Source: Bacillota bacterium (GTDB lineage: Bacteria; Bacillota; DSM-12270; Thermacetogeniales; Thermacetogeniaceae). Taken from it: DNA of 64,000 nt. The notes below the pieces were generated by a model that was not told the origin of the DNA, did not search any database, and was given only the letters and a program-made list of their open reading frames with translations. Below are positions 1-64,000 of this stretch, piece after piece (positions within the stretch are counted from its first letter, which is position 1; the number at the start of each line of letters is the position of its first letter). The DNA lies in the NCBI GenBank assembly GCA_029907475.1, contig JARYLU010000014.1:1-64000 (forward strand), read 5' to 3'. The position numbers and the translations under genes are program-made.

Positions 1-549
1 ACGGCGGCTTCCAGGGTGGATCAGTTTGACAATATCACAGGGGCTAAAAATGGATCAGCTTTATAGTAGCAAATACACTCGCTTCGCTCAAGCTGAAAAT
101 TGAAGCAAAAAAGCGGTGGGGATTTGGCCATTTTAGCGTCGACTTTTCAGTTTCTTAAAGTAAATTCGTTCTGGAGTTATACGTTCCCTCTTTAAACTTG
201 TTTTCCTGCCAAGATTTTACTACATCAAAATTCTCATGTCAGAGCAAGCTCCTTGAGGAGTGTCGAACACTGTCATCCTTCCTTTATCCTTCCTTCCATT
301 GAAGCTGCTCGATTCTCTTCTGCTAACTATTTCTGCCCGCGGACCGGTGAAAACCTTTTGAAAATTTTTTTGTTAAAAAGCGATCCAAAATCCTTCTTAA
401 AGAGTCTATATATTTAGAGAAGTCAGCGCGGCAGGTTCATGTTTAATCCGTACTGGTCTGTAAGAAAATCGAATGAAGTTCGGTAGAAAATCTAGGAAGC
501 CTTCTCTCTGGAAGGCAGTAAGCGAAACACTGGGGGTGGGAGGATTAAC
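1..549. other. Gene-free stretch; possible IS21-type element end at 1-60
   Basis: No convincing gene is seen on either strand. The first 60 bases contain two copies of GGATCAG (in GGTGGATCAGTTTGA and AATGGATCAGC), a pattern often repeated at the ends of IS21-family elements. If so, the element body lies left of the window; this is inference. The remainder is AT-rich upstream DNA of the small membrane-protein gene. No riboswitch or terminator was recognised. Confidence 0.3.
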
Positions 550-867
550 ATGTTGTTTGGAAAAAGGTGGGAACTCTTTTTAACCTGGTTTCTTTTGTTG
601 CTGGCCATCTTTCTGCTGCTGCCTGGTGGAAATTTTTTATTGCTGAATGCCCTCCTGGATGCGGACAAGGCTCAGATTATGGCCGAAAAAGCCTTTGAAA
701 GACAGAACCCGGATCTAGATGCCCGGGGAGGGCGCCACGTCTACTTCGATCCCTTCGCCTACACCATTGAGGTGCAGGGCTATCCGAAGGACGGGGAAGA
801 TGAGGTTCCGGTGAAAAAGGAAATCTACCGGGTTTACTGGTGGGGAAAAGCCGCCAGGTTTAAATAA
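550..867 (+). CDS. Small N-terminally anchored membrane protein, unknown function
   Basis: A 105-residue protein of unknown function. Residues 1-10 are charged (MLFGKRWELF) and residues 11-35 form one strongly hydrophobic helix, which suggests a signal anchor with the mostly polar remainder outside the membrane. The C-terminal 70 residues are charged and aromatic (VYFDPFAYTIEVQGYP) and look like a small folded domain. The ATG start follows a good ribosome site, GGGAGGATTAAC. It stands alone, and the promoter of the pab operon lies just downstream. I do not recognise the family. Confidence 0.7.
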   Translation: MLFGKRWELFLTWFLLLLAIFLLLPGGNFLLLNALLDADKAQIMAEKAFERQNPDLDARGGRHVYFDPFAYTIEVQGYPKDGEDEVPVKKEIYRVYWWGKAARFK

Positions 868-924
868 TGAAGACCCAAGGGGAAAATCGAGATGTGGCCA
901 CTGCTTGCCCCAAGAGATGTGGGA

Positions 925-953
925 TTGACACCAGAGGGTGGCTGTGGTAAAGT
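925..953 (+). promoter_or_regulatory. Sigma-A type promoter of the pab operon
   Basis: TTGACA at 925-930 is a perfect -35 box. After exactly 17 bases comes TAAAGT at 948-953, a 4/6 match to the -10 consensus. Transcription would begin near 960 and make a leader of about 220 bases before pabA, which contains the GAG-repeat and terminator described next. Confidence 0.65.
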
Positions 954-992
954 TAAGGCAGAGTATGGGGCTGAAATTAATTAAAACTGCAT

Positions 993-1046
993 AAGACCAG
1001 TTGAGACGAGATGAGCCGAGGGAAGCCGAGATGAGACGACGCGGAG
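993..1046 (+). promoter_or_regulatory. TRAP (MtrB) RNA-binding site overlapping an antiterminator
   Basis: GAG triplets occur with strict 5-base periodicity at 1003, 1008, 1013, 1018, 1028 and 1033. Degenerate members AAG at 1023 and GAC at 1038 hold the register, and a further GAG sits at 1044. Repeated GAG/UAG triplets with 2-3 base spacers are the known target of tryptophan-activated TRAP in Bacillus. Bases 993-1001 (AAGACCAGT) can pair with 1075-1083 (ACTGGTTTT), competing with the terminator at 1061-1080. TRAP binding next to this arm would favour termination when tryptophan is high. B. subtilis TRAP also regulates the pabA/trpG gene of the folate operon, which fits the gene downstream. 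Whether mtrB is encoded in this genome is not visible here. Confidence 0.75.
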
Positions 1047-1060
1047 CGTGTGGGATGCGG

Positions 1061-1088
1061 ACCAGTACTTCGGTACTGGTTTTCTTGT
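1061..1088 (+). terminator. Intrinsic attenuator terminator in the pabA leader
   Basis: ACCAGTAC (1061-1068), a UUCG-type tetraloop, and GTACTGGT (1073-1080) form a perfect 8-bp stem followed by a T-rich run. It sits between the GAG-repeat region and pabA. Its 3' arm is shared with the antiterminator pairing, so it is an attenuator rather than an end-of-operon terminator. Confidence 0.75.
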
Positions 1089-1179
1089 TACTGAAGAGTG
1101 GGGCAAACCTGTTTTTTACCGGTTGGGAACGTCCGGATTGGTGTAATTCCGACTGCAGGCGATTTAGGGAGGGGATACC

Positions 1180-1791
1180 TTGCTTTTAATGATCGACAAC
1201 TACGATTCCTTTACTTTTAACCTGGTTCAGTATCTAGGGGAAATGGGTCAGAAGATCAAGGTCTACCGGAACGATGCCATTACACTGGCAGAAATTGAGG
1301 CGCTGGCTCCGACGGCAATTCTTCTTTCGCCGGGCCCCTGCACTCCCAACGAGGCGGGGATCTGCCTTGATTTGATTATCCGTTTTGCGGGAAAGGTCCC
1401 TATTTTGGGTGTTTGTTTGGGTCACCAGGCTATCGGTCAGGCCTTCGGCGGGGAAGTTGTCCGGGCACCCCGTTTGATGCACGGCAAAACCTCGCTCATC
1501 TCTCACGACGGGCGCACGATTTATACCGGTTTAAAGAATCCTTTTGAGGCGACGCGCTACCATTCCCTGATCGTGCGGCGGGAAACCCTGCCCGCCTGTC
1601 TTGAGATAACTGCCGAAACCGACCGGGGGGAAATTATGGGGATCCGGCACAAAGAGTTTTTTGTGGAGGGGGTTCAGTTTCACCCGGAGTCAATCTTAAC
1701 CGAAGAGGGGAAACCACTTTTGCGCAACTTCCTGGAGCAGGCGCAAACTTTTGGCAGGGATTTTGCCCGGGCGGGCAGAACTGAGCTGTAA
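1180..1791 (+). CDS. pabA: Aminodeoxychorismate/anthranilate synthase glutamine amidotransferase
   Basis: A 203-residue class I glutamine amidotransferase that supplies ammonia to PabB for 4-amino-4-deoxychorismate synthesis, and probably to TrpE as well, as amphibolic TrpG/PabA proteins do. Visible marks are the N-terminal NYDSFTFN, the LSPGPCTP loop, the nucleophile Cys in GVCLGHQ, and the catalytic His and Glu in QFHPES. I chose the TTG at 1180 because AGGGAGGGG lies five bases upstream; an ATG at 1189 is possible. It is the first gene of a tight operon and the target of the TRAP attenuator, which would couple it to tryptophan level. Confidence 0.93.
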
Positions 1792-1816
1792 GCCGGGTTG
1801 GAAAGAGGGGGGTCAA

Positions 1817-2692
1817 ATGGAGGGTAATTTTCAGTCCCGTGAGCCCAAAAAGACGGTCGCAGTTGGGGAGGTTATTTTCGGGAGCCCCGAGGTCGTTCTG
1901 ATGGCGGGGCCCTGTGCCGTTGAAGAAAGGGAGTCTTTTCTGGCCTGCGCCCGGGCTTTGCGCCAGGTTGGGGTGCGGGTGCTCCGGGGAGGTGCTTTCA
2001 AGCCCCGGACCAGTCCTTACAGTTTTGCAGGCCTCGGCCAGGCGGGTCTCGAGATTCTCGCGGAGGCCAGGGAGTTTACGGGAATGGCTGTCGTCACCGA
2101 GGTTCTGGACCCGCGCGATGTGGAGCTGGTGGCGGCTTACGCGGATATTCTCCAGATCGGAAGCCGTAACATGCAGAACTTCGCTCTGCTCCGGGAGGCC
2201 GGAAGGAGCGGCCTGCCTGTTCTGTTGAAGCGGGGAATGGCCGCAACCTGCGAGGAGTGGCTGCTGGCGGCGGAGCACCTCCGGGTTGCGGGAAACGAAC
2301 AGATTATTTTGTGCGAAAGAGGGATTCGCACCTTTGAGACCCAGACCAGGAACACCCTGGACCTGAGCGCGGTACCGGTGCTCAAGGAACTGGGTCCTTA
2401 CCCGGTGGTGGTGGACCCGAGTCATGCTGCGGGGAAGCGGGAGCTGGTGGGAGCGCTGGCGCGCGCCGCGGTTGCCGCCGGCGCCGACGGTCTCCTCATC
2501 GAAGTCCATCCCAACCCGGCAGCGGCCCTCTGTGATGGCCGGCAGTCCCTGGAATTAAAGGACTTTTTCCAGTTAGTGCAGGATCTGCGAAAGGTGGCGC
2601 GGGCCGTCGGGCGCTTGGTCAGGGATGAAGAGCGGGTTTACCGCACCGAGAGATTGAAAATCAGCCAGGGGGTAGCCAATGATGATTATTAA
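1817..2692 (+). CDS. aroF: 3-deoxy-7-phosphoheptulonate synthase (DAHP synthase, type I beta)
   Basis: A 291-residue enzyme that condenses phosphoenolpyruvate and erythrose 4-phosphate, the first step of the shikimate pathway. The sequence has MAGPCAVE near the N-terminus, KPRTSPYSF, the metal-site segment VVVDPSHAAGKR and EVHPNP, all typical of the AroF/KDO8P-synthase-like fold. I see no regulatory ACT or chorismate-mutase domain. The start is the ATG at 1817, preceded by GAGGGGGGTCAA. Its last 14 bases overlap pabB. Its place between pabA and pabB ties chorismate supply to PABA synthesis. Confidence 0.9.
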   Translation: MEGNFQSREPKKTVAVGEVIFGSPEVVLMAGPCAVEERESFLACARALRQVGVRVLRGGAFKPRTSPYSFAGLGQAGLEILAEAREFTGMAVVTEVLDPRDVELVAAYADILQIGSRNMQNFALLREAGRSGLPVLLKRGMAATCEEWLLAAEHLRVAGNEQIILCERGIRTFETQTRNTLDLSAVPVLKELGPYPVVVDPSHAAGKRELVGALARAAVAAGADGLLIEVHPNPAAALCDGRQSLELKDFFQLVQDLRKVARAVGRLVRDEERVYRTERLKISQGVANDDY

Positions 2693-4112
2693 AGAGATCG
2701 CCACTTTAGATCCGGTCCGGGTTTTTGAATCCTTAAAAGAGCGCCCTTTTTCCTTCTTCCTGGACAGCGGGATGAATCCCGCCCGCTTGGGGCGCTTCTC
2801 TTTTTTGGGAAGCGACCCCTTTCTCGTTTTTCGGTCGAAAGGTGACCGGGTTGGGATCTGGCGCAACGGGGCCTGGCAGGAAAAAAGGGGCAGCCCCTTC
2901 CTTATTTTAAAAGAATTGGTACACCAGTACCGGATTCCTTCCTCCCCTCCGGTACCGGTGACTGCGGGCGCCTTCGGGTATTTTGCCTACGATTTGGGCT
3001 GGCAGTTGGAAAAACTCCCTGATTGGGCGGAGGATGACCTTGGTCTTCCCGATTGCTATTTGGGATTTTACGACCGGCTGGTGGTGGTCGATCACCTGAC
3101 AGGAAAAAACTATCTGACTTCTACCGGTTTACCGGAGTCCGGTGCAGGCGCGCCGGTCCGGGCGCGCCGGAGGCTGGAGGAACTGGAGGCGCTTATTACC
3201 GGTTGTACGCCTCTGCCGGTACGCGAGGAGGAGTCTTTTCCATTCGGGGATGTCACGAAGATCCAGGGGCACTTCACCCGTGAAACCTACCGGAGGGCGG
3301 TTCAGCGGGCCAAGGATTATATCGCGGCAGGGGATATTTTTCAGGTCAACCTTTCCCAGCGCTTCGCCTGCCCGCTTGCAGTCTCCCCCTGGTCCCTCTA
3401 CCGGAGACTGCGCAGGATCAACCCCGCCCCTTTTGCGGCCTACCTCAATTACCCGGAAGCAGCCGTCGCCAGTGCCTCCCCGGAGAGGTTTCTCCAGGTG
3501 AGAAACGGGGTGGTGGAGACGCGCCCCATCAAGGGGACGCGCCGGCGAGGAAAAAACCCCGCCGAGGACCATCACCTTCGAACAGAGCTTTTAAACAGCG
3601 CGAAGGACCGGGCGGAACTGGTGATGATCATCGACCTCGAACGCAACGACCTGGGTCGGGTTTGCAGTTTTGGTAGTGTTCACGTCCCGGAATTGATCTG
3701 TCTTGAGGAGTATGCTACAGTTTTTCACCTGGTATCGACGGTAAAGGGAACCCTTGCCCCGGGTAAGGACCTGGTCGACCTCTTAATGGCCACCTCCCCC
3801 GGCGGCTCCATTACCGGGGCTCCCAAGATCAGGGCAATGGAAATCATTGAGGAGCTGGAGCCTGTTAAAAGGGGAATTTATACCGGCTCCATCGGCTATT
3901 TAGGGTTTGACGGGTCGGCTGATTTGAACATCGTGATCCGTACTTTTGTCATCAAGGACGGGACCGCATATTTTCAGGTAGGAGGCGGGATTGTCGCAGA
4001 TTCAGATCCTGATGCGGAATACTGGGAAACGATTTACAAGGCACGCGCTCTCATCAGGGCGCTGGGATATGAAGAGGAGGACGTTGAGGAGTGCCTGGCT
4101 TTGCGTGGGTAA
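2679..4112 (+). CDS. pabB: Aminodeoxychorismate synthase component I
   Basis: A 477-residue chorismate-binding enzyme that, with the amidotransferase, converts chorismate to 4-amino-4-deoxychorismate in folate synthesis. The motif RPIKGTRRRG has Lys where anthranilate synthase has Ala (PIAGT); this Lys marks PabB rather than TrpE. SPGGSITGAPK and the C-terminal VGGGIVADSDP segment are the usual chorismate-binding signatures. The start overlaps aroF and the end overlaps pabC, which indicates translational coupling through the four-gene operon. Confidence 0.92.
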   Translation: MMIIKEIATLDPVRVFESLKERPFSFFLDSGMNPARLGRFSFLGSDPFLVFRSKGDRVGIWRNGAWQEKRGSPFLILKELVHQYRIPSSPPVPVTAGAFGYFAYDLGWQLEKLPDWAEDDLGLPDCYLGFYDRLVVVDHLTGKNYLTSTGLPESGAGAPVRARRRLEELEALITGCTPLPVREEESFPFGDVTKIQGHFTRETYRRAVQRAKDYIAAGDIFQVNLSQRFACPLAVSPWSLYRRLRRINPAPFAAYLNYPEAAVASASPERFLQVRNGVVETRPIKGTRRRGKNPAEDHHLRTELLNSAKDRAELVMIIDLERNDLGRVCSFGSVHVPELICLEEYATVFHLVSTVKGTLAPGKDLVDLLMATSPGGSITGAPKIRAMEIIEELEPVKRGIYTGSIGYLGFDGSADLNIVIRTFVIKDGTAYFQVGGGIVADSDPDAEYWETIYKARALIRALGYEEEDVEECLALRG

Positions 4113-4951
4113 ACGGTCGCCTGGTCCCTGAGACAGGCCCCTGTTTGGGGATCAAAGAAAGGGGGTTTCTTTACGGAGACGGTTTATTTGAGACAGTTCG
4201 GGTCTACCGGGGAAAACCCTTTGCATGGAGGCGGCACAGGGCGCGGCTGGCTGCGGGATGTGAGGCATTAAAAATACCTGATCCCGGCGAAGAGCTTGAG
4301 GTAGGTATGAGAACGCTCCTGGAGGCCTGGGGGATCACCGGGGGAAGCATTAGGATCACGGTAACCCGCGGGGAGGCGCCCCGGGGACTGCTCGCCCCCC
4401 CTGAAACAGAGCCCACCGTTGTAATTACCGCCCACCCGGGGGAACCCTACCCTGCCGCTGCTTACGCGCGCGGTTTCCGTGCCGTTACAGTCAGTTTTTC
4501 CCGTAACCACCTTTCTCCGCTCGTGAGGTTAAAGTCCCTCAACTATCTGGAAAATATTCTGGGGCGTCAGGAGGCGGCTGCAGCCGGGGCGGATGAGGGG
4601 ATCTTTTTAAACCTGAAGGGGGAAGTGACCGAAGGAACGTTCAGCAACATCTTTCTTGTTTTTGGGCGGGACTCAGTTGTTACACCTCCTCCGGAGAGCG
4701 GGCTTTTACCCGGGATTACCCGGGAAATCATCCTTTTCCTTGCCGGCGAACTTGGATTTTCGGTTGCAGAAAAAACTATCCTGCCTCAAGATTTCGAAAA
4801 AGCCCGCGAGGCCTTCCTTACAAATTCCCTTTTCGAAGTGATGCCTCTGATTGCGCTGGACGGAGCACCCATCGGTGCGGGAAGGCCGGGACCGGTTGCC
4901 GGGAGCTTGCGCGGGGCTTACCGGAACTATGTGGAGCAAAATCTTTTTTAA
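4091..4951 (+). CDS. pabC: 4-amino-4-deoxychorismate lyase (fold-type IV PLP enzyme)
   Basis: A 286-residue PLP enzyme that releases pyruvate from aminodeoxychorismate to give p-aminobenzoate. Features are the ERGFLYGDGLFETVRVY segment near residue 25, the Lys-containing LKSLNYLENILG (Schiff-base Lys expected here) and EGTFSNIFLV, followed by PPPESGLLPGITR. The GTG start overlaps pabB by 22 bases. A D-amino-acid or branched-chain aminotransferase is possible by sequence alone, but position directly after pabA-pabB settles the role. It ends the operon. Confidence 0.88.
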   Translation: MPGFAWVNGRLVPETGPCLGIKERGFLYGDGLFETVRVYRGKPFAWRRHRARLAAGCEALKIPDPGEELEVGMRTLLEAWGITGGSIRITVTRGEAPRGLLAPPETEPTVVITAHPGEPYPAAAYARGFRAVTVSFSRNHLSPLVRLKSLNYLENILGRQEAAAAGADEGIFLNLKGEVTEGTFSNIFLVFGRDSVVTPPPESGLLPGITREIILFLAGELGFSVAEKTILPQDFEKAREAFLTNSLFEVMPLIALDGAPIGAGRPGPVAGSLRGAYRNYVEQNLF

Positions 4952-5071
4952 ACCCGGCGGGGGACGCTAATTTTTATCCGGGTGCAGGAAATTATCTTCA
5001 AAAAAAGAAATTCTTAAATTACAAGACCAATCCCCCTTGGGCTCAGGCCAGAAACAGGAGTTGCAGGTCCC

Positions 5072-5497
5072 GTGATTTCCTATACCGTCCAGCATGTCAT
5101 GATTTTAAGACTTCTCATGTGCTATTCCTTTGAATCTGCCCGTTCCCTTCATAATCTTCTTTTTCTGGTTAGTGCCGAAAAAACGGAGCGGCAGCAATTG
5201 GGTTTCTATGACTTCGTTCGCACCCGCACGGGGGCGCACAGCCGGCTTGTCCAGCGGATCTTAGAAGATTTGAAAAAGGAAAAACTTTTTGAGGGGCCGG
5301 GTTTGCGGATCACAGATAAAGGACGGACGATTTACGCAAACCTGGGTGCCTCCCTCAACCCCTTTTCTTCCTTTTGGAATTTGTGCATTGAGATCGTGGA
5401 ACGCTATGGAGGGAATCCTGAAAAATTAAACAAAGCTGTTTTTTATCATCTTGCCTTCAGGCGTGCCAAGGTAGGAGAGCGAATTTTATTTCCCTGA
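5072..5497 (+). CDS. Hypothetical protein, possible winged-helix fold
   Basis: A 141-residue protein I do not recognise. The middle (around residues 45-95) reads like a winged helix: a helix, then HSRLVQRILEDLKKEKLF, then GLRITDKGRTIYANL, the typical wing wording of small transcription regulators. No signal peptide or clear membrane segment is seen, although the N-terminus is hydrophobic. The GTG start follows GGAGTTGCAGGTCCC. Its 3' end overlaps the convergent HD-GYP gene by 12 bases. Confidence 0.6.
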   Translation: MISYTVQHVMILRLLMCYSFESARSLHNLLFLVSAEKTERQQLGFYDFVRTRTGAHSRLVQRILEDLKKEKLFEGPGLRITDKGRTIYANLGASLNPFSSFWNLCIEIVERYGGNPEKLNKAVFYHLAFRRAKVGERILFP

Positions 5498-6607
5498 AGG
5501 AGTTGCCTCTTCATTGTAAAAACCGGTTGGAAGCGGGAATCCACCCGGCGCCAAAAGCCGGGAAATAAAAATGTTTTCGTGTTTCGCCAGGTCTATTTCG
5601 TGAAAATCGCGGATTTCACGGAGGTTGGCGTCAAAGAGAATGCGTACAACAGGACGGTGCTGACGGCCGCGGTTAACGTCTGCTACAATTCCGATTTCCC
5701 CTGTATTTAACTGTACCATCGTAGTGACAGGATAGGGCGCGATATTTTCTAAAAAGGCAGCCACAACGGCGGGATCAAACAATACTTTAGCTTGTGTAGT
5801 AATTAAATCAAGGGCTTCGTGGGGCAGGAAACCCCGGCAGTAAACCCGGTCCGAGGTGAGCGCGTCAAAGACATCGGCCACGGCAGCGATGGCAGCATAG
5901 ATGTGAATTTGGTTTTCCTGTAAACCGCGGGGGTAACCGCTTCCGTCAAACCGCTCGTGGTGCTGGAAAGCAACGTGGGCTGCGAGGAGTGAAAGTTCCC
6001 GGTACTGGCGCAGGATCTCGAAACCTTCTGTGCTGTGTTTTTTAATCACTTCAAATTCACCGACGCTGAGGGGCTCAATTTTGTTGAGAAGAGAGCGGTC
6101 AATCCGGGTTTTCCCGATGTCGTGGAGGAGGGCGCCGATGCCCAGTTCACAGAGTTGATCTTGGTTAAAGTTGAGGGAAATTGCGGTTACAATGGAGAGA
6201 ACGCAAACATTCACGGAATGGGCAAAGGTGTAATCATCATAGGCCCGGACTTCTGCTAAATTGATCAGGGCGTTTTTATTGTATAAAATTTCGCTAATGA
6301 TGTTATCGACAGTTTTCCGGGCACCGTCGATGTTCAGGCGCCGGGCTTCCCGGGCTTCTTGAAAGAGGTTTTTGATTGTTGCGAGAGCCTGGAGCCGCGT
6401 TTCCGCGGAGACTACGTCGATAATTTCAATCCCTTCGGTGAGACGGTCGTAAATGTAAACCGAGGGAATCCCGAGTTCTTTCAATCTCGCAAGATAACGT
6501 TCTTCCAGCTTAACCCCGGCCGCGAGCAAGACTTTACCCTCGGCACTGCAAATGTCGCGTGCCAAAATCATCCCGGGCCGGATGTTTTCAAGTGCCATGC
6601 GGATCAT
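5486..6607 (-). CDS. HD-GYP domain protein, probable cyclic-di-GMP phosphodiesterase
   Basis: A 373-residue cytoplasmic protein. Residues 1-120 form a DUF3391-like N-terminal part (GMILARDICSAEGKVLLAAGVKL). The HD-GYP domain follows, with HSVNVCVLS, the metal-binding HDIGK and the signature HHERFDGSGYPRGL. Catalytic residues look intact, so hydrolysis of cyclic-di-GMP to GMP is likely. No sensor, receiver or membrane domain is fused, and the trigger is unknown. It is divergent from the DUF1786 gene with a 135-base gap. Confidence 0.88.
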   Translation of the reverse strand: MIRMALENIRPGMILARDICSAEGKVLLAAGVKLEERYLARLKELGIPSVYIYDRLTEGIEIIDVVSAETRLQALATIKNLFQEAREARRLNIDGARKTVDNIISEILYNKNALINLAEVRAYDDYTFAHSVNVCVLSIVTAISLNFNQDQLCELGIGALLHDIGKTRIDRSLLNKIEPLSVGEFEVIKKHSTEGFEILRQYRELSLLAAHVAFQHHERFDGSGYPRGLQENQIHIYAAIAAVADVFDALTSDRVYCRGFLPHEALDLITTQAKVLFDPAVVAAFLENIAPYPVTTMVQLNTGEIGIVADVNRGRQHRPVVRILFDANLREIRDFHEIDLAKHENIFISRLLAPGGFPLPTGFYNEEATPSGK

Positions 6608-6742
6608 TGAACCTTCCCCTAACCTTTTGAGCTCTTTCGAACATTATCATTATTCTCTCTTGGGGAAACTAGATCCTGCTGGATTGCCTAAATTGTACCT
6701 GAGTTGTCAGAAAAGTTTTGAAATATTTGAGGGGGTTTCGCC

Positions 6743-7795
6743 TTGAAAGAACACTTTTCCCTTCTGGCCGTTGATGTGGGGGCCGGGACGCAGGATATTC
6801 TTCTCTACGCAGAAGGCAAACCGTTGGAGAACTGCGTGAAGCTTATTCTGCCCTCCCAAACGGAGATTTTTGCCGGCCGCATTGCCCGGGCTACTGATCG
6901 AGGCCAAAACATTTTTTTGTGTGGAAACCTGATGGGAGGAGGGCCGCTCACGCGCGCTTTGAAGAGGCACCTGGCCGCCGGGCTGCAAGTCTATGCCACA
7001 CCCTATGCTGCGAAAACCATCCGGGACGACCTCCATGAAGTAGCAGCTCTGGGCGTGCAAATTGTAGAACAGCACCCCGGGGCGCATTGTATCGGTATTT
7101 ACCTGCAAGATGTGGATTTGGACAATCTCCGGCAGGCGCTGGCTTTTTTTGATGTGGAGCTTCCGGAGAATGTGGCGGTTGCAGTTCAGGATCACGGTGA
7201 ATCAATAGGTAAAAGCAACCGGAAATTTCGCTTTGAGCACTGGGAGCGGTTCCTTGTGGAAGGGGGGAAACTTTCCCGCTTGATTTACCGCGAAGTTCCA
7301 CCTTACCTGACCAGGATGCGCGCGGTTCAGGAGGCGATTCCGGGTGCCTTTTTAATGGATACGGGGGCCGCGGCAATCCGGGGGGCTCTTTTAGACCCCC
7401 CAGTCGCGGCGCGGCAGCAAGCAGGGGTAATGGTGGTGAATGTGGGAAATCAGCACGTTCTGGCTGCGCTCATCCAGGGGGACCGCATCTGGGGAATTTT
7501 TGAACACCATACCCGTTTAATGACTCCGGAGAAACTGCAGGATTACCTGGCCCGTTTCAGACAGGGTGCGGTGACCAACGAAGAGGTTTACGCGGACGGC
7601 GGGCATGGCTGTGCACGACTTGCGGAGACACCCGATCCCGCCTGCTTTGAGTTCGTTGCGATTACGGGGCCCCGCCGCCGGCTCGCACAAGATTTGGGCT
7701 ACTTTGCAGTTCCTGGCGGGGATATGATGTTAAGCGGGTGTTTTGGGCTTGTTGCATCTGTCAGAGAATTCTTAAAAACTAACCAAGGGGAGTAA
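6743..7795 (+). CDS. DUF1786 family protein (actin/ASKHA-like fold suspected)
   Basis: A 350-residue protein of the DUF1786 family. The N-terminus LLAVDVGAGTQDILLY resembles the phosphate-1 loop of ASKHA ATPases, and later glycine-rich motifs (FLMDTGAAAIRGAL, MVVNVGNQH) fit a second nucleotide-binding half. The biochemical role of the family is not known. The TTG start is supported by GAGGGGG upstream. It is followed after 14 bases by the thioredoxin-reductase-like gene, probably co-transcribed. Confidence 0.75.
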   Translation: MKEHFSLLAVDVGAGTQDILLYAEGKPLENCVKLILPSQTEIFAGRIARATDRGQNIFLCGNLMGGGPLTRALKRHLAAGLQVYATPYAAKTIRDDLHEVAALGVQIVEQHPGAHCIGIYLQDVDLDNLRQALAFFDVELPENVAVAVQDHGESIGKSNRKFRFEHWERFLVEGGKLSRLIYREVPPYLTRMRAVQEAIPGAFLMDTGAAAIRGALLDPPVAARQQAGVMVVNVGNQHVLAALIQGDRIWGIFEHHTRLMTPEKLQDYLARFRQGAVTNEEVYADGGHGCARLAETPDPACFEFVAITGPRRRLAQDLGYFAVPGGDMMLSGCFGLVASVREFLKTNQGE

Positions 7796-7809
7796 GGAGT
7801 GATCGATGC

Positions 7810-8685
7810 TTGGACCGGGAAAAGCCTCAAGTCTGGGATATGCTGATAGTTGGCGCGGGCCCTGCGGGTTTGGCGGCAGCGGTCAACGGGCGGATCCGGG
7901 AAAAAAGCGTGCTCATCTTAAGCGCGGAAATAGGCTCCAGACGGCTCGAAAAAGCACCGGAAATCAGAAATTACCCCGGTTTTCCCGAGATTTCGGGTGA
8001 GGAACTCCAGCAGCGCTTTTTGGCTCATGCGCGCGGGATGGGGGTGGAGATTGAACAGGCGCGCGTGGAAAACATTTACCCCGGTCAGGAATTCACTTGT
8101 TTGACGCGCGACAACCGGATTTACCGGAGCAGCGCGGTTATCCTCGCGACAGGAATCCAGCAAACCCGGTTTTTGCCTGGCGAAAAGGAATTCTTGGGAC
8201 GGGGCGTGGGGTACTGTGCCACTTGCGACGGCCCCCTCTACCGCGACCGGGATGTTGCGGTGATTGCGGAATCACCCGAGGCCGGGGAGGAGACAAATTT
8301 CCTCGCCGGAATCTGCAGGAGAGTTTACTTTTTCCCCCGCTACCGGGGCGAAATCAACGTTGACCCCCGCGTAGAGATAAGGCGGGAACAACCCCGGGAG
8401 ATTTTGGGCCGGGAACGGGTGACAGGCCTTGCCCTCTCTTCGGGAGAACTCCCTGTCGACGGGGTTTTTATCATCCGGGAAATGGCTCCTGCCGAGCGTC
8501 TGATCGAGGGGCTCCGGATCGACGCAGGCGCTGTTGTTGTGGACCGGCAGATGGCAACAAGCATCTCCGGCGTTTTTGCTGCCGGTGACTGCACCGGAAA
8601 ACCTTTTCAGGTAGGCAAGGCGGTAGGGGAGGGCCTCACGGCGGCTTTGAGCGCCGTTCACTACCTGGATCAAAGAAAATCTTAA
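7810..8685 (+). CDS. Thioredoxin-reductase-like FAD/NAD(P) disulfide oxidoreductase
   Basis: A 291-residue flavoprotein of the thioredoxin reductase (TrxB) fold. It has the FAD-binding GAGPAGLAAA loop (residues 15-24), the redox-active YCATCDGPLYRD site (CxxC) and the C-terminal FAD contact GVFAAGDCTGKPFQV. The NAD(P) region is weak: the usual GGGNSA is replaced by AVIAESPEAGEETN, so pyridine-nucleotide use is doubtful and a ferredoxin- or F420-linked partner is possible (inference). The TTG start at 7810 follows AAGGAG. The gene ends before a strong terminator. Confidence 0.8.
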   Translation: MDREKPQVWDMLIVGAGPAGLAAAVNGRIREKSVLILSAEIGSRRLEKAPEIRNYPGFPEISGEELQQRFLAHARGMGVEIEQARVENIYPGQEFTCLTRDNRIYRSSAVILATGIQQTRFLPGEKEFLGRGVGYCATCDGPLYRDRDVAVIAESPEAGEETNFLAGICRRVYFFPRYRGEINVDPRVEIRREQPREILGRERVTGLALSSGELPVDGVFIIREMAPAERLIEGLRIDAGAVVVDRQMATSISGVFAAGDCTGKPFQVGKAVGEGLTAALSAVHYLDQRKS

Positions 8686-8773
8686 ATTTGCTCGGGTTTC
8701 ATTTTGGAAAGGGTACAGGATTTTGATGGAATATTTGCTCGGGAAAACAAATAAAATTAAGCAGGGGCCCAGG

Positions 8774-8797
8774 GCGTCTCACGGCAGACGCTTTTTT
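8774..8797 (+). terminator. Intrinsic terminator
   Basis: GCGTCT (8774-8779) and AGACGC (8786-8791) form a stem with a six-base loop followed by six T. It closes the DUF1786/flavoprotein operon. Confidence 0.8.
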
Positions 8798-8887
8798 ATT
8801 TAATGACGCTTTGTTGTGTTGTCAAGGGGAACCTTGATTAAAGTTTATCAAGATTTATCAAAAGAATTATGAATTAAGGAGGTTTCC

Positions 8888-9217
8888 GTGTTGGGGAAGG
8901 GAAAAGTCAAGATGGTGTTTCCAGGCGGGAATACCTACCTCGGCTTCTACTCCTTTTATGACAATATCATTGAGCCGGATGCCGCCAGAATTTTTATTAT
9001 CAAAGGGGGTCCGGGTGTAGGGAAGTCTACTTTTATGCGGCGGATTGGGGAGGAAATGCAGGAACGGGGCTACGACATCGAGTTTCACTGGTGTTCTTCC
9101 GACAACAAGTCTCTCGATGCCGTTGTCATCCCGGCTTTGCGTATTGCGCTGATTGACGGGACCGCTCCGCACAGGGTCGTGTCTTTCCAAGAAACAGCGG
9201 ACAAGCCTTCGAAGTAG
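8888..9217 (+). pseudogene. N-terminal fragment of a two-P-loop ATPase (PRK06851-like), cut by island insertion
   Basis: GTG start behind AAGGAGG. The first 95 codons encode the first P-loop domain (KGGPGVGKSTFM near residue 40), ending at LIDGTAPH. After codon 95 (CAC, 9170-9172) the frame runs into island DNA and stops 14 codons later. The missing part, beginning VFDPRNPGAVDEI with a second P-loop, is found at 37537-38382. Joining the halves at the shared GCAC gives an uninterrupted 376-residue protein of the length and double-P-loop layout expected for PRK06851-like ATPases. Family assignment is from memory of its layout; the split itself is read directly from the sequence. Confidence 0.88.
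9151..9190. other. Left attachment junction (attL) of the island
   Basis: Host ATPase codons run up to GCTCCGCAC (ending 9172). From 9173 the sequence is AGGGTCGTGTCT, which matches nothing in the ATPase. GTCGTGTCT (9176-9184) is the exact inverse of AGACACGAC at 37521-37529 by the right junction. The crossover lies in GCAC (9169-9172), shared by both junctions. Confidence 0.85.
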
Positions 9218-9409
9218 CAATAAAGGGCCTTTTTGCAACCTTTTTAACGCCGGCGGCGCGAGCGGACCTGTTTTGGCCCGACTAATCATGCTCACGCCGC
9301 TCAAAAAAACGGGCGGCGCGTTCCGTGGTAAAAGAGAAGAGAGTGCTGCATTACTCACGCCGCTGGACTTAATTTTACGAGCGGCGTGAACTCATTTCGG
9401 TTTAATGCG

Positions 9410-9600
9410 TCACTTGCCCGGTTTGAGGTCAATTGGCTCTACTCCAATCCGCTTAGCCCAAGCGGCCACTTCCGGCCCGGAATACTGCTTCTGGATTATT
9501 TTCTCAAGTTCATCCGAGGAGGCAAGAGATGCCTTCGTATCAAAGGGTATATCGCCGTGCTCCCTTCAACAGGCTCAGCATCTTCTTGTAGTAAAACCAT
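9410..9600 (-). pseudogene. Remnant of an unidentified gene at the island's left end
   Basis: On the minus strand a protein-like tail reads FDTKASLASSDELEKII and ends EPIDLKPGK before TGA at 9410-9412. Upstream the frame breaks within a GGG run (9562-9564); skipping one G joins it to a segment reading KKMLSLLKEHGDIP. No start codon is present and a stop lies just above. I do not recognise the parent protein. The rest of 9218-9644 holds inverted copies of ACGCCGCT (9357-9388) and nothing else I can identify. Confidence 0.3.
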
Positions 9601-9644
9601 CAATTTACCGGTGAAAAATCCGGTAAAAGATACGGATACGGACT

Positions 9645-10367
9645 TTACCGGCGTACGATTGTAACCATATCTAAATCCAAACCCTGACGCTGTATTTCAA
9701 ACCGTTTAGATTGCCTTATAGCCGCCACCGAAATATCCAGGTGAAACGGAAAAGCTGAAGTTAACTGTAATAATTGTTGCAGGATCGTCATTGGGGTAGA
9801 TTCTGAATACAACAGGGCTTCTAAAAACCATAACTGAACAATATCGCTGGCCGGGCCTTTTTTGGCGGTGGGGATATAAACGCCTTTTACAGCCGTATCC
9901 TGGAGAACGCCCCAGTCTACCATCGAACGTACCACTCGTTGGCTCGCCCGGCGAACAGTTGACCTTTCTCCCCACCGCTCCGCCAGCCGGCGGTAAATCT
10001 GCTCTAGAGAAACTTCATTCTGCAGTGTCAACAGACGACCAGTAATATCCGCTATATCGCGAAAAAATGGATATGCCACAAGCGTCATGCCCCAGTGCAA
10101 CCAGAGTCTTGTATCGGGGCCATCCTCGGTTAAAATTCCTAAAGCCCGCTCCTGTAATGACCGGTGCTTCTGCGGTACCCTGACCCAAATCCGAGTTAAT
10201 ACGGTTATGGTCTTCCTGCGTGCCTCTCTACTTCGACATTCTGATTCCAAGAAATCGTTAAGGTACTTCCGTACTTCAGCAATGTTTGTTTCCGTTCCAG
10301 CTTTCCAGGCGGCGGCATCCAGCCATTCCAACCTAACTCTCCGGTCAAAACCGATATTTAATGCCAT
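9645..10367 (-). CDS. brxA: BrxA-like protein (DUF1819) of type 3 BREX
   Basis: A 240-residue protein at the position brxA holds in type 3 BREX loci, immediately after pglZ. The sequence is mostly helical and basic, with a C-terminal half that reads like winged-helix DNA-binding repeats (EQIYRRLAERWGERSTVRRASQRV). BrxA of BREX is a small protein needed for phage resistance, and structural work on homologues shows DNA binding. The ATG at 10367 is two bases after the pglZ stop and is preceded by GGGAGGAGC. It is the last gene of the operon. Confidence 0.75.
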   Translation of the reverse strand: MALNIGFDRRVRLEWLDAAAWKAGTETNIAEVRKYLNDFLESECRSREARRKTITVLTRIWVRVPQKHRSLQERALGILTEDGPDTRLWLHWGMTLVAYPFFRDIADITGRLLTLQNEVSLEQIYRRLAERWGERSTVRRASQRVVRSMVDWGVLQDTAVKGVYIPTAKKGPASDIVQLWFLEALLYSESTPMTILQQLLQLTSAFPFHLDISVAAIRQSKRFEIQRQGLDLDMVTIVRR

Positions 10368-10369
10368 GA

Positions 10370-12319
10370 TCAATGCTCCTCCCAAATCCTGACAAAAGGA
10401 ACGACAACCTCTTCTAAAGATATTCCGCCATGGCTCACAACTTCTTCACCCTCAGAAACAAAGGCCGACCGGCCCCTGGCCAGCAGAACGGAGTAACCCT
10501 GGGGTAAACCAAAACCAGGCCAACAGATGGCATTTTCTATTTCTTCCATCATCTGCTGTCGAAAAACGTCGTAATGATAAATTCTGGCCCGCTCACCGCG
10601 GGACTCAGCCAGGACCCCGTCCGGCAAACGGCCCTTCCCCCTGGCCGTAATATTACCGTGATCCGAAGTCAGATAGACGGCAAATTTGTTTTTAAGGAGA
10701 TGATCAATTAGCTGTATCAGGTAACCCTGTTCGGCCCACAGTCTGATTTGCTGGTGCATACCAGCTGTTCCCAGCTCCATGCCATGCATGATCCTATCCA
10801 CTTTATCTATAACCATACCAACGATCTCGAACTGTGATCCTAAAAATTCTCCAATTTCACTTGCCAACTCGTCACCCAAACCTTTACGGTAGTAGATATT
10901 TCCCCTCCTGACCCCGCTGTCTTCCCAAAATTTATGCCAGTGCTGTTCTTCTTTCGAGGTTGTCGTTAGAGAGTCCTTGAAATACAGGGGCGGCTCTGCA
11001 GCGAACAGTGCCTGCCGTGAGATAGAAGTTAAGGTCGGTACCCAGGCAAAGACCTGGTTTTCCTCGACTCGCCACGTTGGGCACCTGTCTCTCAGGAAAT
11101 TGCGGATAACCAGCCATTGATCTAACGCCAGACCGTCAATTACGAGCAAAGCAATATTTTTTGCTCCTTCTTTGGCACGCAGATGAGCCAGATAACGGGG
11201 TATGTGGTGTACCATTACCGGTTTGGATGTGTAAGAAAGGTTGGCTAAAGAACCATAGCGCACGAGCATCCAGCTCGCAAAGCGTTCTTCCAATTCATCG
11301 TGCAACTCTTCAATTTGCAGTTTACTTTCAGTTTTTACGTCCTGATTTAGTTCACCGCAGAGTACAATCAATTCCGCCCACAATACGGCCAGGCGCTGCC
11401 AATCCCTGTGGGTTGCCGTTTCTCCAGGTATATCTTTTCGTATCTTCTCTAGCAGCCACTTAATCCTGCGCCTTTCCTCACCCTGTTTGTCAAAAAGAAC
11501 ACCTGCCCTGACCCACTCGGGCAGGCCTTTCAAATTCGTAACCGGAACAGGCTTTAAATTCCCCTCTAAGAACAGGTTGTCAATATACACCCGTATGTCA
11601 TAATGGTCAAAGGGGACCTCGGTGAAATTCTCTCCTCTGGCCGTGCTTTCCAGGAATCGACGCCATTTTTCTTGCAGAAAAGCAAAAAAGGCTTCCCTGC
11701 TGGGGATGATGTCTTCCAGAGGCCAGTTCCTAAAAACGATCTTTTCTCTTAAACAATGGATAAGATGTTCGTCCAAAATCGAGGGCACAGTCACAAAATT
11801 ACAATGCCGCGATAACAATATCTTCATCAGTTCGACCGGTGAATTGATAAGGTCGGGTATTATTCCAAAAACGCGTTTCAAGATAAAATCCTTGGTCGCC
11901 TTCTCTCCCAGCGCAGGACCATTGTAATCCTGGTATGCCCTGTAAAGCTTATCCATGTCCGACTTCTCCATAGCCGCAACAACCGGATAGCTGAGTTTGG
12001 GAAAGATATCGGCCAGGCTGAAGAAAAGCTTATGACCCCTCTGCCATACATCGAAGGGCAGGCGGCGCAGTTCCTGCGGGCCGCCCTGTACCACCACTAC
12101 CAAATGTGCCGCTTCGCCCCGGTCCCACCTTGAGCGATAGTTTGCTTCATACGCATAACGAAATGTGATGGGATCACTAAAAGTAAGGACATCAAACCCC
12201 ATTTCCCCTAAGGTCGAGAGAACATCTTCTTCTAAGAGCAAGCCGTCGGGGCCAGCCGCTAAAGTAAGCCTTGATACGCCTGGCTGTAAGTTTTTAAGGA
12301 TGCGGTCGCGCCAGTTCAT
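10370..12319 (-). CDS. pglZ: PglZ domain protein of type 3 BREX
   Basis: A 649-residue alkaline-phosphatase-superfamily protein. The metal-site motifs VIDGLALDQW (about residue 393) and TSDHGN (about 551-556) are intact. PglZ is the signature gene of all BREX systems. I chose the ATG at 12319 (MNWRDRILK) because AAGGTG stands seven bases upstream; an ATG at 12325 would overlap the helicase stop but is too close to the ribosome site. It lies between brxHII and brxA, as in type 3 loci. The reading frame is complete. Confidence 0.9.
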   Translation of the reverse strand: MNWRDRILKNLQPGVSRLTLAAGPDGLLLEEDVLSTLGEMGFDVLTFSDPITFRYAYEANYRSRWDRGEAAHLVVVVQGGPQELRRLPFDVWQRGHKLFFSLADIFPKLSYPVVAAMEKSDMDKLYRAYQDYNGPALGEKATKDFILKRVFGIIPDLINSPVELMKILLSRHCNFVTVPSILDEHLIHCLREKIVFRNWPLEDIIPSREAFFAFLQEKWRRFLESTARGENFTEVPFDHYDIRVYIDNLFLEGNLKPVPVTNLKGLPEWVRAGVLFDKQGEERRRIKWLLEKIRKDIPGETATHRDWQRLAVLWAELIVLCGELNQDVKTESKLQIEELHDELEERFASWMLVRYGSLANLSYTSKPVMVHHIPRYLAHLRAKEGAKNIALLVIDGLALDQWLVIRNFLRDRCPTWRVEENQVFAWVPTLTSISRQALFAAEPPLYFKDSLTTTSKEEQHWHKFWEDSGVRRGNIYYRKGLGDELASEIGEFLGSQFEIVGMVIDKVDRIMHGMELGTAGMHQQIRLWAEQGYLIQLIDHLLKNKFAVYLTSDHGNITARGKGRLPDGVLAESRGERARIYHYDVFRQQMMEEIENAICWPGFGLPQGYSVLLARGRSAFVSEGEEVVSHGGISLEEVVVPFVRIWEEH

Positions 12320-12321
12320 GG

Positions 12322-15159
12322 TCATGCACCTTCTATGTAAATAATGATAATTGCGCTTAGTTCCGGCAAGATTTTTTCCTTCTGCTGTAACCGCAGGGCC
12401 CATTCTTTCTCTTGGCGTTCCAGTTCGGCCAGACGGTGCTGGCGCACAGCGGGCAGTCCAACCCTCATAATGGCCTGCCGGCGAATTTGGAACGCATATT
12501 GGCCTTTTTCCCGCTCTTTCTGCAGGTACTCTTCATACTGGTTCTTGAGTTCCAGGAAAAGATTATGCCCGTGGTGCACGGCTTGCTTCTGCAGTTCTTT
12601 AAAGATTTCCTCAGATTCTTCACTTGAAATAAAACCCTGCATTTCAATCGAGGTTTCTTCCTGTAATAACAAATCCCATATCTTGCGTGCGGTGGGAATG
12701 AGTATTTTGCCGTCTTTTTCATGCTCGAACAAGGGTAGAACCCGAACCTCACGCATGTTTTCCGCCATAAGAGATATCCGCCATAAAGACCAGTAGCCGC
12801 TTATCTGCGGCAGTCCTTTGAGCCTGACCTTCGCAACAGGCTGACCCGCCACGGCCAAGGGCAGGCGGGAGACCAGCCCGCGAACTCTCGGTTCTTCCAG
12901 GCTGAGATAAGACATTGAGTGCTTATCTGCTTCCTGCCGGGAGAAAGCCACGTCCTTCATAGTGAAGCCATCGGGCCAGGTTAAATCATAACCTGCCAAT
13001 TTGGGCTTCACCGCGCCGCCTTCGCTTACCAAAAAGTTAACGGTCATGCGCTCTACCCAGTACGGAAGCGGATGGCCGGAAATCTTCTCCACCAGCCGGG
13101 AATCGAGCTGTTCCTCTTCTCCCAAAAGCCGGTTGGCCGTGGTTACTTCCTGGATGCGCTGCCGCAGAGAAGCCTCCAGCCGTTCAATACGGGACTCAAC
13201 TTCTTCCGGGCTGAGGATAGCCTCTTTATACAAATCCTCGAAATCAGACGCCATCTCGGCCGAGTCGAGAACATCGCTCATCTTATCGACGCCGAAATCC
13301 GCCAGGATGGCGGCCAGTTTTTCCTGGAGGACTTCCTGCACCCGGTATTCAATAGTGTCCTGCAGGACGAAGTTGAGTGCCCGAACAACGTGTTCCTGGC
13401 CGATGCGGTCCACCCGGCCGATGCGCTGCTCCAGGCGCATGGGGTTCCACGGTAGGTCGTAGTTGATGACCACGTGGCAAAACTGCAGATTCAAGCCCTC
13501 GCCGCCAGCATCGGTGGATACAAGCACCCTGGCGGGACCGGCAAATTCCTGCTGGACCCTCCGCCTTTCTTCCAGCCCCATGGACCCGTTTAGACAAACG
13601 ACACTAAAGCCCCTGTTTTCCAGAAACTCCTTGAGCATCTCCTGGGTCGGAATGAACTCTGTAAAGATGAGAAACTTGAGCTCGGGGTCGTTTTCTTCGG
13701 CCTGCAGCTGGTACATCCACTCCAGCAAGGCTTCGGCCCGCGCGTCGGGCAGGGCCTCGCATTGACGTGCCAGGGACAGAAGACGCTTGACCTCTTCCCG
13801 TTCACTGGCGAACGCAACTAAACGGTGCTTCAGAATTTGCTCGAGCTGTTCCTGCCCGTCAAGGTCCCACCAGTCTTCTTCCAGCTCTATTTCACTGTTA
13901 ATTTGAAACGGAGCTTCTTGTTCGATCACTTCCAGTCTCCGTTCCAAGGCGGTCCGGATTGCCCTGGTGCTGCTGGCCACCAGGCGCTGCATGAGAACCA
14001 TCAAAAAGCCGATATAGTTTCGCTTTTCTTTCAGCGCCCGGTTGTATCCTTCCCGCACATATTCCGTCACCGCCTCGTATAGTTCCCGCTGCATCTGATG
14101 CCGGGACTGCCATACCACGGGCACCAGCTGGGTTCGGCGCGGTTTGAACAACGGCTGACCTTTCTCATCAATGGCCCGGCGTTTTTCGGTGCGGATTACA
14201 TACGGAGCTACTCTCTCCCGCTTTATGGACTCGACGCTGGGGAAAGCCTCCCTCTCGAGGAGGGCCATGAGCCGGTGGAATGAATCAGTTTTCCCCTGGT
14301 GGGGCGTCGCCGTGAGAAGGAGAAGATACGGTGCAGCTTCAGCCAGCCCCTGACCGAGGCGGTACCTGGCGACGGTATCCGTGCTGCCAGCAATTCTGTG
14401 AGCTTCATCTACAATAATCAAATCCCAACCCGCAGCGATAAGGTTTTCGAAGCGTTCCCGGTTATAGCGGCTTACCTGGTCTCTGCTCCACCCCCGGCGC
14501 GATTCCAAAGGCTTTACGGCGTCCATGGGCACAACGACCTGGTCAAACCGCTGCCAGACGTTGACATCCCATTCAAAGTACGATAGAGCTGTGATCTCGG
14601 CGGGCATCAGCAGGTGAAAGCGTTCCCGAAAACGGTTTTCCATTTCCTGCACCCACTGCATCACCAGGCCCTTCGGCGCTACCACCAGCGTGCGCCTGAC
14701 GAGTCCCCTGAGCTTCAGCTCGCGCATGATTAAACCGGCTTCTATTGTTTTGCCGAGGCCGACCTCGTCAGCCAGAAGATACCGGACCCTGTTGCCGGAA
14801 ATAGCCCGGGAAAGGGCGTAGAGCTGGTGGGGTAAAGGAGTGACGCTGCCTTCGAGAGGCGCCAGCAGGATATCCGGCTGGGCCAGGCTGTCCGCGATTC
14901 TGGCCGCGGCGACGGTGTAAATCAGCCTCTCCCGGCTGGATATGTCTGCCTCTGTTATCGAGGATAATTCGTTTTCCTGAAGACGGATAACCGCGTCCCG
15001 GCCCGGCACCCAGACGCGGTAGACGTTCTTTCCCCACAGGTCCAGGGCTTCAATAACCTTCACCGGTTCACGATACTCCCGGCTCCAGGCCCAGTCACCG
15101 GGCCGCCATCTGCCATCCCGCCTCAAAGCCGACACCTCACCGGCCAATATATCATTCAT
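12322..15159 (-). CDS. brxHII: SNF2-type helicase BrxHII of type 3 BREX
   Basis: A 945-residue superfamily-2 helicase. Walker A is DEVGLGKT (residues 131-138) and the DEAH box is at 251-254. The C-terminal helicase domain has FTEFIPTQEMLKEFL, VLVSTDAGGEGLNLQ and RIGRVDRIGQ. A long helical tail rich in Glu and Arg follows. Such proteins translocate on DNA in BREX (BrxHII) and DISARM (DrmD); the flanking pglZ and pglX point to BREX. The start overlaps the methylase end by eight bases and the stop almost touches pglZ. Intact. Confidence 0.9.
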   Translation of the reverse strand: MNDILAGEVSALRRDGRWRPGDWAWSREYREPVKVIEALDLWGKNVYRVWVPGRDAVIRLQENELSSITEADISSRERLIYTVAAARIADSLAQPDILLAPLEGSVTPLPHQLYALSRAISGNRVRYLLADEVGLGKTIEAGLIMRELKLRGLVRRTLVVAPKGLVMQWVQEMENRFRERFHLLMPAEITALSYFEWDVNVWQRFDQVVVPMDAVKPLESRRGWSRDQVSRYNRERFENLIAAGWDLIIVDEAHRIAGSTDTVARYRLGQGLAEAAPYLLLLTATPHQGKTDSFHRLMALLEREAFPSVESIKRERVAPYVIRTEKRRAIDEKGQPLFKPRRTQLVPVVWQSRHQMQRELYEAVTEYVREGYNRALKEKRNYIGFLMVLMQRLVASSTRAIRTALERRLEVIEQEAPFQINSEIELEEDWWDLDGQEQLEQILKHRLVAFASEREEVKRLLSLARQCEALPDARAEALLEWMYQLQAEENDPELKFLIFTEFIPTQEMLKEFLENRGFSVVCLNGSMGLEERRRVQQEFAGPARVLVSTDAGGEGLNLQFCHVVINYDLPWNPMRLEQRIGRVDRIGQEHVVRALNFVLQDTIEYRVQEVLQEKLAAILADFGVDKMSDVLDSAEMASDFEDLYKEAILSPEEVESRIERLEASLRQRIQEVTTANRLLGEEEQLDSRLVEKISGHPLPYWVERMTVNFLVSEGGAVKPKLAGYDLTWPDGFTMKDVAFSRQEADKHSMSYLSLEEPRVRGLVSRLPLAVAGQPVAKVRLKGLPQISGYWSLWRISLMAENMREVRVLPLFEHEKDGKILIPTARKIWDLLLQEETSIEMQGFISSEESEEIFKELQKQAVHHGHNLFLELKNQYEEYLQKEREKGQYAFQIRRQAIMRVGLPAVRQHRLAELERQEKEWALRLQQKEKILPELSAIIIIYIEGA

Positions 15160-17816
15160 CCATCCGCATCAGGGCGTTGTCGTAGTACATTAGGAGGCTT
15201 GAGTCTTCCTGAAGGACAGTATCAGGTATGCGCCTGGCCATCTCCACGATGGTTTTGTAGTCTTTAGCCGCCCAGCAGGCCTTGAATCCGGCCCGCAGCG
15301 CTTCGGTACGGAACACTTTCAGCCTGCCCCTGCCTTCTTTATATTCTTCGAACTCTTTGAGGAGGGCCTTCTCGCGCATCTTCTCCAGGTCAGACTGCCT
15401 GCCGGGATCGGGGACGTACCAACAGCCGCTATCGTCTTTCAGGAAGTTCTGCTCCAGAAGCTCGGAGAGCTCCGGCAGTTTCTCGTGCCTAGCTTTGTGC
15501 AGTTCTCGCAAGAACTTAGGGTAGATTTCCTGGTATGTCTGCGGCTTCTTTTCCAGTTCACTGCGCAGCCACTGAATGGAAGATTTTTCATCGGTTACAA
15601 ATAGGGATAATTGCTCAATTTCGTGGACCATCAGGCGCTTTTTATCGTATTCTACCACCTGGTCGGGGAGGAAGTACATTCCGTCTCTTTCCGGGAAACG
15701 CTGTTTTAAGCCTGCGTAAAACTCCGCCGCCCCCATGGGAACGGCAATGCCCCGCTGGACGTGGAAGGCCACCATCCTGTCATAGAGGAGGAAATTTTGC
15801 CGCTCGGCAATGACCTCCGCTTTGCCGTTTTTCTCCACAAAGACCGGCAACTGTTTGAGGTGGGTCCGGACAAAATCCCAGACTCCTTCTTCGGTCCCCG
15901 CCAAAAGATGAAAGCGCTTTTCCAGGCCGCCGTTGGGCTTATAGGCGGAGATGACCAGGTCCTGCTTCACAGCCGGTTGTCGAAGTAACCTGCTTGAAGG
16001 TTCCCTGCTTTTTGTCCAGGGTACGAACATCGGCAATAACAAATCCCGCCCGCATAATGGCCTCCTGGATGGCGTTCCAGATCCGGTTCTGCGAGTTGTG
16101 AAACACCACCGTCATCCACCGGCCGGGCTTTAAGACCCGGTAGTACTCAGCAAAGCACTTCTCCATGAGCTCCTGGTATTCCCGGGGGCCTTTGCCCTGC
16201 ACTTTGTTTTCAACGGCTTCTGGCTTATTGTTAGTAAAAACCCTGAGCCAGGCTTCCCAGAGGAAATTGAGCTCTGAGTACATGAGATTACCACCGAAGG
16301 GAGGGTCGGTGAAGATATAATCGATACAATCACTACCTAGCTTGGTAATATCCCCAGCGTCTTGGCATGATATAATGACTGAATTACTGTAAATAACAAT
16401 ATTCGATTTACTCTTGTATAACTTATTTAATAAGTCAATCTTATCTCTAACGAAGCGTAAGGGTTGATTTTCTTGATTAAGCGAAGAAATATATAATGTT
16501 CCCTTGATTATTCCACCCTTTCTGTTAGTTCTGAAACTGTACATCTTTGTATGGACTAAAGCACTGGCAGTCAAAAACCATTTAAAGAAGAGGTATAGTG
16601 ATGATCTAGCTACTTTCTCCCGAAATGCTGCCAGTACCCACAAATTCCGCCTGGTGTAAAAATGGTGAACATGGGTAATCCCGAGAAGATCGTTTCTCCG
16701 AGATTCTTCTCCCTCCGGCATACGGTCGGTAGGATACCAGTACGGTATCTCGCTCTCCTCAATCTTCCGGATCAGTTCTAGATCGTACTGGTCGGGCTTC
16801 TTCTCAAACCGCTTATTGCCCACAGAATAGTTAATGAGAACCGGCACCTGGCGGGCGCGGGTTATGGTCTGCCCGATGTCCCGGTCAAACACCCTTTCCG
16901 TGGCCCTCTCCAGGGAACGCTTTGTGAGACCCGCCCCGCAGTGAGGGCAGGGAAAATCGTCCCTGACTTTACCTTCTTTTTTGTCTACCGCCACTTCCCA
17001 GAAGACAAGCTCCGCTGAACAATGGGGGCAGATAAACACGTCGGACCAGACGGTGTAGTTGATTTTACCCATGATGGGGTTGCCTCTTGCGTCTTTCTGA
17101 ACTTTCCCGTCCACCACGTGCTGGGTCCGGTACATCCAGCCGCATTCTTTTTCCACTTCGTCCAGAATCCGCCGGGCTTCCCGCTCAAAGACTTGAACAT
17201 CCACCGGTGTGTTGTAGTTGTAGGCAATGAAAGTGGCTGCCGGCGAAAGGTCGACGAGTATGGCCTTACGCGCTCCCAGCTTGGAGAAAGGCTGACCTTT
17301 TTCATCGAGGATAGTGCCATCATCCTGCACAATGTAACCCAGGGATTCTACGGTCTTGCGGTCAGCGCAGAGCTGCGCCGCAACGCCGGTCATGCCCGTG
17401 CCGCAGAAACCGTCAAAGACGATGTCTCCCGGCTCGGTGTAGTGGAGGATATAGCGCATGATGGCCCTGTGGGGCACCTTGGTGTGATACGAGTGTGCGT
17501 TGTAAATGGGGTCGTTCTTACCCTCCGATACATCCGCCGCAAAAGGCTGCCGGCGGTAAGCATCATTATACGGGTCAAAGGGCCTGCCGTGCTCTTTGAG
17601 AAAATCCCCGATGAACGGGTTCGGGCAGGCCGTGTAATAGGGCGGGTCGGAAAGGCTGATGATGTCCTCATCTTTAGCAATGGGGAATCCCTCGATATGT
17701 CTGACCCGGTCCAGGTGTTCTTTGGTAAGTTTGAACCGTTTGGTTTCCTGCACCTTTTTTCGCTCATCGGTTTCTTCAAACAGGGCATCCGGGAAAATCT
17801 GGTTTTCTTTTGCCAC
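15152..17816 (-). pseudogene. pglX: Adenine-specific DNA methyltransferase PglX of type 3 BREX, one-base frameshift
   Basis: The gene would encode about 887 residues. Residues 1-613 read from the GTG at 17816 and include DPPY (57-61), the AdoMet motif FDGFCGTGMTG (134-144), a zinc-ribbon-like region with two CPHC pairs, and the TDPPFGG catalytic motif (about 503). In ACCGGC at 15973-15976 the frame shifts: the upstream frame ends in nonsense and stops, while the next frame continues AVKQDLVISAYKP to 15152. Dropping one base gives TFKQVTSTTAVKQDLV, the wording expected for this family. The enzyme would mark host DNA and may also act in restriction. Whether the shift is real, a sequencing error or an off switch cannot be told here. 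The ribosome site is GTAGGAG. Confidence 0.82.
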
Positions 17817-17880
17817 AAATCTTCACTCCTACCCCAATACTTTTGAAATTGATTCCGTCATCCACCATAAAGATTTGTCT

Positions 17881-20127
17881 TTACCCTTCTTTTCCACTTT
17901 TCTCGATCAGCGGCAAGCCGTGTTCAGCCTCCGTTGCCAGGCCCAGAGCCACCGGCCCTGGAAGTTCTACCTTATGTCGTTTTTCAATGCGCCGCTTATT
18001 CCCCACAAACCACTCGTACTGTGGATGATTGGGGTGTAACCTCTCTGTGGGGCGGGGATAATGAATGGGCAGATCCGATGGCGTTCTGAGCAAGGCCCGC
18101 AATTCGGCCAACAGGTTGTCAAACTTCGCACCGTAGCAAGTACGCATCTCCTCAAGAAAACCCTGCTTAAGTTGTGTTCCGTTCACGGATTGCCAGCCGG
18201 AATCCGGCTCAATGGATTTTAGGCGCGTTTCCCAATCTATGATTTCGATCTTGTTCACAGTTACCTTGACTGAACCAAAACCCAGCGGTTTGGCGTAACC
18301 CAGCCGGTGAAACATCCCTTCTTCCATTTCCAGGGCATAGAGCAGCGCGCCCAACTCCAGCCGATGCAGGTTTTCAAAGTCTACAGTAAAGGTGAACGTG
18401 GCCCCTGGCTTTAGCTCACCCACTACCGTGCGGTTCTGATCGCTTTTCTCTTCACTACGGTATTCTTCAGATTTCGCTTCACCATGATGGCGGTAGAATT
18501 TGCGTCCCCGCAACCGTGCATCGTCGGTGTCATACGTGACTGTCGGGTCGGGTTGACCCGTAGCATCGAGCAGATAGAAAGAAGTGGTGGTCGGCTTGGG
18601 AGTGGAAAGGATAGCCAGGGTGATTTCGTTCTCGGTTTCGTAATCTCCTGCAATTTCACCGTGGGAAAAGCGCACCCGCCCGGCGTAGGCGGTCCGCTCA
18701 TCAGTGCCGGCTTCTCCTGCATTCTCGCGCACCCAGCCGAAAACCCGGCAGGCAGGGCAGAGAGTGTTATAATCCTGACAACGGCGTAAATGAGGCGGTA
18801 AAAAATTTTGACGAGGATATTTATATCTGATGCGGGGCATGCACACCGGTCGCAACATTTTTATTGTCATATGTCTGTCATTATCCTCGCACTGCGCATA
18901 CACCAGGTCGCCTGCTCGTAATTCACGCCCTTCTTCTACGAAAGTGCTGGGATGAGGTACATCGTCTGTACTGTTGGGCCACCGCCGATTTCCCAGGCTT
19001 TCCACGGTCCTCTGATGATGTTTCCAGTATTCGCTCAGGTGATGGTTGTATTCCTTGACAACGTCAGTATCGCATCTACACAGATAAGAACTGGGAATTT
19101 GTTCTACCTCCGGTGGGTCAGGTTGCCGGTCATCCCAACGGAAGAAAAGCCTTTCATCGTGCTTATTTTCAATGTTTGGCCCGGTCAAATGCAGCCAGCC
19201 GTAAACCTTGACGTGCTGATCATCTTCGGTAAGCGATTCGTGTTCACGTACAGGTACAACTTTGGTGGCTTGAAAGGCGCGGAAACGGTTGCTTCGATGC
19301 GGCACAGGCTTTTTTGTAACCAATGCTGCCACACGCATACCATCATAAGCGCCTTCCGGCAATTTGCTCTGGGATGGATCAAATACTTGGTTCGTCTTCT
19401 GATCCAGAATCTTAGGAGGATAAGCTTTGCACACAATGCCAGCTCGAACTACGAAGGGAGATCCTGAAATGTCGACCGGAGCATTAACTGTACAATCCAG
19501 GAGTTCCAAGAGCGCCCCTTTTTCATCGAGTTCCACAACGCGAGCCGGTATCGTATCCTTCGGCGCATAAGACTTGCGATATTCAAGGGGATAAGGCTCG
19601 TCTTTCTGAAACACCACGAAACACGAATTCGTCACCGCTTCAAACACGGAGCGAATCATCCCGCGCAGGCTGCTGGCCGGCAGCGCCGGTTGGCCTTCGT
19701 ACTGGAAGAAGCGGTAGGTCTTATGGCCGTTCTCTTCCTTCACAGCATGGGAATCGGAGACAAACAGCGGCGTTACCGCTTCCACTTTGCACTCGATGCG
19801 CCCGGTCAGGCCCACGTAGCGGTCATGGGTTGGTGGCAAGCAATTGCCCAGGATGTGGTTGTCCGGCCGCCGTTGTTCCAAATAACATATAAAGTTATAA
19901 GGGTTATGGAAGCGATAGCCGCTTGAGGGCGCTTCCAAAATCTTCAAGTTGCGAGCGCGCGGGCCTCTTTCTCCTTGCTCAATGTCGAATTCAACCCGAA
20001 GCCCCTCGGAAGGATCGGCTCCTTTCAGCCGCGAGAAATGGAAGAACACATCATCCCCGCCGCCGTCAGGTTGAATAAAACCGAACTGTTTTCCCGGGGG
20101 CAGTCTTTTAATCGTTCCTTTCGCCAT
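17881..20127 (-). CDS. Type III CRISPR Cas7-like RAMP protein with N-terminal cold-shock domain (TIGR03986-like)
   Basis: A 748-residue protein. Residues 1-65 form a cold-shock (OB-fold) domain with the RNP1-like GKQFGFI and RNP2-like DVFFHFSR. A Cas7-type RAMP body follows, with LPASSLRGMIRSVFE (150-163), a zinc motif LCPACRVFGW (C457, C460) and a late glycine-rich GYAKPLGFGSVK loop. It matches my recollection of the TIGR03986 family, which accompanies TIGR03984 (Csx19) in III-D loci. It probably forms part of the RNA-binding backbone; the cold-shock domain may add RNA contacts (inference). It overlaps csx19 by 20 bases. A 64-base gap separates it from pglX. Confidence 0.85.
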   Translation of the reverse strand: MAKGTIKRLPPGKQFGFIQPDGGGDDVFFHFSRLKGADPSEGLRVEFDIEQGERGPRARNLKILEAPSSGYRFHNPYNFICYLEQRRPDNHILGNCLPPTHDRYVGLTGRIECKVEAVTPLFVSDSHAVKEENGHKTYRFFQYEGQPALPASSLRGMIRSVFEAVTNSCFVVFQKDEPYPLEYRKSYAPKDTIPARVVELDEKGALLELLDCTVNAPVDISGSPFVVRAGIVCKAYPPKILDQKTNQVFDPSQSKLPEGAYDGMRVAALVTKKPVPHRSNRFRAFQATKVVPVREHESLTEDDQHVKVYGWLHLTGPNIENKHDERLFFRWDDRQPDPPEVEQIPSSYLCRCDTDVVKEYNHHLSEYWKHHQRTVESLGNRRWPNSTDDVPHPSTFVEEGRELRAGDLVYAQCEDNDRHMTIKMLRPVCMPRIRYKYPRQNFLPPHLRRCQDYNTLCPACRVFGWVRENAGEAGTDERTAYAGRVRFSHGEIAGDYETENEITLAILSTPKPTTTSFYLLDATGQPDPTVTYDTDDARLRGRKFYRHHGEAKSEEYRSEEKSDQNRTVVGELKPGATFTFTVDFENLHRLELGALLYALEMEEGMFHRLGYAKPLGFGSVKVTVNKIEIIDWETRLKSIEPDSGWQSVNGTQLKQGFLEEMRTCYGAKFDNLLAELRALLRTPSDLPIHYPRPTERLHPNHPQYEWFVGNKRRIEKRHKVELPGPVALGLATEAEHGLPLIEKSGKEG

Positions 20128-20704
20128 GGTCGGCCTCCTTCCACTCGCTAAAGCCTTTATACCAGATAAACTCCACCCGGCCAGCGCGGCTGAACACCTG
20201 GTAATGAAGTTGGATTCGTCTTCCCGTGACCGGGTAGTTTAGTTTGGCTGCCGCCACCCGGCCTTCAGTCCAACCCTCGCCGTTCCACTCCCCCCAGAGC
20301 AACACCGTTTCGTTGTATGGGTGGAACGTCACTTGTGGGTGGTCTTTCCAGTAGTCTCGAGTACCGTACTCGTCTGGCGGAGGTTTAATGCCTGCGGGGC
20401 CGACAAAGTGCCAGTCAAAGGCCGTGCCGTTCCGGCGCAGCATCAGGTCGCCGCCCTCCCCGAAGATTCGCCCGCGCTCCAGCAAAGCAATGTTTTGCGG
20501 CAGCGTGCCTTCTTCAAAGGCAACCTCACTGACGTATTCCCATACCCGGAAGGGCATCTCCGCCAGATCCCACTGCTCAAGGAACTTCAGTAAGTCGCTC
20601 TCGGCGCACTGCCCGCCCAGGATGGTCAGATCGGACGGGGCGCACCGGGACCGGCACACCTCGTCAACTATTTTTTCGAAATCCACCCGCGGCCAGAGGT
20701 TCAT
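20108..20704 (-). CDS. csx19: Csx19 (TIGR03984 family) type III-D CRISPR protein
   Basis: A 198-residue protein that fits the TIGR03984/Csx19 family, an accessory found in III-D loci. It is rich in Trp and aromatic beta segments, with FDWHFVGPAGIKPPP, NETVLLWGEW and YPVTGRRIQLHYQVF. No catalytic motif is visible and its role is unknown; a small-subunit-like role in the effector is conceivable. Start and stop overlap both neighbours (ATGA with the tandem-Cas7 gene), so expression is coupled. Confidence 0.78.
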   Translation of the reverse strand: MNLWPRVDFEKIVDEVCRSRCAPSDLTILGGQCAESDLLKFLEQWDLAEMPFRVWEYVSEVAFEEGTLPQNIALLERGRIFGEGGDLMLRRNGTAFDWHFVGPAGIKPPPDEYGTRDYWKDHPQVTFHPYNETVLLWGEWNGEGWTEGRVAAAKLNYPVTGRRIQLHYQVFSRAGRVEFIWYKGFSEWKEADHGERND

Positions 20705-22431
20705 TGCGCTCCTCCTTTCTTCACGGGGTATAGTTTGTCAACACGGCCAAAATAACTGTCTTCGGTCAGTTCGAGTTGCTCCGGACGTTGGAATTGCTTC
20801 ACCGTTTCGTGAAAGGCATTGACCCATTCTTGAACCAGCAATGCCCACCCATCCATACCGGATGTCGCCGTCACAGTGGTATAGACGCCTGGTTTTTGGG
20901 ACGCCAGGCCCAGCTGTGTCAAGCCCGGCGGGGCGTCTTCCGGCAGCAAATAGCCAAAGGTGGCGGTCCAACTAGTCAATTTGACCCGGCCAAAGCCTTT
21001 GGCGCCCCCAAAGCCCACGGTTAACCAGCCTTCGCTCAAGTCGCGGAGCACGAGCCACAGCCATCCCAATTCCCATTTCTCAGGGTTCTCCAGGTGCAGG
21101 CGCAAAGCGAAGGCTGGCCGCCACAAGGCCAGGGCGTCAAACTTGGCTCCCTCGGCCCCACCGCCGGTGAAGCGGTCGATTGCCAGAAAGTCCAACATCT
21201 TGAGCACTGGCCTGGACTGCTTCTCAGTTGGCTGATACGGTGCATCTTCCACAATCAGGCGGCTGCCAAGCCTGGGACTGCCGAACAGGCGGCAGGCCAG
21301 ACAGAGCGAATCTGCGCTGACTTCGGCGCTAGTGGTAACACGGGCCTTTTTGAGCAGGCTGTCGCAACTTTCCAGCGGCAGTCTCTTTGCTTTATCATTG
21401 TCCCGAACGTTGGGATCGCACGCCGGGCAGCGGCGAAGGAAATCCTCTTTGCCAGCAGCTTGCAAAGTTGCAAGGGTCCGGGCCAGCCGCTCCGCGTGGA
21501 AGCGCAGTACGCCGCGCAGCCCGGCTCCGGTCAGCACGGGTTTTTGCCAATCCCCCCACTGTACCCGCAGCGGGGCGTGGTCAAAGCCGCTTGCTCCCGC
21601 CGCCAGAATGTCGTTGGTCAGCAGCGTACCCTCGGCTTGGAGGATCCCGGTCAACGAAAGCCAGCCGCGGGCCACAGCCTGTGATTTCCCGTTCCCAGTG
21701 GAGTATTTAATGAAGATAAGCCGCTCTTGAAGCCACCCATCAACTGGCTGAGCCTGCCGCCATGGCTCGTCGCTTTTCAAAAAGGCGAGCACCTGCTCCG
21801 GCGTGTCCAGGCATAAAGTCTTATATTGGAGGTTGTCTAATTTAAAAGCGCCCAGTCCGCGCGCCACCCGCCCGCCCAGCCAAAGACGCCCGGCCTCCCA
21901 TTCGGCCAACCCGGCAGCCAGGAGCAATTCGTCTTCTGGGGTGGCGTCGCGCAGTTCCATCCTCAGTTCAAATTTAGCTCCGGCCGGCAGGACCTCTAGA
22001 TCAAACTTCACCGCTCCGGCTCTTGCCGCCGTACCGCTCATACGGTCAATGCCCACGCCGTCACGGATCAGGGGGCAGGGCACAGTATCAACAGGGTGAG
22101 CATTGAAGACTAAAAGCCGCGAGGCCGCCGATGTGCTTCCCTCCTCGTCACCGGGATTTATATCGCCAAAGAGCCGGCAGACCGCGCAGTCACAGGATTT
22201 TCTCCAGTCTTCCTTTCTCTCGCTCAACGCCCTGCAAGGTTCTTGCCCCAAGCGGGGTGCCAGTCTTGTGAGCAAGGTGCGCAGTGCTCCAGCAATCGCT
22301 GTGCCGGAGATGAACGGTTGTCCCCCCGTGTCGCGCCGTACCAGCGCATCGGTCACATCATTACTCTCACCGCTGCCGATGTGGACGGCGGTGCGGGCCG
22401 TCAGCGTGGCAGTAATCACCCTGTACGTCAT
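20701..22431 (-). CDS. Tandem Cas7 (two Csm3-like RAMP domains in one chain)
   Basis: A 576-residue protein made of two Cas7/Csm3-like units. Unit one has HIGSGESNDVTDA, PFISGTAIAGALRTLL and the zinc-type motif CDCAVCRLFG (80-89). Unit two, from about residue 255, has TGAGLRGVLRFHAERL, CPAC (335-338) and LCLACRLFG (376-384). Each unit ends with a glycine-rich loop (GGRVARGLG; GFGGAKGFGRV). Such units line the guide RNA and often cleave target RNA; I cannot assign the catalytic Asp with certainty. The ATG at 22431 has GGAAAAAGGAGG upstream and overlaps the previous stop. Confidence 0.88.
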   Translation of the reverse strand: MTYRVITATLTARTAVHIGSGESNDVTDALVRRDTGGQPFISGTAIAGALRTLLTRLAPRLGQEPCRALSERKEDWRKSCDCAVCRLFGDINPGDEEGSTSAASRLLVFNAHPVDTVPCPLIRDGVGIDRMSGTAARAGAVKFDLEVLPAGAKFELRMELRDATPEDELLLAAGLAEWEAGRLWLGGRVARGLGAFKLDNLQYKTLCLDTPEQVLAFLKSDEPWRQAQPVDGWLQERLIFIKYSTGNGKSQAVARGWLSLTGILQAEGTLLTNDILAAGASGFDHAPLRVQWGDWQKPVLTGAGLRGVLRFHAERLARTLATLQAAGKEDFLRRCPACDPNVRDNDKAKRLPLESCDSLLKKARVTTSAEVSADSLCLACRLFGSPRLGSRLIVEDAPYQPTEKQSRPVLKMLDFLAIDRFTGGGAEGAKFDALALWRPAFALRLHLENPEKWELGWLWLVLRDLSEGWLTVGFGGAKGFGRVKLTSWTATFGYLLPEDAPPGLTQLGLASQKPGVYTTVTATSGMDGWALLVQEWVNAFHETVKQFQRPEQLELTEDSYFGRVDKLYPVKKGGAQ

Positions 22432-24734
22432 TGTGCACCTCCTTTTTCCTCTCGCGCCAACATGGTAATCCATTCGGCCAGGCGCTCGATGCCACGACGA
22501 TGATGGTAAGCATCTTCTTTTCTTAGATATTCTAATGCTTCTCGGATCGCGTTGACGCCTTCCTTACCTGCTTTGGTGAAGAAGTTTTCTTTTGCGCGTT
22601 GACCGTACTCCTGCTTTCCAATGGCTGTGACCAGTTCCTTATCGGGCTGACCGAAAGCCTTTTCAGAAACATCCATTGCAGCCAGACGCTCGATTGCAGC
22701 CAGACGCTCGATTAATTCTTCGCAAGGAGTCTCGCTGTGCATGTATAACCAGCGGGCTAAAGCACCAAAACATTTATCAAATTGCTTATTATACTGTCGC
22801 TTAATTTTCATTAGCACAGACCGATGCTTCTCCAATTCATCTTCCCAACATTCCATTAAAGCTCCCCACTCACTCTCCCGATGACTGCGACCTAGCCACA
22901 TCTGCGAGTCGAGCGGAATGGCACTCTCCCGGATGTTTTGGCGCTGCTCGTAAACCGGATGGTTGAAGGCTATGCGCCCGAAGCCTTCATTGCGACGCAC
23001 GCCGATGCCCTCGGCTTCCAGCCGTTGCATCCACGCCTCCCAGTCGTCCGGCGGGTTTTTTAAGGATATCCGGGCCATCGAGCCGGCCACAAGGGCCAGA
23101 TCACGCCAGCGCGGCAGGCCCAGAGTGGCGTTGAAACCATCCACCATCCTTGTCCGCGCGTAGGCGTCATGTATTTCCACTGGTCCCAGCCCCAAAGCCG
23201 CTTCCAGCCAATCTTCCGTAAAAGCCGTAGGCTGCTGTCCCCATGAATTGACAATGATGGTATCTGTCAACAAAGTTAGAGTGAATGGCTTTGCCGGGTC
23301 GACTTCGCGTTGTTCTAAGGGCCATTGAATCCAAGTCTGGGGGCGGTCGTCGCAGCGTTCCAGCCAGGCGGTAACCTTGCCGTAACCGCGCTGCCGCCCC
23401 TTACCCAGCCACCAGGTTAGCGGCGTTTTTTCGGCAATGCCGATCATCTCCTGCAAGCGTTGCCAGACGGCTTCGCCGGCGCAGAGCAATTCGCCCACAA
23501 AATACTGCCCGGTGCTCAGCACGGTATACCCATACAGGTCGCCTTTGGCCACCCGCTGCGTTTCCCTGTTGATGCGAATGTGCATTTCGGTAGACCGTGG
23601 GGGCGAAAATGTGTATGACTCCCTTTTTAAAATCACAAACTCCCCAACTGGTTCCAGCCGTTTACCACATTTAGGATTAGGGCACTTGTTATGCACCCAG
23701 GCCGGATAAGCACCGTGTCCCTCGCTTTCTTCTTGAAACGGCACTATACTGCACGTCCAAAGAGGTAGCGGGGCGGGAATGGCGGGGTAGAGGTGGTTAT
23801 TAAGAAAGTAGGCCGGATACAGCACCGGGAAAGTGACGCCGCCGCGCAAGAATAAGTACACAAAATCATGGTAAATCTCGGGGTCAGCTAGATTGAAAAA
23901 TTCAGCGGCTCTCCCCGCCAGCGCGCCCTGCAGTATACTGCCGGGGATGAAAGGGCGGGTGTCAAACCGATTGCCGGCAGAAGCGCGCTGGGCAATCAAC
24001 AACGGCTCATCCAGGCGGACGATTACCCTAATTCGCACTACCGCTTCCCTTGGGGCATTGACGGTTTGGATATCAGATTTGATGGCGGGCTTTGTGACCT
24101 CTGAAGGGTTGCCCTGCAGCCATAAGCGGTCAAAACGCTCCAGGAACCACTCCTCCCAGGACTGATCGGCCAGCTTTTGGGCCTCATCCACTCCGGCCAC
24201 ATCGATTAAATGAATGACACACTCCCCAAGGCCGCGCCGCCGGGAGCGCCCCAGCTGGCGTACATTTCGCGCCGCCGCTACTAAAAACGCCGCTTCATCC
24301 AGGGCGGCATCATCGTTGCGGGGGCACGTCACGGTGAAGCAAAACTCCTGACCGGCAGCTCCTTCCTCTTGGGAGAACAACTTCTGCGGCTCGACCCGGC
24401 GCGTACGGGGGTCAATGCGCACTCTCCAGGCGGCCTGCGCGTCTGCGGACCGTTTTTCTACCGGAAGCGCCGAGGAAATCCGCCAGCGCTTGGCCTGCGC
24501 CGGTTTGCCGAACAGCCGCTCAAGGATCTCGTCCGTGGGGTGCTTTGTCAACGGCGGAAGCTTAAGCAGCCGGTAAGCCCCGTCGCGCAGCAACCCGGCT
24601 GCTGTACTGCCCCGCAGCACCGGTGTGCCGTCGGCCTCCCGCAGCAGGGCAGAATCCAGGTTGAAGCCCGTCCCGTATCCCGCGCCGATGTGATAGTTGG
24701 ATTTCAACCTGATTACAAAAGTCAGCGTGAGCAT
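22428..24734 (-). CDS. csx10: Csx10-like RAMP protein (Cas5-group) of a type III-D effector
   Basis: A 768-residue RAMP-superfamily protein. The N-terminus LTFVIRLKSNYHIGAGYGTG and VLRGSTAAGLLRDGAYRLL are RAMP signatures. A Cys pair group (CPNPKCGK) precedes a segment reading HIRINRETQRVAKGDLYGY, resembling the Thr/Arg stretch of Csx10. A glycine loop GKGRQRGYGKV and a second RAMP-like part follow. In III-D complexes Csx10 takes the Cas5 place next to Cas10, capping the crRNA 5' end. The true start is the ATG at 24734, two bases after the cas10 stop with GAGGAGGG upstream; a longer upstream frame is antisense read-through. Assignment to Csx10 rests on size, position and motifs. Confidence 0.8.
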   Translation of the reverse strand: MLTLTFVIRLKSNYHIGAGYGTGFNLDSALLREADGTPVLRGSTAAGLLRDGAYRLLKLPPLTKHPTDEILERLFGKPAQAKRWRISSALPVEKRSADAQAAWRVRIDPRTRRVEPQKLFSQEEGAAGQEFCFTVTCPRNDDAALDEAAFLVAAARNVRQLGRSRRRGLGECVIHLIDVAGVDEAQKLADQSWEEWFLERFDRLWLQGNPSEVTKPAIKSDIQTVNAPREAVVRIRVIVRLDEPLLIAQRASAGNRFDTRPFIPGSILQGALAGRAAEFFNLADPEIYHDFVYLFLRGGVTFPVLYPAYFLNNHLYPAIPAPLPLWTCSIVPFQEESEGHGAYPAWVHNKCPNPKCGKRLEPVGEFVILKRESYTFSPPRSTEMHIRINRETQRVAKGDLYGYTVLSTGQYFVGELLCAGEAVWQRLQEMIGIAEKTPLTWWLGKGRQRGYGKVTAWLERCDDRPQTWIQWPLEQREVDPAKPFTLTLLTDTIIVNSWGQQPTAFTEDWLEAALGLGPVEIHDAYARTRMVDGFNATLGLPRWRDLALVAGSMARISLKNPPDDWEAWMQRLEAEGIGVRRNEGFGRIAFNHPVYEQRQNIRESAIPLDSQMWLGRSHRESEWGALMECWEDELEKHRSVLMKIKRQYNKQFDKCFGALARWLYMHSETPCEELIERLAAIERLAAMDVSEKAFGQPDKELVTAIGKQEYGQRAKENFFTKAGKEGVNAIREALEYLRKEDAYHHRRGIERLAEWITMLAREEKGGAQ

Positions 24735-24736
24735 TT

Positions 24737-26377
24737 TTATCCCTCCTCGTAGTCCCGGCGCGATTTGTCCAGGCTCAAAGCGAAGTCCCAGGCGTCCAGG
24801 AGATCGGGGAGGCCATGCCCGTACCAGAGATCTTGATAGCGGATCACTTGGCGCCAATAACCCTTTTCGCTGCCCCCCAGCAACTCAAGGGCCGCCCTCA
24901 CCGTTACATCCGGGCCTTGAGCACTTCTCTGCTCAATGCGCATTACCAATTGCTCCAGTTTGATCTGCCAGCGAACCAGCTTATCGGGATCCAAAGAATC
25001 TGGTCGGTTTGGGGTATCGTAAAGGTCTTTCAGATCAGAGAGTCGCTTTTGGGGGCAAGCACGCAGATTCCAACGCTGGTCAATCAACTGTTTAACCGGA
25101 AGACCCCACTCATCTCCCTCATCAATTATCCAATAGGGACGCAAGGTAGACCGCACCTCACCTCTTTGCGACTTGGACACCAGGCGCCCACCCCGTACGA
25201 CCTCAAAGTCGAGCACCGAACAGGGTTGCCCAATATCAAGAAACCACCGCTGTTTGCTGAGCCGCTTCGCCTCTTTCAACCTTACCTCGCCGGCTGTGTG
25301 CGCCAGGGCGTAGGGGTGCTTGCTTTTACAAATCACCACTGCTACAGAGACAGTAGGCCGGGGCACCCCATCGCTAAGTCCCACGCGCTTTAGCAGGTCT
25401 ATCATTTCATCCTCGTAAGCCTGACAGAAACACCGGGCAAAATCCAACGCCCACCGAGCGGGTAGTAGGGCAAACAGATCGTCTCCACCCAGAATAAGTG
25501 GAAGCAAAGGAATAAAATTTGGGCGGTTATCTAACTGGTTTTTCTCCATTATTTTTTGGGTTGGTCTGGCCAATGCCCGGCGGATTGCCTGGATCAACCC
25601 CTTAGATAATGCGCGCATCTGCTCAGGACTCTGGCACTTGCCGAACACCTCGCCCATAGAGTTGCCATCGGCCAGCAGGTAGGCCACGTAGCGCCGCGGA
25701 TCGTAATCGGCTATATCCTCCAATGGATCTTTTTCTGATCTCTCCCGGCGTTTTTTCTTGCCGGGCCAATCAGCCTGGATGAGACGTGCTTCCCCCACCA
25801 CTTCTTGGTAGCAATCTTTCAGAAAATCACCCAGCGTATCTATGTTTTCTCGCTCAGCACTTTTATTCAGGCACGAAGTACACACATATTGCGGTTTTTC
25901 GCCCTCATGATAAACTTGATGTGCTACGGCCAATCCCACACCGCACGAAGAACAGAACGCCATATACGGCAAATGCTCCTGGCTCTGCCAGCCTTCGCCC
26001 CTGTTTTTGGCCTGCCGCAAATTTTCTTCGGCCTGTTCACTGGCTTTAGAAAAATACTGTTCGATGGGCTCTTTTACCTCCACCGGCTCGGCTACCGTCA
26101 ACGAACCCCCCGTGGCACGTCGATAAACCTCTGCCAGGTGCGTCCCAAAGTCCCGGGCCTGGTCGAAATCGTCAAAGAGGATACGGAAACTGCCGCCATC
26201 GTGAATGATGATGTCTCTGGCGGGATTACCTCCATAGCGTGGCAACAAATACCCGGGGACCTCCTTACAAAAACGGGAGAGCAACTGGCTGCCACCCACC
26301 ACTTCGCGCAAACGGGAGGAGCGGAAGATAAGATCTTGAATTTTGTCAGCCTCGGCCGCTAAAAGATAACGAGTCAC
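24737..26377 (-). CDS. cas10: Cas10-like type III polymerase/cyclase subunit without HD domain
   Basis: A 546-residue protein. It starts directly with the first palm-like part (YLLAAEADKIQDLIF) and has no HD nuclease domain. A zinc motif with CSSC (142-145) and CTSC (166-169) and the palm segment ADGNSMGEVFG precede the active-site LGGDD (296-300). GGDD is the cyclase motif that makes cyclic oligoadenylate upon target RNA binding in type III systems. At about 550 residues it is shorter than HD-containing Cas10 proteins. The GTG start follows GGAAGGAGG and overlaps the CARF-HEPN stop as GTGA. Single-stranded DNA cleavage by an HD domain is therefore not expected, and signalling to the neighbouring CARF protein is. 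Confidence 0.9.
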   Translation of the reverse strand: MTRYLLAAEADKIQDLIFRSSRLREVVGGSQLLSRFCKEVPGYLLPRYGGNPARDIIIHDGGSFRILFDDFDQARDFGTHLAEVYRRATGGSLTVAEPVEVKEPIEQYFSKASEQAEENLRQAKNRGEGWQSQEHLPYMAFCSSCGVGLAVAHQVYHEGEKPQYVCTSCLNKSAERENIDTLGDFLKDCYQEVVGEARLIQADWPGKKKRRERSEKDPLEDIADYDPRRYVAYLLADGNSMGEVFGKCQSPEQMRALSKGLIQAIRRALARPTQKIMEKNQLDNRPNFIPLLPLILGGDDLFALLPARWALDFARCFCQAYEDEMIDLLKRVGLSDGVPRPTVSVAVVICKSKHPYALAHTAGEVRLKEAKRLSKQRWFLDIGQPCSVLDFEVVRGGRLVSKSQRGEVRSTLRPYWIIDEGDEWGLPVKQLIDQRWNLRACPQKRLSDLKDLYDTPNRPDSLDPDKLVRWQIKLEQLVMRIEQRSAQGPDVTVRAALELLGGSEKGYWRQVIRYQDLWYGHGLPDLLDAWDFALSLDKSRRDYEEG

Positions 26378-27948
26378 GGATGCACCTCCTTCCTAAAATT
26401 AGGGGGTAAAAAGCGACTCATGCCGCACAATTCACAGAGCTCAAACCAGGACAAAGCCGTAGCCCGCCATGGTAATTTGTCCACTGGCTGCCCTACAAAA
26501 TCTTCAAAGTTTGCTTCAACAAATTTCAGCGCTTCCTCAGCCCATTCTTGTGGAACCGAAAAATACTTGTGCGCTAATTCGTTGCGTATATCGAGAAAAC
26601 GCTTCCAGCCATCATTGGCGCTGAACATGTTCGTTTTCTGCCACCACGCCGTCATCGGAGATGGCCTTGGCATAATAATTTCAGGGTCAGTCTTTTTTCT
26701 AAATCCCTCAAAAGTAATATCCTTCTTATACCCGATACCTATCTGTGTTTTATTAGGATCTGATAAAGCCTCAAAGACATTCCATGCATTAGGCGTGTTC
26801 TTATCCAGCGCATCCAAAAGCAAATTCCGCTCGGTTGGGTCAGTCACTAATTGGACCACTCGCGCCAGCATTATGATTTCGTTGACTCCGCCGGCCCGGA
26901 GGAACGTCGAGCGGTAGTCCTGGTTGTATTCAATTAACCGCCTGATACGTTTCAATTCATCGTAAACATATACCTGCAGCATATTGTGATTACCGTAAAA
27001 GCGCCCGGGAATGTTGGCATAGGCACTACCGCTGATTTCATACCATTGATCCCCCAGTTCAACCACCGCACTGGGCTGCTCAAAAGCCCCCAGTGCTTGC
27101 GCCGCCTGTTTTGCGCCCCGAAAGTCGCCACGGTCCCATTTTTCGTAGTAATCCAGAAATGCCCCAAGTTTTTGTATTGGCTCTTCGGTTCCCCGAATTA
27201 CAGTTTTCATCGAACCCAGAATAACATCTAACAGCAATTCACGCGCCTCGCGGAACTGATAACGCTCGTATAACGTGCGCACGTGCTCCCACTCGCGCAG
27301 GGCAAACTCCTGATAGGGGTTGGATAGCTCACCGATCTTACAACTGAACCCGTAAGGGCGCCGATTACTCGGGTCGTAATCTTCAAAATCCACATAGGAA
27401 ATGCGTGCTCCGGCGTACGCCGCGTACATATACGCACCGGTAACCATGCTCTTTTTCCCGCCGGTTACGTCAATAACCACGTCCTTTTCATCGTGGAGGA
27501 CCTCCACCAGTGTTTTAAAGACTGCAGCCGGTTTGTCTTGGGCAGGGTAACCCACTTTACCCGATTCCTGTTCTCCGAGGAAAAGTGGTTCCTTCTGAAT
27601 CAGCCCTTTGTTCTTCAAGTGCCTGACCGCTTTGACTATGTGTGTAGCAAAAATATACCATTCTTCACCCTCATAGCCTTCTTCATTCAATACCAGGACA
27701 ATCTTTTGGGGCTTGTACACGCATACCGATTGCAACAACGGTTCTAGAGAGAAACCGACCAAGAGCACCAGTGTTTCGCAAGGGTTAGCCGTAACGCGTC
27801 CGTATTCCAGTTCAGCTTCCAGCAGGCTTCTATTGCCCAGTCTCCTTTGCCTACAGCAAATGTAGGACACCAAACGGGAATCGAGATCGGAGTTATGAGA
27901 CCAATATTCTTTAGTTACGCGTTTGAGGTCTTCCTCGTTAAAATCCAA
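26374..27948 (-). CDS. CARF-HEPN ribonuclease effector of the type III module (Csm6/TIGR02710-like)
   Basis: A 524-residue protein. The N-terminal CARF domain shows the ligand loop DVTGGKKSM (160-168) and a typical strand AYAGARISYVDFED. A helical middle region follows. The C-terminal HEPN domain has RNELAH (455-460), the R-x4-H ribonuclease motif. By family knowledge, cyclic oligoadenylate from Cas10 binds CARF and switches on RNA cleavage by HEPN. The TTG start has GGGGAGG eight bases upstream. It is the first gene of the CRISPR block, 98 bases after brxC, with no terminator in the gap. Confidence 0.88.
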   Translation of the reverse strand: MDFNEEDLKRVTKEYWSHNSDLDSRLVSYICCRQRRLGNRSLLEAELEYGRVTANPCETLVLLVGFSLEPLLQSVCVYKPQKIVLVLNEEGYEGEEWYIFATHIVKAVRHLKNKGLIQKEPLFLGEQESGKVGYPAQDKPAAVFKTLVEVLHDEKDVVIDVTGGKKSMVTGAYMYAAYAGARISYVDFEDYDPSNRRPYGFSCKIGELSNPYQEFALREWEHVRTLYERYQFREARELLLDVILGSMKTVIRGTEEPIQKLGAFLDYYEKWDRGDFRGAKQAAQALGAFEQPSAVVELGDQWYEISGSAYANIPGRFYGNHNMLQVYVYDELKRIRRLIEYNQDYRSTFLRAGGVNEIIMLARVVQLVTDPTERNLLLDALDKNTPNAWNVFEALSDPNKTQIGIGYKKDITFEGFRKKTDPEIIMPRPSPMTAWWQKTNMFSANDGWKRFLDIRNELAHKYFSVPQEWAEEALKFVEANFEDFVGQPVDKLPWRATALSWFELCELCGMSRFLPPNFRKEVHP

Positions 27949-28046
27949 CTAAGGCACCTCCCCTCATATTGTTTAGGCTGGTTACATGGAAACGCGCTTG
28001 CCTCACGGCAGGTTGTAAACTCTCCATATATTTTCGATCTGTTGCT

Positions 28047-31000
28047 TTATTCCAGAACGATCCTTACTTTCTGTGGATCCTTGCCCCGCGTGAGAGACTT
28101 GAGATAATCCTCAAAGCGCTTCTGAAATTCAGAAATGGTGCAGGGCGTTCCGCCTGCAGCCAGGGCTTTCTTTAAGTCGGCTGCGGTGACCGAAACCTTT
28201 TCCATGCCGGACAGCACTTCCTGAACGGCCTTTACAAACGATGCGTCCACCGTGTACGGCAGCTGCTGTTCTTTGATCACCTGCTCCAGTGCTTTTTGCT
28301 GTTCCGGCTTCAAAAGATAGATGTTTTCCTTTACGGTCGGGTCTTCCAGGTTGGCGATCAATGTCCTTTCCCAATCCTCGCATAGTCTTTCCAGGTCTTC
28401 CTCCAGCTGCCTGAGCGCTGCGTCAGCAGGCAGCTTAATTTGTTCCTGTGCCGGCCGGTAGCTGCAGTGAGGACAGATGGGCGTTTTTTCCAAGTCCTCT
28501 CTGGTGAGGCTGAAACACGTTTTCAGCTCCGCCAGACGGTTTTGGAAGTCCGTAAGCTGGGCCCGGGGCATCAACTCTATGCCAGCCAGCCTGCCCAGTT
28601 TGCTCAACCGCTCATCTTTGAGAAGCTCGGATTTCTTCTGATCGCCGGTCGCATTTAACCGGGCCTTAGCATGGGCCTGCAGGTAAGTCTCAATGTAAGA
28701 GTTCTTGAGCTCTGCCAGCACCTGCACGAGCTCCCGGCGAAGGTCAGTGACGGATGCTTCATCCAGGCCGGATAGTTTTGCCTTGAGCTCCTCACGCCGC
28801 TCCAGGGCTTTTGTCGTCCAACCGGCATCCGCCGGAAGCACGGCTTCAGCGGTGCTGAGATAGGAGGCCAGCGGCATAATCTCCTTTGCCAGGCCAGCCA
28901 GTTCTTCAACCCTCTTCAGGGTGGCAAGGTGCGCCTTCTGCTTGTTAACCTCCCGCTCGGAGTAGCGGAAGTTTTTCAACTTCCCGGGAGTGTTAAAAAC
29001 CTGGAGTGACTCCAGAAACCCTTTGAAACTGGCCAGTTCATCCCTTAAACCGGTTTTCTTTTTCTCATCGAATAGAAAAATACCCCACAAGGATAACTCT
29101 TGCTGGATCGCTGCTTGAGCTTGCACGGTGCGTTCCAGAAGTTTATCCACTGCTTCCTGAAGCTGCCTTACTCCTTCTTCACGAGTAGATTGATTGACGA
29201 TCAGCCCGGGCGGCAGCCCCAAAAATTCAAACAGCGCCTGCAGAGGCCCGACAGGTAAATCCTTGGGACGCTCTATGTGCTTGAACTTACTAAGTTCCTC
29301 CAGGGGGATTTTGCCCAGCTCCTCCAGGTTGGAAGCATCTATCTTCTTTCCCGGAATGCTTAAAGTAACATCGCCGCTGTAGATCAAGCTCGCCAGGATG
29401 ACGACCACCCACTCCGGCTCCAATCTGAAACGGGGCTCAAACTCCACACCGCGAAAGTCTGCAATTATTTCGCCCCGGTTGAGTACCTGGCCGGGACCCT
29501 TCCGGTCCAGCTGTCCCAGGATGCATTTGGCATAACGGGAATTTTGCGGCCTTAACTTATCTCCGTCCAGAAGTTCCAGGGCATCGAGGACGGCAGCCCC
29601 CTGCCTGGTCCTGATGCTGCCGAGGATCCACTTTATCGCCTCCTGGGCAGCCTGAGGCCGGTTCTTTACGGTAACCAGGATGGAGAAGGCCGGGTATTCG
29701 GGCGCCAGCTCCTGGAAGTAGGGTGCCAGGCAAAGGGAACCCACCATGTTCACCAGATCCCCGAAGCGAGGCATGATGAGTGACACTGCTCTTGATCCAC
29801 TCTACGAATTTTTTGGTTGCTCCCCGGTAGGTGACCTCGTATGCAGTGGCGATGTTGTTCCGAAGCCATTCGACTATCTTTTTTAACTGCTCGTTGGCCT
29901 TATTTTCATAGACCTGCCGCGTTCCTTTCGAAGCCGTGCTGGCCATCTCGCTGGCGCCGGCGTAGAACTTAAGGGCACGGTCAAAGTTCTCGTCACGCTG
30001 CACCAGCCGGAAAAACACTTCATCGGGCTTTTTCTCATCCTCAAAGGGCGTTGGGTCAAAGGGCTGCAGAAAGTAGAGGTAAAAGTCCCTGGGCGGATGG
30101 GCGGTAGAACGCTCGTTGGGAGCCCCGAAGAATAAATACCCTAATCGGGTAGTCTTTTTCTCGCGCCACTCAAGTTCGTGTTCCCAAATCTGGAAATTGG
30201 GAACGTACGTCGCTTCGGGGCACTCCATGGCCTGGGCGAGGGCCTTAAAATAATAGCGGTCCAACTGGTTTGGGGTTAAGACTTCCGCTTTCTGCTCAAT
30301 TAGAGAATCAAAGTCGATGTCTTTTTTCAGGTCAAGGTAGTACTGGCCGTTATCCTGATTGAAAGAAATAAATTGGCCGCTCACTGTCCTTAAGATTTCC
30401 CGCAACACGCTTTCAATGGTGGTTTTAAGAAACTCGGCATCCTCTTCCGGCAAGGGCAGGTAAAGGCAGAGGTCGTCGCGGAGTTCTTCGGCCGTGACCC
30501 CTATTGGAGCGTAAATATCTCCTGTTGTCAGCCGGTGAACGCTCAAAGCGTGAATGATGCGGAGGGCCACATGCTTATACTGCGGTCGGGTAAAAGCCTG
30601 CTGGACACGGTTTTCCAGTACCTGGCTCTTCTCAATCACTTCTCGAATGTCCGGGTCACTGCGGAAAGAAGGATTGTCCTTTAAGTTTTGCCAGTAAGAG
30701 TCATAAGCGATGAGGCCGGGTTCCTGTTCCGGTACTTCTCTGTCGAGGAGCTTTTTCATGGCAAAACTTATGGTTTTCAGCACCTCGCGCTTTTCAGCTA
30801 CATAGACCCGCTCAAAAGTTTCCAGGTATGCCGGATGCACGGGGAAAAGAGCGACGAATTCATCCATGCGCTCGGCCAGGGAGCCGTATAATTTGGTGAA
30901 ACGCTGCAGGTGCTCCCTTATGAGAGCCTTCTGCCTGTCATCCTTGCGCAGCAGGCGCTGGGCAACTACGTAGGCTATGTCTTCACGGACAATTCGTATC

Positions 31001-31728
31001 TGCTCAAAGCGGTCTTTGACCCGGCGCAGAGTTTCAGCCACAAACTGAAAGCGCGGGCTGTCGAAAATGGCTTCCTGCACACCCGCCATGAAACGAAACC
31101 GGGTGAGCCGGCAGACCTCCCCGATCTCTCGCAAGAAGTTTAGGTCGAGGATAAGCTCCTGATCTTTGCGCGTACGCAGGTAGTCCAGGAGTTCATCGAC
31201 AACCAGCAAGAGCCCGTGATCCGGGTAAACTTCCTGGAAAGCGTTCATCATCTCAATAAAAGGGTCTTTGTTGTTGGTAACTTTATCGGCTTCAGGAAAA
31301 CGGTATTTCACCCCAAGGTCAGCCAGTTGTTCTTCCAGCTCGGCGCAAATGATGTTCCTGAGGGACATCGTGGTGGAACCGATCTCGGTCCTGATAACCT
31401 CGAACTTGCCAGCGATAGCTTGCGCTTTTTTAGCCACGGCAGGATGCCGTATCTCCGTGGCCAGGTCTGGATATTCGGCTATAGCAGATAGTACCGACAT
31501 TAAGTGCGATTTGCCGGTACCGTAGTTACCGACGATCAAAAGCCCCTTATTATCCTGGGGATGGCCGTATTGGAGCTGGGGAAATACAACTTCCGTAATC
31601 TGCTCGGCCATCCGTTCCGAGATCACGTAGCTTTTTACCAACTCACCGGCCCTGCTTTTGGCATCAGCTTCCCGTAACTGCACTATAGTTTCGACCGGTT
31701 CAAAATGTATCAGGTCAGCGTACTTCAC
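28047..31728 (-). pseudogene. brxC: BrxC-type ATPase (DUF6079) of type 3 BREX, one-base frameshift
   Basis: The gene would encode about 1,226 residues. The N-terminal ATPase has Walker [10 protein letters not shown] (67-75) and Walker [13 protein letters not shown] (173-184). At 29759-29762 the coding strand has GGGG; with three G the reading would be [17 protein letters not shown], joining the two open frames seamlessly. With four G the first frame turns to Gly/Pro nonsense and stops at 29557. The C-terminal 580 residues are helical with coiled-coil stretches and a zinc-like CPHC near the end. A GTG at 29786 could restart the second half, so a split two-chain protein is possible. BrxC is a large ATPase thought to drive BREX assembly on DNA. 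Confidence 0.85.
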
Positions 31729-31758
31729 AGTATTTCCCCACCTTTTCCTAAAATCTCT

Positions 31759-32217
31759 TTACCCCAAAGGACAAACAAGGGCATCGATTTCATAATACTT
31801 TCTGTACTCCGGGTGATCCGGCTCGGCATAAATCAGCGCACCACCCTCGAATTTGCCGTTCCATGCGGCAACGATAGTTCGATTGCGGCTGACTTGTTGA
31901 AGTAAACGTAAAGGGTCCTGTTGAAGAACAGGATCAAAAAGTATTTCTGTATTATCCAGAAGGACAGTGTCCTTTCCCGTTTCGCCTAAGATCGTCTCCA
32001 CTATTCTCGGCAGGCGTAACGCTCGTATTTTAGCGGGATATTCCAGAAGTTTCTGGCTCAGCATGAGGTTCAGATTAATATAGGGATAACCCTCATCTTT
32101 GGCTATTTGAACAAGAATTTTGGTTTTTCCGGTTGCAGCTGACCCAACCAGTAAAACCAGTCGATAATACCTCGACCGGGCTGCTACTATTTGTTTTTTG
32201 AGTTCATCTGTTTTCAT
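31759..32217 (-). CDS. brxF: BrxF, small P-loop ATPase of type 3 BREX
   Basis: A 152-residue protein with Walker A GSAATGKTK (25-33) and a Walker-B-like DTVLLDNTEILFD. BrxF is specific to type 3 BREX and opens the operon, followed by brxC, as here. The ATG start at 32217 has only a modest ribosome site. The frame is intact. It lies 30 bases upstream of brxC and about 50 bases downstream of the AbrB gene. Confidence 0.85.
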   Translation of the reverse strand: MKTDELKKQIVAARSRYYRLVLLVGSAATGKTKILVQIAKDEGYPYINLNLMLSQKLLEYPAKIRALRLPRIVETILGETGKDTVLLDNTEILFDPVLQQDPLRLLQQVSRNRTIVAAWNGKFEGGALIYAEPDHPEYRKYYEIDALVCPLG

Positions 32218-32266
32218 GGCAATCCCAGCACCTGCCTATATATCCCCTGGATAACCACCAAAAGCA

Positions 32267-32470
32267 TCAGGTTTCAGCAGCTTCCCCAAACCCATCTTTC
32301 TTGCTCGCAGGAATAATTATCGCCTTCTCCAGGACGACCTTCCCATCGTCTTCGATTCTAAGAAGAACCCGGTCGCCCTCTTCTATTTCAAGGGCAGTCC
32401 GTATTTCTTTTGGCAACGTCATTTGACCTTTCGGTCCCATTTTAGGTGTAAAAATTTTCTTTTGGGCCAA
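32267..32470 (-). CDS. AbrB/SpoVT-type DNA-binding regulator
   Basis: A 67-residue protein with one AbrB/MazE swapped-hairpin domain: KIFTPKMGPKGQMTLPKEIR, then IEEGDRVLLRIEDDGKVVLEKA. I prefer the TTG at 32470 because AGGTGG lies five bases before it and it starts right at the domain; the frame stays open to 32584. Such proteins act as transition-state regulators or antitoxins. No toxin partner is adjacent, and position at the head of the defence operon suggests it controls that operon (inference). Confidence 0.75.
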   Translation of the reverse strand: MAQKKIFTPKMGPKGQMTLPKEIRTALEIEEGDRVLLRIEDDGKVVLEKAIIIPASKKDGFGEAAET

Positions 32471-32646
32471 GAAAACCACCTGCCAGGAAGTCATGGAAAA
32501 CTGGATAGAGAGACTTATTCGGCAAGAAAACATGAAAATCCTGCCAATTGAAAAGAAAACCCTGCAAAATCTATTTATACTCATGCATTTAAGCCTTTCT
32601 TCATCCTATCTGGCTCATGGCTACAAACTCCATTGGCGTAAAAATT

Positions 32647-32678
32647 TAACAGCCGGTTTTCGCAGCAAACCCGGCTGT
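32647..32678. terminator. Hairpin between regulator and HEPN region, possibly bidirectional terminator
   Basis: AACAGCCGG (32647-32655) and CCGGCTGTT (32670-32678) form a 9-bp stem with a 14-base loop. T runs follow on both strands (TTTT on plus, AAATTTTT on minus). It separates the BREX operon head from the upstream accessory genes. The rest of 32585-33120 shows no gene. Confidence 0.55.
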
Positions 32679-33120
32679 TTTCATCCCAACCTCTTTAAGA
32701 CCCTGGCACAGGGTTAATGATTTTTGAATTGCCTCCACGATTTTTCGCCTCGCTTTAAGTTAAACTATAGCTGCCAATTGCTTGCTTACAAGATCAGCCG
32801 AACGCCGGAAACACCGGCGCGTGTGTTTGATAGAATAAGTTGCTGTGGCTTAGAAATGCTCAATATTGCTTAGGATTAATAAAGAAAATAAAAAAGATCC
32901 CCAAGAGGATCCCATAGAAAATAATTTCTAAAGTCTGTTTTCTTCTTTCGTTTTTGTCCCTTTAATACGGGTAAATGATACCTAGAATTTTTCAGAATGC
33001 TATTCCAGAAGGCTGAAGTTATTTTTGTAACGGTCAAACTTCGGGCGGGGCGCCACCGTGCCATCCGCCCTGACGTTGCAAAAATTTATTGTATACCGCC
33101 CCGCGTTTTCCTGCCTTTTG

Positions 33121-33229
33121 CCGAACGAGGCGGTGCTGCGAAAAGTGCGGCCTTCATGTCCAGTATTTCTCATGGATTTTCACCCCTTCCAAGGACAGCT
33201 CTCGTAAGCTCCTGGACTTCCCCCGCGGG
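33121..33229. repeat. 109-bp direct repeat, copy 1
   Basis: Nearly identical (four mismatches) to 34433-34541. The second copy includes the last codons and stop of the gene at 34482-35174, so copy 1 is a detached duplicate of that gene's 3' end. It abuts an IS21 transposase scrap at 33230. The two copies flank the HEPN/MNT pair. Confidence 0.9.
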
Positions 33230-33400
33230 TTATGGCAGGAGTATAAGCCTGAGCATACAGATGGCTACCAGTACAGCCGTTTTTGCGACCTCTACCGCCG
33301 GTAGTGCAAAACTCTGGACGCATCCCTGCGCCAGGTGCACCGGGCCGGAGAGAAGATGTTTGTGGATTGGGCCGGTAATAAGACGGTTCTTCTACGGGGC
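33230..33400 (+). pseudogene. Internal fragment of an IS21-family transposase (IstA)
   Basis: The plus strand reads LWQEYKPEHTDGYQYSRFCDLYRR, stop, CKTLDASLRQVHRAGEKMFVDWAG. This is the wording of the IstA region before the catalytic core, with the expected Trp after RR changed to a TAG stop (33302-33304). Start, catalytic core and end are missing, and the HEPN gene begins where the fragment ends. It is a scar only. Confidence 0.75.
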
Positions 33401-33802
33401 TTATTTTTCTCCATCCTGGTTGGTGAGGGATAACGCCCACCGGTAAACTTCTTGGGCCAGCGAGACTGCCCGTTTGTATTCAGCTTCATCTATTGGTTCC
33501 CAGTCTCCCGGGTAACGGGTTGTTACAGCGTAATCAGTAAGAATCGCGGCTTCTTTAAGTCTTTCGGGAACCTGAACTTTCCCGGACTCTTCAATTAACT
33601 TCAAAAGGTACCCAATAGAATGGGTTTTCGGGGTATCCATTTCCAGGAATGCCATTATACCTTTAAGGGACTTTTCAACTGCCTGCTGGGCATCAAAGCA
33701 AAGATCTTCGTAGAGAATATCTGAGTTTTGCCTGCCAAGTTCTGCCCTTGCGAGGTTACTTTTTGCTCTTTGGAACCACAGGCGCCATAGTTCATCGCTC
33801 AT
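33401..33802 (-). CDS. HEPN domain protein of a HEPN/MNT toxin-antitoxin pair
   Basis: A 133-residue all-helical protein of the HEPN family (PF05168 type). It has the typical N-terminal WFQRAKSNLARAEL, the central CFDAQQAVEKSLKGIMAFL with KTHSIGYLLKLIE, and a later TRYPGDWEP motif. The R-x4-H-x-Y ribonuclease motif of HepT is not evident, so RNase activity is uncertain. It overlaps the nucleotidyltransferase gene by 11 bases. In characterised pairs the MNT protein AMPylates and silences the HEPN toxin. Confidence 0.82.
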   Translation of the reverse strand: MSDELWRLWFQRAKSNLARAELGRQNSDILYEDLCFDAQQAVEKSLKGIMAFLEMDTPKTHSIGYLLKLIEESGKVQVPERLKEAAILTDYAVTTRYPGDWEPIDEAEYKRAVSLAQEVYRWALSLTNQDGEK

Positions 33803-34097
33803 AAACTACCCGCCCTCTTGCGGCCTCAGCATACACGAACCCTCGTGAATTACGGTACCTTTCTATTTTTTCCGGGGTTTCTACAAGTATGTCCACGGCA
33901 GCTGGAACATCGACCAGGATTCTATAGATCTGGTGGGCTAAAGCGCGGCGATTATTTATTCCTCGCTTTAGCACCAAAAGATCATAATCACTATACGATC
34001 CTTCCTGCCCCCTGCTCCTAGATCCAAAAAGAATAATTTTATCGGGGTTTACAGTCTTCACTATCTTTTCGACTACTAAATTAAGTACTTCTTCCAC
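33792..34097 (-). CDS. Minimal nucleotidyltransferase (MNT), antitoxin partner of the HEPN protein
   Basis: A 101-residue nucleotidyltransferase with the signature GSRSRGQEGSYSDYDLLVL, whose Gly-Ser and Asp-x-Asp residues bind nucleotide and metal, and a third acidic position in AAVDILVETPE. The catalytic set looks intact. The GTG start follows GGGGGG. It precedes and overlaps the HEPN gene, the standard order for MNT-HEPN modules. Confidence 0.82.
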   Translation of the reverse strand: MEEVLNLVVEKIVKTVNPDKIILFGSRSRGQEGSYSDYDLLVLKRGINNRRALAHQIYRILVDVPAAVDILVETPEKIERYRNSRGFVYAEAARGRVVYER

Positions 34098-34303
34098 AGG
34101 GAACCCCCCTTTTTTGTCCTAGAAAAAGCCACTACTCCCTAAAACTAGGAGTTTTTCTTTGAAGAAGGTCATAATTACCACTACTTATTTGGGTTATTGG
34201 TGCTTCTTTTGTAAGATTATACCATGTAGAATGCTCAAACTCAACTGCCTTCCGCCGCTGAGGCCTGAGTGGGGTGTTAATGCCCACATTATTTGACGGC
34301 CCT

Positions 34304-34330
34304 TTGACAACCGCCACTGGCGGTTGTCAA
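34304..34330. repeat. 27-bp perfect palindrome upstream of the MNT/HEPN operon
   Basis: TTGACAACCGCCA, one base, then its exact inverse TGGCGGTTGTCAA. A further inverted pair, CCGCCAAT and ATTGGCGG, lies about 40-110 bases on. It could be an operator, the tip of a lost mobile element, or an RNA hairpin. The gap 34098-34432 holds no gene. Confidence 0.7.
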
Positions 34331-34432
34331 CAGGCAATAAACAATTTTACCAACTAATTGGTCATTTCCGCCAATGACGGTGATCATTTTTTCTAAACAC
34401 CGGAAAGCCTACCTTAATTGGCGGTGGGCTGG

Positions 34433-34541
34433 CCGAATAAGGCGGTGCTGCGAAAAGTGCGGCCTTCATGTCCAGTATTTCTCACGGATTTTCATCCCTT
34501 CCAAGGACAGCTCTCGTAAGCTCCTGGACTTCCCCCGCGGG
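34433..34541. repeat. 109-bp direct repeat, copy 2
   Basis: Same sequence as 33121-33229 with four differences. It covers the final 20 codons of the minus-strand gene ending at 34482 and 49 bases beyond its stop, so this is the probable parent copy. Confidence 0.9.
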
Positions 34542-35174
34542 GGATTCGAAGAGGCGCCGCAATTCGGAATTAATTCCAGTATAAGGTCTTCTCCAGGGCA
34601 ATAAGCCCTTCCATGCCCTCAATTGGCCTGCCAACCATAGGTACCGGTCGAGTTCCCGGGTGGTCACGGGAAAATCCAGGGCATCCTTCAACACTGAAAA
34701 GCCCGCCGCAAACTGCTCATACGAAAGCCCTTCCCTGCCCTTCCCATTCAAATGGTATGTGAGCATCTTAACCGCATACGAGTCGTAAATCGGGAATTGA
34801 TCCGGATCAATAAAAAAGTGGGCGAATTTGGACACAAAACTCCGGAACGTCCATGTTATGTGCTTTGACCCCTTGACAAATTTCACCTTTGCCAGCTCCT
34901 CTACGAGGGCGGGAGTAGCCGGTACCGTGGTATTTCCTAAGACGCTGCGTAAGTGTTCGGCCACCTCTGCTACGGCGTAAACCTGGGTTCCGTAGAGGGC
35001 GTTGACGGCTGCCGCTTTGAGCAGGGTCGATTTGAAATCGAAGTCCGGAAAAGACCGGGCAAGGGAATCCAGCGCCTCATCCGTCGCCTGCCACCCCTTG
35101 CATTTCTGGTACAACTGCAGGGCAGCTTCCATCTGCCGGCGTTCAAGAGGAACGGCCGGTTTTTTAGTCATCAC
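34482..35174 (-). CDS. Hypothetical protein of a defence-island type family
   Basis: A 230-residue helical protein of unknown function. A recognisable segment is FRSFVSKFAHFF followed by FPIYDSYAVKML; I have seen this wording in uncharacterised proteins, but I cannot name the family. No signal peptide, membrane span or nuclease motif is apparent. The GTG start with AAGGAGATG is reasonable, and an ATG follows one codon later. Its 3' end is duplicated at 33121-33229. Confidence 0.6.
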   Translation of the reverse strand: MMTKKPAVPLERRQMEAALQLYQKCKGWQATDEALDSLARSFPDFDFKSTLLKAAAVNALYGTQVYAVAEVAEHLRSVLGNTTVPATPALVEELAKVKFVKGSKHITWTFRSFVSKFAHFFIDPDQFPIYDSYAVKMLTYHLNGKGREGLSYEQFAAGFSVLKDALDFPVTTRELDRYLWLAGQLRAWKGLLPWRRPYTGINSELRRLFESPAGEVQELTRAVLGRDENP

Positions 35175-35214
35175 TTACTTCATCTCCTTCTGATGTGATC
35201 TTAGTTTTTGGGTA

Positions 35215-35249
35215 ATAAAAAAAGCCCCTCACCTGAACAGTGAAGAGTG
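35215..35249 (-). terminator. Intrinsic terminator, minus strand
   Basis: On the minus strand CTCTTCAC and GTGAGGGG pair with two G-U pairs, followed by seven T. It follows the antitoxin/toxin remnant that ends at 35279. Confidence 0.65.
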
Positions 35250-35278
35250 TTGGAACAGATGCTATTCGGAGTAAGGAA

Positions 35279-35368
35279 TCACCTTATCCAGCGGAACGCG
35301 ATATCTTCCCTGGTAGCAATAAGGTCGAACTCATGGTGATCCGCAGTTACAAGGCTGGCACCGATCCT
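35279..35368 (-). pseudogene. 3' remnant of a PIN-domain toxin
   Basis: In a frame different from the antitoxin, the minus strand reads IGASLVTADHHEFDLI then REDIAFRWIR and stop. This is the usual C-terminal end of VapC-like PIN toxins, including the acidic TADHHEF site. The N-terminal two thirds are missing: the antitoxin frame runs straight into this piece, which shows an internal deletion. Confidence 0.65.
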
Positions 35369-35588
35369 TTTCCAATTGCTTGGACTGCAAGTATTTTTCT
35401 ACGTTAAAGCCCTTTCCCTTCAAAATCCCCCGTGCCTCACGAATTGGATCTTCCACAGGTTTGAGAAGAAATCCCTCGCGCACCTCCACGATGGTTACTC
35501 GCTTACCTTTCAGTTTTCGCGCTACCTCTGCCGGCAAATTCAGTTCGTCAGCATTCACTTCAGGGGTTATCAACACCTTCACCTCCAT
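35331..35588 (-). CDS. Antitoxin-like protein left after loss of its PIN toxin
   Basis: An 85-residue protein. The body, VKVLITPEVNADELNLP then KLKGKRVTIVEVREGFLLKP, looks like a short beta-rich antitoxin with a C-terminal toxin-binding tail (EARGILKGKGFNVEKYLQ). The last residues (RCQPCNCGSP) are an out-of-frame reading of toxin DNA. ATG at 35588 with AGGA upstream. Because the toxin is deleted it is probably a relic, though still translatable. Confidence 0.6.
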   Translation of the reverse strand: MEVKVLITPEVNADELNLPAEVARKLKGKRVTIVEVREGFLLKPVEDPIREARGILKGKGFNVEKYLQSKQLEKDRCQPCNCGSP

Positions 35589-35769
35589 AAACGTCCTGTA
35601 TAGAGACAACAGTGCTATTTGTAAAATTGTACCACAAGGAACGCCCTGATCTCAACCATTGCTCGCGCTTCCTCCGTTTTCTTAGAAATGGTAATTATTT
35701 CTCCCCGGGTCGTCCATAGACGCCCCCAGCATAAACTGAATTAATGAAAAGGTGCTGGAGGTGGGGGCC

Positions 35770-35943
35770 ATGGCAAAGCGGGAATTTGAGGTGATCATAA
35801 CCCGCACCGGCTCCCAGGATGAACGTGAACAAGCCTACCGGGAAGCGATTCGCTTTCTTCTGTTCCGCCTTCCTGAACAGAGCAGGAAATTCTCGCAAGC
35901 AAGTCAAAGTAAAGTCAAGCTGAAGGAGGGGCAGGGAAGGTGA
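35770..35943 (+). CDS. 57-residue protein coupled to the serine recombinase
   Basis: MAKREFEVIITRT then EREQAYREAIRFLLF, a short charged protein with a basic tail. The ATG follows GGAGGTGGGGGCC. Its TGA overlaps the GTG start of the recombinase (GTGA), so the two are translationally coupled. I do not recognise the family. A role as recombination directionality factor or other accessory is an inference from position only. Confidence 0.6.
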   Translation: MAKREFEVIITRTGSQDEREQAYREAIRFLLFRLPEQSRKFSQASQSKVKLKEGQGR

Positions 35944-37568
35944 GCGCTGCACTGATATATTTACGAGTGTCCACTGAGGAACAGGCCGAACGCGGCTATT
36001 CCATTGCGGCGCAGCGGGAGGAATGCAGGGCCAAGGCCCAGGAATTAGGCGCAACTGAAATAACAGAATTTGTAGACGAAGGGGTCTCGGGCTCAATCTT
36101 AGAGCGCCCCGCCCTGGTGGCGGCGCTGGAAAAGCTTAAAGCCGGCGGCATCCGCTGGTTTATTTGTTTAGATACCAGCCGCTTGTCACGCAGCGTAGCA
36201 CACCAGCTTTTATTGATTGACGAGATTAAAAAAGCAGGAGCGGAACTCATTTTTGTCAACTCCAAGTTTACCGACACCCCTGAAGACCGCTTTCACTTAA
36301 CTGTACTTAGCGCGGTTGACGAGTATGAACGGGCCAGGACCAGGCTCCGTTCCTTAATTGGTAAGAGAGCCAAGGCAAAAGCGGGAAAACTTACTCACAG
36401 CCCTGGGCTTTACGGCTATGAATTTGATAAAGAAACAGATACCCTGCACATTATCGAAGGAGAGGCTAAAATCATCAGGCTTATGTATCAATGGTTCGTT
36501 TCCGAGGAAGACGTCAGCCCGTATGAAATAGCGCGGCGATTAAATGCCATGGGCATCCCCAGTCCCAAAGGCAAACAATGGGCCAAACAAACGGTTAAAC
36601 GTATTTTAGCCAACAGCGCTTATGCGGGCACCCTGTATATCCGCCGCTATGATACTAAGGACGTCAAGTTCAATAGATATAAACCGCCTGAAGAAAGGGT
36701 AAGCAGAAAAGAAAGGCCCCGCGAAGAGTGGGTCCCTATTTCTGTCCCCGCCATTGTTGATAAAGAGACCTGGGAGGCAGCCCAAAAGCGTTTTGAGAAC
36801 TCTCGAAGGCGCTGGCGCAGCTTCAGCACTTACCCTTATCTTCTTTCCGGCCTTGTACGGTGCGGAAAATGCGGCGCGACTATACACGGGAATCTTGTTA
36901 CGTCAAAAGGAAAGAAGAGGGCTTATTACGTCTGCACCGCGAAATCGCCAGGCATACCGGGCCGGGAACGCTGTAAATCCCAATATCTTAATGCTCCGGA
37001 ATTAGAAGAAATCGTTTGGGAAAGAGTCTCCGGTTGGCTGACAAATCCGGAAAGGCTTCGCGAAGAGCTGCATGCCGCTTTCCCTGACGAGACTGCCAAG
37101 GCTTTAGAAATCGAGCTTGCCACTATCGAAAAAGAATTGGCTCAAGCCTCCAAAGAACGGTCACGGGTAGCAACCATGTTCCAAAAAGATTTGATACCGG
37201 AAGTTGAAATGGAACAGCGGCTCAGGGAAATAAAGGAGCGCTGGGAGTACCTCTCGCGCCGCCGGGAGCGGATTTTAAGGGAACTTTCCCGGCACGACCT
37301 GGCGGTGCAGGAATTGGAACGGTTAGAAGAGCTTGCTGCCCAGGTTGGAGATACTCTCGACACTCTTTCTCTTGAAGAGAAAAAGCGCCTGGTTAATCTC
37401 TTGATTGAAGAGATTACTGTTACCGGGAAGCGCATTGACATCAAAGCCAAAATTCCCGACACTATACCCGAAACCGTAGCCATTCTCGAAACTGCTGCTG
37501 CGGGCAATGGTTTCTTCGGTAGACACGACGCTGCACGTTTTCGATCCCAGAAACCCGGGGGCGGTTGA
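35940..37568 (+). CDS. Large serine recombinase (integrase) of the island
   Basis: A 542-residue recombinase. The resolvase domain carries the catalytic Ser in YLRVSTEEQ (residue 11) and the Arg-rich DTSRLSRS. The recombinase domain (YEIARRLNAMGIPSP) follows, then a zinc ribbon with CGKCG, YYVCTAK and a later Cys, and a coiled coil from about residue 380 (EIELATIEKELAQ). The frame is complete. The attP site lies inside its 3' end, so the last residues after about 532 are encoded by the host ATPase gene. It is the only integrase in the element and sits next to attR. Confidence 0.93.
   Translation: MSAALIYLRVSTEEQAERGYSIAAQREECRAKAQELGATEITEFVDEGVSGSILERPALVAALEKLKAGGIRWFICLDTSRLSRSVAHQLLLIDEIKKAGAELIFVNSKFTDTPEDRFHLTVLSAVDEYERARTRLRSLIGKRAKAKAGKLTHSPGLYGYEFDKETDTLHIIEGEAKIIRLMYQWFVSEEDVSPYEIARRLNAMGIPSPKGKQWAKQTVKRILANSAYAGTLYIRRYDTKDVKFNRYKPPEERVSRKERPREEWVPISVPAIVDKETWEAAQKRFENSRRRWRSFSTYPYLLSGLVRCGKCGATIHGNLVTSKGKKRAYYVCTAKSPGIPGRERCKSQYLNAPELEEIVWERVSGWLTNPERLREELHAAFPDETAKALEIELATIEKELAQASKERSRVATMFQKDLIPEVEMEQRLREIKERWEYLSRRRERILRELSRHDLAVQELERLEELAAQVGDTLDTLSLEEKKRLVNLLIEEITVTGKRIDIKAKIPDTIPETVAILETAAAGNGFFGRHDAARFRSQKPGGG
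37521..37545. other. Right attachment junction (attR) of the island
   Basis: AGACACGAC (37521-37529), then GCTGCAC ending at 37536, then ATPase sequence GTTTTCGATCCC. Joined to the left-end sequence it rebuilds attP as AGACACGAC, ten bases, GTCGTGTCT. CA of the shared GCAC lies at the dyad centre, as expected for the crossover dinucleotide of a serine integrase. Confidence 0.85.
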
Positions 37569-38382
37569 CGAGATCATCCACCTTGGCGATTACTGGGACG
37601 AGTCCAGGCTTTTGCGTTACAAAAAAGAGATCATTGCTGCCAACAAGCAGGTAGGGCGCCACTTTGCAACTGCCTACAGCAGTCTCCGGGTAGCAAAAGT
37701 GGCGCGTGAAGAAGAAAAGTCTTACCGGAGCGAAGGGATCAGGATCAGGCAGTTAAATCAACTGGCAGGGGATCTGGCCCGGCAAATCTTTGGAGAAAAG
37801 AGTATTTGGGGGAACGGGATCCCGTCCGAGCGCCACCTCTTCGCCTCGGCTCTCACGCCCGGCGGGATTGTCCATCACCTTCCGACTGTTTTAGAAGTAG
37901 ACCGGCTTATCGTCATTAAAGGGGAGCCCGGGTCGGGAAAAGAAAGCATTTTTCAAGAATTAGCCGAATTCGCTTTTCGTTGCGGTTTTAAATCCGAGGT
38001 TTATCACTGCGCTTTTGACCCGGCCCAAATTGATCTGATTGTTTTTCCGGAACAAAAGACAGCGGTTTTAAATCTTTTTCCGGAACTTGATTTTATTCCC
38101 GCGTCTTTGCCTGGCTTGAACTTTTACCGGGAATACGATTTCAACTCCTGTCTCGATTTCGAATTTGTTAAGCAATACTGCCAGGAACTGGAGGAGGCGC
38201 GGCGCATCTTCCTGCGCGCCCTGGAGCGGGCACTTTTATATATTAAGAAAGCAAAAGAGGTGCACGATGAAATGGAACAATTATACATTGAGGCCATGGA
38301 TTTCACGGGAGTGGAGCGGCGCCGGCAGGAAATTCTTGACCGGATCCTGGCTTACGCCGCAAAACAAAAAAGTACCGCTTGA
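37537..38382 (+). pseudogene. C-terminal fragment of the island-interrupted two-P-loop ATPase
   Basis: Continues the fragment at 8888-9172 from VFDPRNPGAVDEIIHLGDYW to the natural stop. It contains the second P-loop, VIKGEPGSGKESIF, and a helical C-terminal tail. An ATG at 37507 inside the recombinase gene could start a 291-residue product with ten island-derived residues, so a truncated protein might still be made. Confidence 0.85.
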
Positions 38383-38478
38383 GGCTGGGGGAGCGCCTCC
38401 TTCGCTCTGATTCCGCTCCCTCCACTTAATTTTTTAAACACCCCGCAATCCCTTGTCTCCCAAAGCTTTCAGAAAAAA

Positions 38479-38508
38479 CAATAAAAAACCCGGCATAGGG
38501 CCGGGCTA
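38479..38508 (-). terminator. Hairpin with T-run on the minus strand
   Basis: GCCCGGC and GCCGGGT flank CCTAT, followed on the minus strand by TTTTTTATTG. It lies between the ATPase fragment and the HigB-like gene; no minus-strand gene ends here, so it may act on read-through or work in both directions. Confidence 0.5.
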
Positions 38509-38520
38509 AGGATGCCAGTG

Positions 38521-38548
38521 TTTACTTTTATACCAAAACTGGTATAAT
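38521..38548 (+). promoter_or_regulatory. Promoter and palindromic operator of the toxin-antitoxin pair
   Basis: TTTACT (38521-38526), a 16-base spacer and a perfect TATAAT (38543-38548). Overlapping it is the inverted repeat TATACCA, four bases, TGGTATA (38529-38546). The placement fits autorepression by the downstream Xre-type antitoxin. Confidence 0.75.
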
Positions 38549-38557
38549 ACTAAATAG

Positions 38558-38953
38558 GTGAACAGAATGGGAGAGGACATACAGGATCAGCTGCTAAAAA
38601 TACTTGAAGATTGCCACAATATCGTTATCTACGACGATGTGAGAAGCTACATACTGAACTGTTACAGGCCCAAGGTAGCCTCAAAAATTCTATATAGCAT
38701 AGCGTTGCTGAATAACAACGGTCTCTCCCTGGGCGAAAGATATATTCACCGAATCTGGGAAAGCAAGTATAGCCTTTGGGAATTGAGGATCAGGTTCGCC
38801 AACGCCCGTGAGCGCATCCTGTTCTTTGCTATTGATGACGGAAAGTTTCTGTTGACACGGTGCTTTAATAAGACTACCGACAAAGTTCCTTCCATAGAGA
38901 TCAGAAGGGCAGAACGCATTTACGAATGGTACTTGAAAGAAAGGAGACGCTGA
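38558..38953 (+). CDS. HigB/RelE-like toxin (phage Gp49-like family)
   Basis: A 131-residue protein of the RelE/HigB mRNA-interferase group. The core reads YIHRIWESKYSLWELRIRF then RILFFAIDDGKFLLTRCFNKTTDKVP, the usual beta-sheet wording of Gp49-like toxins. The GTG at 38558 lies only ten bases after the -10 box, so the mRNA may be leaderless; an ATG at 38567 is an alternative. It is followed by an Xre antitoxin two bases after its stop, the HigB-HigA order. The pair lies outside the island. Confidence 0.8.
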   Translation: MNRMGEDIQDQLLKILEDCHNIVIYDDVRSYILNCYRPKVASKILYSIALLNNNGLSLGERYIHRIWESKYSLWELRIRFANARERILFFAIDDGKFLLTRCFNKTTDKVPSIEIRRAERIYEWYLKERRR

Positions 38954-38955
38954 AC

Positions 38956-39234
38956 ATGCGTAAATTTTACACCATGAAAGAGGTTGCCGACCAGATAAAA
39001 GAAAAACGCCCCGATATAATTGAGGCGATGGCTCATGACGAATTGCAGTACAGAATCGCCCAAGCGATCATATCCGCTCGGAACGAACGTAAGTGGAGTC
39101 AGGAAATGCTTGCAAAACATGCAGGACTGACACAGGCGCAAGTTTCCAGGCTGGAGAGCGCTCAGGTGGGGCATATCCACACCGTGATCAAGGCTTTTAA
39201 CGCCCTGGGACTGAAGCTGAAGGTTCAGAGTTAA
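38956..39234 (+). CDS. HigA-like antitoxin with helix-turn-helix (Xre family)
   Basis: A 92-residue protein. The helix-turn-helix occupies about residues 45-80: RNERKWSQEMLAKHAGLTQ then AQVSRLESAQVG. The N-terminal 35 residues probably contact the toxin. The ATG at 38956 is preceded by AAGGAGACGCTGAAC. It would bind the palindrome at 38529-38546 and repress the operon. A terminator follows. Confidence 0.82.
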   Translation: MRKFYTMKEVADQIKEKRPDIIEAMAHDELQYRIAQAIISARNERKWSQEMLAKHAGLTQAQVSRLESAQVGHIHTVIKAFNALGLKLKVQS

Positions 39235-39340
39235 CCCCTTACCGCTAGGGTGCAATCGGAATCGGTTTCCAACCAAAATGTAAGTGGAAACATTGAAACA
39301 AAAGGTTGTTGATCCTCATCTGTCGGGATCCTTGCTACGG

Positions 39341-39380
39341 CCTCTAAGTTGCAGTCACAACTTAGAGGCTTTCGGCTTAT
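39341..39380 (+). terminator. Intrinsic terminator after the toxin-antitoxin pair
   Basis: CCTCTAAGTTG (39341-39351) and CAACTTAGAGG (39358-39368), an 11-bp perfect stem with a six-base loop, then a T-rich stretch. Beyond it, TAAAGTAACGAG occurs twice in tandem near 39397-39422. Confidence 0.7.
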
Positions 39381-39508
39381 TTGTCTCATTACATAGTAAA
39401 GTAACGAGGTAAAGTAACGAGATTTGTTGTTTACAGTGGAATTTGGCAGCTAGACCGAAGAGGGTGTTAAATAAGAGGCGTTAGTTAATAATAAGTATTG
39501 TTATTCCA

Positions 39509-39652
39509 GGTAATGTGGCTGCTTTTCCCGCCGGCACCATCGGGAGCACCGCCGAGAACCTAGCGGCTGCCGCAAGCGGAGAAAATTACGAACGGCGCAT
39601 TGCCGCCCTGCAGGAGGCTTACGAGTTGGGCAGGAAGCTGGCCGGTGGGTAG
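39509..39652 (+). pseudogene. Fragment of a rubrerythrin gene
   Basis: The frame reads FPAGTIGSTAENLAAAASGENYE, closely matching the rubrerythrin helix that carries a di-iron Glu, then passes to an unfamiliar RRIAALQEAYELGRKLAGG and a TAG stop. No start, the other iron ligands or the rubredoxin tail remain. It is a short decayed or rearranged relic. Nothing else is seen between the terminator and cobA-hemD. Confidence 0.45.
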
Positions 39653-39791
39653 CCAGGCCGGCAAGCAGGCAGATTAGCTTCTCCTCCGGACAAGGGAACT
39701 CAATAATTGCGGGGTTGTTATGAAAGGATTATGGCTTAGAGACGAGAATTTATTTATTTAGGAAAAAAGCCAGGACAGGAGTTTTGGTATC

Positions 39792-41333
39792 ATGCAAAAG
39801 GGAATGGTTTACCTGGTAGGGGCAGGGCCCGGAGACCCGGGATTGATCACGGTGAAAGGTCTGGACCTGATTGAAAAGGCCCAAACAATCGTTTACGACC
39901 GCCTGGTCAATCCCCGCCTCCTCGCGCGGGCCGCTTCCGGAGCCGAGCTGATCTATGCAGGAAAGAGCCCTGCCGGCCATACCATGACCCAGCGGGAAAT
40001 CAACGACCTGCTGGTGGAAAGGGCCGGCCGGGGGGAGGTGGTAGTGCGCCTGAAGGGAGGGGACCCTTTTGTTTTTGGCCGCGGCGGAGAGGAAGCCGAA
40101 GCCCTGGCGGAAGCGGGGATTCCCTTCGAAGTGGTACCGGGTGTCACTTCGGCCCTGGCCGTTCCTGCCTACGCCGGGATTCCGGTCACCCACCGGGACT
40201 GCACCTCTACCCTCTCCATCATCACGGGAAACGAAGACCCCGCAAAGGAGGATTCCCGGATCAACTGGGACAAGCTGGCCGCCGGTACGGGGACACTGGT
40301 TTTTCTGATGGGGATGTCCAATCTGGAACAGATTGTGAACCGGCTTGTTCGCCATGGCCGCTTCCCCCTGACACCGGCGGCCGCGATCTCCTGGGGGACG
40401 CGGGCGGAACAGCAGGTCCTGGTGGGTACGCTGGCTGACATCGTCCCGCAGGCGAAAGAAAAGGGAATGACAAATCCTGCAGTGGTCGTTGTCGGGGAAG
40501 TGGTGAACTTCCGGGAAAAGCTGGCCTGGTTTGAGCGAAAACCTCTTTTCGGGAAGCGAGTTCTGGTTACCCGGCCGCGGGAACAGGCGGATGCCCTCTC
40601 CCGGGCGATTGAAGCCCTGGGAGGAGAAGCACTGGAATTCCCCACGATCCGGGTGGTGGAGCCGGAGAACTACGATGCGCTGGACGCCGCCCTCGCACGG
40701 CTCGGCTCCTACCGTTGGGTTATCTTCACGAGCGTGAACGGAGTGCGTTTCTTTTTCAGGCACCTGCGGCGAAAGGGAAAGGATGTCCGGGATCTTTACG
40801 GAGCGAAGCTGTGCGCCATCGGCCCCAAAACCAGGAAAGCCCTGGAAAGTTACGCTTTAGAGGTTGACTGGATGCCCGGCGAGTACCGGGCGGAAGAGAT
40901 TGCCGCCGGTTTGCGGGGGAAGATCGCGCCCGGCGACCGGGTGCTCCTGCCCCGCGCCGATCTTGCCCGCACAGTGCTGGCCGGCTCCTTGGCCGACCTG
41001 GGGGCAGTGGTGGATGAGGTGGTGGCTTACCGGACCCTTCCGGCGGAGGGGGATACTCACCGGATCCGGGAGCTGCTCAGTGCGGGGAAGATCCACGTGG
41101 TTACTTTTACCAGTTCCTCTACGGTCCGCAACTTTGTGCAGCTCCTCGGAGGGCCTGACTTGCCCCGGCTGCTGGCTCGCGTAACGGTGGCATGCATCGG
41201 CCCCGTGACCGCCTGTACGGTGCGGGAATTGGGTCTCCCCGTGCACGCGGTAGCCCGCCGGTATACCGTTGAAGGCCTGATCCAGGCCGTTTTAGAGGGA
41301 ACGCAGGGGAGAGGTAAAAATGATCAGTATTAG
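39792..41333 (+). CDS. cobA-hemD: Uroporphyrinogen-III C-methyltransferase / uroporphyrinogen-III synthase fusion
   Basis: A 513-residue fusion. Residues 1-245 are the SAM-dependent methyltransferase making precorrin-2: VYLVGAGPGDPGLITVKG, RLKGGDPFVFGRGGEE and GIPVTHRD. Residues 255-510 are HemD, which cyclises hydroxymethylbilane (FGKRVLVTRPREQADAL, WVIFTSVNGVRFFF, VVTFTSSSTVRNF). The fusion is common in Firmicutes. It opens a cluster that turns siroheme into heme; hemA, hemB, hemC and the dehydrogenase/ferrochelatase are not in the window. The end overlaps ahbC. Confidence 0.95.
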   Translation: MQKGMVYLVGAGPGDPGLITVKGLDLIEKAQTIVYDRLVNPRLLARAASGAELIYAGKSPAGHTMTQREINDLLVERAGRGEVVVRLKGGDPFVFGRGGEEAEALAEAGIPFEVVPGVTSALAVPAYAGIPVTHRDCTSTLSIITGNEDPAKEDSRINWDKLAAGTGTLVFLMGMSNLEQIVNRLVRHGRFPLTPAAAISWGTRAEQQVLVGTLADIVPQAKEKGMTNPAVVVVGEVVNFREKLAWFERKPLFGKRVLVTRPREQADALSRAIEALGGEALEFPTIRVVEPENYDALDAALARLGSYRWVIFTSVNGVRFFFRHLRRKGKDVRDLYGAKLCAIGPKTRKALESYALEVDWMPGEYRAEEIAAGLRGKIAPGDRVLLPRADLARTVLAGSLADLGAVVDEVVAYRTLPAEGDTHRIRELLSAGKIHVVTFTSSSTVRNFVQLLGGPDLPRLLARVTVACIGPVTACTVRELGLPVHAVARRYTVEGLIQAVLEGTQGRGKNDQY

Positions 41334-42495
41334 CAAACTGCTTTGTGGAAGCGAAAATTTCGGAGACTCGTTACGTTACAGCCCCTCCTCCCGCCGCCAA
41401 CTCCACGGGGCGGCAGCGGGCCGGGGCCCGGTTGTGGTCTGGAATATGACCCGCACCTGCAACCTGCGCTGCATCCACTGTTATGCAAGCGCGGAACCGG
41501 AAAAACATCCGGGCGAAATGAGCACCGCCGAAGCGAAGAGGTTTATTGACGACCTGGCCGCATTTAAGGTGCCGGTGCTCTTATTTTCCGGCGGGGAACC
41601 TTTAATGCGCCCCGATTTTTTCGAACTTGCCGCATATGCCGCCAGCCGGGGGATCAGGCCCACTGTTTCCACCAACGGCACCTTGATTACATGCGAAGTG
41701 GCCCGCCGCCTGAAAGAAACCGGTGTAGGATATGTGGGGATCAGCCTCGACGGGATTGGAGAGAGCAACGACCGTTTCCGGGGGAAAAGGGGCGCCTTTG
41801 CGGCGGCCCTGCGGGGAATCCGGAACTGCCTGGCGGCCGGGCAGCGGGTGGGCCTGCGCTTCACCATGAACCGGCACAATTACGACCAGCTCGAGCCGGT
41901 TTTTGACCTGATCGAGAGTGAAAACATCCCCCGCGTCTGTTTTTATCACCTTGTTTACACCGGCCGGGGGAGGGAGATGCTTGCCGAAGGCCTATCCCAT
42001 ACCCAGACCCGCGCCGCTCTGGATTTGATTATGGAGAGGACGTTGGATTTTCATCGGCGCGGGGTGCCACGGGAGATCCTGACCGTGGACAACCACGCCG
42101 ACGGGGTTTATGTCTACTTAAAATTACGCCGGCAAGATCCCGCCCGCGCGGAGCTGGTTTACCGCCTGCTCAAACAAAACGGCGGCAACCGCACGGGTAT
42201 CGCCATTGCCGCGGTCGATTGGGAGGGCTACGTCCACCCGGACCAGTTTACTCCCCACCACACCTTTGGCAACGTCCGGGAAAAGAGCTTCGGTGCGATC
42301 TGGACCGACCTTTCCCAACCCATCCTGGCAGGGCTGAAAAACCGGCGTTCCCTTTTAAAGGGGCGCTGCGCCCGCTGCCGCTGGCTGGAACTCTGCAACG
42401 GCAATTTCCGCAGCCGGGCCGAGGCATTCTACCGGGATTTCTGGGCGCCGGACCCCGCATGTTATCTAACTGACGAAGAGATCGGCGTTGCCTAG
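41320..42495 (+). CDS. ahbC: Radical SAM enzyme AhbC (NirJ1-like), 12,18-didecarboxysiroheme deacetylase
   Basis: A 391-residue radical SAM protein. The 4Fe-4S motif CNLRCIHC is at about residue 47, SGGEP follows, and the C-terminal SPASM-like Cys set is CARCRWLELCNGN ending DPACYLTDEEIG. This ending is typical of AhbC/NirJ. It would remove two acetyl side chains of didecarboxysiroheme to give Fe-coproporphyrin III. The ATG overlaps cobA-hemD by 14 bases with GAGAGG upstream. AhbC versus AhbD is assigned from the C-terminal wording and gene order. Confidence 0.85.
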   Translation: MISISKLLCGSENFGDSLRYSPSSRRQLHGAAAGRGPVVVWNMTRTCNLRCIHCYASAEPEKHPGEMSTAEAKRFIDDLAAFKVPVLLFSGGEPLMRPDFFELAAYAASRGIRPTVSTNGTLITCEVARRLKETGVGYVGISLDGIGESNDRFRGKRGAFAAALRGIRNCLAAGQRVGLRFTMNRHNYDQLEPVFDLIESENIPRVCFYHLVYTGRGREMLAEGLSHTQTRAALDLIMERTLDFHRRGVPREILTVDNHADGVYVYLKLRRQDPARAELVYRLLKQNGGNRTGIAIAAVDWEGYVHPDQFTPHHTFGNVREKSFGAIWTDLSQPILAGLKNRRSLLKGRCARCRWLELCNGNFRSRAEAFYRDFWAPDPACYLTDEEIGVA

Positions 42496-42551
42496 GCTTG
42501 GCGTTGCCCGAAAGGTTTTTATAAAAAGGTTTTTATGAGGAGGGAATCCCT

Positions 42552-43595
42552 TTGCTGGTCTCCTGGAACACTACTAACGCCTGTAATCTTGCCTGCGCGC
42601 ACTGCTACCGCGACGCCGGGGCGCGGGTACAGGAAGAACTGTCCACCCTTGAAGGGATGGCATTGATTGAGGAAATCGTCCGGGCCGGCTTTAAAATCAT
42701 GATCTTCAGCGGGGGAGAACCCCTGTTAAGGCCCGATATTTACGATCTGGTGAAATATGCTTCTGAAAGGGGCCTGCGTCCGGTTTTGGGCAGCAACGGT
42801 ACCCTGGTTACCGGGGAGGCGGCCGGGAGGCTAAAGGATGCAGGTGCTCGCGCGGTGGGGATTAGCCTGGACAGCACTACTCCGGAGCAGCATGACCGCT
42901 TCCGGGGTTTTTCAGGTGCCTGGGAGGCGGCGGTAGAAGGGATGGCGGCCTGCCGGAGAGAAGGACTGCCCTTTCAGGTTCATACCACAGTGGTCGAATG
43001 GAACTACGAACAGGTAGAGGCGTTAACCGACCTCGCGGTAAGCTTAGGCGCTGTCGCCCACCACGTCTTTTTCCTGGTGCCGGCCGGAAGGGGGGTAAAT
43101 ATTGCCGAAGAGTCCCTGCGGGCCGAACAGTACGAGCGCTTGCTGCACCGCTTGATGAAAAAGCAAAAGGATGTCCCGATTGAAGTCAAGCCCACCTGCG
43201 CCCCGCAATTTCTGCGGATCGCCGCCCAGCTCGGTCTCAAGTTGCGCTTTCAAAAAGGATGTCTGGCCGGGACGGGTTACTGCATCATAAGCCCCCGGGG
43301 AGAGGTCCAGCCCTGCGCCTATTTAAACATTCCCGTGGGCAATGTGCGTGAAGCGCCTTTTAGCGTGATTTGGCGGGATAACCCTGTATTGAAGCGGCTG
43401 CGCTCAGAAGCGTACGGGGGCGGGTGCGGTACCTGTGACTACCGGAGCATTTGCGGCGGCTGTCGCGCCCGGGCTTATTTTTACTATGGCGACTATATGG
43501 CCGAGGAGCCCTGGTGCCTTTACCGCAAAGCTGACAATAAGAAGAGGGGGAGAGTTGGCCGTGACGCTGGATCACCTGGACAGGCAGCTCCTTAA
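42552..43595 (+). CDS. ahbD: Radical SAM enzyme AhbD (NirJ2-like), Fe-coproporphyrin III decarboxylase (heme synthase)
   Basis: A 347-residue radical SAM protein with CNLACAHC at about residue 11, FSGGEPLLRP, and a C-terminal auxiliary cluster set CGTCDYRSICGGCRARA. AhbD converts two propionates to vinyl groups as the last step of the alternative heme pathway. The TTG start has GAGGAGGG upstream. Its last 40 bases overlap the ahbA start, and the tail after RKADNKK looks non-conserved. Confidence 0.83.
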   Translation: MLVSWNTTNACNLACAHCYRDAGARVQEELSTLEGMALIEEIVRAGFKIMIFSGGEPLLRPDIYDLVKYASERGLRPVLGSNGTLVTGEAAGRLKDAGARAVGISLDSTTPEQHDRFRGFSGAWEAAVEGMAACRREGLPFQVHTTVVEWNYEQVEALTDLAVSLGAVAHHVFFLVPAGRGVNIAEESLRAEQYERLLHRLMKKQKDVPIEVKPTCAPQFLRIAAQLGLKLRFQKGCLAGTGYCIISPRGEVQPCAYLNIPVGNVREAPFSVIWRDNPVLKRLRSEAYGGGCGTCDYRSICGGCRARAYFYYGDYMAEEPWCLYRKADNKKRGRVGRDAGSPGQAAP

Positions 43596-44022
43596 CTTGA
43601 TTCAGTCCCGTTTTCCCATTACACCGGAACCTTTCCGGGAGCTGGCGAAAATCCTTGGGGCCAGCGAGGAGGAGATCCTGGCCCGCCTGGAACGACTCCT
43701 TTCTGCAGGAGTTATCCGGCGGCTGGGGCCCATCTTTGATTCCCGGAAGTTAGGCTACACCGGGACGCTGGCCGCCCTCAAGGTGCCCCCGGAGCGGATT
43801 GAGGATGTTGCCGCCGTTGTCAACGGCTTTCCCGGCGTTACCCACAATTACCTGCGGGAGTACCATTACAACATGTGGTTCACCCTGCTGGAGGAAACCC
43901 CGGCCCAGCTTGAAGCCACACTGGAGGAGATAAAAGTGCGCACCGGAATCCGGGATATCCTCAACCTTCCTGCCGCTAAAATCTTCAAGATCAGGGTGAA
44001 TTTCGACCTGGGGGAGGGATAA
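43555..44022 (+). CDS. ahbA: Siroheme decarboxylase subunit AhbA (Lrp/AsnC-like)
   Basis: A 155-residue protein of the AhbA/NirD-L group. An Asn/Lrp-like helix-turn-helix (LAKILGASEEEILARLERL) and GVIRRLGPIFDSRKLGY are followed by an alpha-beta domain with HNYLREYHYNMWFTL, containing the His/Tyr positions used in siroheme decarboxylation. TTG at 43555 or GTG at 43561 both fit the GAGGGGGAG site. It works as a heterodimer with AhbB, the next gene. Confidence 0.85.
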   Translation: MAVTLDHLDRQLLNLIQSRFPITPEPFRELAKILGASEEEILARLERLLSAGVIRRLGPIFDSRKLGYTGTLAALKVPPERIEDVAAVVNGFPGVTHNYLREYHYNMWFTLLEETPAQLEATLEEIKVRTGIRDILNLPAAKIFKIRVNFDLGEG

Positions 44023-44023
44023 G

Positions 44024-44500
44024 ATGTTCTCCGAACGGGAAAAGGAAGTGATCCGGGAGTTACAAGCTGGGATCCCTCTGGCCAGCCGGCCCTACCGGGC
44101 CCTGGCGGAAAGACTCCGGATGAGCGAAGAAGAGCTGCTGGCCCGGATCAAGGATTTTCTGGACCGGGGGGTGATCCGCCGTTTTGGGGCTGTGGTGCGC
44201 CATCAGGATCTGGGGTATACGGCCAACGCTCTTGTTGTGTGGGAGGTTCCGGAGGACCACATTGAAGAAGTGGGGCGGCTGATGGCAGGCTTCGACGAGG
44301 TTACGCACTGCTACCAGCGCCCTCCCCGTTTGCCCCACTGGCCCTATAACCTCTTTACCATGGTGCACGGGCGCAGTCCGGCGGATTGCCGGGACATTGC
44401 GGTCCGGCTTTCCCGCGCCAGCGGTGTGGGGAACTACCGGCTCCTTTTCAGTGTGGCCGAATTAAAAAAGAGTTGTATGAATTATTTTCTGGAGGAGTGA
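44024..44500 (+). CDS. ahbB: Siroheme decarboxylase subunit AhbB (Lrp/AsnC-like)
   Basis: A 158-residue partner of AhbA with the same layout: [37 protein letters not shown], then [19 protein letters not shown], the AhbB form of the substrate segment. Together the pair decarboxylates siroheme to 12,18-didecarboxysiroheme. It starts one base after ahbA and ends just before hemL. Confidence 0.87.
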
Positions 44501-44505
44501 TCTTT

Positions 44506-45816
44506 GTGCAAAGCGGGAGATTTCAGCGGTCCCGGGAAATGTTCGCGGAGGCGTGCCGGTATCTGCCCGGAGGGGTGAACAGCCCGGTGCGGGCCTTTAA
44601 AGCGGTCGGGGGGGACCCGGTATTCATCGCCCGGGGCCGGGGGGCGCTCCTTTACGATGTTGACGGGAATGAGTATCTAGATTACGTTGCCTCCTGGGGG
44701 CCGCTGATTCTGGGGCACCTGCACCCGGAAGTCGTGGCTGCCTTACAGGAGTGCCTGGAAAGAGGCACCAGCTTCGGAGCACCTACAGAACTGGAAACAG
44801 AACTGGCGCGGGCGATTGTGAAGGCGGTCCCTTCCGTGGAAATGGTACGCCTGGTTAACTCCGGGACGGAAGCTACCATGAGCGCTTTGCGCCTCGCCCG
44901 GGGTTATACGGGACGGAATAAAATTGTCAAATTTGAAGGCTGCTACCACGGCCATGCCGATTTTTTGTTAATCAGAGCAGGCTCAGGGGCCCTCACGCTG
45001 GGGGTACCCAGCAGTCCCGGTGTGCCGGCCAGCACGGCGGCCAACACGATCACCGCCCCGTATAACGACCTGGACACCGTAGAAAAGATCTTTGCACAAG
45101 AGGGAGAAGAGATCGCTGCGGTGATCGTGGAACCTGTTGCTGGAAATATGGGCGTGGTACCCCCGCGGGAGGGTTTCCTTGAAGGCTTACGGGAAATCAC
45201 CCGCCGTTACGGCTCGCTTTTAATCTTTGACGAAGTAATGACAGGCTTTCGCGTCGCCTACGGTGGAGCACAGGAGCTGTACCATCTCGATCCGGACCTG
45301 ACCTGTCTGGGCAAGGTTATCGGCGGCGGCTTACCGGTCGGGGCCTACGGTGGTAAAAGTGAAATTATGGAGCAGGTGGCCCCGGCAGGGCCGGTCTACC
45401 AGGCCGGCACCCTCTCGGGTAATCCCCTCGCGGTGACTGCCGGCCTGATGACACTGAAGATATTGAACAGGCCGGGTACTTATGCGGAACTTGAACGCAA
45501 GTCTGCCCTTTTAGAAGCGGGTCTAACCGCTGCCGCCCGGGAAGCGGGTCTTCCGGTAACTTTCAACCGGGTCGGCTCAATGTTCTGCACCTTCTTTACA
45601 GAAACTCCGGTTGTGGACTACGCGAGCGCCTGCACCTCCAACCTCAGCCGCTTTGCCGTCTTTTTCCGCTCGATGTTGGAGGAGGGAATTTACCTTGCCC
45701 CCTCCCAGTTCGAAGCAGGCTTCATGAGCCTTGTACATACAGAGAAACAGATTGAACGTACTGTAGAAGCTGCCCGCAGGGCTTTTTCGGCCGCCAGGCT
45801 TTCTGCTTCCTGCTGA
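44506..45816 (+). CDS. hemL: Glutamate-1-semialdehyde 2,1-aminomutase
   Basis: A 436-residue PLP enzyme making 5-aminolevulinate from glutamate-1-semialdehyde. Diagnostic parts are [35 protein letters not shown], the PLP aspartate in [11 protein letters not shown] and the Schiff-base Lys in [17 protein letters not shown]. The GTG at 44506 follows GGAGGAGTGATCTTT; a longer frame upstream lies inside ahbB. The last heme gene of the cluster, before the ilv promoter. Confidence 0.94.
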
Positions 45817-45850
45817 AATGGTATCTTAACGAAACCTTAAAAAAAATCTA

Positions 45851-45879
45851 TTGACATGGAGCCGGTATTTTTCTATACT
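45851..45879 (+). promoter_or_regulatory. Sigma-A promoter of the ilv-leu operon
   Basis: Perfect TTGACA (45851-45856), 17-base spacer, TATACT (45874-45879). Transcription would start near 45886 and run through the T-box leader. Confidence 0.8.
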
Positions 45880-45959
45880 GGTTAGAAAATATTTGCCTTT
45901 TTCTTGCTTGTTTCATTAAGAGTATTTTACGTGTTTAATATTATAAAAGAAAAGCCATG

Positions 45960-46235
45960 ACGGAAGCACATCCCACTGGCGCGCTGGGTCCAGAGAGCCG
46001 GGGAAGGCTGGGAACCGGTACCAGACGCAGTGGCGGTATCGTTCCGGAGTGCTGCTATCTTAACGGCTTTGTTAAAAGCCTAGTAGGTGGTGCCGGACTA
46101 GTCCAGTTCTTTGAGGTCCGTTAAAATTTTTATGGGCACACTGAGAGGTTGTCCGGTAGGACAGCAAGCAGGGTGGTACCGCGGGGTCCCTCTCGTCCCT
46201 GACAGATTCTGTCTTGGCGGGAGGGTTTATTTATA
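45960..46235 (+). promoter_or_regulatory. T-box leader (probably isoleucine-specific)
   Basis: The T-box core GGGTGGTACCGCGG is at 46171-46184. Upstream, AGCAC/GTGCT and CCACTG/CAGTGG form the base of stem I, enclosing an asymmetric loop with ATC at 46038-46040, the likely specifier codon (Ile). GTT (Val) immediately follows and is an alternative. Downstream, CCCTCTCGTC (46188-46197) and GGCGGGAGGG (46216-46225) with TTTATTT form the terminator, which the T-box would disrupt when uncharged tRNA binds. It controls the branched-chain operon that follows. Confidence 0.9.
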
Positions 46236-46341
46236 ATCTTTTCATGTATACAAAATGTTCTATCCACACATTGGCAGGAGGTGGGAGATTGCCCGGTTAA
46301 CAGGTTGCTGCCTTAAAGTAAGAGGGAAGGAGAGGAATTCG

Positions 46342-47226
46342 TTGGGGCTTACTATCTATCTGAACGGAGCCTTTGTAGATGAGGAAGAGGCCAGAGTTTC
46401 CGTTTTCGACCACGGCCTCCTTTACGGCGACGGAGTCTTCGAAGGGATCCGGGCTTATGGCGGGCGGGTTTTTCGCCTCCAGGAACACATTGACCGCCTT
46501 TACGAATCTGCAAAATCCATTCTCCTGGAAATTGGGATTCCAAAAGAAGAGATGTTTGAAGCTGTTCTGGAAACCTTGCGCCGCAACCACCTCAGGGATG
46601 CCTATATTAGACTCGTGGTGACGCGGGGGAAGGGGGATTTGGGCCTCGATCCCCGCAAGTGCCCGCAGCCGACGATTTTCATCATTGCTGCTCAGATCCA
46701 ACTGTACCCGGAGGAAATGTACGAAAACGGCCTGGAAGTGGTAACAGTTCCTACCCGCCGGAACATTGTTGAAGGCGTGAACCCCCGGGTTAAGTCATTA
46801 AATTATTTAAATAACGTGCTCGCCAAAATCGAAGCGAATCTCGCAGGTGTACCCGAGGCGATTCTGTTAAATAGCGAAGGGTACGTGACGGAGTGTACCG
46901 GGGATAATATTTTTATCGTCAAAAAGCAGGAAGTAATCACACCACCTTCATTTTTAGGCATTTTGGAGGGAGTAACCCGTAACGCAGTTCTTGAATTGGC
47001 CGAAAGGATGGGGTGCCCAACTGCAGAAAAGATCTTCACCCGCCACGATATTTATATTGCGGACGAGTGTTTTTTAACGGGAACGGCAGCAGAGTTAATT
47101 CCGGTCGTGAAGGTAGATGGTCGCGTCATCGGACAGGGAAAACCGGGCGAGGTAACGAGAGCCTTAATTAGAGAATTTCGGAAATCGACGGAGTGCGACG
47201 GTCCGGAAATCTACCCGGGCACTTAA
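46342..47226 (+). CDS. ilvE: Branched-chain amino-acid aminotransferase
   Basis: A 294-residue fold-type IV PLP enzyme. FDHGLLYGDGVFEGIRAY, the Lys segment RVKSLNYLNNVLAKIEA and ECTGDNIFIVKK are typical; EGIRAY and YLNNVLAK favour IlvE over PabC or D-amino-acid aminotransferase. It makes Ile, Val and Leu from their keto acids. The TTG at 46342 is nine bases after AAGGAGAGG; earlier codons belong to the leader. Confidence 0.92.
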   Translation: MGLTIYLNGAFVDEEEARVSVFDHGLLYGDGVFEGIRAYGGRVFRLQEHIDRLYESAKSILLEIGIPKEEMFEAVLETLRRNHLRDAYIRLVVTRGKGDLGLDPRKCPQPTIFIIAAQIQLYPEEMYENGLEVVTVPTRRNIVEGVNPRVKSLNYLNNVLAKIEANLAGVPEAILLNSEGYVTECTGDNIFIVKKQEVITPPSFLGILEGVTRNAVLELAERMGCPTAEKIFTRHDIYIADECFLTGTAAELIPVVKVDGRVIGQGKPGEVTRALIREFRKSTECDGPEIYPGT

Positions 47227-47280
47227 GATCCGGGAAGCTCCCCGGACCAAAAAGAAAAATTGGGGGAGGGGTGACCTAAA

Positions 47281-48972
47281 TTGAACAGCAACAAGGTCAA
47301 ACACGGTGTAGAAAAGGCTCCCCACCGGTCTTTATTGAAAGCACTTGGTCTTACGGACTGGGAGATCGAGCGTCCTTTTGTGGGAATTGTAAACTCGCAA
47401 AATGAATTAGTACCCGGACATCTTCACCTGGATCAGATCGCGTCTGCGGTGAAAGCAGGTGTGCGGGCGAATGGAGGAACACCTTTCGAGTTCCCGGTGA
47501 TTGCAGTCTGCGATGGCATCGCCATGAACCACGAAGGAATGCGCTACTCCCTGGCGAGCAGGGAGCTGATCGCGGATTCAGTTGAAGTGATGGCAATCGC
47601 CCATGCTCTGGATGCCCTTGTACTGATTCCTAATTGCGACAAGGTAGTCCCCGGAATGCTGATGGCGGCCATCAGGTTGAATCTTCCTGCCATCGTCATC
47701 AGCGGAGGCCCTATGTTGGCCGGGAGGTTCCGGGGCCGGGACGTGAGCCTCAGCACTGTTTTTGAAGGGGTTGGGGCTTTTAGTGCAGATAAGATCACGT
47801 CTGATGAACTCTCGGAACTGGAGGCACAGGCTTGTCCCGGTTGTGGTTCCTGTGCCGGAATGTTCACGGCCAACACGATGAACTGCCTGACGGAGGCGCT
47901 GGGCCTGGCTTTACCGGGTAATGGAACAATTCCTGCCGTTTCGGCGGCACGGATCAGGCTTGCAAAACAGGCCGGCTGGCAGGTAATGGAATTGTTGAAA
48001 AAGGGGATTCGCCCCCGGGATCTTCTTACCCGGACTGCCTTCCTGAATACCCTGGCGGTAGACATGGCCCTGGGCGGTTCGACAAATACCGTCCTCCACC
48101 TTCCGGCCCTTGCGAAGGAAGCGGGATGGGAGCTCGAATTGAACGTCGTCGATGAGATCAACCAAAGAGTGCCCAATCTGTGTAAATTGAGTCCCGCCGG
48201 GAGCCAGCACATCCAGGACCTCCACGAAGCCGGAGGAATCCCTGCAGTAATGAAGGAACTTCTCGATCATGCCTTGATTTCCGGGGATGTCCTGACGGTT
48301 ACGGGACAGACCGTAGCCAGAAATCTCGAGGGGACGAAGATTATGCGAACAGATGTCATCCGGAGCGTGGCCGATCCGTACGGCCCTACCGGAGGGCTGG
48401 CTATCTTGAGAGGGAACCTGGCACCCGAAGGAGCTGTTGTAAAACAGTCTGCCGTTGCTCCGGAAATGCTTGAGCACACAGGGCCGGCCCGGGTCTTTAA
48501 CAACGAAGATGAGGCTGTCGCCGCAATCTTAGGGAAAAAGATTCAAGCCGGAGACGTGATTGTTATCAGATACGAGGGGCCCAAAGGCGGGCCCGGCATG
48601 CGGGAGATGCTGACACCTACCGCTGCTGTTGCAGGGATGGGGCTGGACAGGAATGTTGCCCTGCTTACCGATGGGCGTTTTTCCGGGGCAACCCGGGGCG
48701 CTTCAATCGGTCATATTTCACCGGAGGCGGCAGAGGGAGGGCCCCTTGCCCTGGTCGCAGAAGGAGACTTCATCAAGATCGATATTCCAGGCCGCCGGCT
48801 GGAGCTTTTGGTTTCTGAGGAGGAACTGGCGCGGCGGCGGGAGAAATGGGAGCGGCCCGAACCCAGGGTGAAGTCGGGGTATCTTGCCCGCTATGCAGAG
48901 CTTGTTGCTTCGGCCAGCCAGGGCGCCGTCCTGCTGGGTTCTCCTCAGCGCAGGGGGGGTGGCACGATTTGA
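47281..48972 (+). CDS. ilvD: Dihydroxy-acid dehydratase
   Basis: A 563-residue Fe-S enzyme that dehydrates dihydroxy-isovalerate and dihydroxy-methylvalerate. Cluster and substrate motifs are [31 protein letters not shown] and the C-terminal [19 protein letters not shown]. The TTG start follows GGGGGAGGGG. Its TGA overlaps the ilvB start. Full length. Confidence 0.95.
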
Positions 48973-50636
48973 GACTTACCGGTGCCGAAATCATTGTCAA
49001 GGCTTTGGAAGCCGAAGGCGTAGAGGTGGTTTTTGGCTATCCCGGCGGGGCCGTACTTCCTCTTTACGATAAACTCTATGACTCACCCATCAAGCATATT
49101 TTAGTTCGCCACGAACAGGGCGCTGCCCACGCTGCTGATGGTTACGCCCGGGCCACGGGAAAGCCCGGCGTTTGTATCGCGACTTCCGGCCCCGGGGCCA
49201 CCAACCTGGTGACGGGAATCGCGAATGCTTATATGGATTCCATCCCAATTATTGCCCTGACGGGTCAGGTTGCCCTTCCTGCGATTGGACGTGATTCTTT
49301 TCAAGAGGCGGATATTACGGGAATCACTTTGCCGATCGTAAAACACAGTTACCTGGTGAAGGATGTTCGCCAGTTAGCAGCCGCGATCCGGGCTGCCTTT
49401 CACATTGCCACAACGGGCCGGCCGGGACCGGTTCTGATTGACCTTCCGAAAGATGTTACAGTAGCTCAAGCGGAGTTTGAGTACCCGCCGCAGATTTCTT
49501 TTCGCGGCTACCGTTTAAACGCGAAATACAATGCGACTCAAATCTACCAGGCGGCCAGAGCGATTGGAGAATCCCGCAGGCCGGTCCTCTACGCCGGAGG
49601 TGGTGTGATTTCTTCGGGTGCCGCCGGGGAACTCCTGGAACTCGCAGAAAAGGCGCAAATTCCTGTGACTACAACCTTGCTCGGGAAAGGAGCCTTTCCC
49701 GAGACCCATTCCCTTTCCCTTGGGATGCTGGGAATGCATGGAACGAAATATGCAAACTACGCCGTTTCCTACAGTGATTTAATTATAGCCTTGGGGGCAC
49801 GTTTTGATGACCGGGTTACAGGAAGGCTGGATACCTTTGCGCCTCATGCCCAGGTGATCCACATTGATATTGATGCTGCCGAGATCGGGAAGAATGTTCG
49901 GGTTCATTACCCCCTGACAGGTGACGTCAAGCAGGTTTTGAGAGATTTGATTCCCCGCATTGAGGTACCGCAGACCAAGGAATGGTTAGAGCAGATCCAA
50001 CAGTGGAAAGCAGAGCATCCCCTGGCTTATACAAAAGAAGAAGGTATGCTCAAACCGCAGTATGTCATTGAGCAGATCTGGGAACTCACTAAAGGAGAGG
50101 CGGTTGTCACAACAGAGGTAGGGCAAAATCAAATGTGGGCCGCCCAGTATTATAAGGCAATCTATCCCCGGACTTTTATCTCTTCAGGTGGGCTTGGGAC
50201 CATGGGATTCGGTTTACCCGCTGCGATCGGTGCGCAAGTTGGGCGGCCCGGTGCGGTGGTTTTTGATATTGCGGGAGATGGGAGCGTCCAGATGACATCG
50301 CAAGAACTGGCAACTGCGGTTCAGTTCAAGCTGCCTGTTAAGGTCGCGATTTTGAACAACCGTTATTTGGGGATGGTACGGCAGTGGCAGGAGTTATTCC
50401 ACGGCAGGAGATACTCCCAAACAGATCTTGTTGACACCCCTGATTTTGTTAAGCTGGCCGAAGCATACGGTGCCGAGGGGATCCGCGTGACGCGGGCCGA
50501 GGATGTGCGTTCCGCCCTGGAGCGGTCGATTGCCTTGCCGAAACCGGTTGTGATCGATTTCGTGATCGCCAGGGAGGAAAATGTTTTTCCGATGGTCCCG
50601 CCAGGGGAGTCGATTACAAAAATGCTGGGGGGGTAA
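48969..50636 (+). CDS. ilvB: Acetolactate synthase large subunit (first copy)
   Basis: A 555-residue ThDP enzyme condensing pyruvate with pyruvate or 2-oxobutyrate. It has the catalytic Glu in [18 protein letters not shown], the GDGS...NN ThDP motif, and [16 protein letters not shown]. The Trp in RQWQ matches the residue that gives E. coli AHAS II its preference for 2-oxobutyrate. The TTG start overlaps the ilvD stop (TTGA). It is followed by ilvN, its regulatory subunit. Confidence 0.94.
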
Positions 50637-50640
50637 GAGG

Positions 50641-51138
50641 ATGAGACACACGCTGGCGGTTTTAGTTGAGAATCAGCCGGGTGTTTTGACCCGGGTGGCC
50701 GGGTTGTTCAGCAGGCGCGGTTATAATATCGAAAGTCTGGCTGTAGGCCAAACTCATGAACCGAGCATTTCCCGCATGACGATCGTCGTAGACGGCGATG
50801 ACAGGGTAATCGAGCAGGTTGCAAAACAACTGGATAAACTCATCGATGTCATCGATGTACAGGATATTACAGATGTCGAGTATGTGGACCGGGAACTGGT
50901 TTTAATCAAGGTAAATGCCGAACCCTCAGTGCGGGGGGAGATTATGCAGATCGTGGACATTTTCAGGGCACGTATTGTGGATATCGGTCAGCGGACGCTG
51001 ATCATTGAGTGTACCGGGGATGAGGGGAAGATCCGGGCGATTGAAAAATCCCTGAAGCCCTTTGGAATTTTGGAGCTGGTACGCACCGGCAAGATAGCTA
51101 TGGTGCGGGGACCAAAATACGAAGAAGAAAAGCAATAA
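50641..51138 (+). CDS. ilvN: Acetolactate synthase small (regulatory) subunit
   Basis: A 165-residue regulatory subunit. The N-terminal ACT domain reads [31 protein letters not shown], the valine-binding fold, and a C-terminal ALS_ss domain follows ([18 protein letters not shown]). It activates and confers feedback inhibition on IlvB. ATG at 50641, four bases after the ilvB stop. Confidence 0.95.
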
Positions 51139-51151
51139 GGAGGGTATGCCG

Positions 51152-52141
51152 ATGAAAATCTACTACGACCAGGATGCGGATCTCGAGTTTCTGGGCGGAA
51201 AGACCGTTGCCATCATCGGTTACGGGAGTCAGGGTCACGCCCAGGCTCTTAACCTGAGAGACAGCGGGGTACGCGTGGTTGTTGCCGATGTCCCCGGGAG
51301 TGACAACTGGAAGAGAGCCGAAGGGGCCGGTTTTCAAGTGCTGACCACCGCGGAAGCCTCCGCTCAGGCCGATGTCATTCAGATTTTAATTCCGGACGAT
51401 AAACAGGCGGCAGTATTCCGCTCCAATATTTTACCTCATTTGAAACCAGGGAACGCTCTTGCTTTTTCACACGGCTTTAACATCCACTACAACCAGATTG
51501 TACCGCCCTCGGATGTGGATGTTTTTATGGTTGCGCCGAAAAGCCCGGGGCACCTGTTGCGGCGGATGTACGAGCAGGGAGCGGGAGTTCCTGCTCTCGT
51601 AGCCGTTGCCCAGGATTATACGGGAAAGGCGATGCAGGTTGCGCTTGCTTATGCCAGGGGAATCGGTTCCACACGGGCCGGCGTGATTGAAACCACTTTT
51701 AAAGAGGAAACCGAGACCGACCTTTTTGGAGAACAGGTCGTACTGTGTGGCGGGGTGACCGAACTCGTCCGGGCCGGTTTCGATACCCTCGTTGAGGCCG
51801 GATACCAGCCGGAGATTGCTTATTTTGAGTGCTTGCACGAATTGAAGTTAATTGTTGATTTGATGTACGAAGGCGGGATCAGCTGGATGCGCTACTCCAT
51901 CAGTGATACCGCCGAGTACGGCGACCTGACGCGAGGGAAACGAATCATTACCGGGGAAACACGCGCTGAGATGAAGCGTATTCTCCAGGAGATCCAGGAT
52001 GGCACCTTTGCTCGGGAGTGGATTTTAGAGAACATGAGTGGGCGGCCCGTCTTCAACGCGATGGCAAAGAAAGAAGCAAACCATCCCATCGAAGTCGTAG
52101 GCAAGAAACTGCGGGAAATGATGCCTTGGCTGAAGAAGTAG
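51152..52141 (+). CDS. ilvC: Ketol-acid reductoisomerase
   Basis: A 329-residue class I enzyme. The Rossmann motif is [17 protein letters not shown], and the metal-site motifs include [14 protein letters not shown] and the Glu-rich [16 protein letters not shown]. Val rather than Arg in the VVVADV loop may tell on NADH/NADPH preference but I cannot assign it. The ATG at 51152 has AAGGAGG eight bases upstream, better than the ATG at 51146. Confidence 0.95.
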
Positions 52142-52192
52142 GGAAACGATGAGGCCTCGCCCGAATCCGGCAGCAGAAAAGGAGGCCGTGCA

Positions 52193-53875
52193 ATGAACAC
52201 CATGATTTCAGGTGCAGAAGCCCTGATGCGGGTTTTCCAGGAGGAGGGGGTAGAGGTTATTTTCGGGTACCCCGGAGGCGCCCTCCTCCCGGTTTATGAC
52301 GCCCTCTACCATACGGATTTTAGACACGTCCTCGTCCGGCAGGAACAGGCCGCTGTCCATGCAGCGAGCGGCTATACGCGGACAACGGGAAAACCCGGGG
52401 TTTGCCTTGCGACTTCAGGCCCCGGCGCCACGAACCTCGTTACCGGAATTGCCACAGCCTATATGGATTCGGTTCCGGTCGTGGTGGTTACCGGTCAGGT
52501 AGGTACCGGAATGGTAGGGACCGATGCCTTTCAGGAGGTTGACACAAAGGGGATTACCCTTCCGATCACAAAGCATAATTACCTCGTAAAAAATCCCCAG
52601 GAGCTCCCCCGCGTGATCCGTGAGGCCTTTTACATCGCCCGCACGGGCAGGCCGGGGCCGGTGGTTGTTGACCTTCCCAGAAATGTCGCCGAAGCCCAGA
52701 TCGAGTGGCACGGAGCGGGAAAAGTCGAGCTCCGCAGTTATCATCCCCAGTACCAACCGGCGCCCGATTTGGTTGATCAGGCCGCAGAAATGCTTAATAA
52801 GGCAGAACGCCCGGTCATTTTAGCCGGCGGCGGGGTCCTCAGTACACGGGCACCGGAAGATTTGGTTGCTCTGGCGGAAAAAATCCGCACACCGGTGACG
52901 ACCACCTTAATGGGGATCGGGGCTTTTCCCGAAGACCACGAACTTGCTCTGGGAATGCTCGGGATGCACGGGACGGCTTGCGCGAACTACGCCGTCACCG
53001 CAGCCGATGTTTTACTGACCTTGGGTGCCCGGTTTGCGGACCGGGTCACGGGAAATGTGAAGAAATTTGCTCCACACGCGAAAATAATCCACGTTGACAT
53101 CGACCCCGCGGAGATCGGGAAAAATGTCCGGGCTGCCCTCCCCGTGATTGGTGATGTTAAGCATTTCTTGCGCGATTTGCTCCCCTTGGTGCAGAAAAAG
53201 GATCGCCGAGGCTGGCTCAGCCAGATCGCAAAGTGGAAAGTAGAGCACCCTTTGCGTTTTTCTGAGGACGGGTGTCTGAAACCCCAGTACATCCTCCAGG
53301 CTTTAGGTGAGATCACGAAAGGGGAATGCATTGTCGCAACAGATGTGGGACAGCACCAGATGTGGGCGGCGCAGTTTTTCAAAATCCGAAAACCTTACAC
53401 CTTCCTTTCATCGGGTGGATTGGGAACAATGGGCTACGGCCTCCCGGCGGCGTTGGGGGCCCAGCTCGGCAACCCCGGAAAGCTGGTTCTTTCCCTGACC
53501 GGGGACGGAAGTTTCCAGATGAATATGTTTGAACTCGGAACCGCCATGCAGGAGCAGCTCCCCCTGAAAATTTTTGTCTTTAATAATCATGCCCTCGGGA
53601 TGGTGAAGCAGCTCCAGTATTTTTACTGCGAAAAACGCTACAGCCAGGTGAAGTTTACTTTTTGCCCGGATTTTGTTCAACTTGCCCGCGCTTACGGTGC
53701 GGTCGGGATACGCCTTGAGCGAAGTGAGGATGTTTACGCCATACTGGACGAAGTCCTGACGAACGGACGGCTGACCATTGTGGATTGTATCATTGATCCT
53801 GAAGAACTGGTTTATCCGATGGTGTTGGCAGGGAAGGGCATCGGGGAGTTAATTGAGCTTTCAGATGCAAGATAG
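52193..53875 (+). CDS. Acetolactate synthase large subunit (second copy)
   Basis: A 560-residue paralogue of the ilvB product in the same operon. It has the catalytic Glu ([18 protein letters not shown]) and [15 protein letters not shown] with NN for ThDP. Two differences stand out: [16 protein letters not shown] has Leu where the first copy has Trp, and there is no second small-subunit gene. In E. coli AHAS II the equivalent Trp-to-Leu change removes preference for 2-oxobutyrate, so this copy may serve valine and leucine (inference). ATG behind AAAAGGAGG. I leave the symbol open because ilvB, ilvG and ilvX usages differ. Confidence 0.88.
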
Positions 53876-53921
53876 GTTTTATTGCGTGATTAAGAAGGGA
53901 TTTCTTGGGAGGTTAAATACC

Positions 53922-55475
53922 TTGTCAGAGCAGATCTATATCTTTGATACAACACTCCGGGATGGCGAACAGTCCCCCGGAGTCAGTCTGAACTTGCAAG
54001 AAAAATTGGAGATCGCCCGCCAGCTTGCGAAATTAAATGTAGATGTAATTGAAGCAGGTTTTCCGATTGCTTCGCCGGGCGACTTCGCGGCGGTTCAGGC
54101 GATTGCGAGGGAGGTCCGGGGCCCTGTGATTGCGGGCCTGGCGCGGGCGGCCCGCCAGGATATCGACCGGGCCTGGGAGGCCCTTCAGGAGGCCGAAAAA
54201 CCCAGAATTCATACCTTTATTGCCACTTCTGACATTCACCTGCAGTATAAACTGCAGAAGAGCAGGGATGAGGTGCTGGCCCTCGCGGTGGCTGCCGTGA
54301 AACAGGCCAGGGGGTATACGGCCGATGTCGAGTTCTCTGCTGAAGATGCTTTCCGGAGCGATCCCAGTTTTCTCTGCGAAGTGATTCAGGCCGTGATCGA
54401 AGCCGGGGCGACCGTGATAAATATTCCGGACACCGTCGGCTACGCGACACCCTATGAGTTCGGGGATTTCATCGCCCAGATCCGGGCGCGGGTGCCGGGC
54501 ATTGATCGGGTGATCTTGAGTGTCCACTGCCACAACGACCTGGGGTTGGCTGTCGCAAATTCTCTGGCCGCCCTCCAAAACGGGGCGCAGCAGGTGGAGT
54601 GCGCGGTCAACGGCCTGGGAGAGCGTGCCGGAAACGCCGCCCTGGAAGAGATCGTCATGGCGCTTTATACAAGGGGCGCTTACTTTCAAAAAGAAACGAA
54701 GATTAAATATGATGAAATTTACCGGACCAGCAAACTGGTCTGTACACTGACCGGGCTGCCCGTCCAGCCGAATAAAGCAATCGTGGGGAAAAATGCCTTC
54801 CTCCACGAGTCGGGGATCCACCAGGATGGCGTTTTAAAGGAGCGGGCAACATATGAGATTATGAATCCTCAATTAATCGGAGTTCCTAAATCCAACATTG
54901 TATTGGGAAAACTCTCGGGGCGCCACGCCTTCCGGGAACGCCTGGCAGAACTGGGTTATCTTCTCCAGGATGAGGAATTAGAAAAGGCCTTTAGCCGTTT
55001 CAAAAATCTGGCGGATCGTAAAAAAGATCTCACCGACCGCGACCTGGAAGCAATTGTTAAAAATGAGATTAGAGTTGCGCCGGAACTGTACGAACTTGCC
55101 TACCTCCACATTTCCAGCGGAACGACGGTTGTACCTACCGCAACGGTCGGATTAAAAAGAAACGGAATCGTCCGGGAGGAGGCAGCCTGCGGAGACGGAC
55201 CGGTGGATGCGGCTTTTAAAGCTGTTGACAAAATTACCGGGATTAATAGCCTATCTTTAACAGATTACTCCTTGAGCGCGATTACAGGTGGTAAAGACGC
55301 TTTGGGTGAGGTAGTCGTCCGGGTGGAGTACGGGGGGAAGACCTTCGTTGGACGGGGGTTGAGTACCGATATTATTGAAGCAAGCGTAAAGGCCTATTTA
55401 AATGCCGTAAACAAGGTAATTTACGAGATAGGGGAGGATTCAGTGCTTCCCGGAACCGGGGAGATAGAAGGATAG
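53922..55475 (+). CDS. leuA: 2-isopropylmalate synthase
   Basis: A 517-residue enzyme for the first step of leucine synthesis. The TIM-barrel catalytic motif [43 protein letters not shown] and [14 protein letters not shown] are all present. The C-terminal LeuA_dimer domain ([23 protein letters not shown]) is the leucine feedback site. TTG at 53922 follows GGGAGG. Confidence 0.95.
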
Positions 55476-55486
55476 GAGGACCTGAC

Positions 55487-56764
55487 ATGGGAATGACCAT
55501 TACCGAAAAGATCCTGGCGGCCCACGCCGGAAAGGAGCAAGTTTTCGCCGGGGAACTGGTCAACTGCCGCCTGGATCTTGTACTTGCTAACGACATTACG
55601 GCTCCTGTCGCGATTAAGGAGTTTTTGAAATTAGGGCTCGACCGCGTTTTTGATCCCGGTCGCGTTGCCCTTGTCCCGGACCATTTTACACCAAATAAAG
55701 ACATTAAGTCTGCAGAGCAGTGCAGGGAAACGCGGGAGTTCGCACGCCAATTCGAAATTCTCAATTACTTTGAAGTGGGGCGAATGGGAATTGAGCACTG
55801 CCTCCTTCCCGAGCAGGGGCTTGTGCTTCCCGGTGATTTGATCATCGGCGCGGACTCCCACACCTGTACTTACGGGGCGCTGGGGGCTTTTGCCACCGGT
55901 GTCGGAAGTACAGATCTCGCAGCAGGGATGGCTCTGGGTGAATGCTGGTTTAAAGTGCCTGAAAGCATGAAATTTGTTTATCATGGAAAACTGCTCCCCT
56001 GGGTCACGGGGAAGGATCTGATTCTTTATACAATCGGGGATATCGGAGTCGACGGTGCGCTCTACCGGGCGATGGAGTTTACGGGCGAGGCAATTGATGA
56101 ACTTTCTGTTGATGGCCGGCTTACGATGTGCAACATGGCGATCGAGGCCGGGGCAAAAAACGGAATCATCAATCCGGACGAAAAGACTCTCGCCTATGTT
56201 CAGAAAAGGGCAAAACGTCCCTACTGCGTATTTTCCAGCGATCCGGATGCCGCCTATGTCGAGGTGCGGGAATATCACGCTGATGAGATCGAACTCCAGG
56301 TCGCCTTTCCCCATCTGCCTGAAAACGCCCGGCCGGTTACGGAGGCCGCGGGGATCGAAATTGACCAGGTGGTAATCGGTTCCTGTACAAACGGGCGGCT
56401 CGAGGATCTGCGCATCGCTGCACAAATTCTCAAAGGAAGGGAGGTTCACCCCCGCCTCCGCCTGATTGTGATTCCGGGGACGCAGGAAATCTATTTAGAC
56501 GCTCTCCGGGAGGGGCTGCTTGAAGTTTTCGTTCGAGCCGGGGGAGCGGTGAGCACCCCTACCTGCGGTCCCTGCCTCGGCGGTCATATGGGGATCCTGG
56601 CGCGGGGTGAAAAGGCGCTGGCTACGACAAACCGGAATTTCGTGGGTCGGATGGGGCACCCCGAGAGCGAGGTCTACCTCGCGGGGCCCGCCGTTGCTGC
56701 GGCATCGGCGGTAACCGGTTGCATAACCCACCCGAGGGAGGTTGTCAAGGGAAATGCAGATTAA
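55487..56764 (+). CDS. leuC: 3-isopropylmalate dehydratase large subunit
   Basis: A 425-residue aconitase-family subunit of the prokaryotic type 2 form ([15 protein letters not shown]). Fe-S Cys sit in [13 protein letters not shown] and [12 protein letters not shown], and [15 protein letters not shown] is present. It works with LeuD. The frame overlaps leuD by 11 bases. Homoaconitase or citraconate use is possible since cimA is nearby: LeuCD also isomerises citramalate in the pyruvate route to isoleucine. Confidence 0.94.
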
Positions 56765-57254
56765 AGGGCGTGTTTGGAAATTCGGCGCAAACATCGATAC
56801 AGACCTGATTATACCGGCGCGTTATTTAAATACAACCGATCCGGAAGAATTAGCGGCTCACTGCATGGAGGACGCGAACCCTGACTTTGCCCGGCTCGTA
56901 TCGCGGGGAGACATTATCGTTGCGGGGAAAAACTTTGGGTGCGGCTCTTCCCGCGAACACGCCCCTTTAGCGCTTAAGGGCGCTGGAGTAGGCTGCATCA
57001 TCGCCGGATCTTTTGCCCGGATTTTTTACCGCAACGCGGTGAACATCGGGCTTCCGATTTTGGAGTCTTCCGAGGCTGCCGGGGCCCTGGGGGAGGGCGA
57101 TCTTGTTGAGGTCGATCTCTCCTCCGGAACGATCAAGAACCTGACGCGGGGAGAGGTTTACCAGGCGGTTCCTTTTCCCCCTTTTATGCAAGAAATCATG
57201 CAAGCGGGCGGATTAATCAATTACGTTCGAGAAAGGATGAAAAAACGTGCCTGA
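56754..57254 (+). CDS. leuD: 3-isopropylmalate dehydratase small subunit
   Basis: A 166-residue swivel-domain subunit: [36 protein letters not shown] and [20 protein letters not shown] at 56754 with AAGGGA upstream. It overlaps both leuC and leuB. Confidence 0.94.
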
Positions 57255-58314
57255 AATTTTACTTTTGCCCGGAGATGGAATCGGACCCGAGATCGTTCCA
57301 GAAGCGGTCAAGGTACTGGAAGCTGTAGGAAAACGGTTTCAGCTCGCGTTTACGTTTCAGGAAGCCCTTGTGGGAGGCGCGGCCTATGATGTTCACGGTG
57401 TTCCTCTTCCCGAAGCAACTCTGAGACTCTGCCGGGAAAGTGATGCCATTTTGCTGGGAGCGATCGGGGGGCCGAAGTGGGATCATTTACCTCCCGCCTT
57501 GCGCCCGGAAGCCGGTGCGCTCCTCCCTTTGCGCAAGCTTTTGGGCCTGTACGCCAATATCAGGCCGGCCGTCCTCTTTCCCTCTCTTAAGGAGGCCTCG
57601 CCCTTAAAAGAGGAGGTTGTTGCAGGGCTTGATCTCGTTGTTGTGCGGGAATTGACCGGAGGGCTCTACTTTGGGGAGAAGCAGAGAGAAAAGGTGGACG
57701 GAGAAGAGCAGGCACTGGATACCCTGGTCTATACAACAGGGGAAATCGTCCGCATTGGACGCCTCGCCTTCGAAATGGCACGCAAGCGGCGGGGCAAGTT
57801 GACTTCTGTTGATAAAGCAAATGTCCTGGAAAGCTCGCGGCTCTGGCGTGAAGTGATGACAAAACTCGGTACGGAATACCCGGATGTAAGTCTTGAACAC
57901 ATGTACGTAGACAACTGCGCGATGCAGCTCGTGCGCGCGCCCGGCCAGTTTGATGTGATTGTGACGGAGAATATGTTTGGAGATATTCTGACCGATGAGG
58001 CCAGCGTTTTAACGGGTTCCATCGGAATGCTCCCTTCGGCCAGCCTCGGGGGGGAGGTTGCCCTGTACGAACCGGCTCACGGGTCGGCTCCCGACATTGC
58101 CGGGCAGCAGAAGGCAAACCCCCTTGCCACGATCCTTTCTGCGGCTTTGATGCTGCGCTACTCTTTCGGTTTTGAGGAGGGAGCAAGCGCCATCGAGCAG
58201 GCCGTCCGGATGGTATTGGAAGAAGGTTACCGGACGCCCGATCTGATGAAACCGGGAGCGCGGGAAGTCACAACCGCACAGATGGGCTCCTTGGTAGCAG
58301 GCAGGATCGGCTGA
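57247..58314 (+). CDS. leuB: 3-isopropylmalate dehydrogenase
   Basis: A 355-residue NAD-dependent beta-decarboxylating dehydrogenase. [41 protein letters not shown] and [18 protein letters not shown] are the family marks. The GTG start overlaps leuD by eight bases. It also may oxidise methylmalate in the citramalate route. Confidence 0.95.
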
Positions 58315-58926
58315 CACCGAAGCGCTTCTTCTTAAGATTGTCTGAAACAACCCGGCACCTTCTGCTCGCCCAGGATTCCCTGAAAAATTACTTTCAGCCG
58401 GAATCGCAGCGACCGGCAGGCTGCCGGTACTAAAAATCTCTGCCTGAAAAATATGTCCCGATTTATCCTTGCGCTTGCTCCCGGACTCCGGTCGGTTGCC
58501 AGGCAAGCACTTCCACTCGCTCCTGATTCCGCTCCGGACAGCACCAAGGCTTGCTTCGGGACAGTTCTGGGTTCAGGCGAAATTTAAACACTCGCTCCCA
58601 GTACTCCGGTTGAACTCGCTGATAACGCGTCGCAGACGGCAGCCGACCGGCTCCTATGACGCCATCCATGGCGCATAGTCGCCTATCTCAACTTCCTATT
58701 TCGATTCGGCTGCCGTTAGCTGCTCCTCGTCAAGGGCGAGATAACAACCTTCGTAAGGTCGCTCGTTTTCTTAAATTTCGCCATAAGATGAAGTACTCGC
58801 AGCCTGAACTGTCAACCTCGCTGGCGCCTGCAAGGATAAACCACTATTTTCATTCTTTCGGTGGTTCCGCCTGGGCGGCATGAGCGTCTGCCTGAAATAA
58901 TTATGGAAGACTAATAAAGAGAGAGG
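58315..58926. other. 612-bp gap with strong inverted repeats, no gene recognised
   Basis: No frame on either strand looks like a protein. Hairpins are conspicuous: ACCGGCAG/CTGCCGGT at 58412-58428, and at 58649-58683 a long stem (CTATG, CGCCA, loop TCCA, TGGCG, CATAG) closed by GGC/GCC. The GC-rich, palindromic composition between two related pathway genes suggests a structured RNA or the remains of a small mobile element. No promoter or ribosome site for cimA beyond a GAGAGAGG before its ATG was identified. Confidence 0.5.
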
Positions 58927-60516
58927 ATGAGAAGTTGTGGGGATTTAAAGGTATTTGTTTACGATACGACCCTGCGCGATGGGTCACAGGGAGAGGGAAT
59001 CAGTTTAACGGTCGAAGATAAGCTGAAGATTACGAGGAAACTGGACGAACTGGAGATTCCCTACATCGAGGGGGGATGGCCGGGGTCCAATCCCAAGGAC
59101 CTGGAATATTTTAACTGTGTCCGGGCAATTCCTTTAAAGCACGCAAAGATCGCGGCCTTTGGTGCAACCCGAAAAGCAAGGGTCAACGTGACGGAAGACG
59201 CCAACATGAAGGCATTGCTTGCTGCGGGAACCCCTTGTGTAACGATTTTCGGAAAAAGCTGGGATTTTCATGTGATCACGGCTCTCCAGACCACGTTAGC
59301 AGAGAATTTGAGAATGATCCGGGAAAGCGTGATCTACCTGAAGTCGCAGAAGCGTGAAGTAATTTACGATGCCGAGCACTTTTTCGATGGCTATAAATGC
59401 AATCCGGATTACGCCCTCGAAACCTTAAAAGCAGCAGCCGAAGCCGGGGCAGACTGGATTGTCCTGTGCGATACCAACGGCGGCAGTTTACCCCACGAAA
59501 TCGAACAGATTATGGGGCAGGTAAGCCGGGTCATCAGGGCACCAATCGGGATCCATGCCCATAACGATGGAGACCTGGCTATTGCCAACAGCATTACCGC
59601 AGTAAGATGCGGGGCGCGTCAGGTACAGGGGACGATTAACGGTTTCGGGGAGCGTTGCGGAAATGCCAACCTCTGTTCGGTTATCCCAAATCTCCAGCTT
59701 AAACTGGGTCTTGCTTGCTTAAGTCCTGAAGCCATGCGCCGCCTTACTGAGGTCTCCCACTATGTGAATGAAATCGCAAATATGACCCCCCATAATAACC
59801 AGCCCTTTGTTGGAGCCAGTGCCTTTGCCCATAAGGGGGGGGTCCATGTCAGTGCAATTTTAAAGGATCCTGCAACATACGAACATCTCAACCCCGAACT
59901 GGTTGGAAACAGGCGCCGCGTTCTGGTCTCAGAACTTGCAGGTGCCAGCAATTTATTTTATAAAGCGCGGGAGTTGAATCTTGATCTCAGCCAGGATAAT
60001 CCCCAAACAAGGGCTATCATTCAGCAGATCAAAGAGCTGGAATACCGGGGGTACCAGTTTGAAGGGGCCGATGCCTCTCTGGAGCTTTTGTTGCGGCGGG
60101 CATTCGGGCAGTACAGGGAGTTCTTCACGCTCGAAAGCTTGAAGCTTCTCGTCGAAAAGCGGGCCAACGACGGTGATGTGATCAGTTCCGAGGCGACGAT
60201 AAAGCTGCGCGTCGGAGAACAGCTCATTCACACGGCGGCGGAAGGAAACGGCCCCGTAAACGCGGTAGACAACGCCCTCAGGAAAGCTCTTGAAGATTTT
60301 TATCCATTTCTAAAACAAATGCACCTCGTTGATTACAAGGTCCGGGTGCTGGACGGAAAAGATGGGACCGGGGCAAAGGTACGGGTTTTGCTCGAGTCGG
60401 CCGATGCGGCCGGTTCGTGGGGAACAGTTGGAGTTTCAGAGAATATCATTGAGGCAAGCTGGCAGGCCCTTACCGACAGCATGAACTACGCCCTGCTCCG
60501 CCATCTTAAAGAGTGA
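58927..60516 (+). CDS. cimA: (R)-citramalate synthase
   Basis: A 529-residue member of the isopropylmalate/homocitrate synthase family. [43 protein letters not shown] and [15 protein letters not shown], with an intact C-terminal regulatory domain, match the TIGR00977 CimA type rather than LeuA. It makes citramalate from pyruvate and acetyl-CoA, the threonine-independent route to isoleucine; LeuCD and LeuB would complete the conversion to 2-oxobutyrate. No ilvA is in the window. Confidence 0.92.
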
Positions 60517-60523
60517 AAAAACC

Positions 60524-61210
60524 TTATGTTTGGGCCTTGGGCTGGAGGCAATTTAAAGCGGGTGGGGATGCGGCAGGGAGTTCTATCCTGTCAACCCGCT
60601 TGATCACGGGGTAGACCTTGTAGATGGCAAGGTCGTCTAAAACCCCTCCCAGCAGCCGTAGTCCGGATTCGAGTTTTTCCGGGTCCCCGACGGCTTTAAT
60701 AGTACAGGGGAAAAGAATTTCTTCCCCGTTAATGAGCGTCAAGTTCTGTTTATTCCAGAAAATGTTCGTCCAGGGGGTGATGCGCTGGTTGTTGACGGCG
60801 ATACCTTCCGCCTGAGAAGCCCAGAGTTCGTTTATGATATCGACCAGATCGAGATAAACAAGCGGGGAATCAGTTGTAATGGTGATGGTAATGCCGGGTC
60901 CTGCTGTGGGATCTAATCCCAGAGCAGTTCTGAGCCGGGCAGACTCTTTCTTTAAACTTTCAGTGAGGGACTCGCCTGCGTCAACGTCAGCTTGCAGAGC
61001 GCGCTGTTGCCGGTCCAGCTCCCTCAATTCTTTTTCCAGTTCCCCCCTTTTATCGTGCAGTTTTTTCAGTACGAGAACAAGGTCGTCGGTCTTTTGGAGC
61101 GTCAGATCGCTTAGAAAGTTTTGCTGGGTCTGGAACTGGACCGAAAGGAGAAAACCCAGAAAGAGAAATGCAATAAAGACAGGGAGCTGCCACCTCCTGA
61201 TATTATCCAT
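60524..61210 (-). CDS. DUF881 family membrane-anchored protein
   Basis: A 228-residue protein with an N-terminal transmembrane helix (residues 8-28), a coiled coil (about 40-95) and a DUF881 domain (GPGITITITTDSP, NELWASQAEGIAVNNQRI). Function is unknown; DUF881 genes sit with division genes (divIB, sbp, ftsAZ) in many Firmicutes. ATG at 61210 has AGGAGGAG upstream. It overlaps sbp by eight bases and converges with cimA. Confidence 0.85.
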   Translation of the reverse strand: MDNIRRWQLPVFIAFLFLGFLLSVQFQTQQNFLSDLTLQKTDDLVLVLKKLHDKRGELEKELRELDRQQRALQADVDAGESLTESLKKESARLRTALGLDPTAGPGITITITTDSPLVYLDLVDIINELWASQAEGIAVNNQRITPWTNIFWNKQNLTLINGEEILFPCTIKAVGDPEKLESGLRLLGGVLDDLAIYKVYPVIKRVDRIELPAASPPALNCLQPKAQT

Positions 61211-61580
61211 TTTTTTCTCCTCCTGTTGATGAAAGATGCCGTTTTTGTAACCAGGCTGTGAGGACTTCCCTCCGGATAATGGCAAGGTTTTGGAAAAGCC
61301 GGACCCCGAAAACGAAAACTGCTGCCAGGTAAAGATCAACCCCGAGTCGATCTCCCAGGTAAGCCAGGAGCGCGGCAAGCAGGGCGTTGGTGAAAAAACC
61401 GGTGAGGAGAACCGTACCGTCAAATTTTTCTTCGAGGATCGCCTTCAGCCCTCCAAAAGCGGAGTCTAAAGCAGCCAGAACCGCAACCGATAAATACTTG
61501 ACATAGGCACCAGGGATGGGAAAGGCCAGAGCAGACCCAATTCCGATTCCGATCAGCAGGCCCAAGAGGGGCAACCACAT
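61203..61580 (-). CDS. sbp: Small basic protein (DUF1290)
   Basis: A 125-residue membrane protein with about three hydrophobic helices: LLGLLIGIGIGSALAFPIP, YLSVAVLAALDSAFGGL and TGFFTNALLAALLAYLG. The Gly-Ser-Ala-rich first helix and ALDSAFGG are characteristic of Sbp, a conserved neighbour of division genes without a defined role. It lies between two DUF881 genes. Confidence 0.87.
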   Translation of the reverse strand: MWLPLLGLLIGIGIGSALAFPIPGAYVKYLSVAVLAALDSAFGGLKAILEEKFDGTVLLTGFFTNALLAALLAYLGDRLGVDLYLAAVFVFGVRLFQNLAIIRREVLTAWLQKRHLSSTGGEKNG

Positions 61581-61583
61581 TGT

Positions 61584-62327
61584 TTATTCCTCCTTCGGTT
61601 GCGCAAACGTGAACTGGTAACTCCCTTTATATGGGGGAATGACAATTTTTGAATGCTTCTCCAGATTAACAGGAAACCCTGCCATTTTGAGAATATTATA
61701 CTCACTTTCCAGCATCCCCAAAACCCTGGCGAGGCGATCCGGGTCGCCGATTGCTTTAATGATATAAGGTGGAGCAAGACGTGTTGTGTTTACTAAGATC
61801 ATGGGCCCGACACATCTGATGTCGGACGACGTCACGATTCGCTGGTCGTTCACGGCAATTGCCTCTGCACCCCCGACGCGGAGTTCATTCACGATGTAGA
61901 GAATGTGTTTATCATGAATTAAAAAATCTCCTGCTTGAAACTGGCCCGGGTTTTTCGCCTGGGCCACTTCTGCTCCCTTCCGGTTGTCGTCTAAAGATAT
62001 TACGATCCCCGGCCCTTCAACCTCTACAAGACCCGACCAGATTTTTAACTCCTGCAGTATATTTTGCAGGTTCTGCAGCTCCTCTTTTCCCCTGGAGAGA
62101 ACTCTCTGGTAGCTGTCAAGGGATGCCCTCTTCTGTTCTATGTCTTCCTCCAGTCTTGCAATTACTTTTTCCTGCGTTTGAATCATGGCAACGAGATTCG
62201 CGTTTTTCTGGCGCCAGGGGGTTTGATCGCTTGCCGCTAAACTGCGCAGCACCGACACGAGCAGGATTCCGGAAATAAAAAAAACCAGGGTGAGGGGTAA
62301 CTGCCATTTATTCAGTTTTAATTTCAT
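61584..62327 (-). CDS. DUF881 family membrane-anchored protein (upstream copy)
   Basis: A 247-residue protein with an N-terminal transmembrane helix (residues 8-27), a coiled coil to about residue 95, and a DUF881 domain (GPGIVISLDDN, NELRVGGAEAIAVNDQRIV). It is a paralogue of the gene after sbp. ATG at 62327 with TGGAGG upstream; first gene of the three-gene operon. DivIB and ftsAZ, the usual companions, are not next to it here. Confidence 0.86.
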   Translation of the reverse strand: MKLKLNKWQLPLTLVFFISGILLVSVLRSLAASDQTPWRQKNANLVAMIQTQEKVIARLEEDIEQKRASLDSYQRVLSRGKEELQNLQNILQELKIWSGLVEVEGPGIVISLDDNRKGAEVAQAKNPGQFQAGDFLIHDKHILYIVNELRVGGAEAIAVNDQRIVTSSDIRCVGPMILVNTTRLAPPYIIKAIGDPDRLARVLGMLESEYNILKMAGFPVNLEKHSKIVIPPYKGSYQFTFAQPKEE

Positions 62328-62621
62328 TTTCTTACCTCCAGTAGGGCACAACTTTTTTATACTTTCGAGACTATTTTTAAAACTCCTGCTGTTATTTTGT
62401 CACCATAATCGGAGGAAGTCTACTTTTCTTGAGAGCCGGATTTTTGTAAAAAGCAACGGGTGCGATAGTAAATATACAAATACAAGGAGGAACCCGTATT
62501 GCGGGCCCCTCGTCCGAAAACCAGCTCTGTCCACCACCGAATTTCAACCTGTTTCCCGGATTCTCCTCTCTATCCTCCCAGGCTCTAGTCGAAAGGGGAG
62601 CTTTGTCTCCAACACCCTGAT

Positions 62622-62993
62622 TTATTTCAGGCCAGCTTTAACACTGGCAACGACCCTTCTTATATCTTCCTTGTCTAAATCAAATTTGTGCTGCTTCTTG
62701 ACTCCGAGCTCCGTGACCACAACGTAGCAGTCTGCTTTCAATCCGGCCCGCTCGAGGGTGGTCTTTCCGCAGCCGATTGGACAGCCGTCGATGAGAACGC
62801 GCTTCCCTGCTTCCCGCGCCGGTTCCACCATCTTGACTATGTTACCACCGATCCCGGCGAGGCAGTAGAATTTTCCCAGACCTTCTTCGTCCAGCAGCAT
62901 TGCCGCCTCGTTAGAGATCTGCCCTACATTGGAACCGCCGGAGCATGCAAAAATCAGGACGTTTCCGCCGGCACAGAGACACTCACTCTTCAT
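62622..62993 (-). CDS. DGC-domain putative zinc-binding protein
   Basis: A 123-residue protein with ACSGGSNVGQISNEAAM and VLIDGCPIGCGKTTLE; the second holds the DGCP-x2-C motif that names the DGC family (PF08859). Two more Cys sit in ECLCAGG. It probably binds a metal; the role is unknown. ATG at 62993 with AAGGAGAGG upstream. It follows the small thioredoxin and permease genes, a grouping often seen with arsenic or redox functions. Confidence 0.83.
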   Translation of the reverse strand: MKSECLCAGGNVLIFACSGGSNVGQISNEAAMLLDEEGLGKFYCLAGIGGNIVKMVEPAREAGKRVLIDGCPIGCGKTTLERAGLKADCYVVVTELGVKKQHKFDLDKEDIRRVVASVKAGLK

Positions 62994-63007
62994 GTTCTCC
63001 TCTCCTT

Positions 63008-63253
63008 CTACGCGGTGTTTTTTCCCCGAAGCCAGCCTTTGATTTCGTCCCTGGTGGGAATGCGCCCGAAGCACTTGACCTCTTCGTCGATGACGAGGCC
63101 CGGGGTCATCATCACGTCGTACTCTAAGATTTTATCAAGGTCCTGGACTTTGCTGATGGTTGCTTCGATGCCAAGTTCCGCCACTGCTTCCCGCGCGGCT
63201 TCTTCCAGTTTCTTGCATTTCGCGCAACCCGTCCCTAGAATCTTGATTTCCAT
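63008..63253 (-). CDS. Small thioredoxin-like protein (TM0996/MTH895 type)
   Basis: An 81-residue thioredoxin-fold protein. The redox site is GCAKCKKLEE (CxxC at residues 10-13), and the cis-Pro loop is VMMTPGLVIDEEV. Such single-domain proteins often lie beside DUF318 permeases and may act as their thiol partners. ATG start with AAGGAGGG upstream. Confidence 0.87.
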   Translation of the reverse strand: MEIKILGTGCAKCKKLEEAAREAVAELGIEATISKVQDLDKILEYDVMMTPGLVIDEEVKCFGRIPTRDEIKGWLRGKNTA

Positions 63254-63305
63254 TGAAAAATCCCTCCTTAAGAGAATTTATTGACTGGCAGCAAAAGATA
63301 GATCC

Positions 63306-64000
63306 TCAAAAGAGACTACCGTACAGCCAGCCCGTGAGGGTGGCCATGATCGTCACAAGACCAACGAAAGTTAAGGCCTTTTTCGCACCGATCAGCCTGA
63401 TGATTACGAGCATGTTGGGAAGGCTCAGAGCAGGCCCTGCAAGCAGCAAGGCGAGTGCCGGCCCTTTCCCCATACCTGAGCCGAGCAGCCCCTGAAGGAT
63501 AGGCACCTCGGTCAGGGTCGCGAAGTACATGAAAGCGCCCGCGATTGCTGCCGTGAAGTTGGCGAGCAGGGAGTTGCCTCCCACCACCTGGGCGATGTAG
63601 CGCGCCGGAATGATACCGGTGTCGACACCGGGCCTACCCATTAAAAAGCCTGCAACCAGTACCCCTCCAAAGAGCAGAGGGATGATCTGTTTCGTGAAGA
63701 ACCACGTGGCATCTACCCAGGAAGCAAGCTCCTCCTTCTCGAACCAGCGCCACAGCATGAGGAAGAGGATAACCAGTAAAATGGCCGCAAGGTGCCACTT
63801 GATACTGTAGACCGCAAACCAGAAACCGGAGCCATCTGCCGGTTTTCCCCACGCAGCGAAGACGAGAATCAGGACAAGTGTCACGAAGTACAGGAGTGTC
63901 TGGAGGGAGCTCCTTTTCTCCGGTGGGAGCTGGGCTGCCAGCTTCCGTGCGTTCGCAAGGCGTTCCTGTTCCTCCCGGCGGAACAGGAGCGCCATCAGGA
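63306..64000 (-). CDS. Permease of the DUF318/YraQ family, cut by the window end
   Basis: At least 229 residues with about six membrane helices: TLLYFVTLVLILVFAAWG, WHLAAILLVILFLMLW, IIPLLFGGVLVAGFL, NFTAAIAGAFMYFATLTEVP, ALALLLAGPALSLPNML and the C-terminal FVGLVTIMATLTGWLYG. The MGKGPALALLLAGPALSLPN segment is the family hallmark. The frame stays open to the end, and known members are longer, so the ATG at 63995 is probably internal. The substrate is unknown; some relatives export methyl-arsenicals. Confidence 0.8.
   Translation of the reverse strand, partial: LMALLFRREEQERLANARKLAAQLPPEKRSSLQTLLYFVTLVLILVFAAWGKPADGSGFWFAVYSIKWHLAAILLVILFLMLWRWFEKEELASWVDATWFFTKQIIPLLFGGVLVAGFLMGRPGVDTGIIPARYIAQVVGGNSLLANFTAAIAGAFMYFATLTEVPILQGLLGSGMGKGPALALLLAGPALSLPNMLVIIRLIGAKKALTFVGLVTIMATLTGWLYGSLF

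Follow-up and report, generated by a model that had tools for sequence, protein, structure and literature searches.

The leader described here is most closely related in kind to two TRAP targets of B. subtilis. The leader of trpEDCFBA carries 11 NAG units and an intrinsic terminator, together with a mutually exclusive structure that overlaps both the end of the array and the 5′ strand of the terminator. The trpG (pabA) gene of the folate operon, whose product is the amidotransferase common to anthranilate and PABA synthesis, is likewise under TRAP, which there blocks the ribosome-binding region and thereby acts on translation initiation (PMC11255114).

In the window analysed here, a stretch of 64,000 nucleotides from a draft Bacillota genome of 3.0 Mb (99.65% complete), the same gene lies behind a leader with the general architecture of the trpEDCFBA leader. 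Unlike in that leader, the target is a pab operon, the last units of the array sit within a conserved core, and the proposed antiterminator is a short two-helix pseudoknot conserved across genera rather than a long nested hairpin. Unlike in B. subtilis trpG, the array lies approximately 135 nt upstream of the start codon, ahead of a terminator that precedes the first gene. Leader RNAs also control folate-related genes in the THF and ZTP (pfl) riboswitches, but no Rfam match to either was obtained here at gathering or relaxed thresholds. The preQ1-I riboswitch is an H-type pseudoknot of about 35 nt that directly precedes an overlapping terminator. The resemblance to it is one of layout only, as no sequence similarity was recognised and no Rfam match was found; furthermore, the core described here would be ON when folded. 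The features of the locus are as follows, with S1 and S2 denoting the two helices of the core.

925..953, + strand: sigma-70 type promoter, TTGACA-17-TAAAGT, with an extended -10 (0.3 expected in shuffles)
993..1046, + strand: TRAP array of 11 units, AAG CAG GAG GAG GAG GAG AAG GAG GAG GAC (3-nt spacer) GAG
1038..1039, + strand: invariant GA before S1 (59/59 distinct sequences)
1040..1043, + strand: S1 helix, 5′ strand CGCG, within TRAP units 10-11; pair 8-27 covaries
1048..1053, + strand: S2 helix, 5′ strand GUGUGG; UGG pairs with CCA, and GUG with UAC, G1065 being bulged
1056..1059, + strand: S1 helix, 3′ strand UGCG
1059..1088, + strand: intrinsic terminator, stem 1059-1068 with 1073-1082, UUCG loop, U-rich tail; conserved in relatives
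1062..1068, + strand: S2 helix, 3′ strand CCAGUAC, common to the terminator 5′ strand
1180..1791, + strand: trpG/pabA, glutamine amidotransferase, TTG start; sole family member above cut-off in the genome
1817..2692, + strand: aroF, DAHP synthase of the AroG/KdsA type (TIGR01361 368 bits, cut-off 267.75)
2679..4112, + strand: pabB, aminodeoxychorismate synthase component I; above the pabB TIGR00553 cut-off, below the trpE cut-off
4091..4951, + strand: pabC-like gene of the aminodeoxychorismate lyase family; no model over its cut-off

Taken as a whole, the leader is probably a tryptophan-responsive transcription attenuator of the trpG/pabA-aroF-pabB-pabC operon, a reading drawn from comparative sequence data. 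Transcription is expected to start near position 960. Upstream of the leader, at 550-867, lies a small open reading frame of 105 amino acids with no Pfam match.

The units of the array begin at 993 (AAG), 998 (CAG), 1003, 1008, 1013 and 1018 (GAG), 1023 (AAG), 1028 and 1033 (GAG), 1038 (GAC) and 1044 (GAG), so that the leader holds, at 993-1046, the approximately 11 NAG units with spacers of 2-3 nt that characterise a TRAP attenuator. A sequence-only reading of this DNA had described GAG triplets at a strict five-base step. The array is indeed present, but its last step is of 6 bases, and only seven of its 11 units are GAG, the others being two AAG, one CAG and one GAC. TRAP prefers GAG and UAG, and the AAG, CAG and GAC units should therefore bind weakly. 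The best chain through the array scores 15.0, while everything else in the 64 kb, on both strands, scores below 10.5, and the score exceeds those of all 200 dinucleotide shuffles of the same leader (p = 0.005). A seven-unit pattern allowing up to three mismatches matched the 3.0-Mb genome at this array alone, in a scan limited to patterns: the irregular array of the trp operon escaped it and was found by scoring its region.

The presence of mtrB in the genome was one of two points on which that earlier reading had staked its TRAP assignment. The search for it returned a gene at G000:C21:17381 (L001 1486-1710) matching PF02081 over cut-off with an E-value of 1.8e-38. Its product scores 99 bits against the solved B. 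stearothermophilus TRAP chain 1c9s, and aligns with solved TRAP chains without gaps, the blocks TRG, HHTEK, DKGE and AQFTEHTSAIKIRG being retained. The sequence evidence thus supports the leader as a TRAP target. Between the array and the first gene lies the intrinsic terminator of a TRAP attenuator, ACCAGUAC-UUCG-GUACUGGU followed by the U-rich tail, exactly the UUCG-looped element that had been called, and it is kept in relatives. Between the end of the array and the start codon, at 1180, there are 134 nt, so the array does not overlap the ribosome-binding site as in B. subtilis trpG; with a terminator in place, attenuation rather than ribosome-site blocking, as originally suggested, is the mode of control that the sequence supports. 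The inclusion of a DAHP synthase among PABA genes was also borne out, as aroF stands beside trpG/pabA, pabB and the pabC-like gene.

The gene content of the genome alters what such control would mean. The trp operon of the window genome (L029:2002-7367) contains trpE (over its cut-off), trpD, trpC, trpB, trpA, aroF and tyrA-like and aroA-like genes, and neither trpG nor trpF was found in it. The genome has no TrpG/PabA family member above cut-off other than that at 1180-1791, which therefore most likely works with both TrpE and PabB; tryptophan control at this locus would then bear, in part at least, on a subunit that anthranilate synthase also uses. The trp operon has a TRAP array of its own (L029 1955-2011) and a terminator, and folding of a transcript that stops short of the 3′ half of the terminator predicts a nested antiterminator, GGCG-UA-UUGG/CCAG-CGCC (z -2.3). 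Because this array overlaps the first in-frame ATG of trpE, the true trpE start likely lies further downstream. In Moorella, by contrast, trpG belongs to the trp operon, and what follows the array is pabB-pabC without trpG, which makes a direct link between tryptophan and PABA possible. Control through a shared TrpG accounts for the operon in the window and not for that in Moorella, where TRAP would bring PabB into line with TrpG. The proposal that tryptophan level is linked to folate precursor supply is therefore modified by the shared TrpG as far as the window is concerned, while the Moorella array leaves room for a direct link. Among the relatives, four genomes of the Syntrophaceticus genus (G015-G018) gave no TrpG/PabA amidotransferase at E 1e-30, although all of them have IGPS and two, G016 and G018, showed pabB; these ammonia-tolerant bacteria may possess ammonia-dependent synthases. 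G005-G008 have no IGPS match and keep mtrB, the trp pathway being apparently lost, or missed in incomplete drafts.

Comparison with relatives reveals a conserved core of about 30 nt, GACGCG..UGGGAUGCG.ACCAG, that overlaps the terminator. Fourteen pab leaders of the family share the arrangement GACGCG..UGGGAUGCG.ACCAGUAC-loop-GUACUGGU-U-run, and 59 distinct cores were aligned. S1 is formed by columns 7-10 with 25-28, and its pair 8-27 is UA in 30 sequences and GC in 29, with none mispaired; the neighbours of this pair are invariant or keep G-U. The PabB tree requires at least three changes of the pair class and at least four of the presence of the array, in either direction. The independent events behind the covariation of S1 are few. 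S2 is formed by columns 18-22 with 31-35. Its outer pairs vary (A-U 12, G-C 11, G-U 6; U-G 34, C-G 18), and the outermost is missing in 29 sequences, mainly those that bear an array. Of the cells, 90% are paired, as against 29-39% when the partner strand is slid. All five S2 pairs form in 20 of 20 distinct array-less leaders, whereas the array leaders average 4.2 pairs in the G-C class and 3.5 in the U-A class. The window copy itself has only three contiguous S2 pairs, or six with the bulge. Outside the helices G5, A6 and G23 are invariant, and the GA at 1038-1039 could form tandem sheared G.A pairs with the GA at 1060-1061. The 59 sequences thus describe a conserved structured leader RNA, S1 and S2, with an overlapping terminator as expression platform, as in a riboswitch.

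Since S1 and S2 cross, they make a pseudoknot if both form together, and this pseudoknot would act as the antiterminator. It would overlap both array and terminator, through the covarying S1 and through S2, which has its 3′ strand in common with the terminator and is weak in the window copy. Nearest-neighbour energies are approximately -12 kcal/mol for the terminator, -3 for S2 and -1 for S1. The terminator is therefore favoured energetically, and the core must either win kinetically, by forming first, or be stabilised. Pseudoknot-free folding of the leader was no better than that of shuffles (z -1.0 at full length, -0.5 truncated), and in the truncated leader a competing local hairpin, CGCGgagCGUG, is predicted.

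At low tryptophan, TRAP would remain unbound and the nascent leader would fold the S1/S2 core, in which S2 would occupy CCAGUAC, hold off the terminator and allow the operon to be read. At high tryptophan, the 11-subunit TRAP ring would wrap the whole array. Its last two units, 10 (GAC) and 11 (GAG), contain or flank the 5′ strand of S1, and TRAP binding would consequently destroy S1/S2; the terminator would then form, and transcription would end some 90 nt short of the first start codon. The scheme builds on the sequence elements, their conservation, the covariation of S1, the intact MtrB gene, the single trpG and the second TRAP array at the trp operon, from which it is predicted that TRAP binds, that it does so in dependence on tryptophan, that the pseudoknot forms and antiterminates, and that transcription terminates.

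The TRAP array precedes the core in 10 of the 14 family leaders (G000, G001, G003, G004, G009-G014) and is lacking in G002, G005, G007 and G019, the last a single-contig genome of 2,939,057 bp. A covariance model of the core matched 57 of 399 genomes of the phylum at E ≤0.01, of which about 36 were full-length and credible on inspection; these E-values are rough, and many of the genomes are drafts. Weak matches spanning only positions 27-57, and those in G068 and G324, were set aside as terminator-like chance, and in G127 the TRAP array goes with a different antiterminator. When 84,980 species genomes were scanned with a pattern, 65 matches were obtained, about 50 of them before pabA or pabB and three cut by the end of the locus; the remaining 12 or so (Streptomyces, Amycolatopsis and others) had no pab gene and look like chance. 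In every confident match with a readable downstream gene, that gene is pabA or pabB. Carriers include Moorella, Desulfotomaculum copahuensis, Desulfofundulus, Desulfotruncus, Desulfoscipio, Desulfovirgula, Syntrophaceticus schinkii, Thermacetogenium, Thermosyntropha lipolytica, Syntrophomonas palmitatica and many uncultured Bacillota.

The 68 core-bearing leaders divide sharply into 46 with an array and 22 without: NAG chains anchored on the invariant GAC score at least 7 in the former and at most 1 in the latter, with none between. Exactly nine units precede the GAC in 32 of the 46, and together with the GAC and the next NAG these give 11, matching the TRAP 11-mer. Unit 10 is GAC rather than GAG in all of them because S1 requires a C at that place. 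MtrB was found in every array-bearing genome searched except G004 (76% complete), and in 200 of the 399 phylum genomes. Conversely, G317, whose genome is complete and consists of a single contig, carries a core without an array ahead of pabA-pabB and gave no match to MtrB, so the core is not merely a TRAP-tied remnant. A rule by which the array is kept only where the operon holds the sole trpG was considered. Within the family it finds support in G019, with two trpG, and in genus g4, with no IGPS, neither of which has an array. Counterexamples are G002 (a single trpG and no array), G021, G264, G287 and G351 (two trpG, with an array) and Moorella, on account of the gene placement noted above.

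These data bear on several other explanations of the leader. Slippage can generate purine-rich repeats, and the array might be a chance or low-complexity GAG stretch in front of an ordinary terminator free of TRAP control; yet many genera carry arrays in this position, with spacers that have diverged, all of these arrays end GAC.NAG and most have 11 units, the genome encodes MtrB, and the array of the window is unique in the 64 kb and, by pattern, in the genome, which leaves chance hardly credible. The 9-bp antiterminator of the sequence-only reading is scarcely better placed and is rejected as very unlikely. The letters do pair, AAGACCAGU at 993-1001 with ACUGGUUUU at 1075-1083 and one G-U, but they do so only through the CAG of unit 2, which takes the place of a GAG; the leader of G003, in the same genus, reads AAGATGAGT at that place, and the pairing is lost in all other relatives as well. 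A TRAP attenuator in which the core has no antiterminator role, either because TRAP bound upstream promotes termination or because another local pairing antiterminates, is rather improbable. In its favour, TRAP is reported to induce termination in B. subtilis without need of the attenuator structure (PMC3913778), S2 is weak in the window copy, and the hairpin predicted in the truncated leader could compete. Against this, the S1 pair covaries without exception and the core persists in the 22 array-less leaders, which argues that the core is under selection independent of TRAP.

That persistence, which includes the MtrB-less G317, raises the possibility that the core works as an aptamer, in the manner of a small riboswitch of the pseudoknot type that binds a folate, PABA, chorismate or a related signal and drives antitermination, with TRAP added as a second input in many lineages. 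Some array-less leaders have only about 10 nt before the core, their S2 is perfect, G5, A6 and G23 are invariant outside the helices, and aptamers of about 35 nt and like layout, such as preQ1-I, are known. Furthermore, the terminator is intrinsically stronger than the core, so that a stabiliser would help, and in array-less leaders this could be a ligand. The core is nonetheless small and partly constrained by the overlapping terminator, it matches no Rfam family, and protein binding or a passive kinetic antiterminator could also explain it; the aptamer is thus a candidate that deserves consideration without being the likelier outcome. Rfam 15 gave no match to any known riboswitch or T-box class in the window at gathering threshold, and at relaxed E-values eight related loci gave no relevant match, the lncRNA and snoRNA names returned being chance. 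A literature search, confined for the most part to papers outside subscription, found no description of this leader or of a pab riboswitch. It is proposed, still more tentatively, that the core represents a new class of very small ligand-binding RNA, a pseudoknot riboswitch of about 30-35 nt that is specific to pab operons and turns PABA synthesis on, and that repeated gain or loss of the TRAP array has produced a switch with two inputs.

Further TRAP-like arrays were noted among the loci examined. Those at L046:1482-1640 and, on the minus strand, in L056 and L066 have near-identical terminators, AACCAGGCUUUGCA(A)GGCCUGGUUUUAUUU, and are followed by iorA (indolepyruvate ferredoxin oxidoreductase alpha, TIGR03336 640 bits) in G001 and by PaaK-like ligases in G015 and G018; judged from these arrays, TRAP may also control aromatic amino acid catabolism. 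In G013 (L073, minus strand, near 1500) an array extends into the beginning of a gene for TrpB2 (TrpB-like), in a manner like translational control. L211 and L055 each carry two TRAP attenuators, before DAHP synthase and before trpE, and L054 has two arrays with terminators in one locus. The leaders of L047 and L054 have in common a UUUUGGGAUGUGAACCGGCGC stretch resembling the pab core.

If the preferred reading of the leader as a TRAP-controlled attenuator is true, attenuation of PABA genes by TRAP in acetogens, sulfate reducers and syntrophs extends the TRAP regulon past the Bacillus paradigm, and ties tryptophan to folate supply in organisms that need folate for the Wood-Ljungdahl pathway. 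The occurrence of the same core with and without an array offers a natural comparison for the interconversion of protein-controlled attenuators and riboswitches, and the array-less core, which may be an orphan riboswitch-like element, is a concrete candidate for a new small RNA switch.

Follow-up and report, generated by a model that had tools for sequence, protein, structure and literature searches.

Organization of the composite operon

The window, a stretch of 64,000 nucleotides from a Bacillota genome (designated G000 in the comparisons with relatives), carries on its minus strand, from 9645 to 32217, twelve genes in the order brxF-brxC-[CARF-HEPN, Cas10, Csx10, Cas7-Cas7, Csx19, CSD-TIGR03986]-pglX-brxHII-pglZ-brxA. 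Strong family matches were obtained for all twelve in profile searches, which bear out the gene identities, the order and the single strand given in a preliminary description of this DNA. The type 3 BREX core is present as a whole and in canonical order: brxF (31759..32217; PADLOC BrxF, 1.5e-63), brxC/DUF6079 (28047..31728), pglXI, the type 3 methyltransferase gene (15152..17816), the brxHII helicase gene (12322..15159; PADLOC, 1527 bits), pglZ-3 (10370..12403; NF033449, 1e-268) and brxA (9645..10385; PADLOC BrxA, 4.1e-97). Both brxC and pglX are read in two ORFs, at 29557-31728 and 28047-29786 for brxC (Pfam PF19557 on each; 1051 and 610 bits) and at 15939-17816 and 15152-16042 for pglX (PADLOC PglXI on each).

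On the same strand, an AbrB/MazE-like gene (32267..32584; Pfam MazE_antitoxin, 2e-12) precedes brxF and is kept at this position in the relatives G224, G262, G100 and G199; it is a probable regulator of the composite operon. The operon is also adjoined by a HEPN and nucleotidyltransferase (MNT) gene pair (33401-34097), a stretch that is 94% identical to a copy near the BREX locus of G262, and this pair may travel with BREX. A large serine recombinase (35940-37568), which adjoins an nSTAND3-like gene, lies near the BREX locus and is a possible agent of mobility.

The type III cassette

The six genes between brxC and pglX, all on the minus strand, encode a type III effector set. The CARF-HEPN ribonuclease (26374..27948; Csx1/Csm6-like; PADLOC CARF1--CARF_HEPN, 5.8e-192) has the HEPN motif RNELAH, and its nearest solved proteins are Csm6. 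Cas10 (24737..26377) contains GGDD and no HD domain recognisable from the sequence, and its nearest solved chain is 8s9t_C of a III-Dv complex. Csx10, a Cas7-Cas5 fusion (22428..24734, the start codon being set from alignments with G224 and L032; TIGR02674, 8.7e-24; PADLOC Cas5_IIId), has as its only solved relative 8s9t_A, Cas7-Cas5-Cas11, and probably includes a Cas11 part. It is followed by Cas7-Cas7 (Cas7-2x; 20701..22431; PADLOC Cas7_IIId, 9.7e-182; best solved chain 8s9t_D, Cas7-2x), Csx19 (20108..20704; PADLOC Csx19, 4.6e-81) and the Cas7-insertion subunit (17881..20127; TIGR03986, 1.4e-119; best solved chain 8s9t_E). The last of these bears a cold-shock domain (CSD, 1.3e-15) at its N-terminus (19940-20127); a CSD annotation is also found on a solved Cmr6 (9arw_H).

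Cas10 together with Csx10, Csx19 and fused Cas7 proteins identifies type III-D, and GGDD and a CARF effector are present as well. As judged from the sequence, the cassette is a type III-Dv-like effector, and the III-D-like set nested in type 3 BREX that had been described previously is thus upheld, with all six cas genes intact. These genes are under purifying selection (dN/dS 0.20–0.39 between the window and G224). Because Cas10 has GGDD and no recognisable HD domain while the CARF protein has its HEPN motif, the cassette should act by cyclic oligoadenylate signalling and not by DNA cleavage through Cas10.

The tight packing that had been reported for most genes of the operon holds within the cassette, where the cas genes overlap or nearly touch (overlaps of about 4 nt at CARF/cas10, csx10/cas7 and cas7/csx19, and of 20 nt at csx19/TIGR03986), but not at its two seams with BREX, which measure 98 nt and 64 nt.

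No CRISPR array is present in the window, and the cassette locus has no array, cas1 or cas6 of its own, so that a complete adaptive locus (array, cas6, cas1-cas2) is lacking. The repeat family that adjoins the stand-alone cassette of locus L032 has 428 matches in the G000 genome. Repeats of this family end in ATTGAAAC and occur on contigs C48 and C50, which are not that of the window; the gene for Cas6 is on C27 and that for a further Cas10 on C39. Contig C48 is almost wholly one CRISPR array, with 208 repeat copies in 14 kb (L168, 126-13934). It is plausible that the cassette is supplied with crRNA in trans from arrays of this kind.

Integrity of the BREX genes

In the deposited sequence, compared with relatives, a frameshift of one base interrupts brxC and another interrupts pglX, so that an intact BrxC ATPase and PglX methyltransferase are not encoded by this BREX locus. 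In the relatives brxC is a single ORF of about 1226 aa (G262, G199 and G100), and so is pglX, with 879–888 aa (G262, G199, G100 and G224). No frameshift was detected in 15 other genes of the window (about 17 kb) compared with the congener G199, and a second type 3 BREX locus of G000 (contig C13; L026, 3355-17219) is intact. Since these 15 neighbouring genes, the six cas genes and the second BREX locus are unbroken, the two frameshifts are more likely to be real than to be read errors. If so, brxC and pglX are probably pseudogenes and this copy of BREX is probably inactive.

G224 also has a broken brxC, with the break at a different place from that in the window. Programmed frameshifting in brxC was considered and rejected, because the G224 break lies elsewhere and the other relatives have single ORFs.

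Within pglX, a stretch of about 300 bp (16330-16630) gives no DNA alignment among G000, G199, G224, G262 and G100, whose BREX copies are otherwise 88–94% identical. This is probably an exchanged target-recognition segment.

Junctions and insertion of the cassette

The left seam, between brxC and the cassette, extends over 27949..28046, and the right seam, between the cassette and pglX, over 17817..17880, both on the minus strand. A sequence scan revealed no promoter-like or terminator-like site on the coding strand of either seam, which is compatible with co-transcription of the cassette and the BREX genes.

The brxC-pglX junction, which holds 10.2 kb in the window, is an empty site in G262 and G100, members of other families of the phylum, where 14 nt separate the stop codon of brxC from the start of pglX. 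The BREX proteins of these two genomes are mostly 89–98% identical to those of the window (76–77% for the N-terminal part of PglX), and the DNA identity of brxC across families is 92–94%. The converse arrangement, with the same six cassette genes (70–82% identical) and no BREX, is found at L032 (UBA3572), where the neighbours are type I-B genes, cas4-cas1 and an array. The DNA homology between the window and L032 ends at the stop codon of the last cas gene, at the right seam.

In G199 a type III-C cassette occupies the same junction, and between it and pglX lie 50 nt that imperfectly duplicate the 3' end of brxC (38/50 identical; none of 500 shuffles was as good). From its sequence, this copy is taken as a scar of insertion. 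A scar of this type was not found at the seams of G000 or G224.

G224 belongs to another genus and was assembled independently (contig CADDZA010000001.1). It has the same nested layout, with conserved seams and beside the same chromosomal genes as in the window; confinement of the nesting to a single genome, which the preliminary description had named as a finding that would count against it, is therefore excluded. The DNA identity between the window and G224 is 88–92% throughout BREX and the cassette, versus about 74% in the flanking genes, a pattern indicating that the BREX/III-D composite moved as a unit between the two genera. At synonymous sites, the cas genes and several BREX genes have diverged to a similar extent (about 0.2–0.33); the values for brxF and brxHII are lower, and that for the C-terminal part of pglX is higher. 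The other BREX genes are also under purifying selection.

Recurrence at BREX junctions

To the phylum samples G237 was added, giving 28 readable type 3 BREX loci, all from one phylum. Most of them have little or nothing between brxC and pglX. Type III effector sets are carried by six of the 28, inside BREX in five and adjoining brxA in the sixth. III-D lies at brxC|pglX in G000 and G224, and III-C at the same junction in G199. In G286 and G172, which represent two other families, III-C lies between pglX and brxHII, and in G237, from a third family, it follows brxA directly on the same strand, 46–76 nt away by ORF or match. All six insertions lie at gene boundaries and follow the orientation of the operon.

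In a tree of Cas10 from 22 III-C loci, association with BREX must have arisen four times independently, and the sequence comparisons indicate no fewer than five independent captures of type III cassettes at junctions between BREX genes. G112:C83, to which the III-C cassette of G199 is most closely related (63–85%), is outside BREX. Among the III-C Cas10 proteins, those of G199 and G172 carry the HD motif and lack GGDD, as is expected for III-C (PMC12669027), and the equivalent HD motif in G286 looks degenerate. III-D with a cyclase and III-C without GGDD imply that the captured modules differ in action; what they share is that they are array-less effector sets. Among 80 TIGR03986 loci in genome_contigs, BREX is nearby only in L031, G224's own contig. 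The III-D composite is therefore rare, and the evidence that type III nesting in BREX recurs comes mainly from III-C and the survey of junctions.

Other defence genes are also present at BREX junctions: an Mrr-type REase in G199, SIR2-HerA in G286 and G333, a DUF262/HEC-05-like gene in G333, an OLD/AriA-like gene with a partner in G112, a DruE-like helicase gene that adjoins brxHII in G277, and PDC-M34A with a second small gene between pglX and brxHII in the second BREX locus of G000. The layout of the window is thus one case of a wider pattern, in which two type III subtypes and other defences occupy BREX junctions.

Relation to known systems

The window shares with type 3 BREX (brxF-brxC-pglX-brxHII-pglZ-brxA) all six core genes, their order and their common strand, and differs from it in that 10.2 kb of type III genes separate brxC from pglX and that both of these BREX genes are frameshifted. 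With the III-Dv system of Synechocystis (PMC11026444, PDB 8s9t) the cassette shares the order cas10, cas7-cas5(-cas11), cas7-2x, csx19, cas7-insertion and a Csx1/Csm6-type gene upstream, and the chains of 8s9t are the nearest solved relatives for four of its five subunits. In contrast to that system, the locus of the cassette includes neither an array nor cas6 or adaptation genes, the cassette sits in BREX, and its TIGR03986 subunit has the N-terminal cold-shock domain. Many III-B and III-C loci are likewise without arrays (PMC12669027), but the present cassette is hosted by a BREX operon and not by a CRISPR locus.

A second defence inside or beside the core genes is known from BREX loci with embedded BrxU/GmrSD, PARIS-like or HEPN genes (PMC8565348, PMC12839542), and embedded nuclease effectors are described in the 2026 BREX survey (PMC12839542). 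The cargo described here differs in being a multi-subunit, RNA-guided CRISPR effector, and in being of two subtypes. Neither Cas10 nor type III cargo is mentioned in the main text of that survey, and BREX is not mentioned in the 2025 CRISPR classification (PMC12669027). No system with the layout of the window was found in the searchable literature, in agreement with the preliminary description. Within that literature, nuclease cargo in BREX is described and type III CRISPR cargo is not.

Origin and role of the composite

The junctions of type 3 BREX may be regarded as cargo sites for whole defence cassettes, with the array-less III-Dv cassette at brxC|pglX as the present case; a probability of about 0.72 is assigned to this reading. 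Under it, cassettes would enter at brxC|pglX, at pglX|brxHII or after brxA, in the operon's own orientation, and would be transcribed together with BREX. The crRNAs, coming from chromosomal arrays elsewhere and with Cas6 provided in trans, would load a complex of Cas10, Csx10, Cas7 and Csx19. Its Cas7 subunits would cut phage RNA, and recognition of the target would cause Cas10 to make cyclic oligoadenylate, by which the CARF-HEPN ribonuclease would be switched on.

Several other explanations bear on the same observations. That the nesting is an assembly chimera might be suspected from the 114 contigs of the assembly from which the window comes, but this is scarcely credible, being refuted by the homologous seams in G224. 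Plain accretion in a defence island, by which the junctions would be tolerant insertion points with no meaning beyond shared expression, has somewhat less than an even chance of being correct. The cargo is indeed diverse and unrelated, both cassettes also live outside BREX (L032 for III-D, G112:C83 for III-C), and BREX moves horizontally, as seen from the identity of brxC across families. Such accretion, however, does not readily account for six cases that are all at gene boundaries and operon-oriented, nor for six type III-bearing loci among 28 when about 0.7 would be expected (P(≥5) about 6e-4; a rough estimate that assumes 100 kb of defence islands per genome). Decay, in which the type III cassette would persist amid a degenerating BREX operon and rely on the BREX promoter, is unlikely as the explanation. 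Core genes are broken in three of the six type III-bearing loci (G000, G224 and G286) and in one of the 22 others (Fisher test, 0.02; with two fragmentary loci included, 0.075; few loci were sampled, and the related ones among them are not independent), which weakly suggests that the type III cargo can outlive its BREX shell. Both BREX and the cassette are intact in G199 and G172, however, the other BREX genes are under purifying selection, and assembly errors may have contributed to the breaks.

The preliminary description had further proposed that one long transcript may make both defences and that the CRISPR part may be a back-up for BREX. The broken brxC and pglX weaken the first of these proposals in the window while the seam sequences fit it, and both are plausible. 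Full functional integration, in which BREX would block unmodified phage DNA and phages that evade or inhibit BREX would be recognised through their transcripts by the co-expressed type III complex, with HEPN-driven abortive infection as the outcome, is advanced only tentatively, with the odds against it. The shared strand, the tight seams without a coding-strand terminator match, the movement of the composite as a unit between two genera and the earlier proposal of back-up effectors in BREX (PMC12839542) are consistent with it; the broken brxC and pglX in the window and the broken brxC in G224 imply that the cassette can do without a functional BREX, and the different actions of the captured subtypes (III-D with cyclase and CARF-HEPN, III-C without GGDD) and the many other cargoes in the same junctions also argue against it. 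It is comparably speculative to extend the cargo-site reading to a modular chassis, whose junctions would dock RNA-guided type III effectors and provide two-tier immunity from one operon, with methylation-based DNA exclusion followed by crRNA-guided RNA surveillance and abortive signalling. Such a chassis would capture cassettes and exchange them, as with III-D and III-C at one junction within a single genus, and a cassette could persist beyond the BREX shell.

The BREX/type III composite joins two defence classes that are usually studied apart. The relatives are natural controls, since nearly the same BREX occurs with an empty junction, with III-D, with III-C or with other cargo, and they allow a direct test of whether there is cooperation between an embedded defence and the system that hosts it, or only a shared transcript. 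BREX gene junctions are also suggested as a place to find new defence modules.

Variation in other type 3 BREX loci

In G238 (L119, 4969-10482), genes for proteins of 1421 aa and 359 aa lie between pglX and brxHII; the former has no PADLOC match and the latter no NCBIfam match, and the two are possible new defence cargo. The brxHII gene is gone without trace between pglX and pglZ in G100 (L030, 10110-10147), the rest of the operon being 89–97% identical, and it is also absent from several other type 3 loci. A search for BrxHII on plasmids gave three distant matches. In G237 (L180, 9890-11344) a short PglZ of about 498 aa is encoded, without the middle part of other BREX-3 PglZ proteins, and PglZ frames near 498 aa are present in several genomes.
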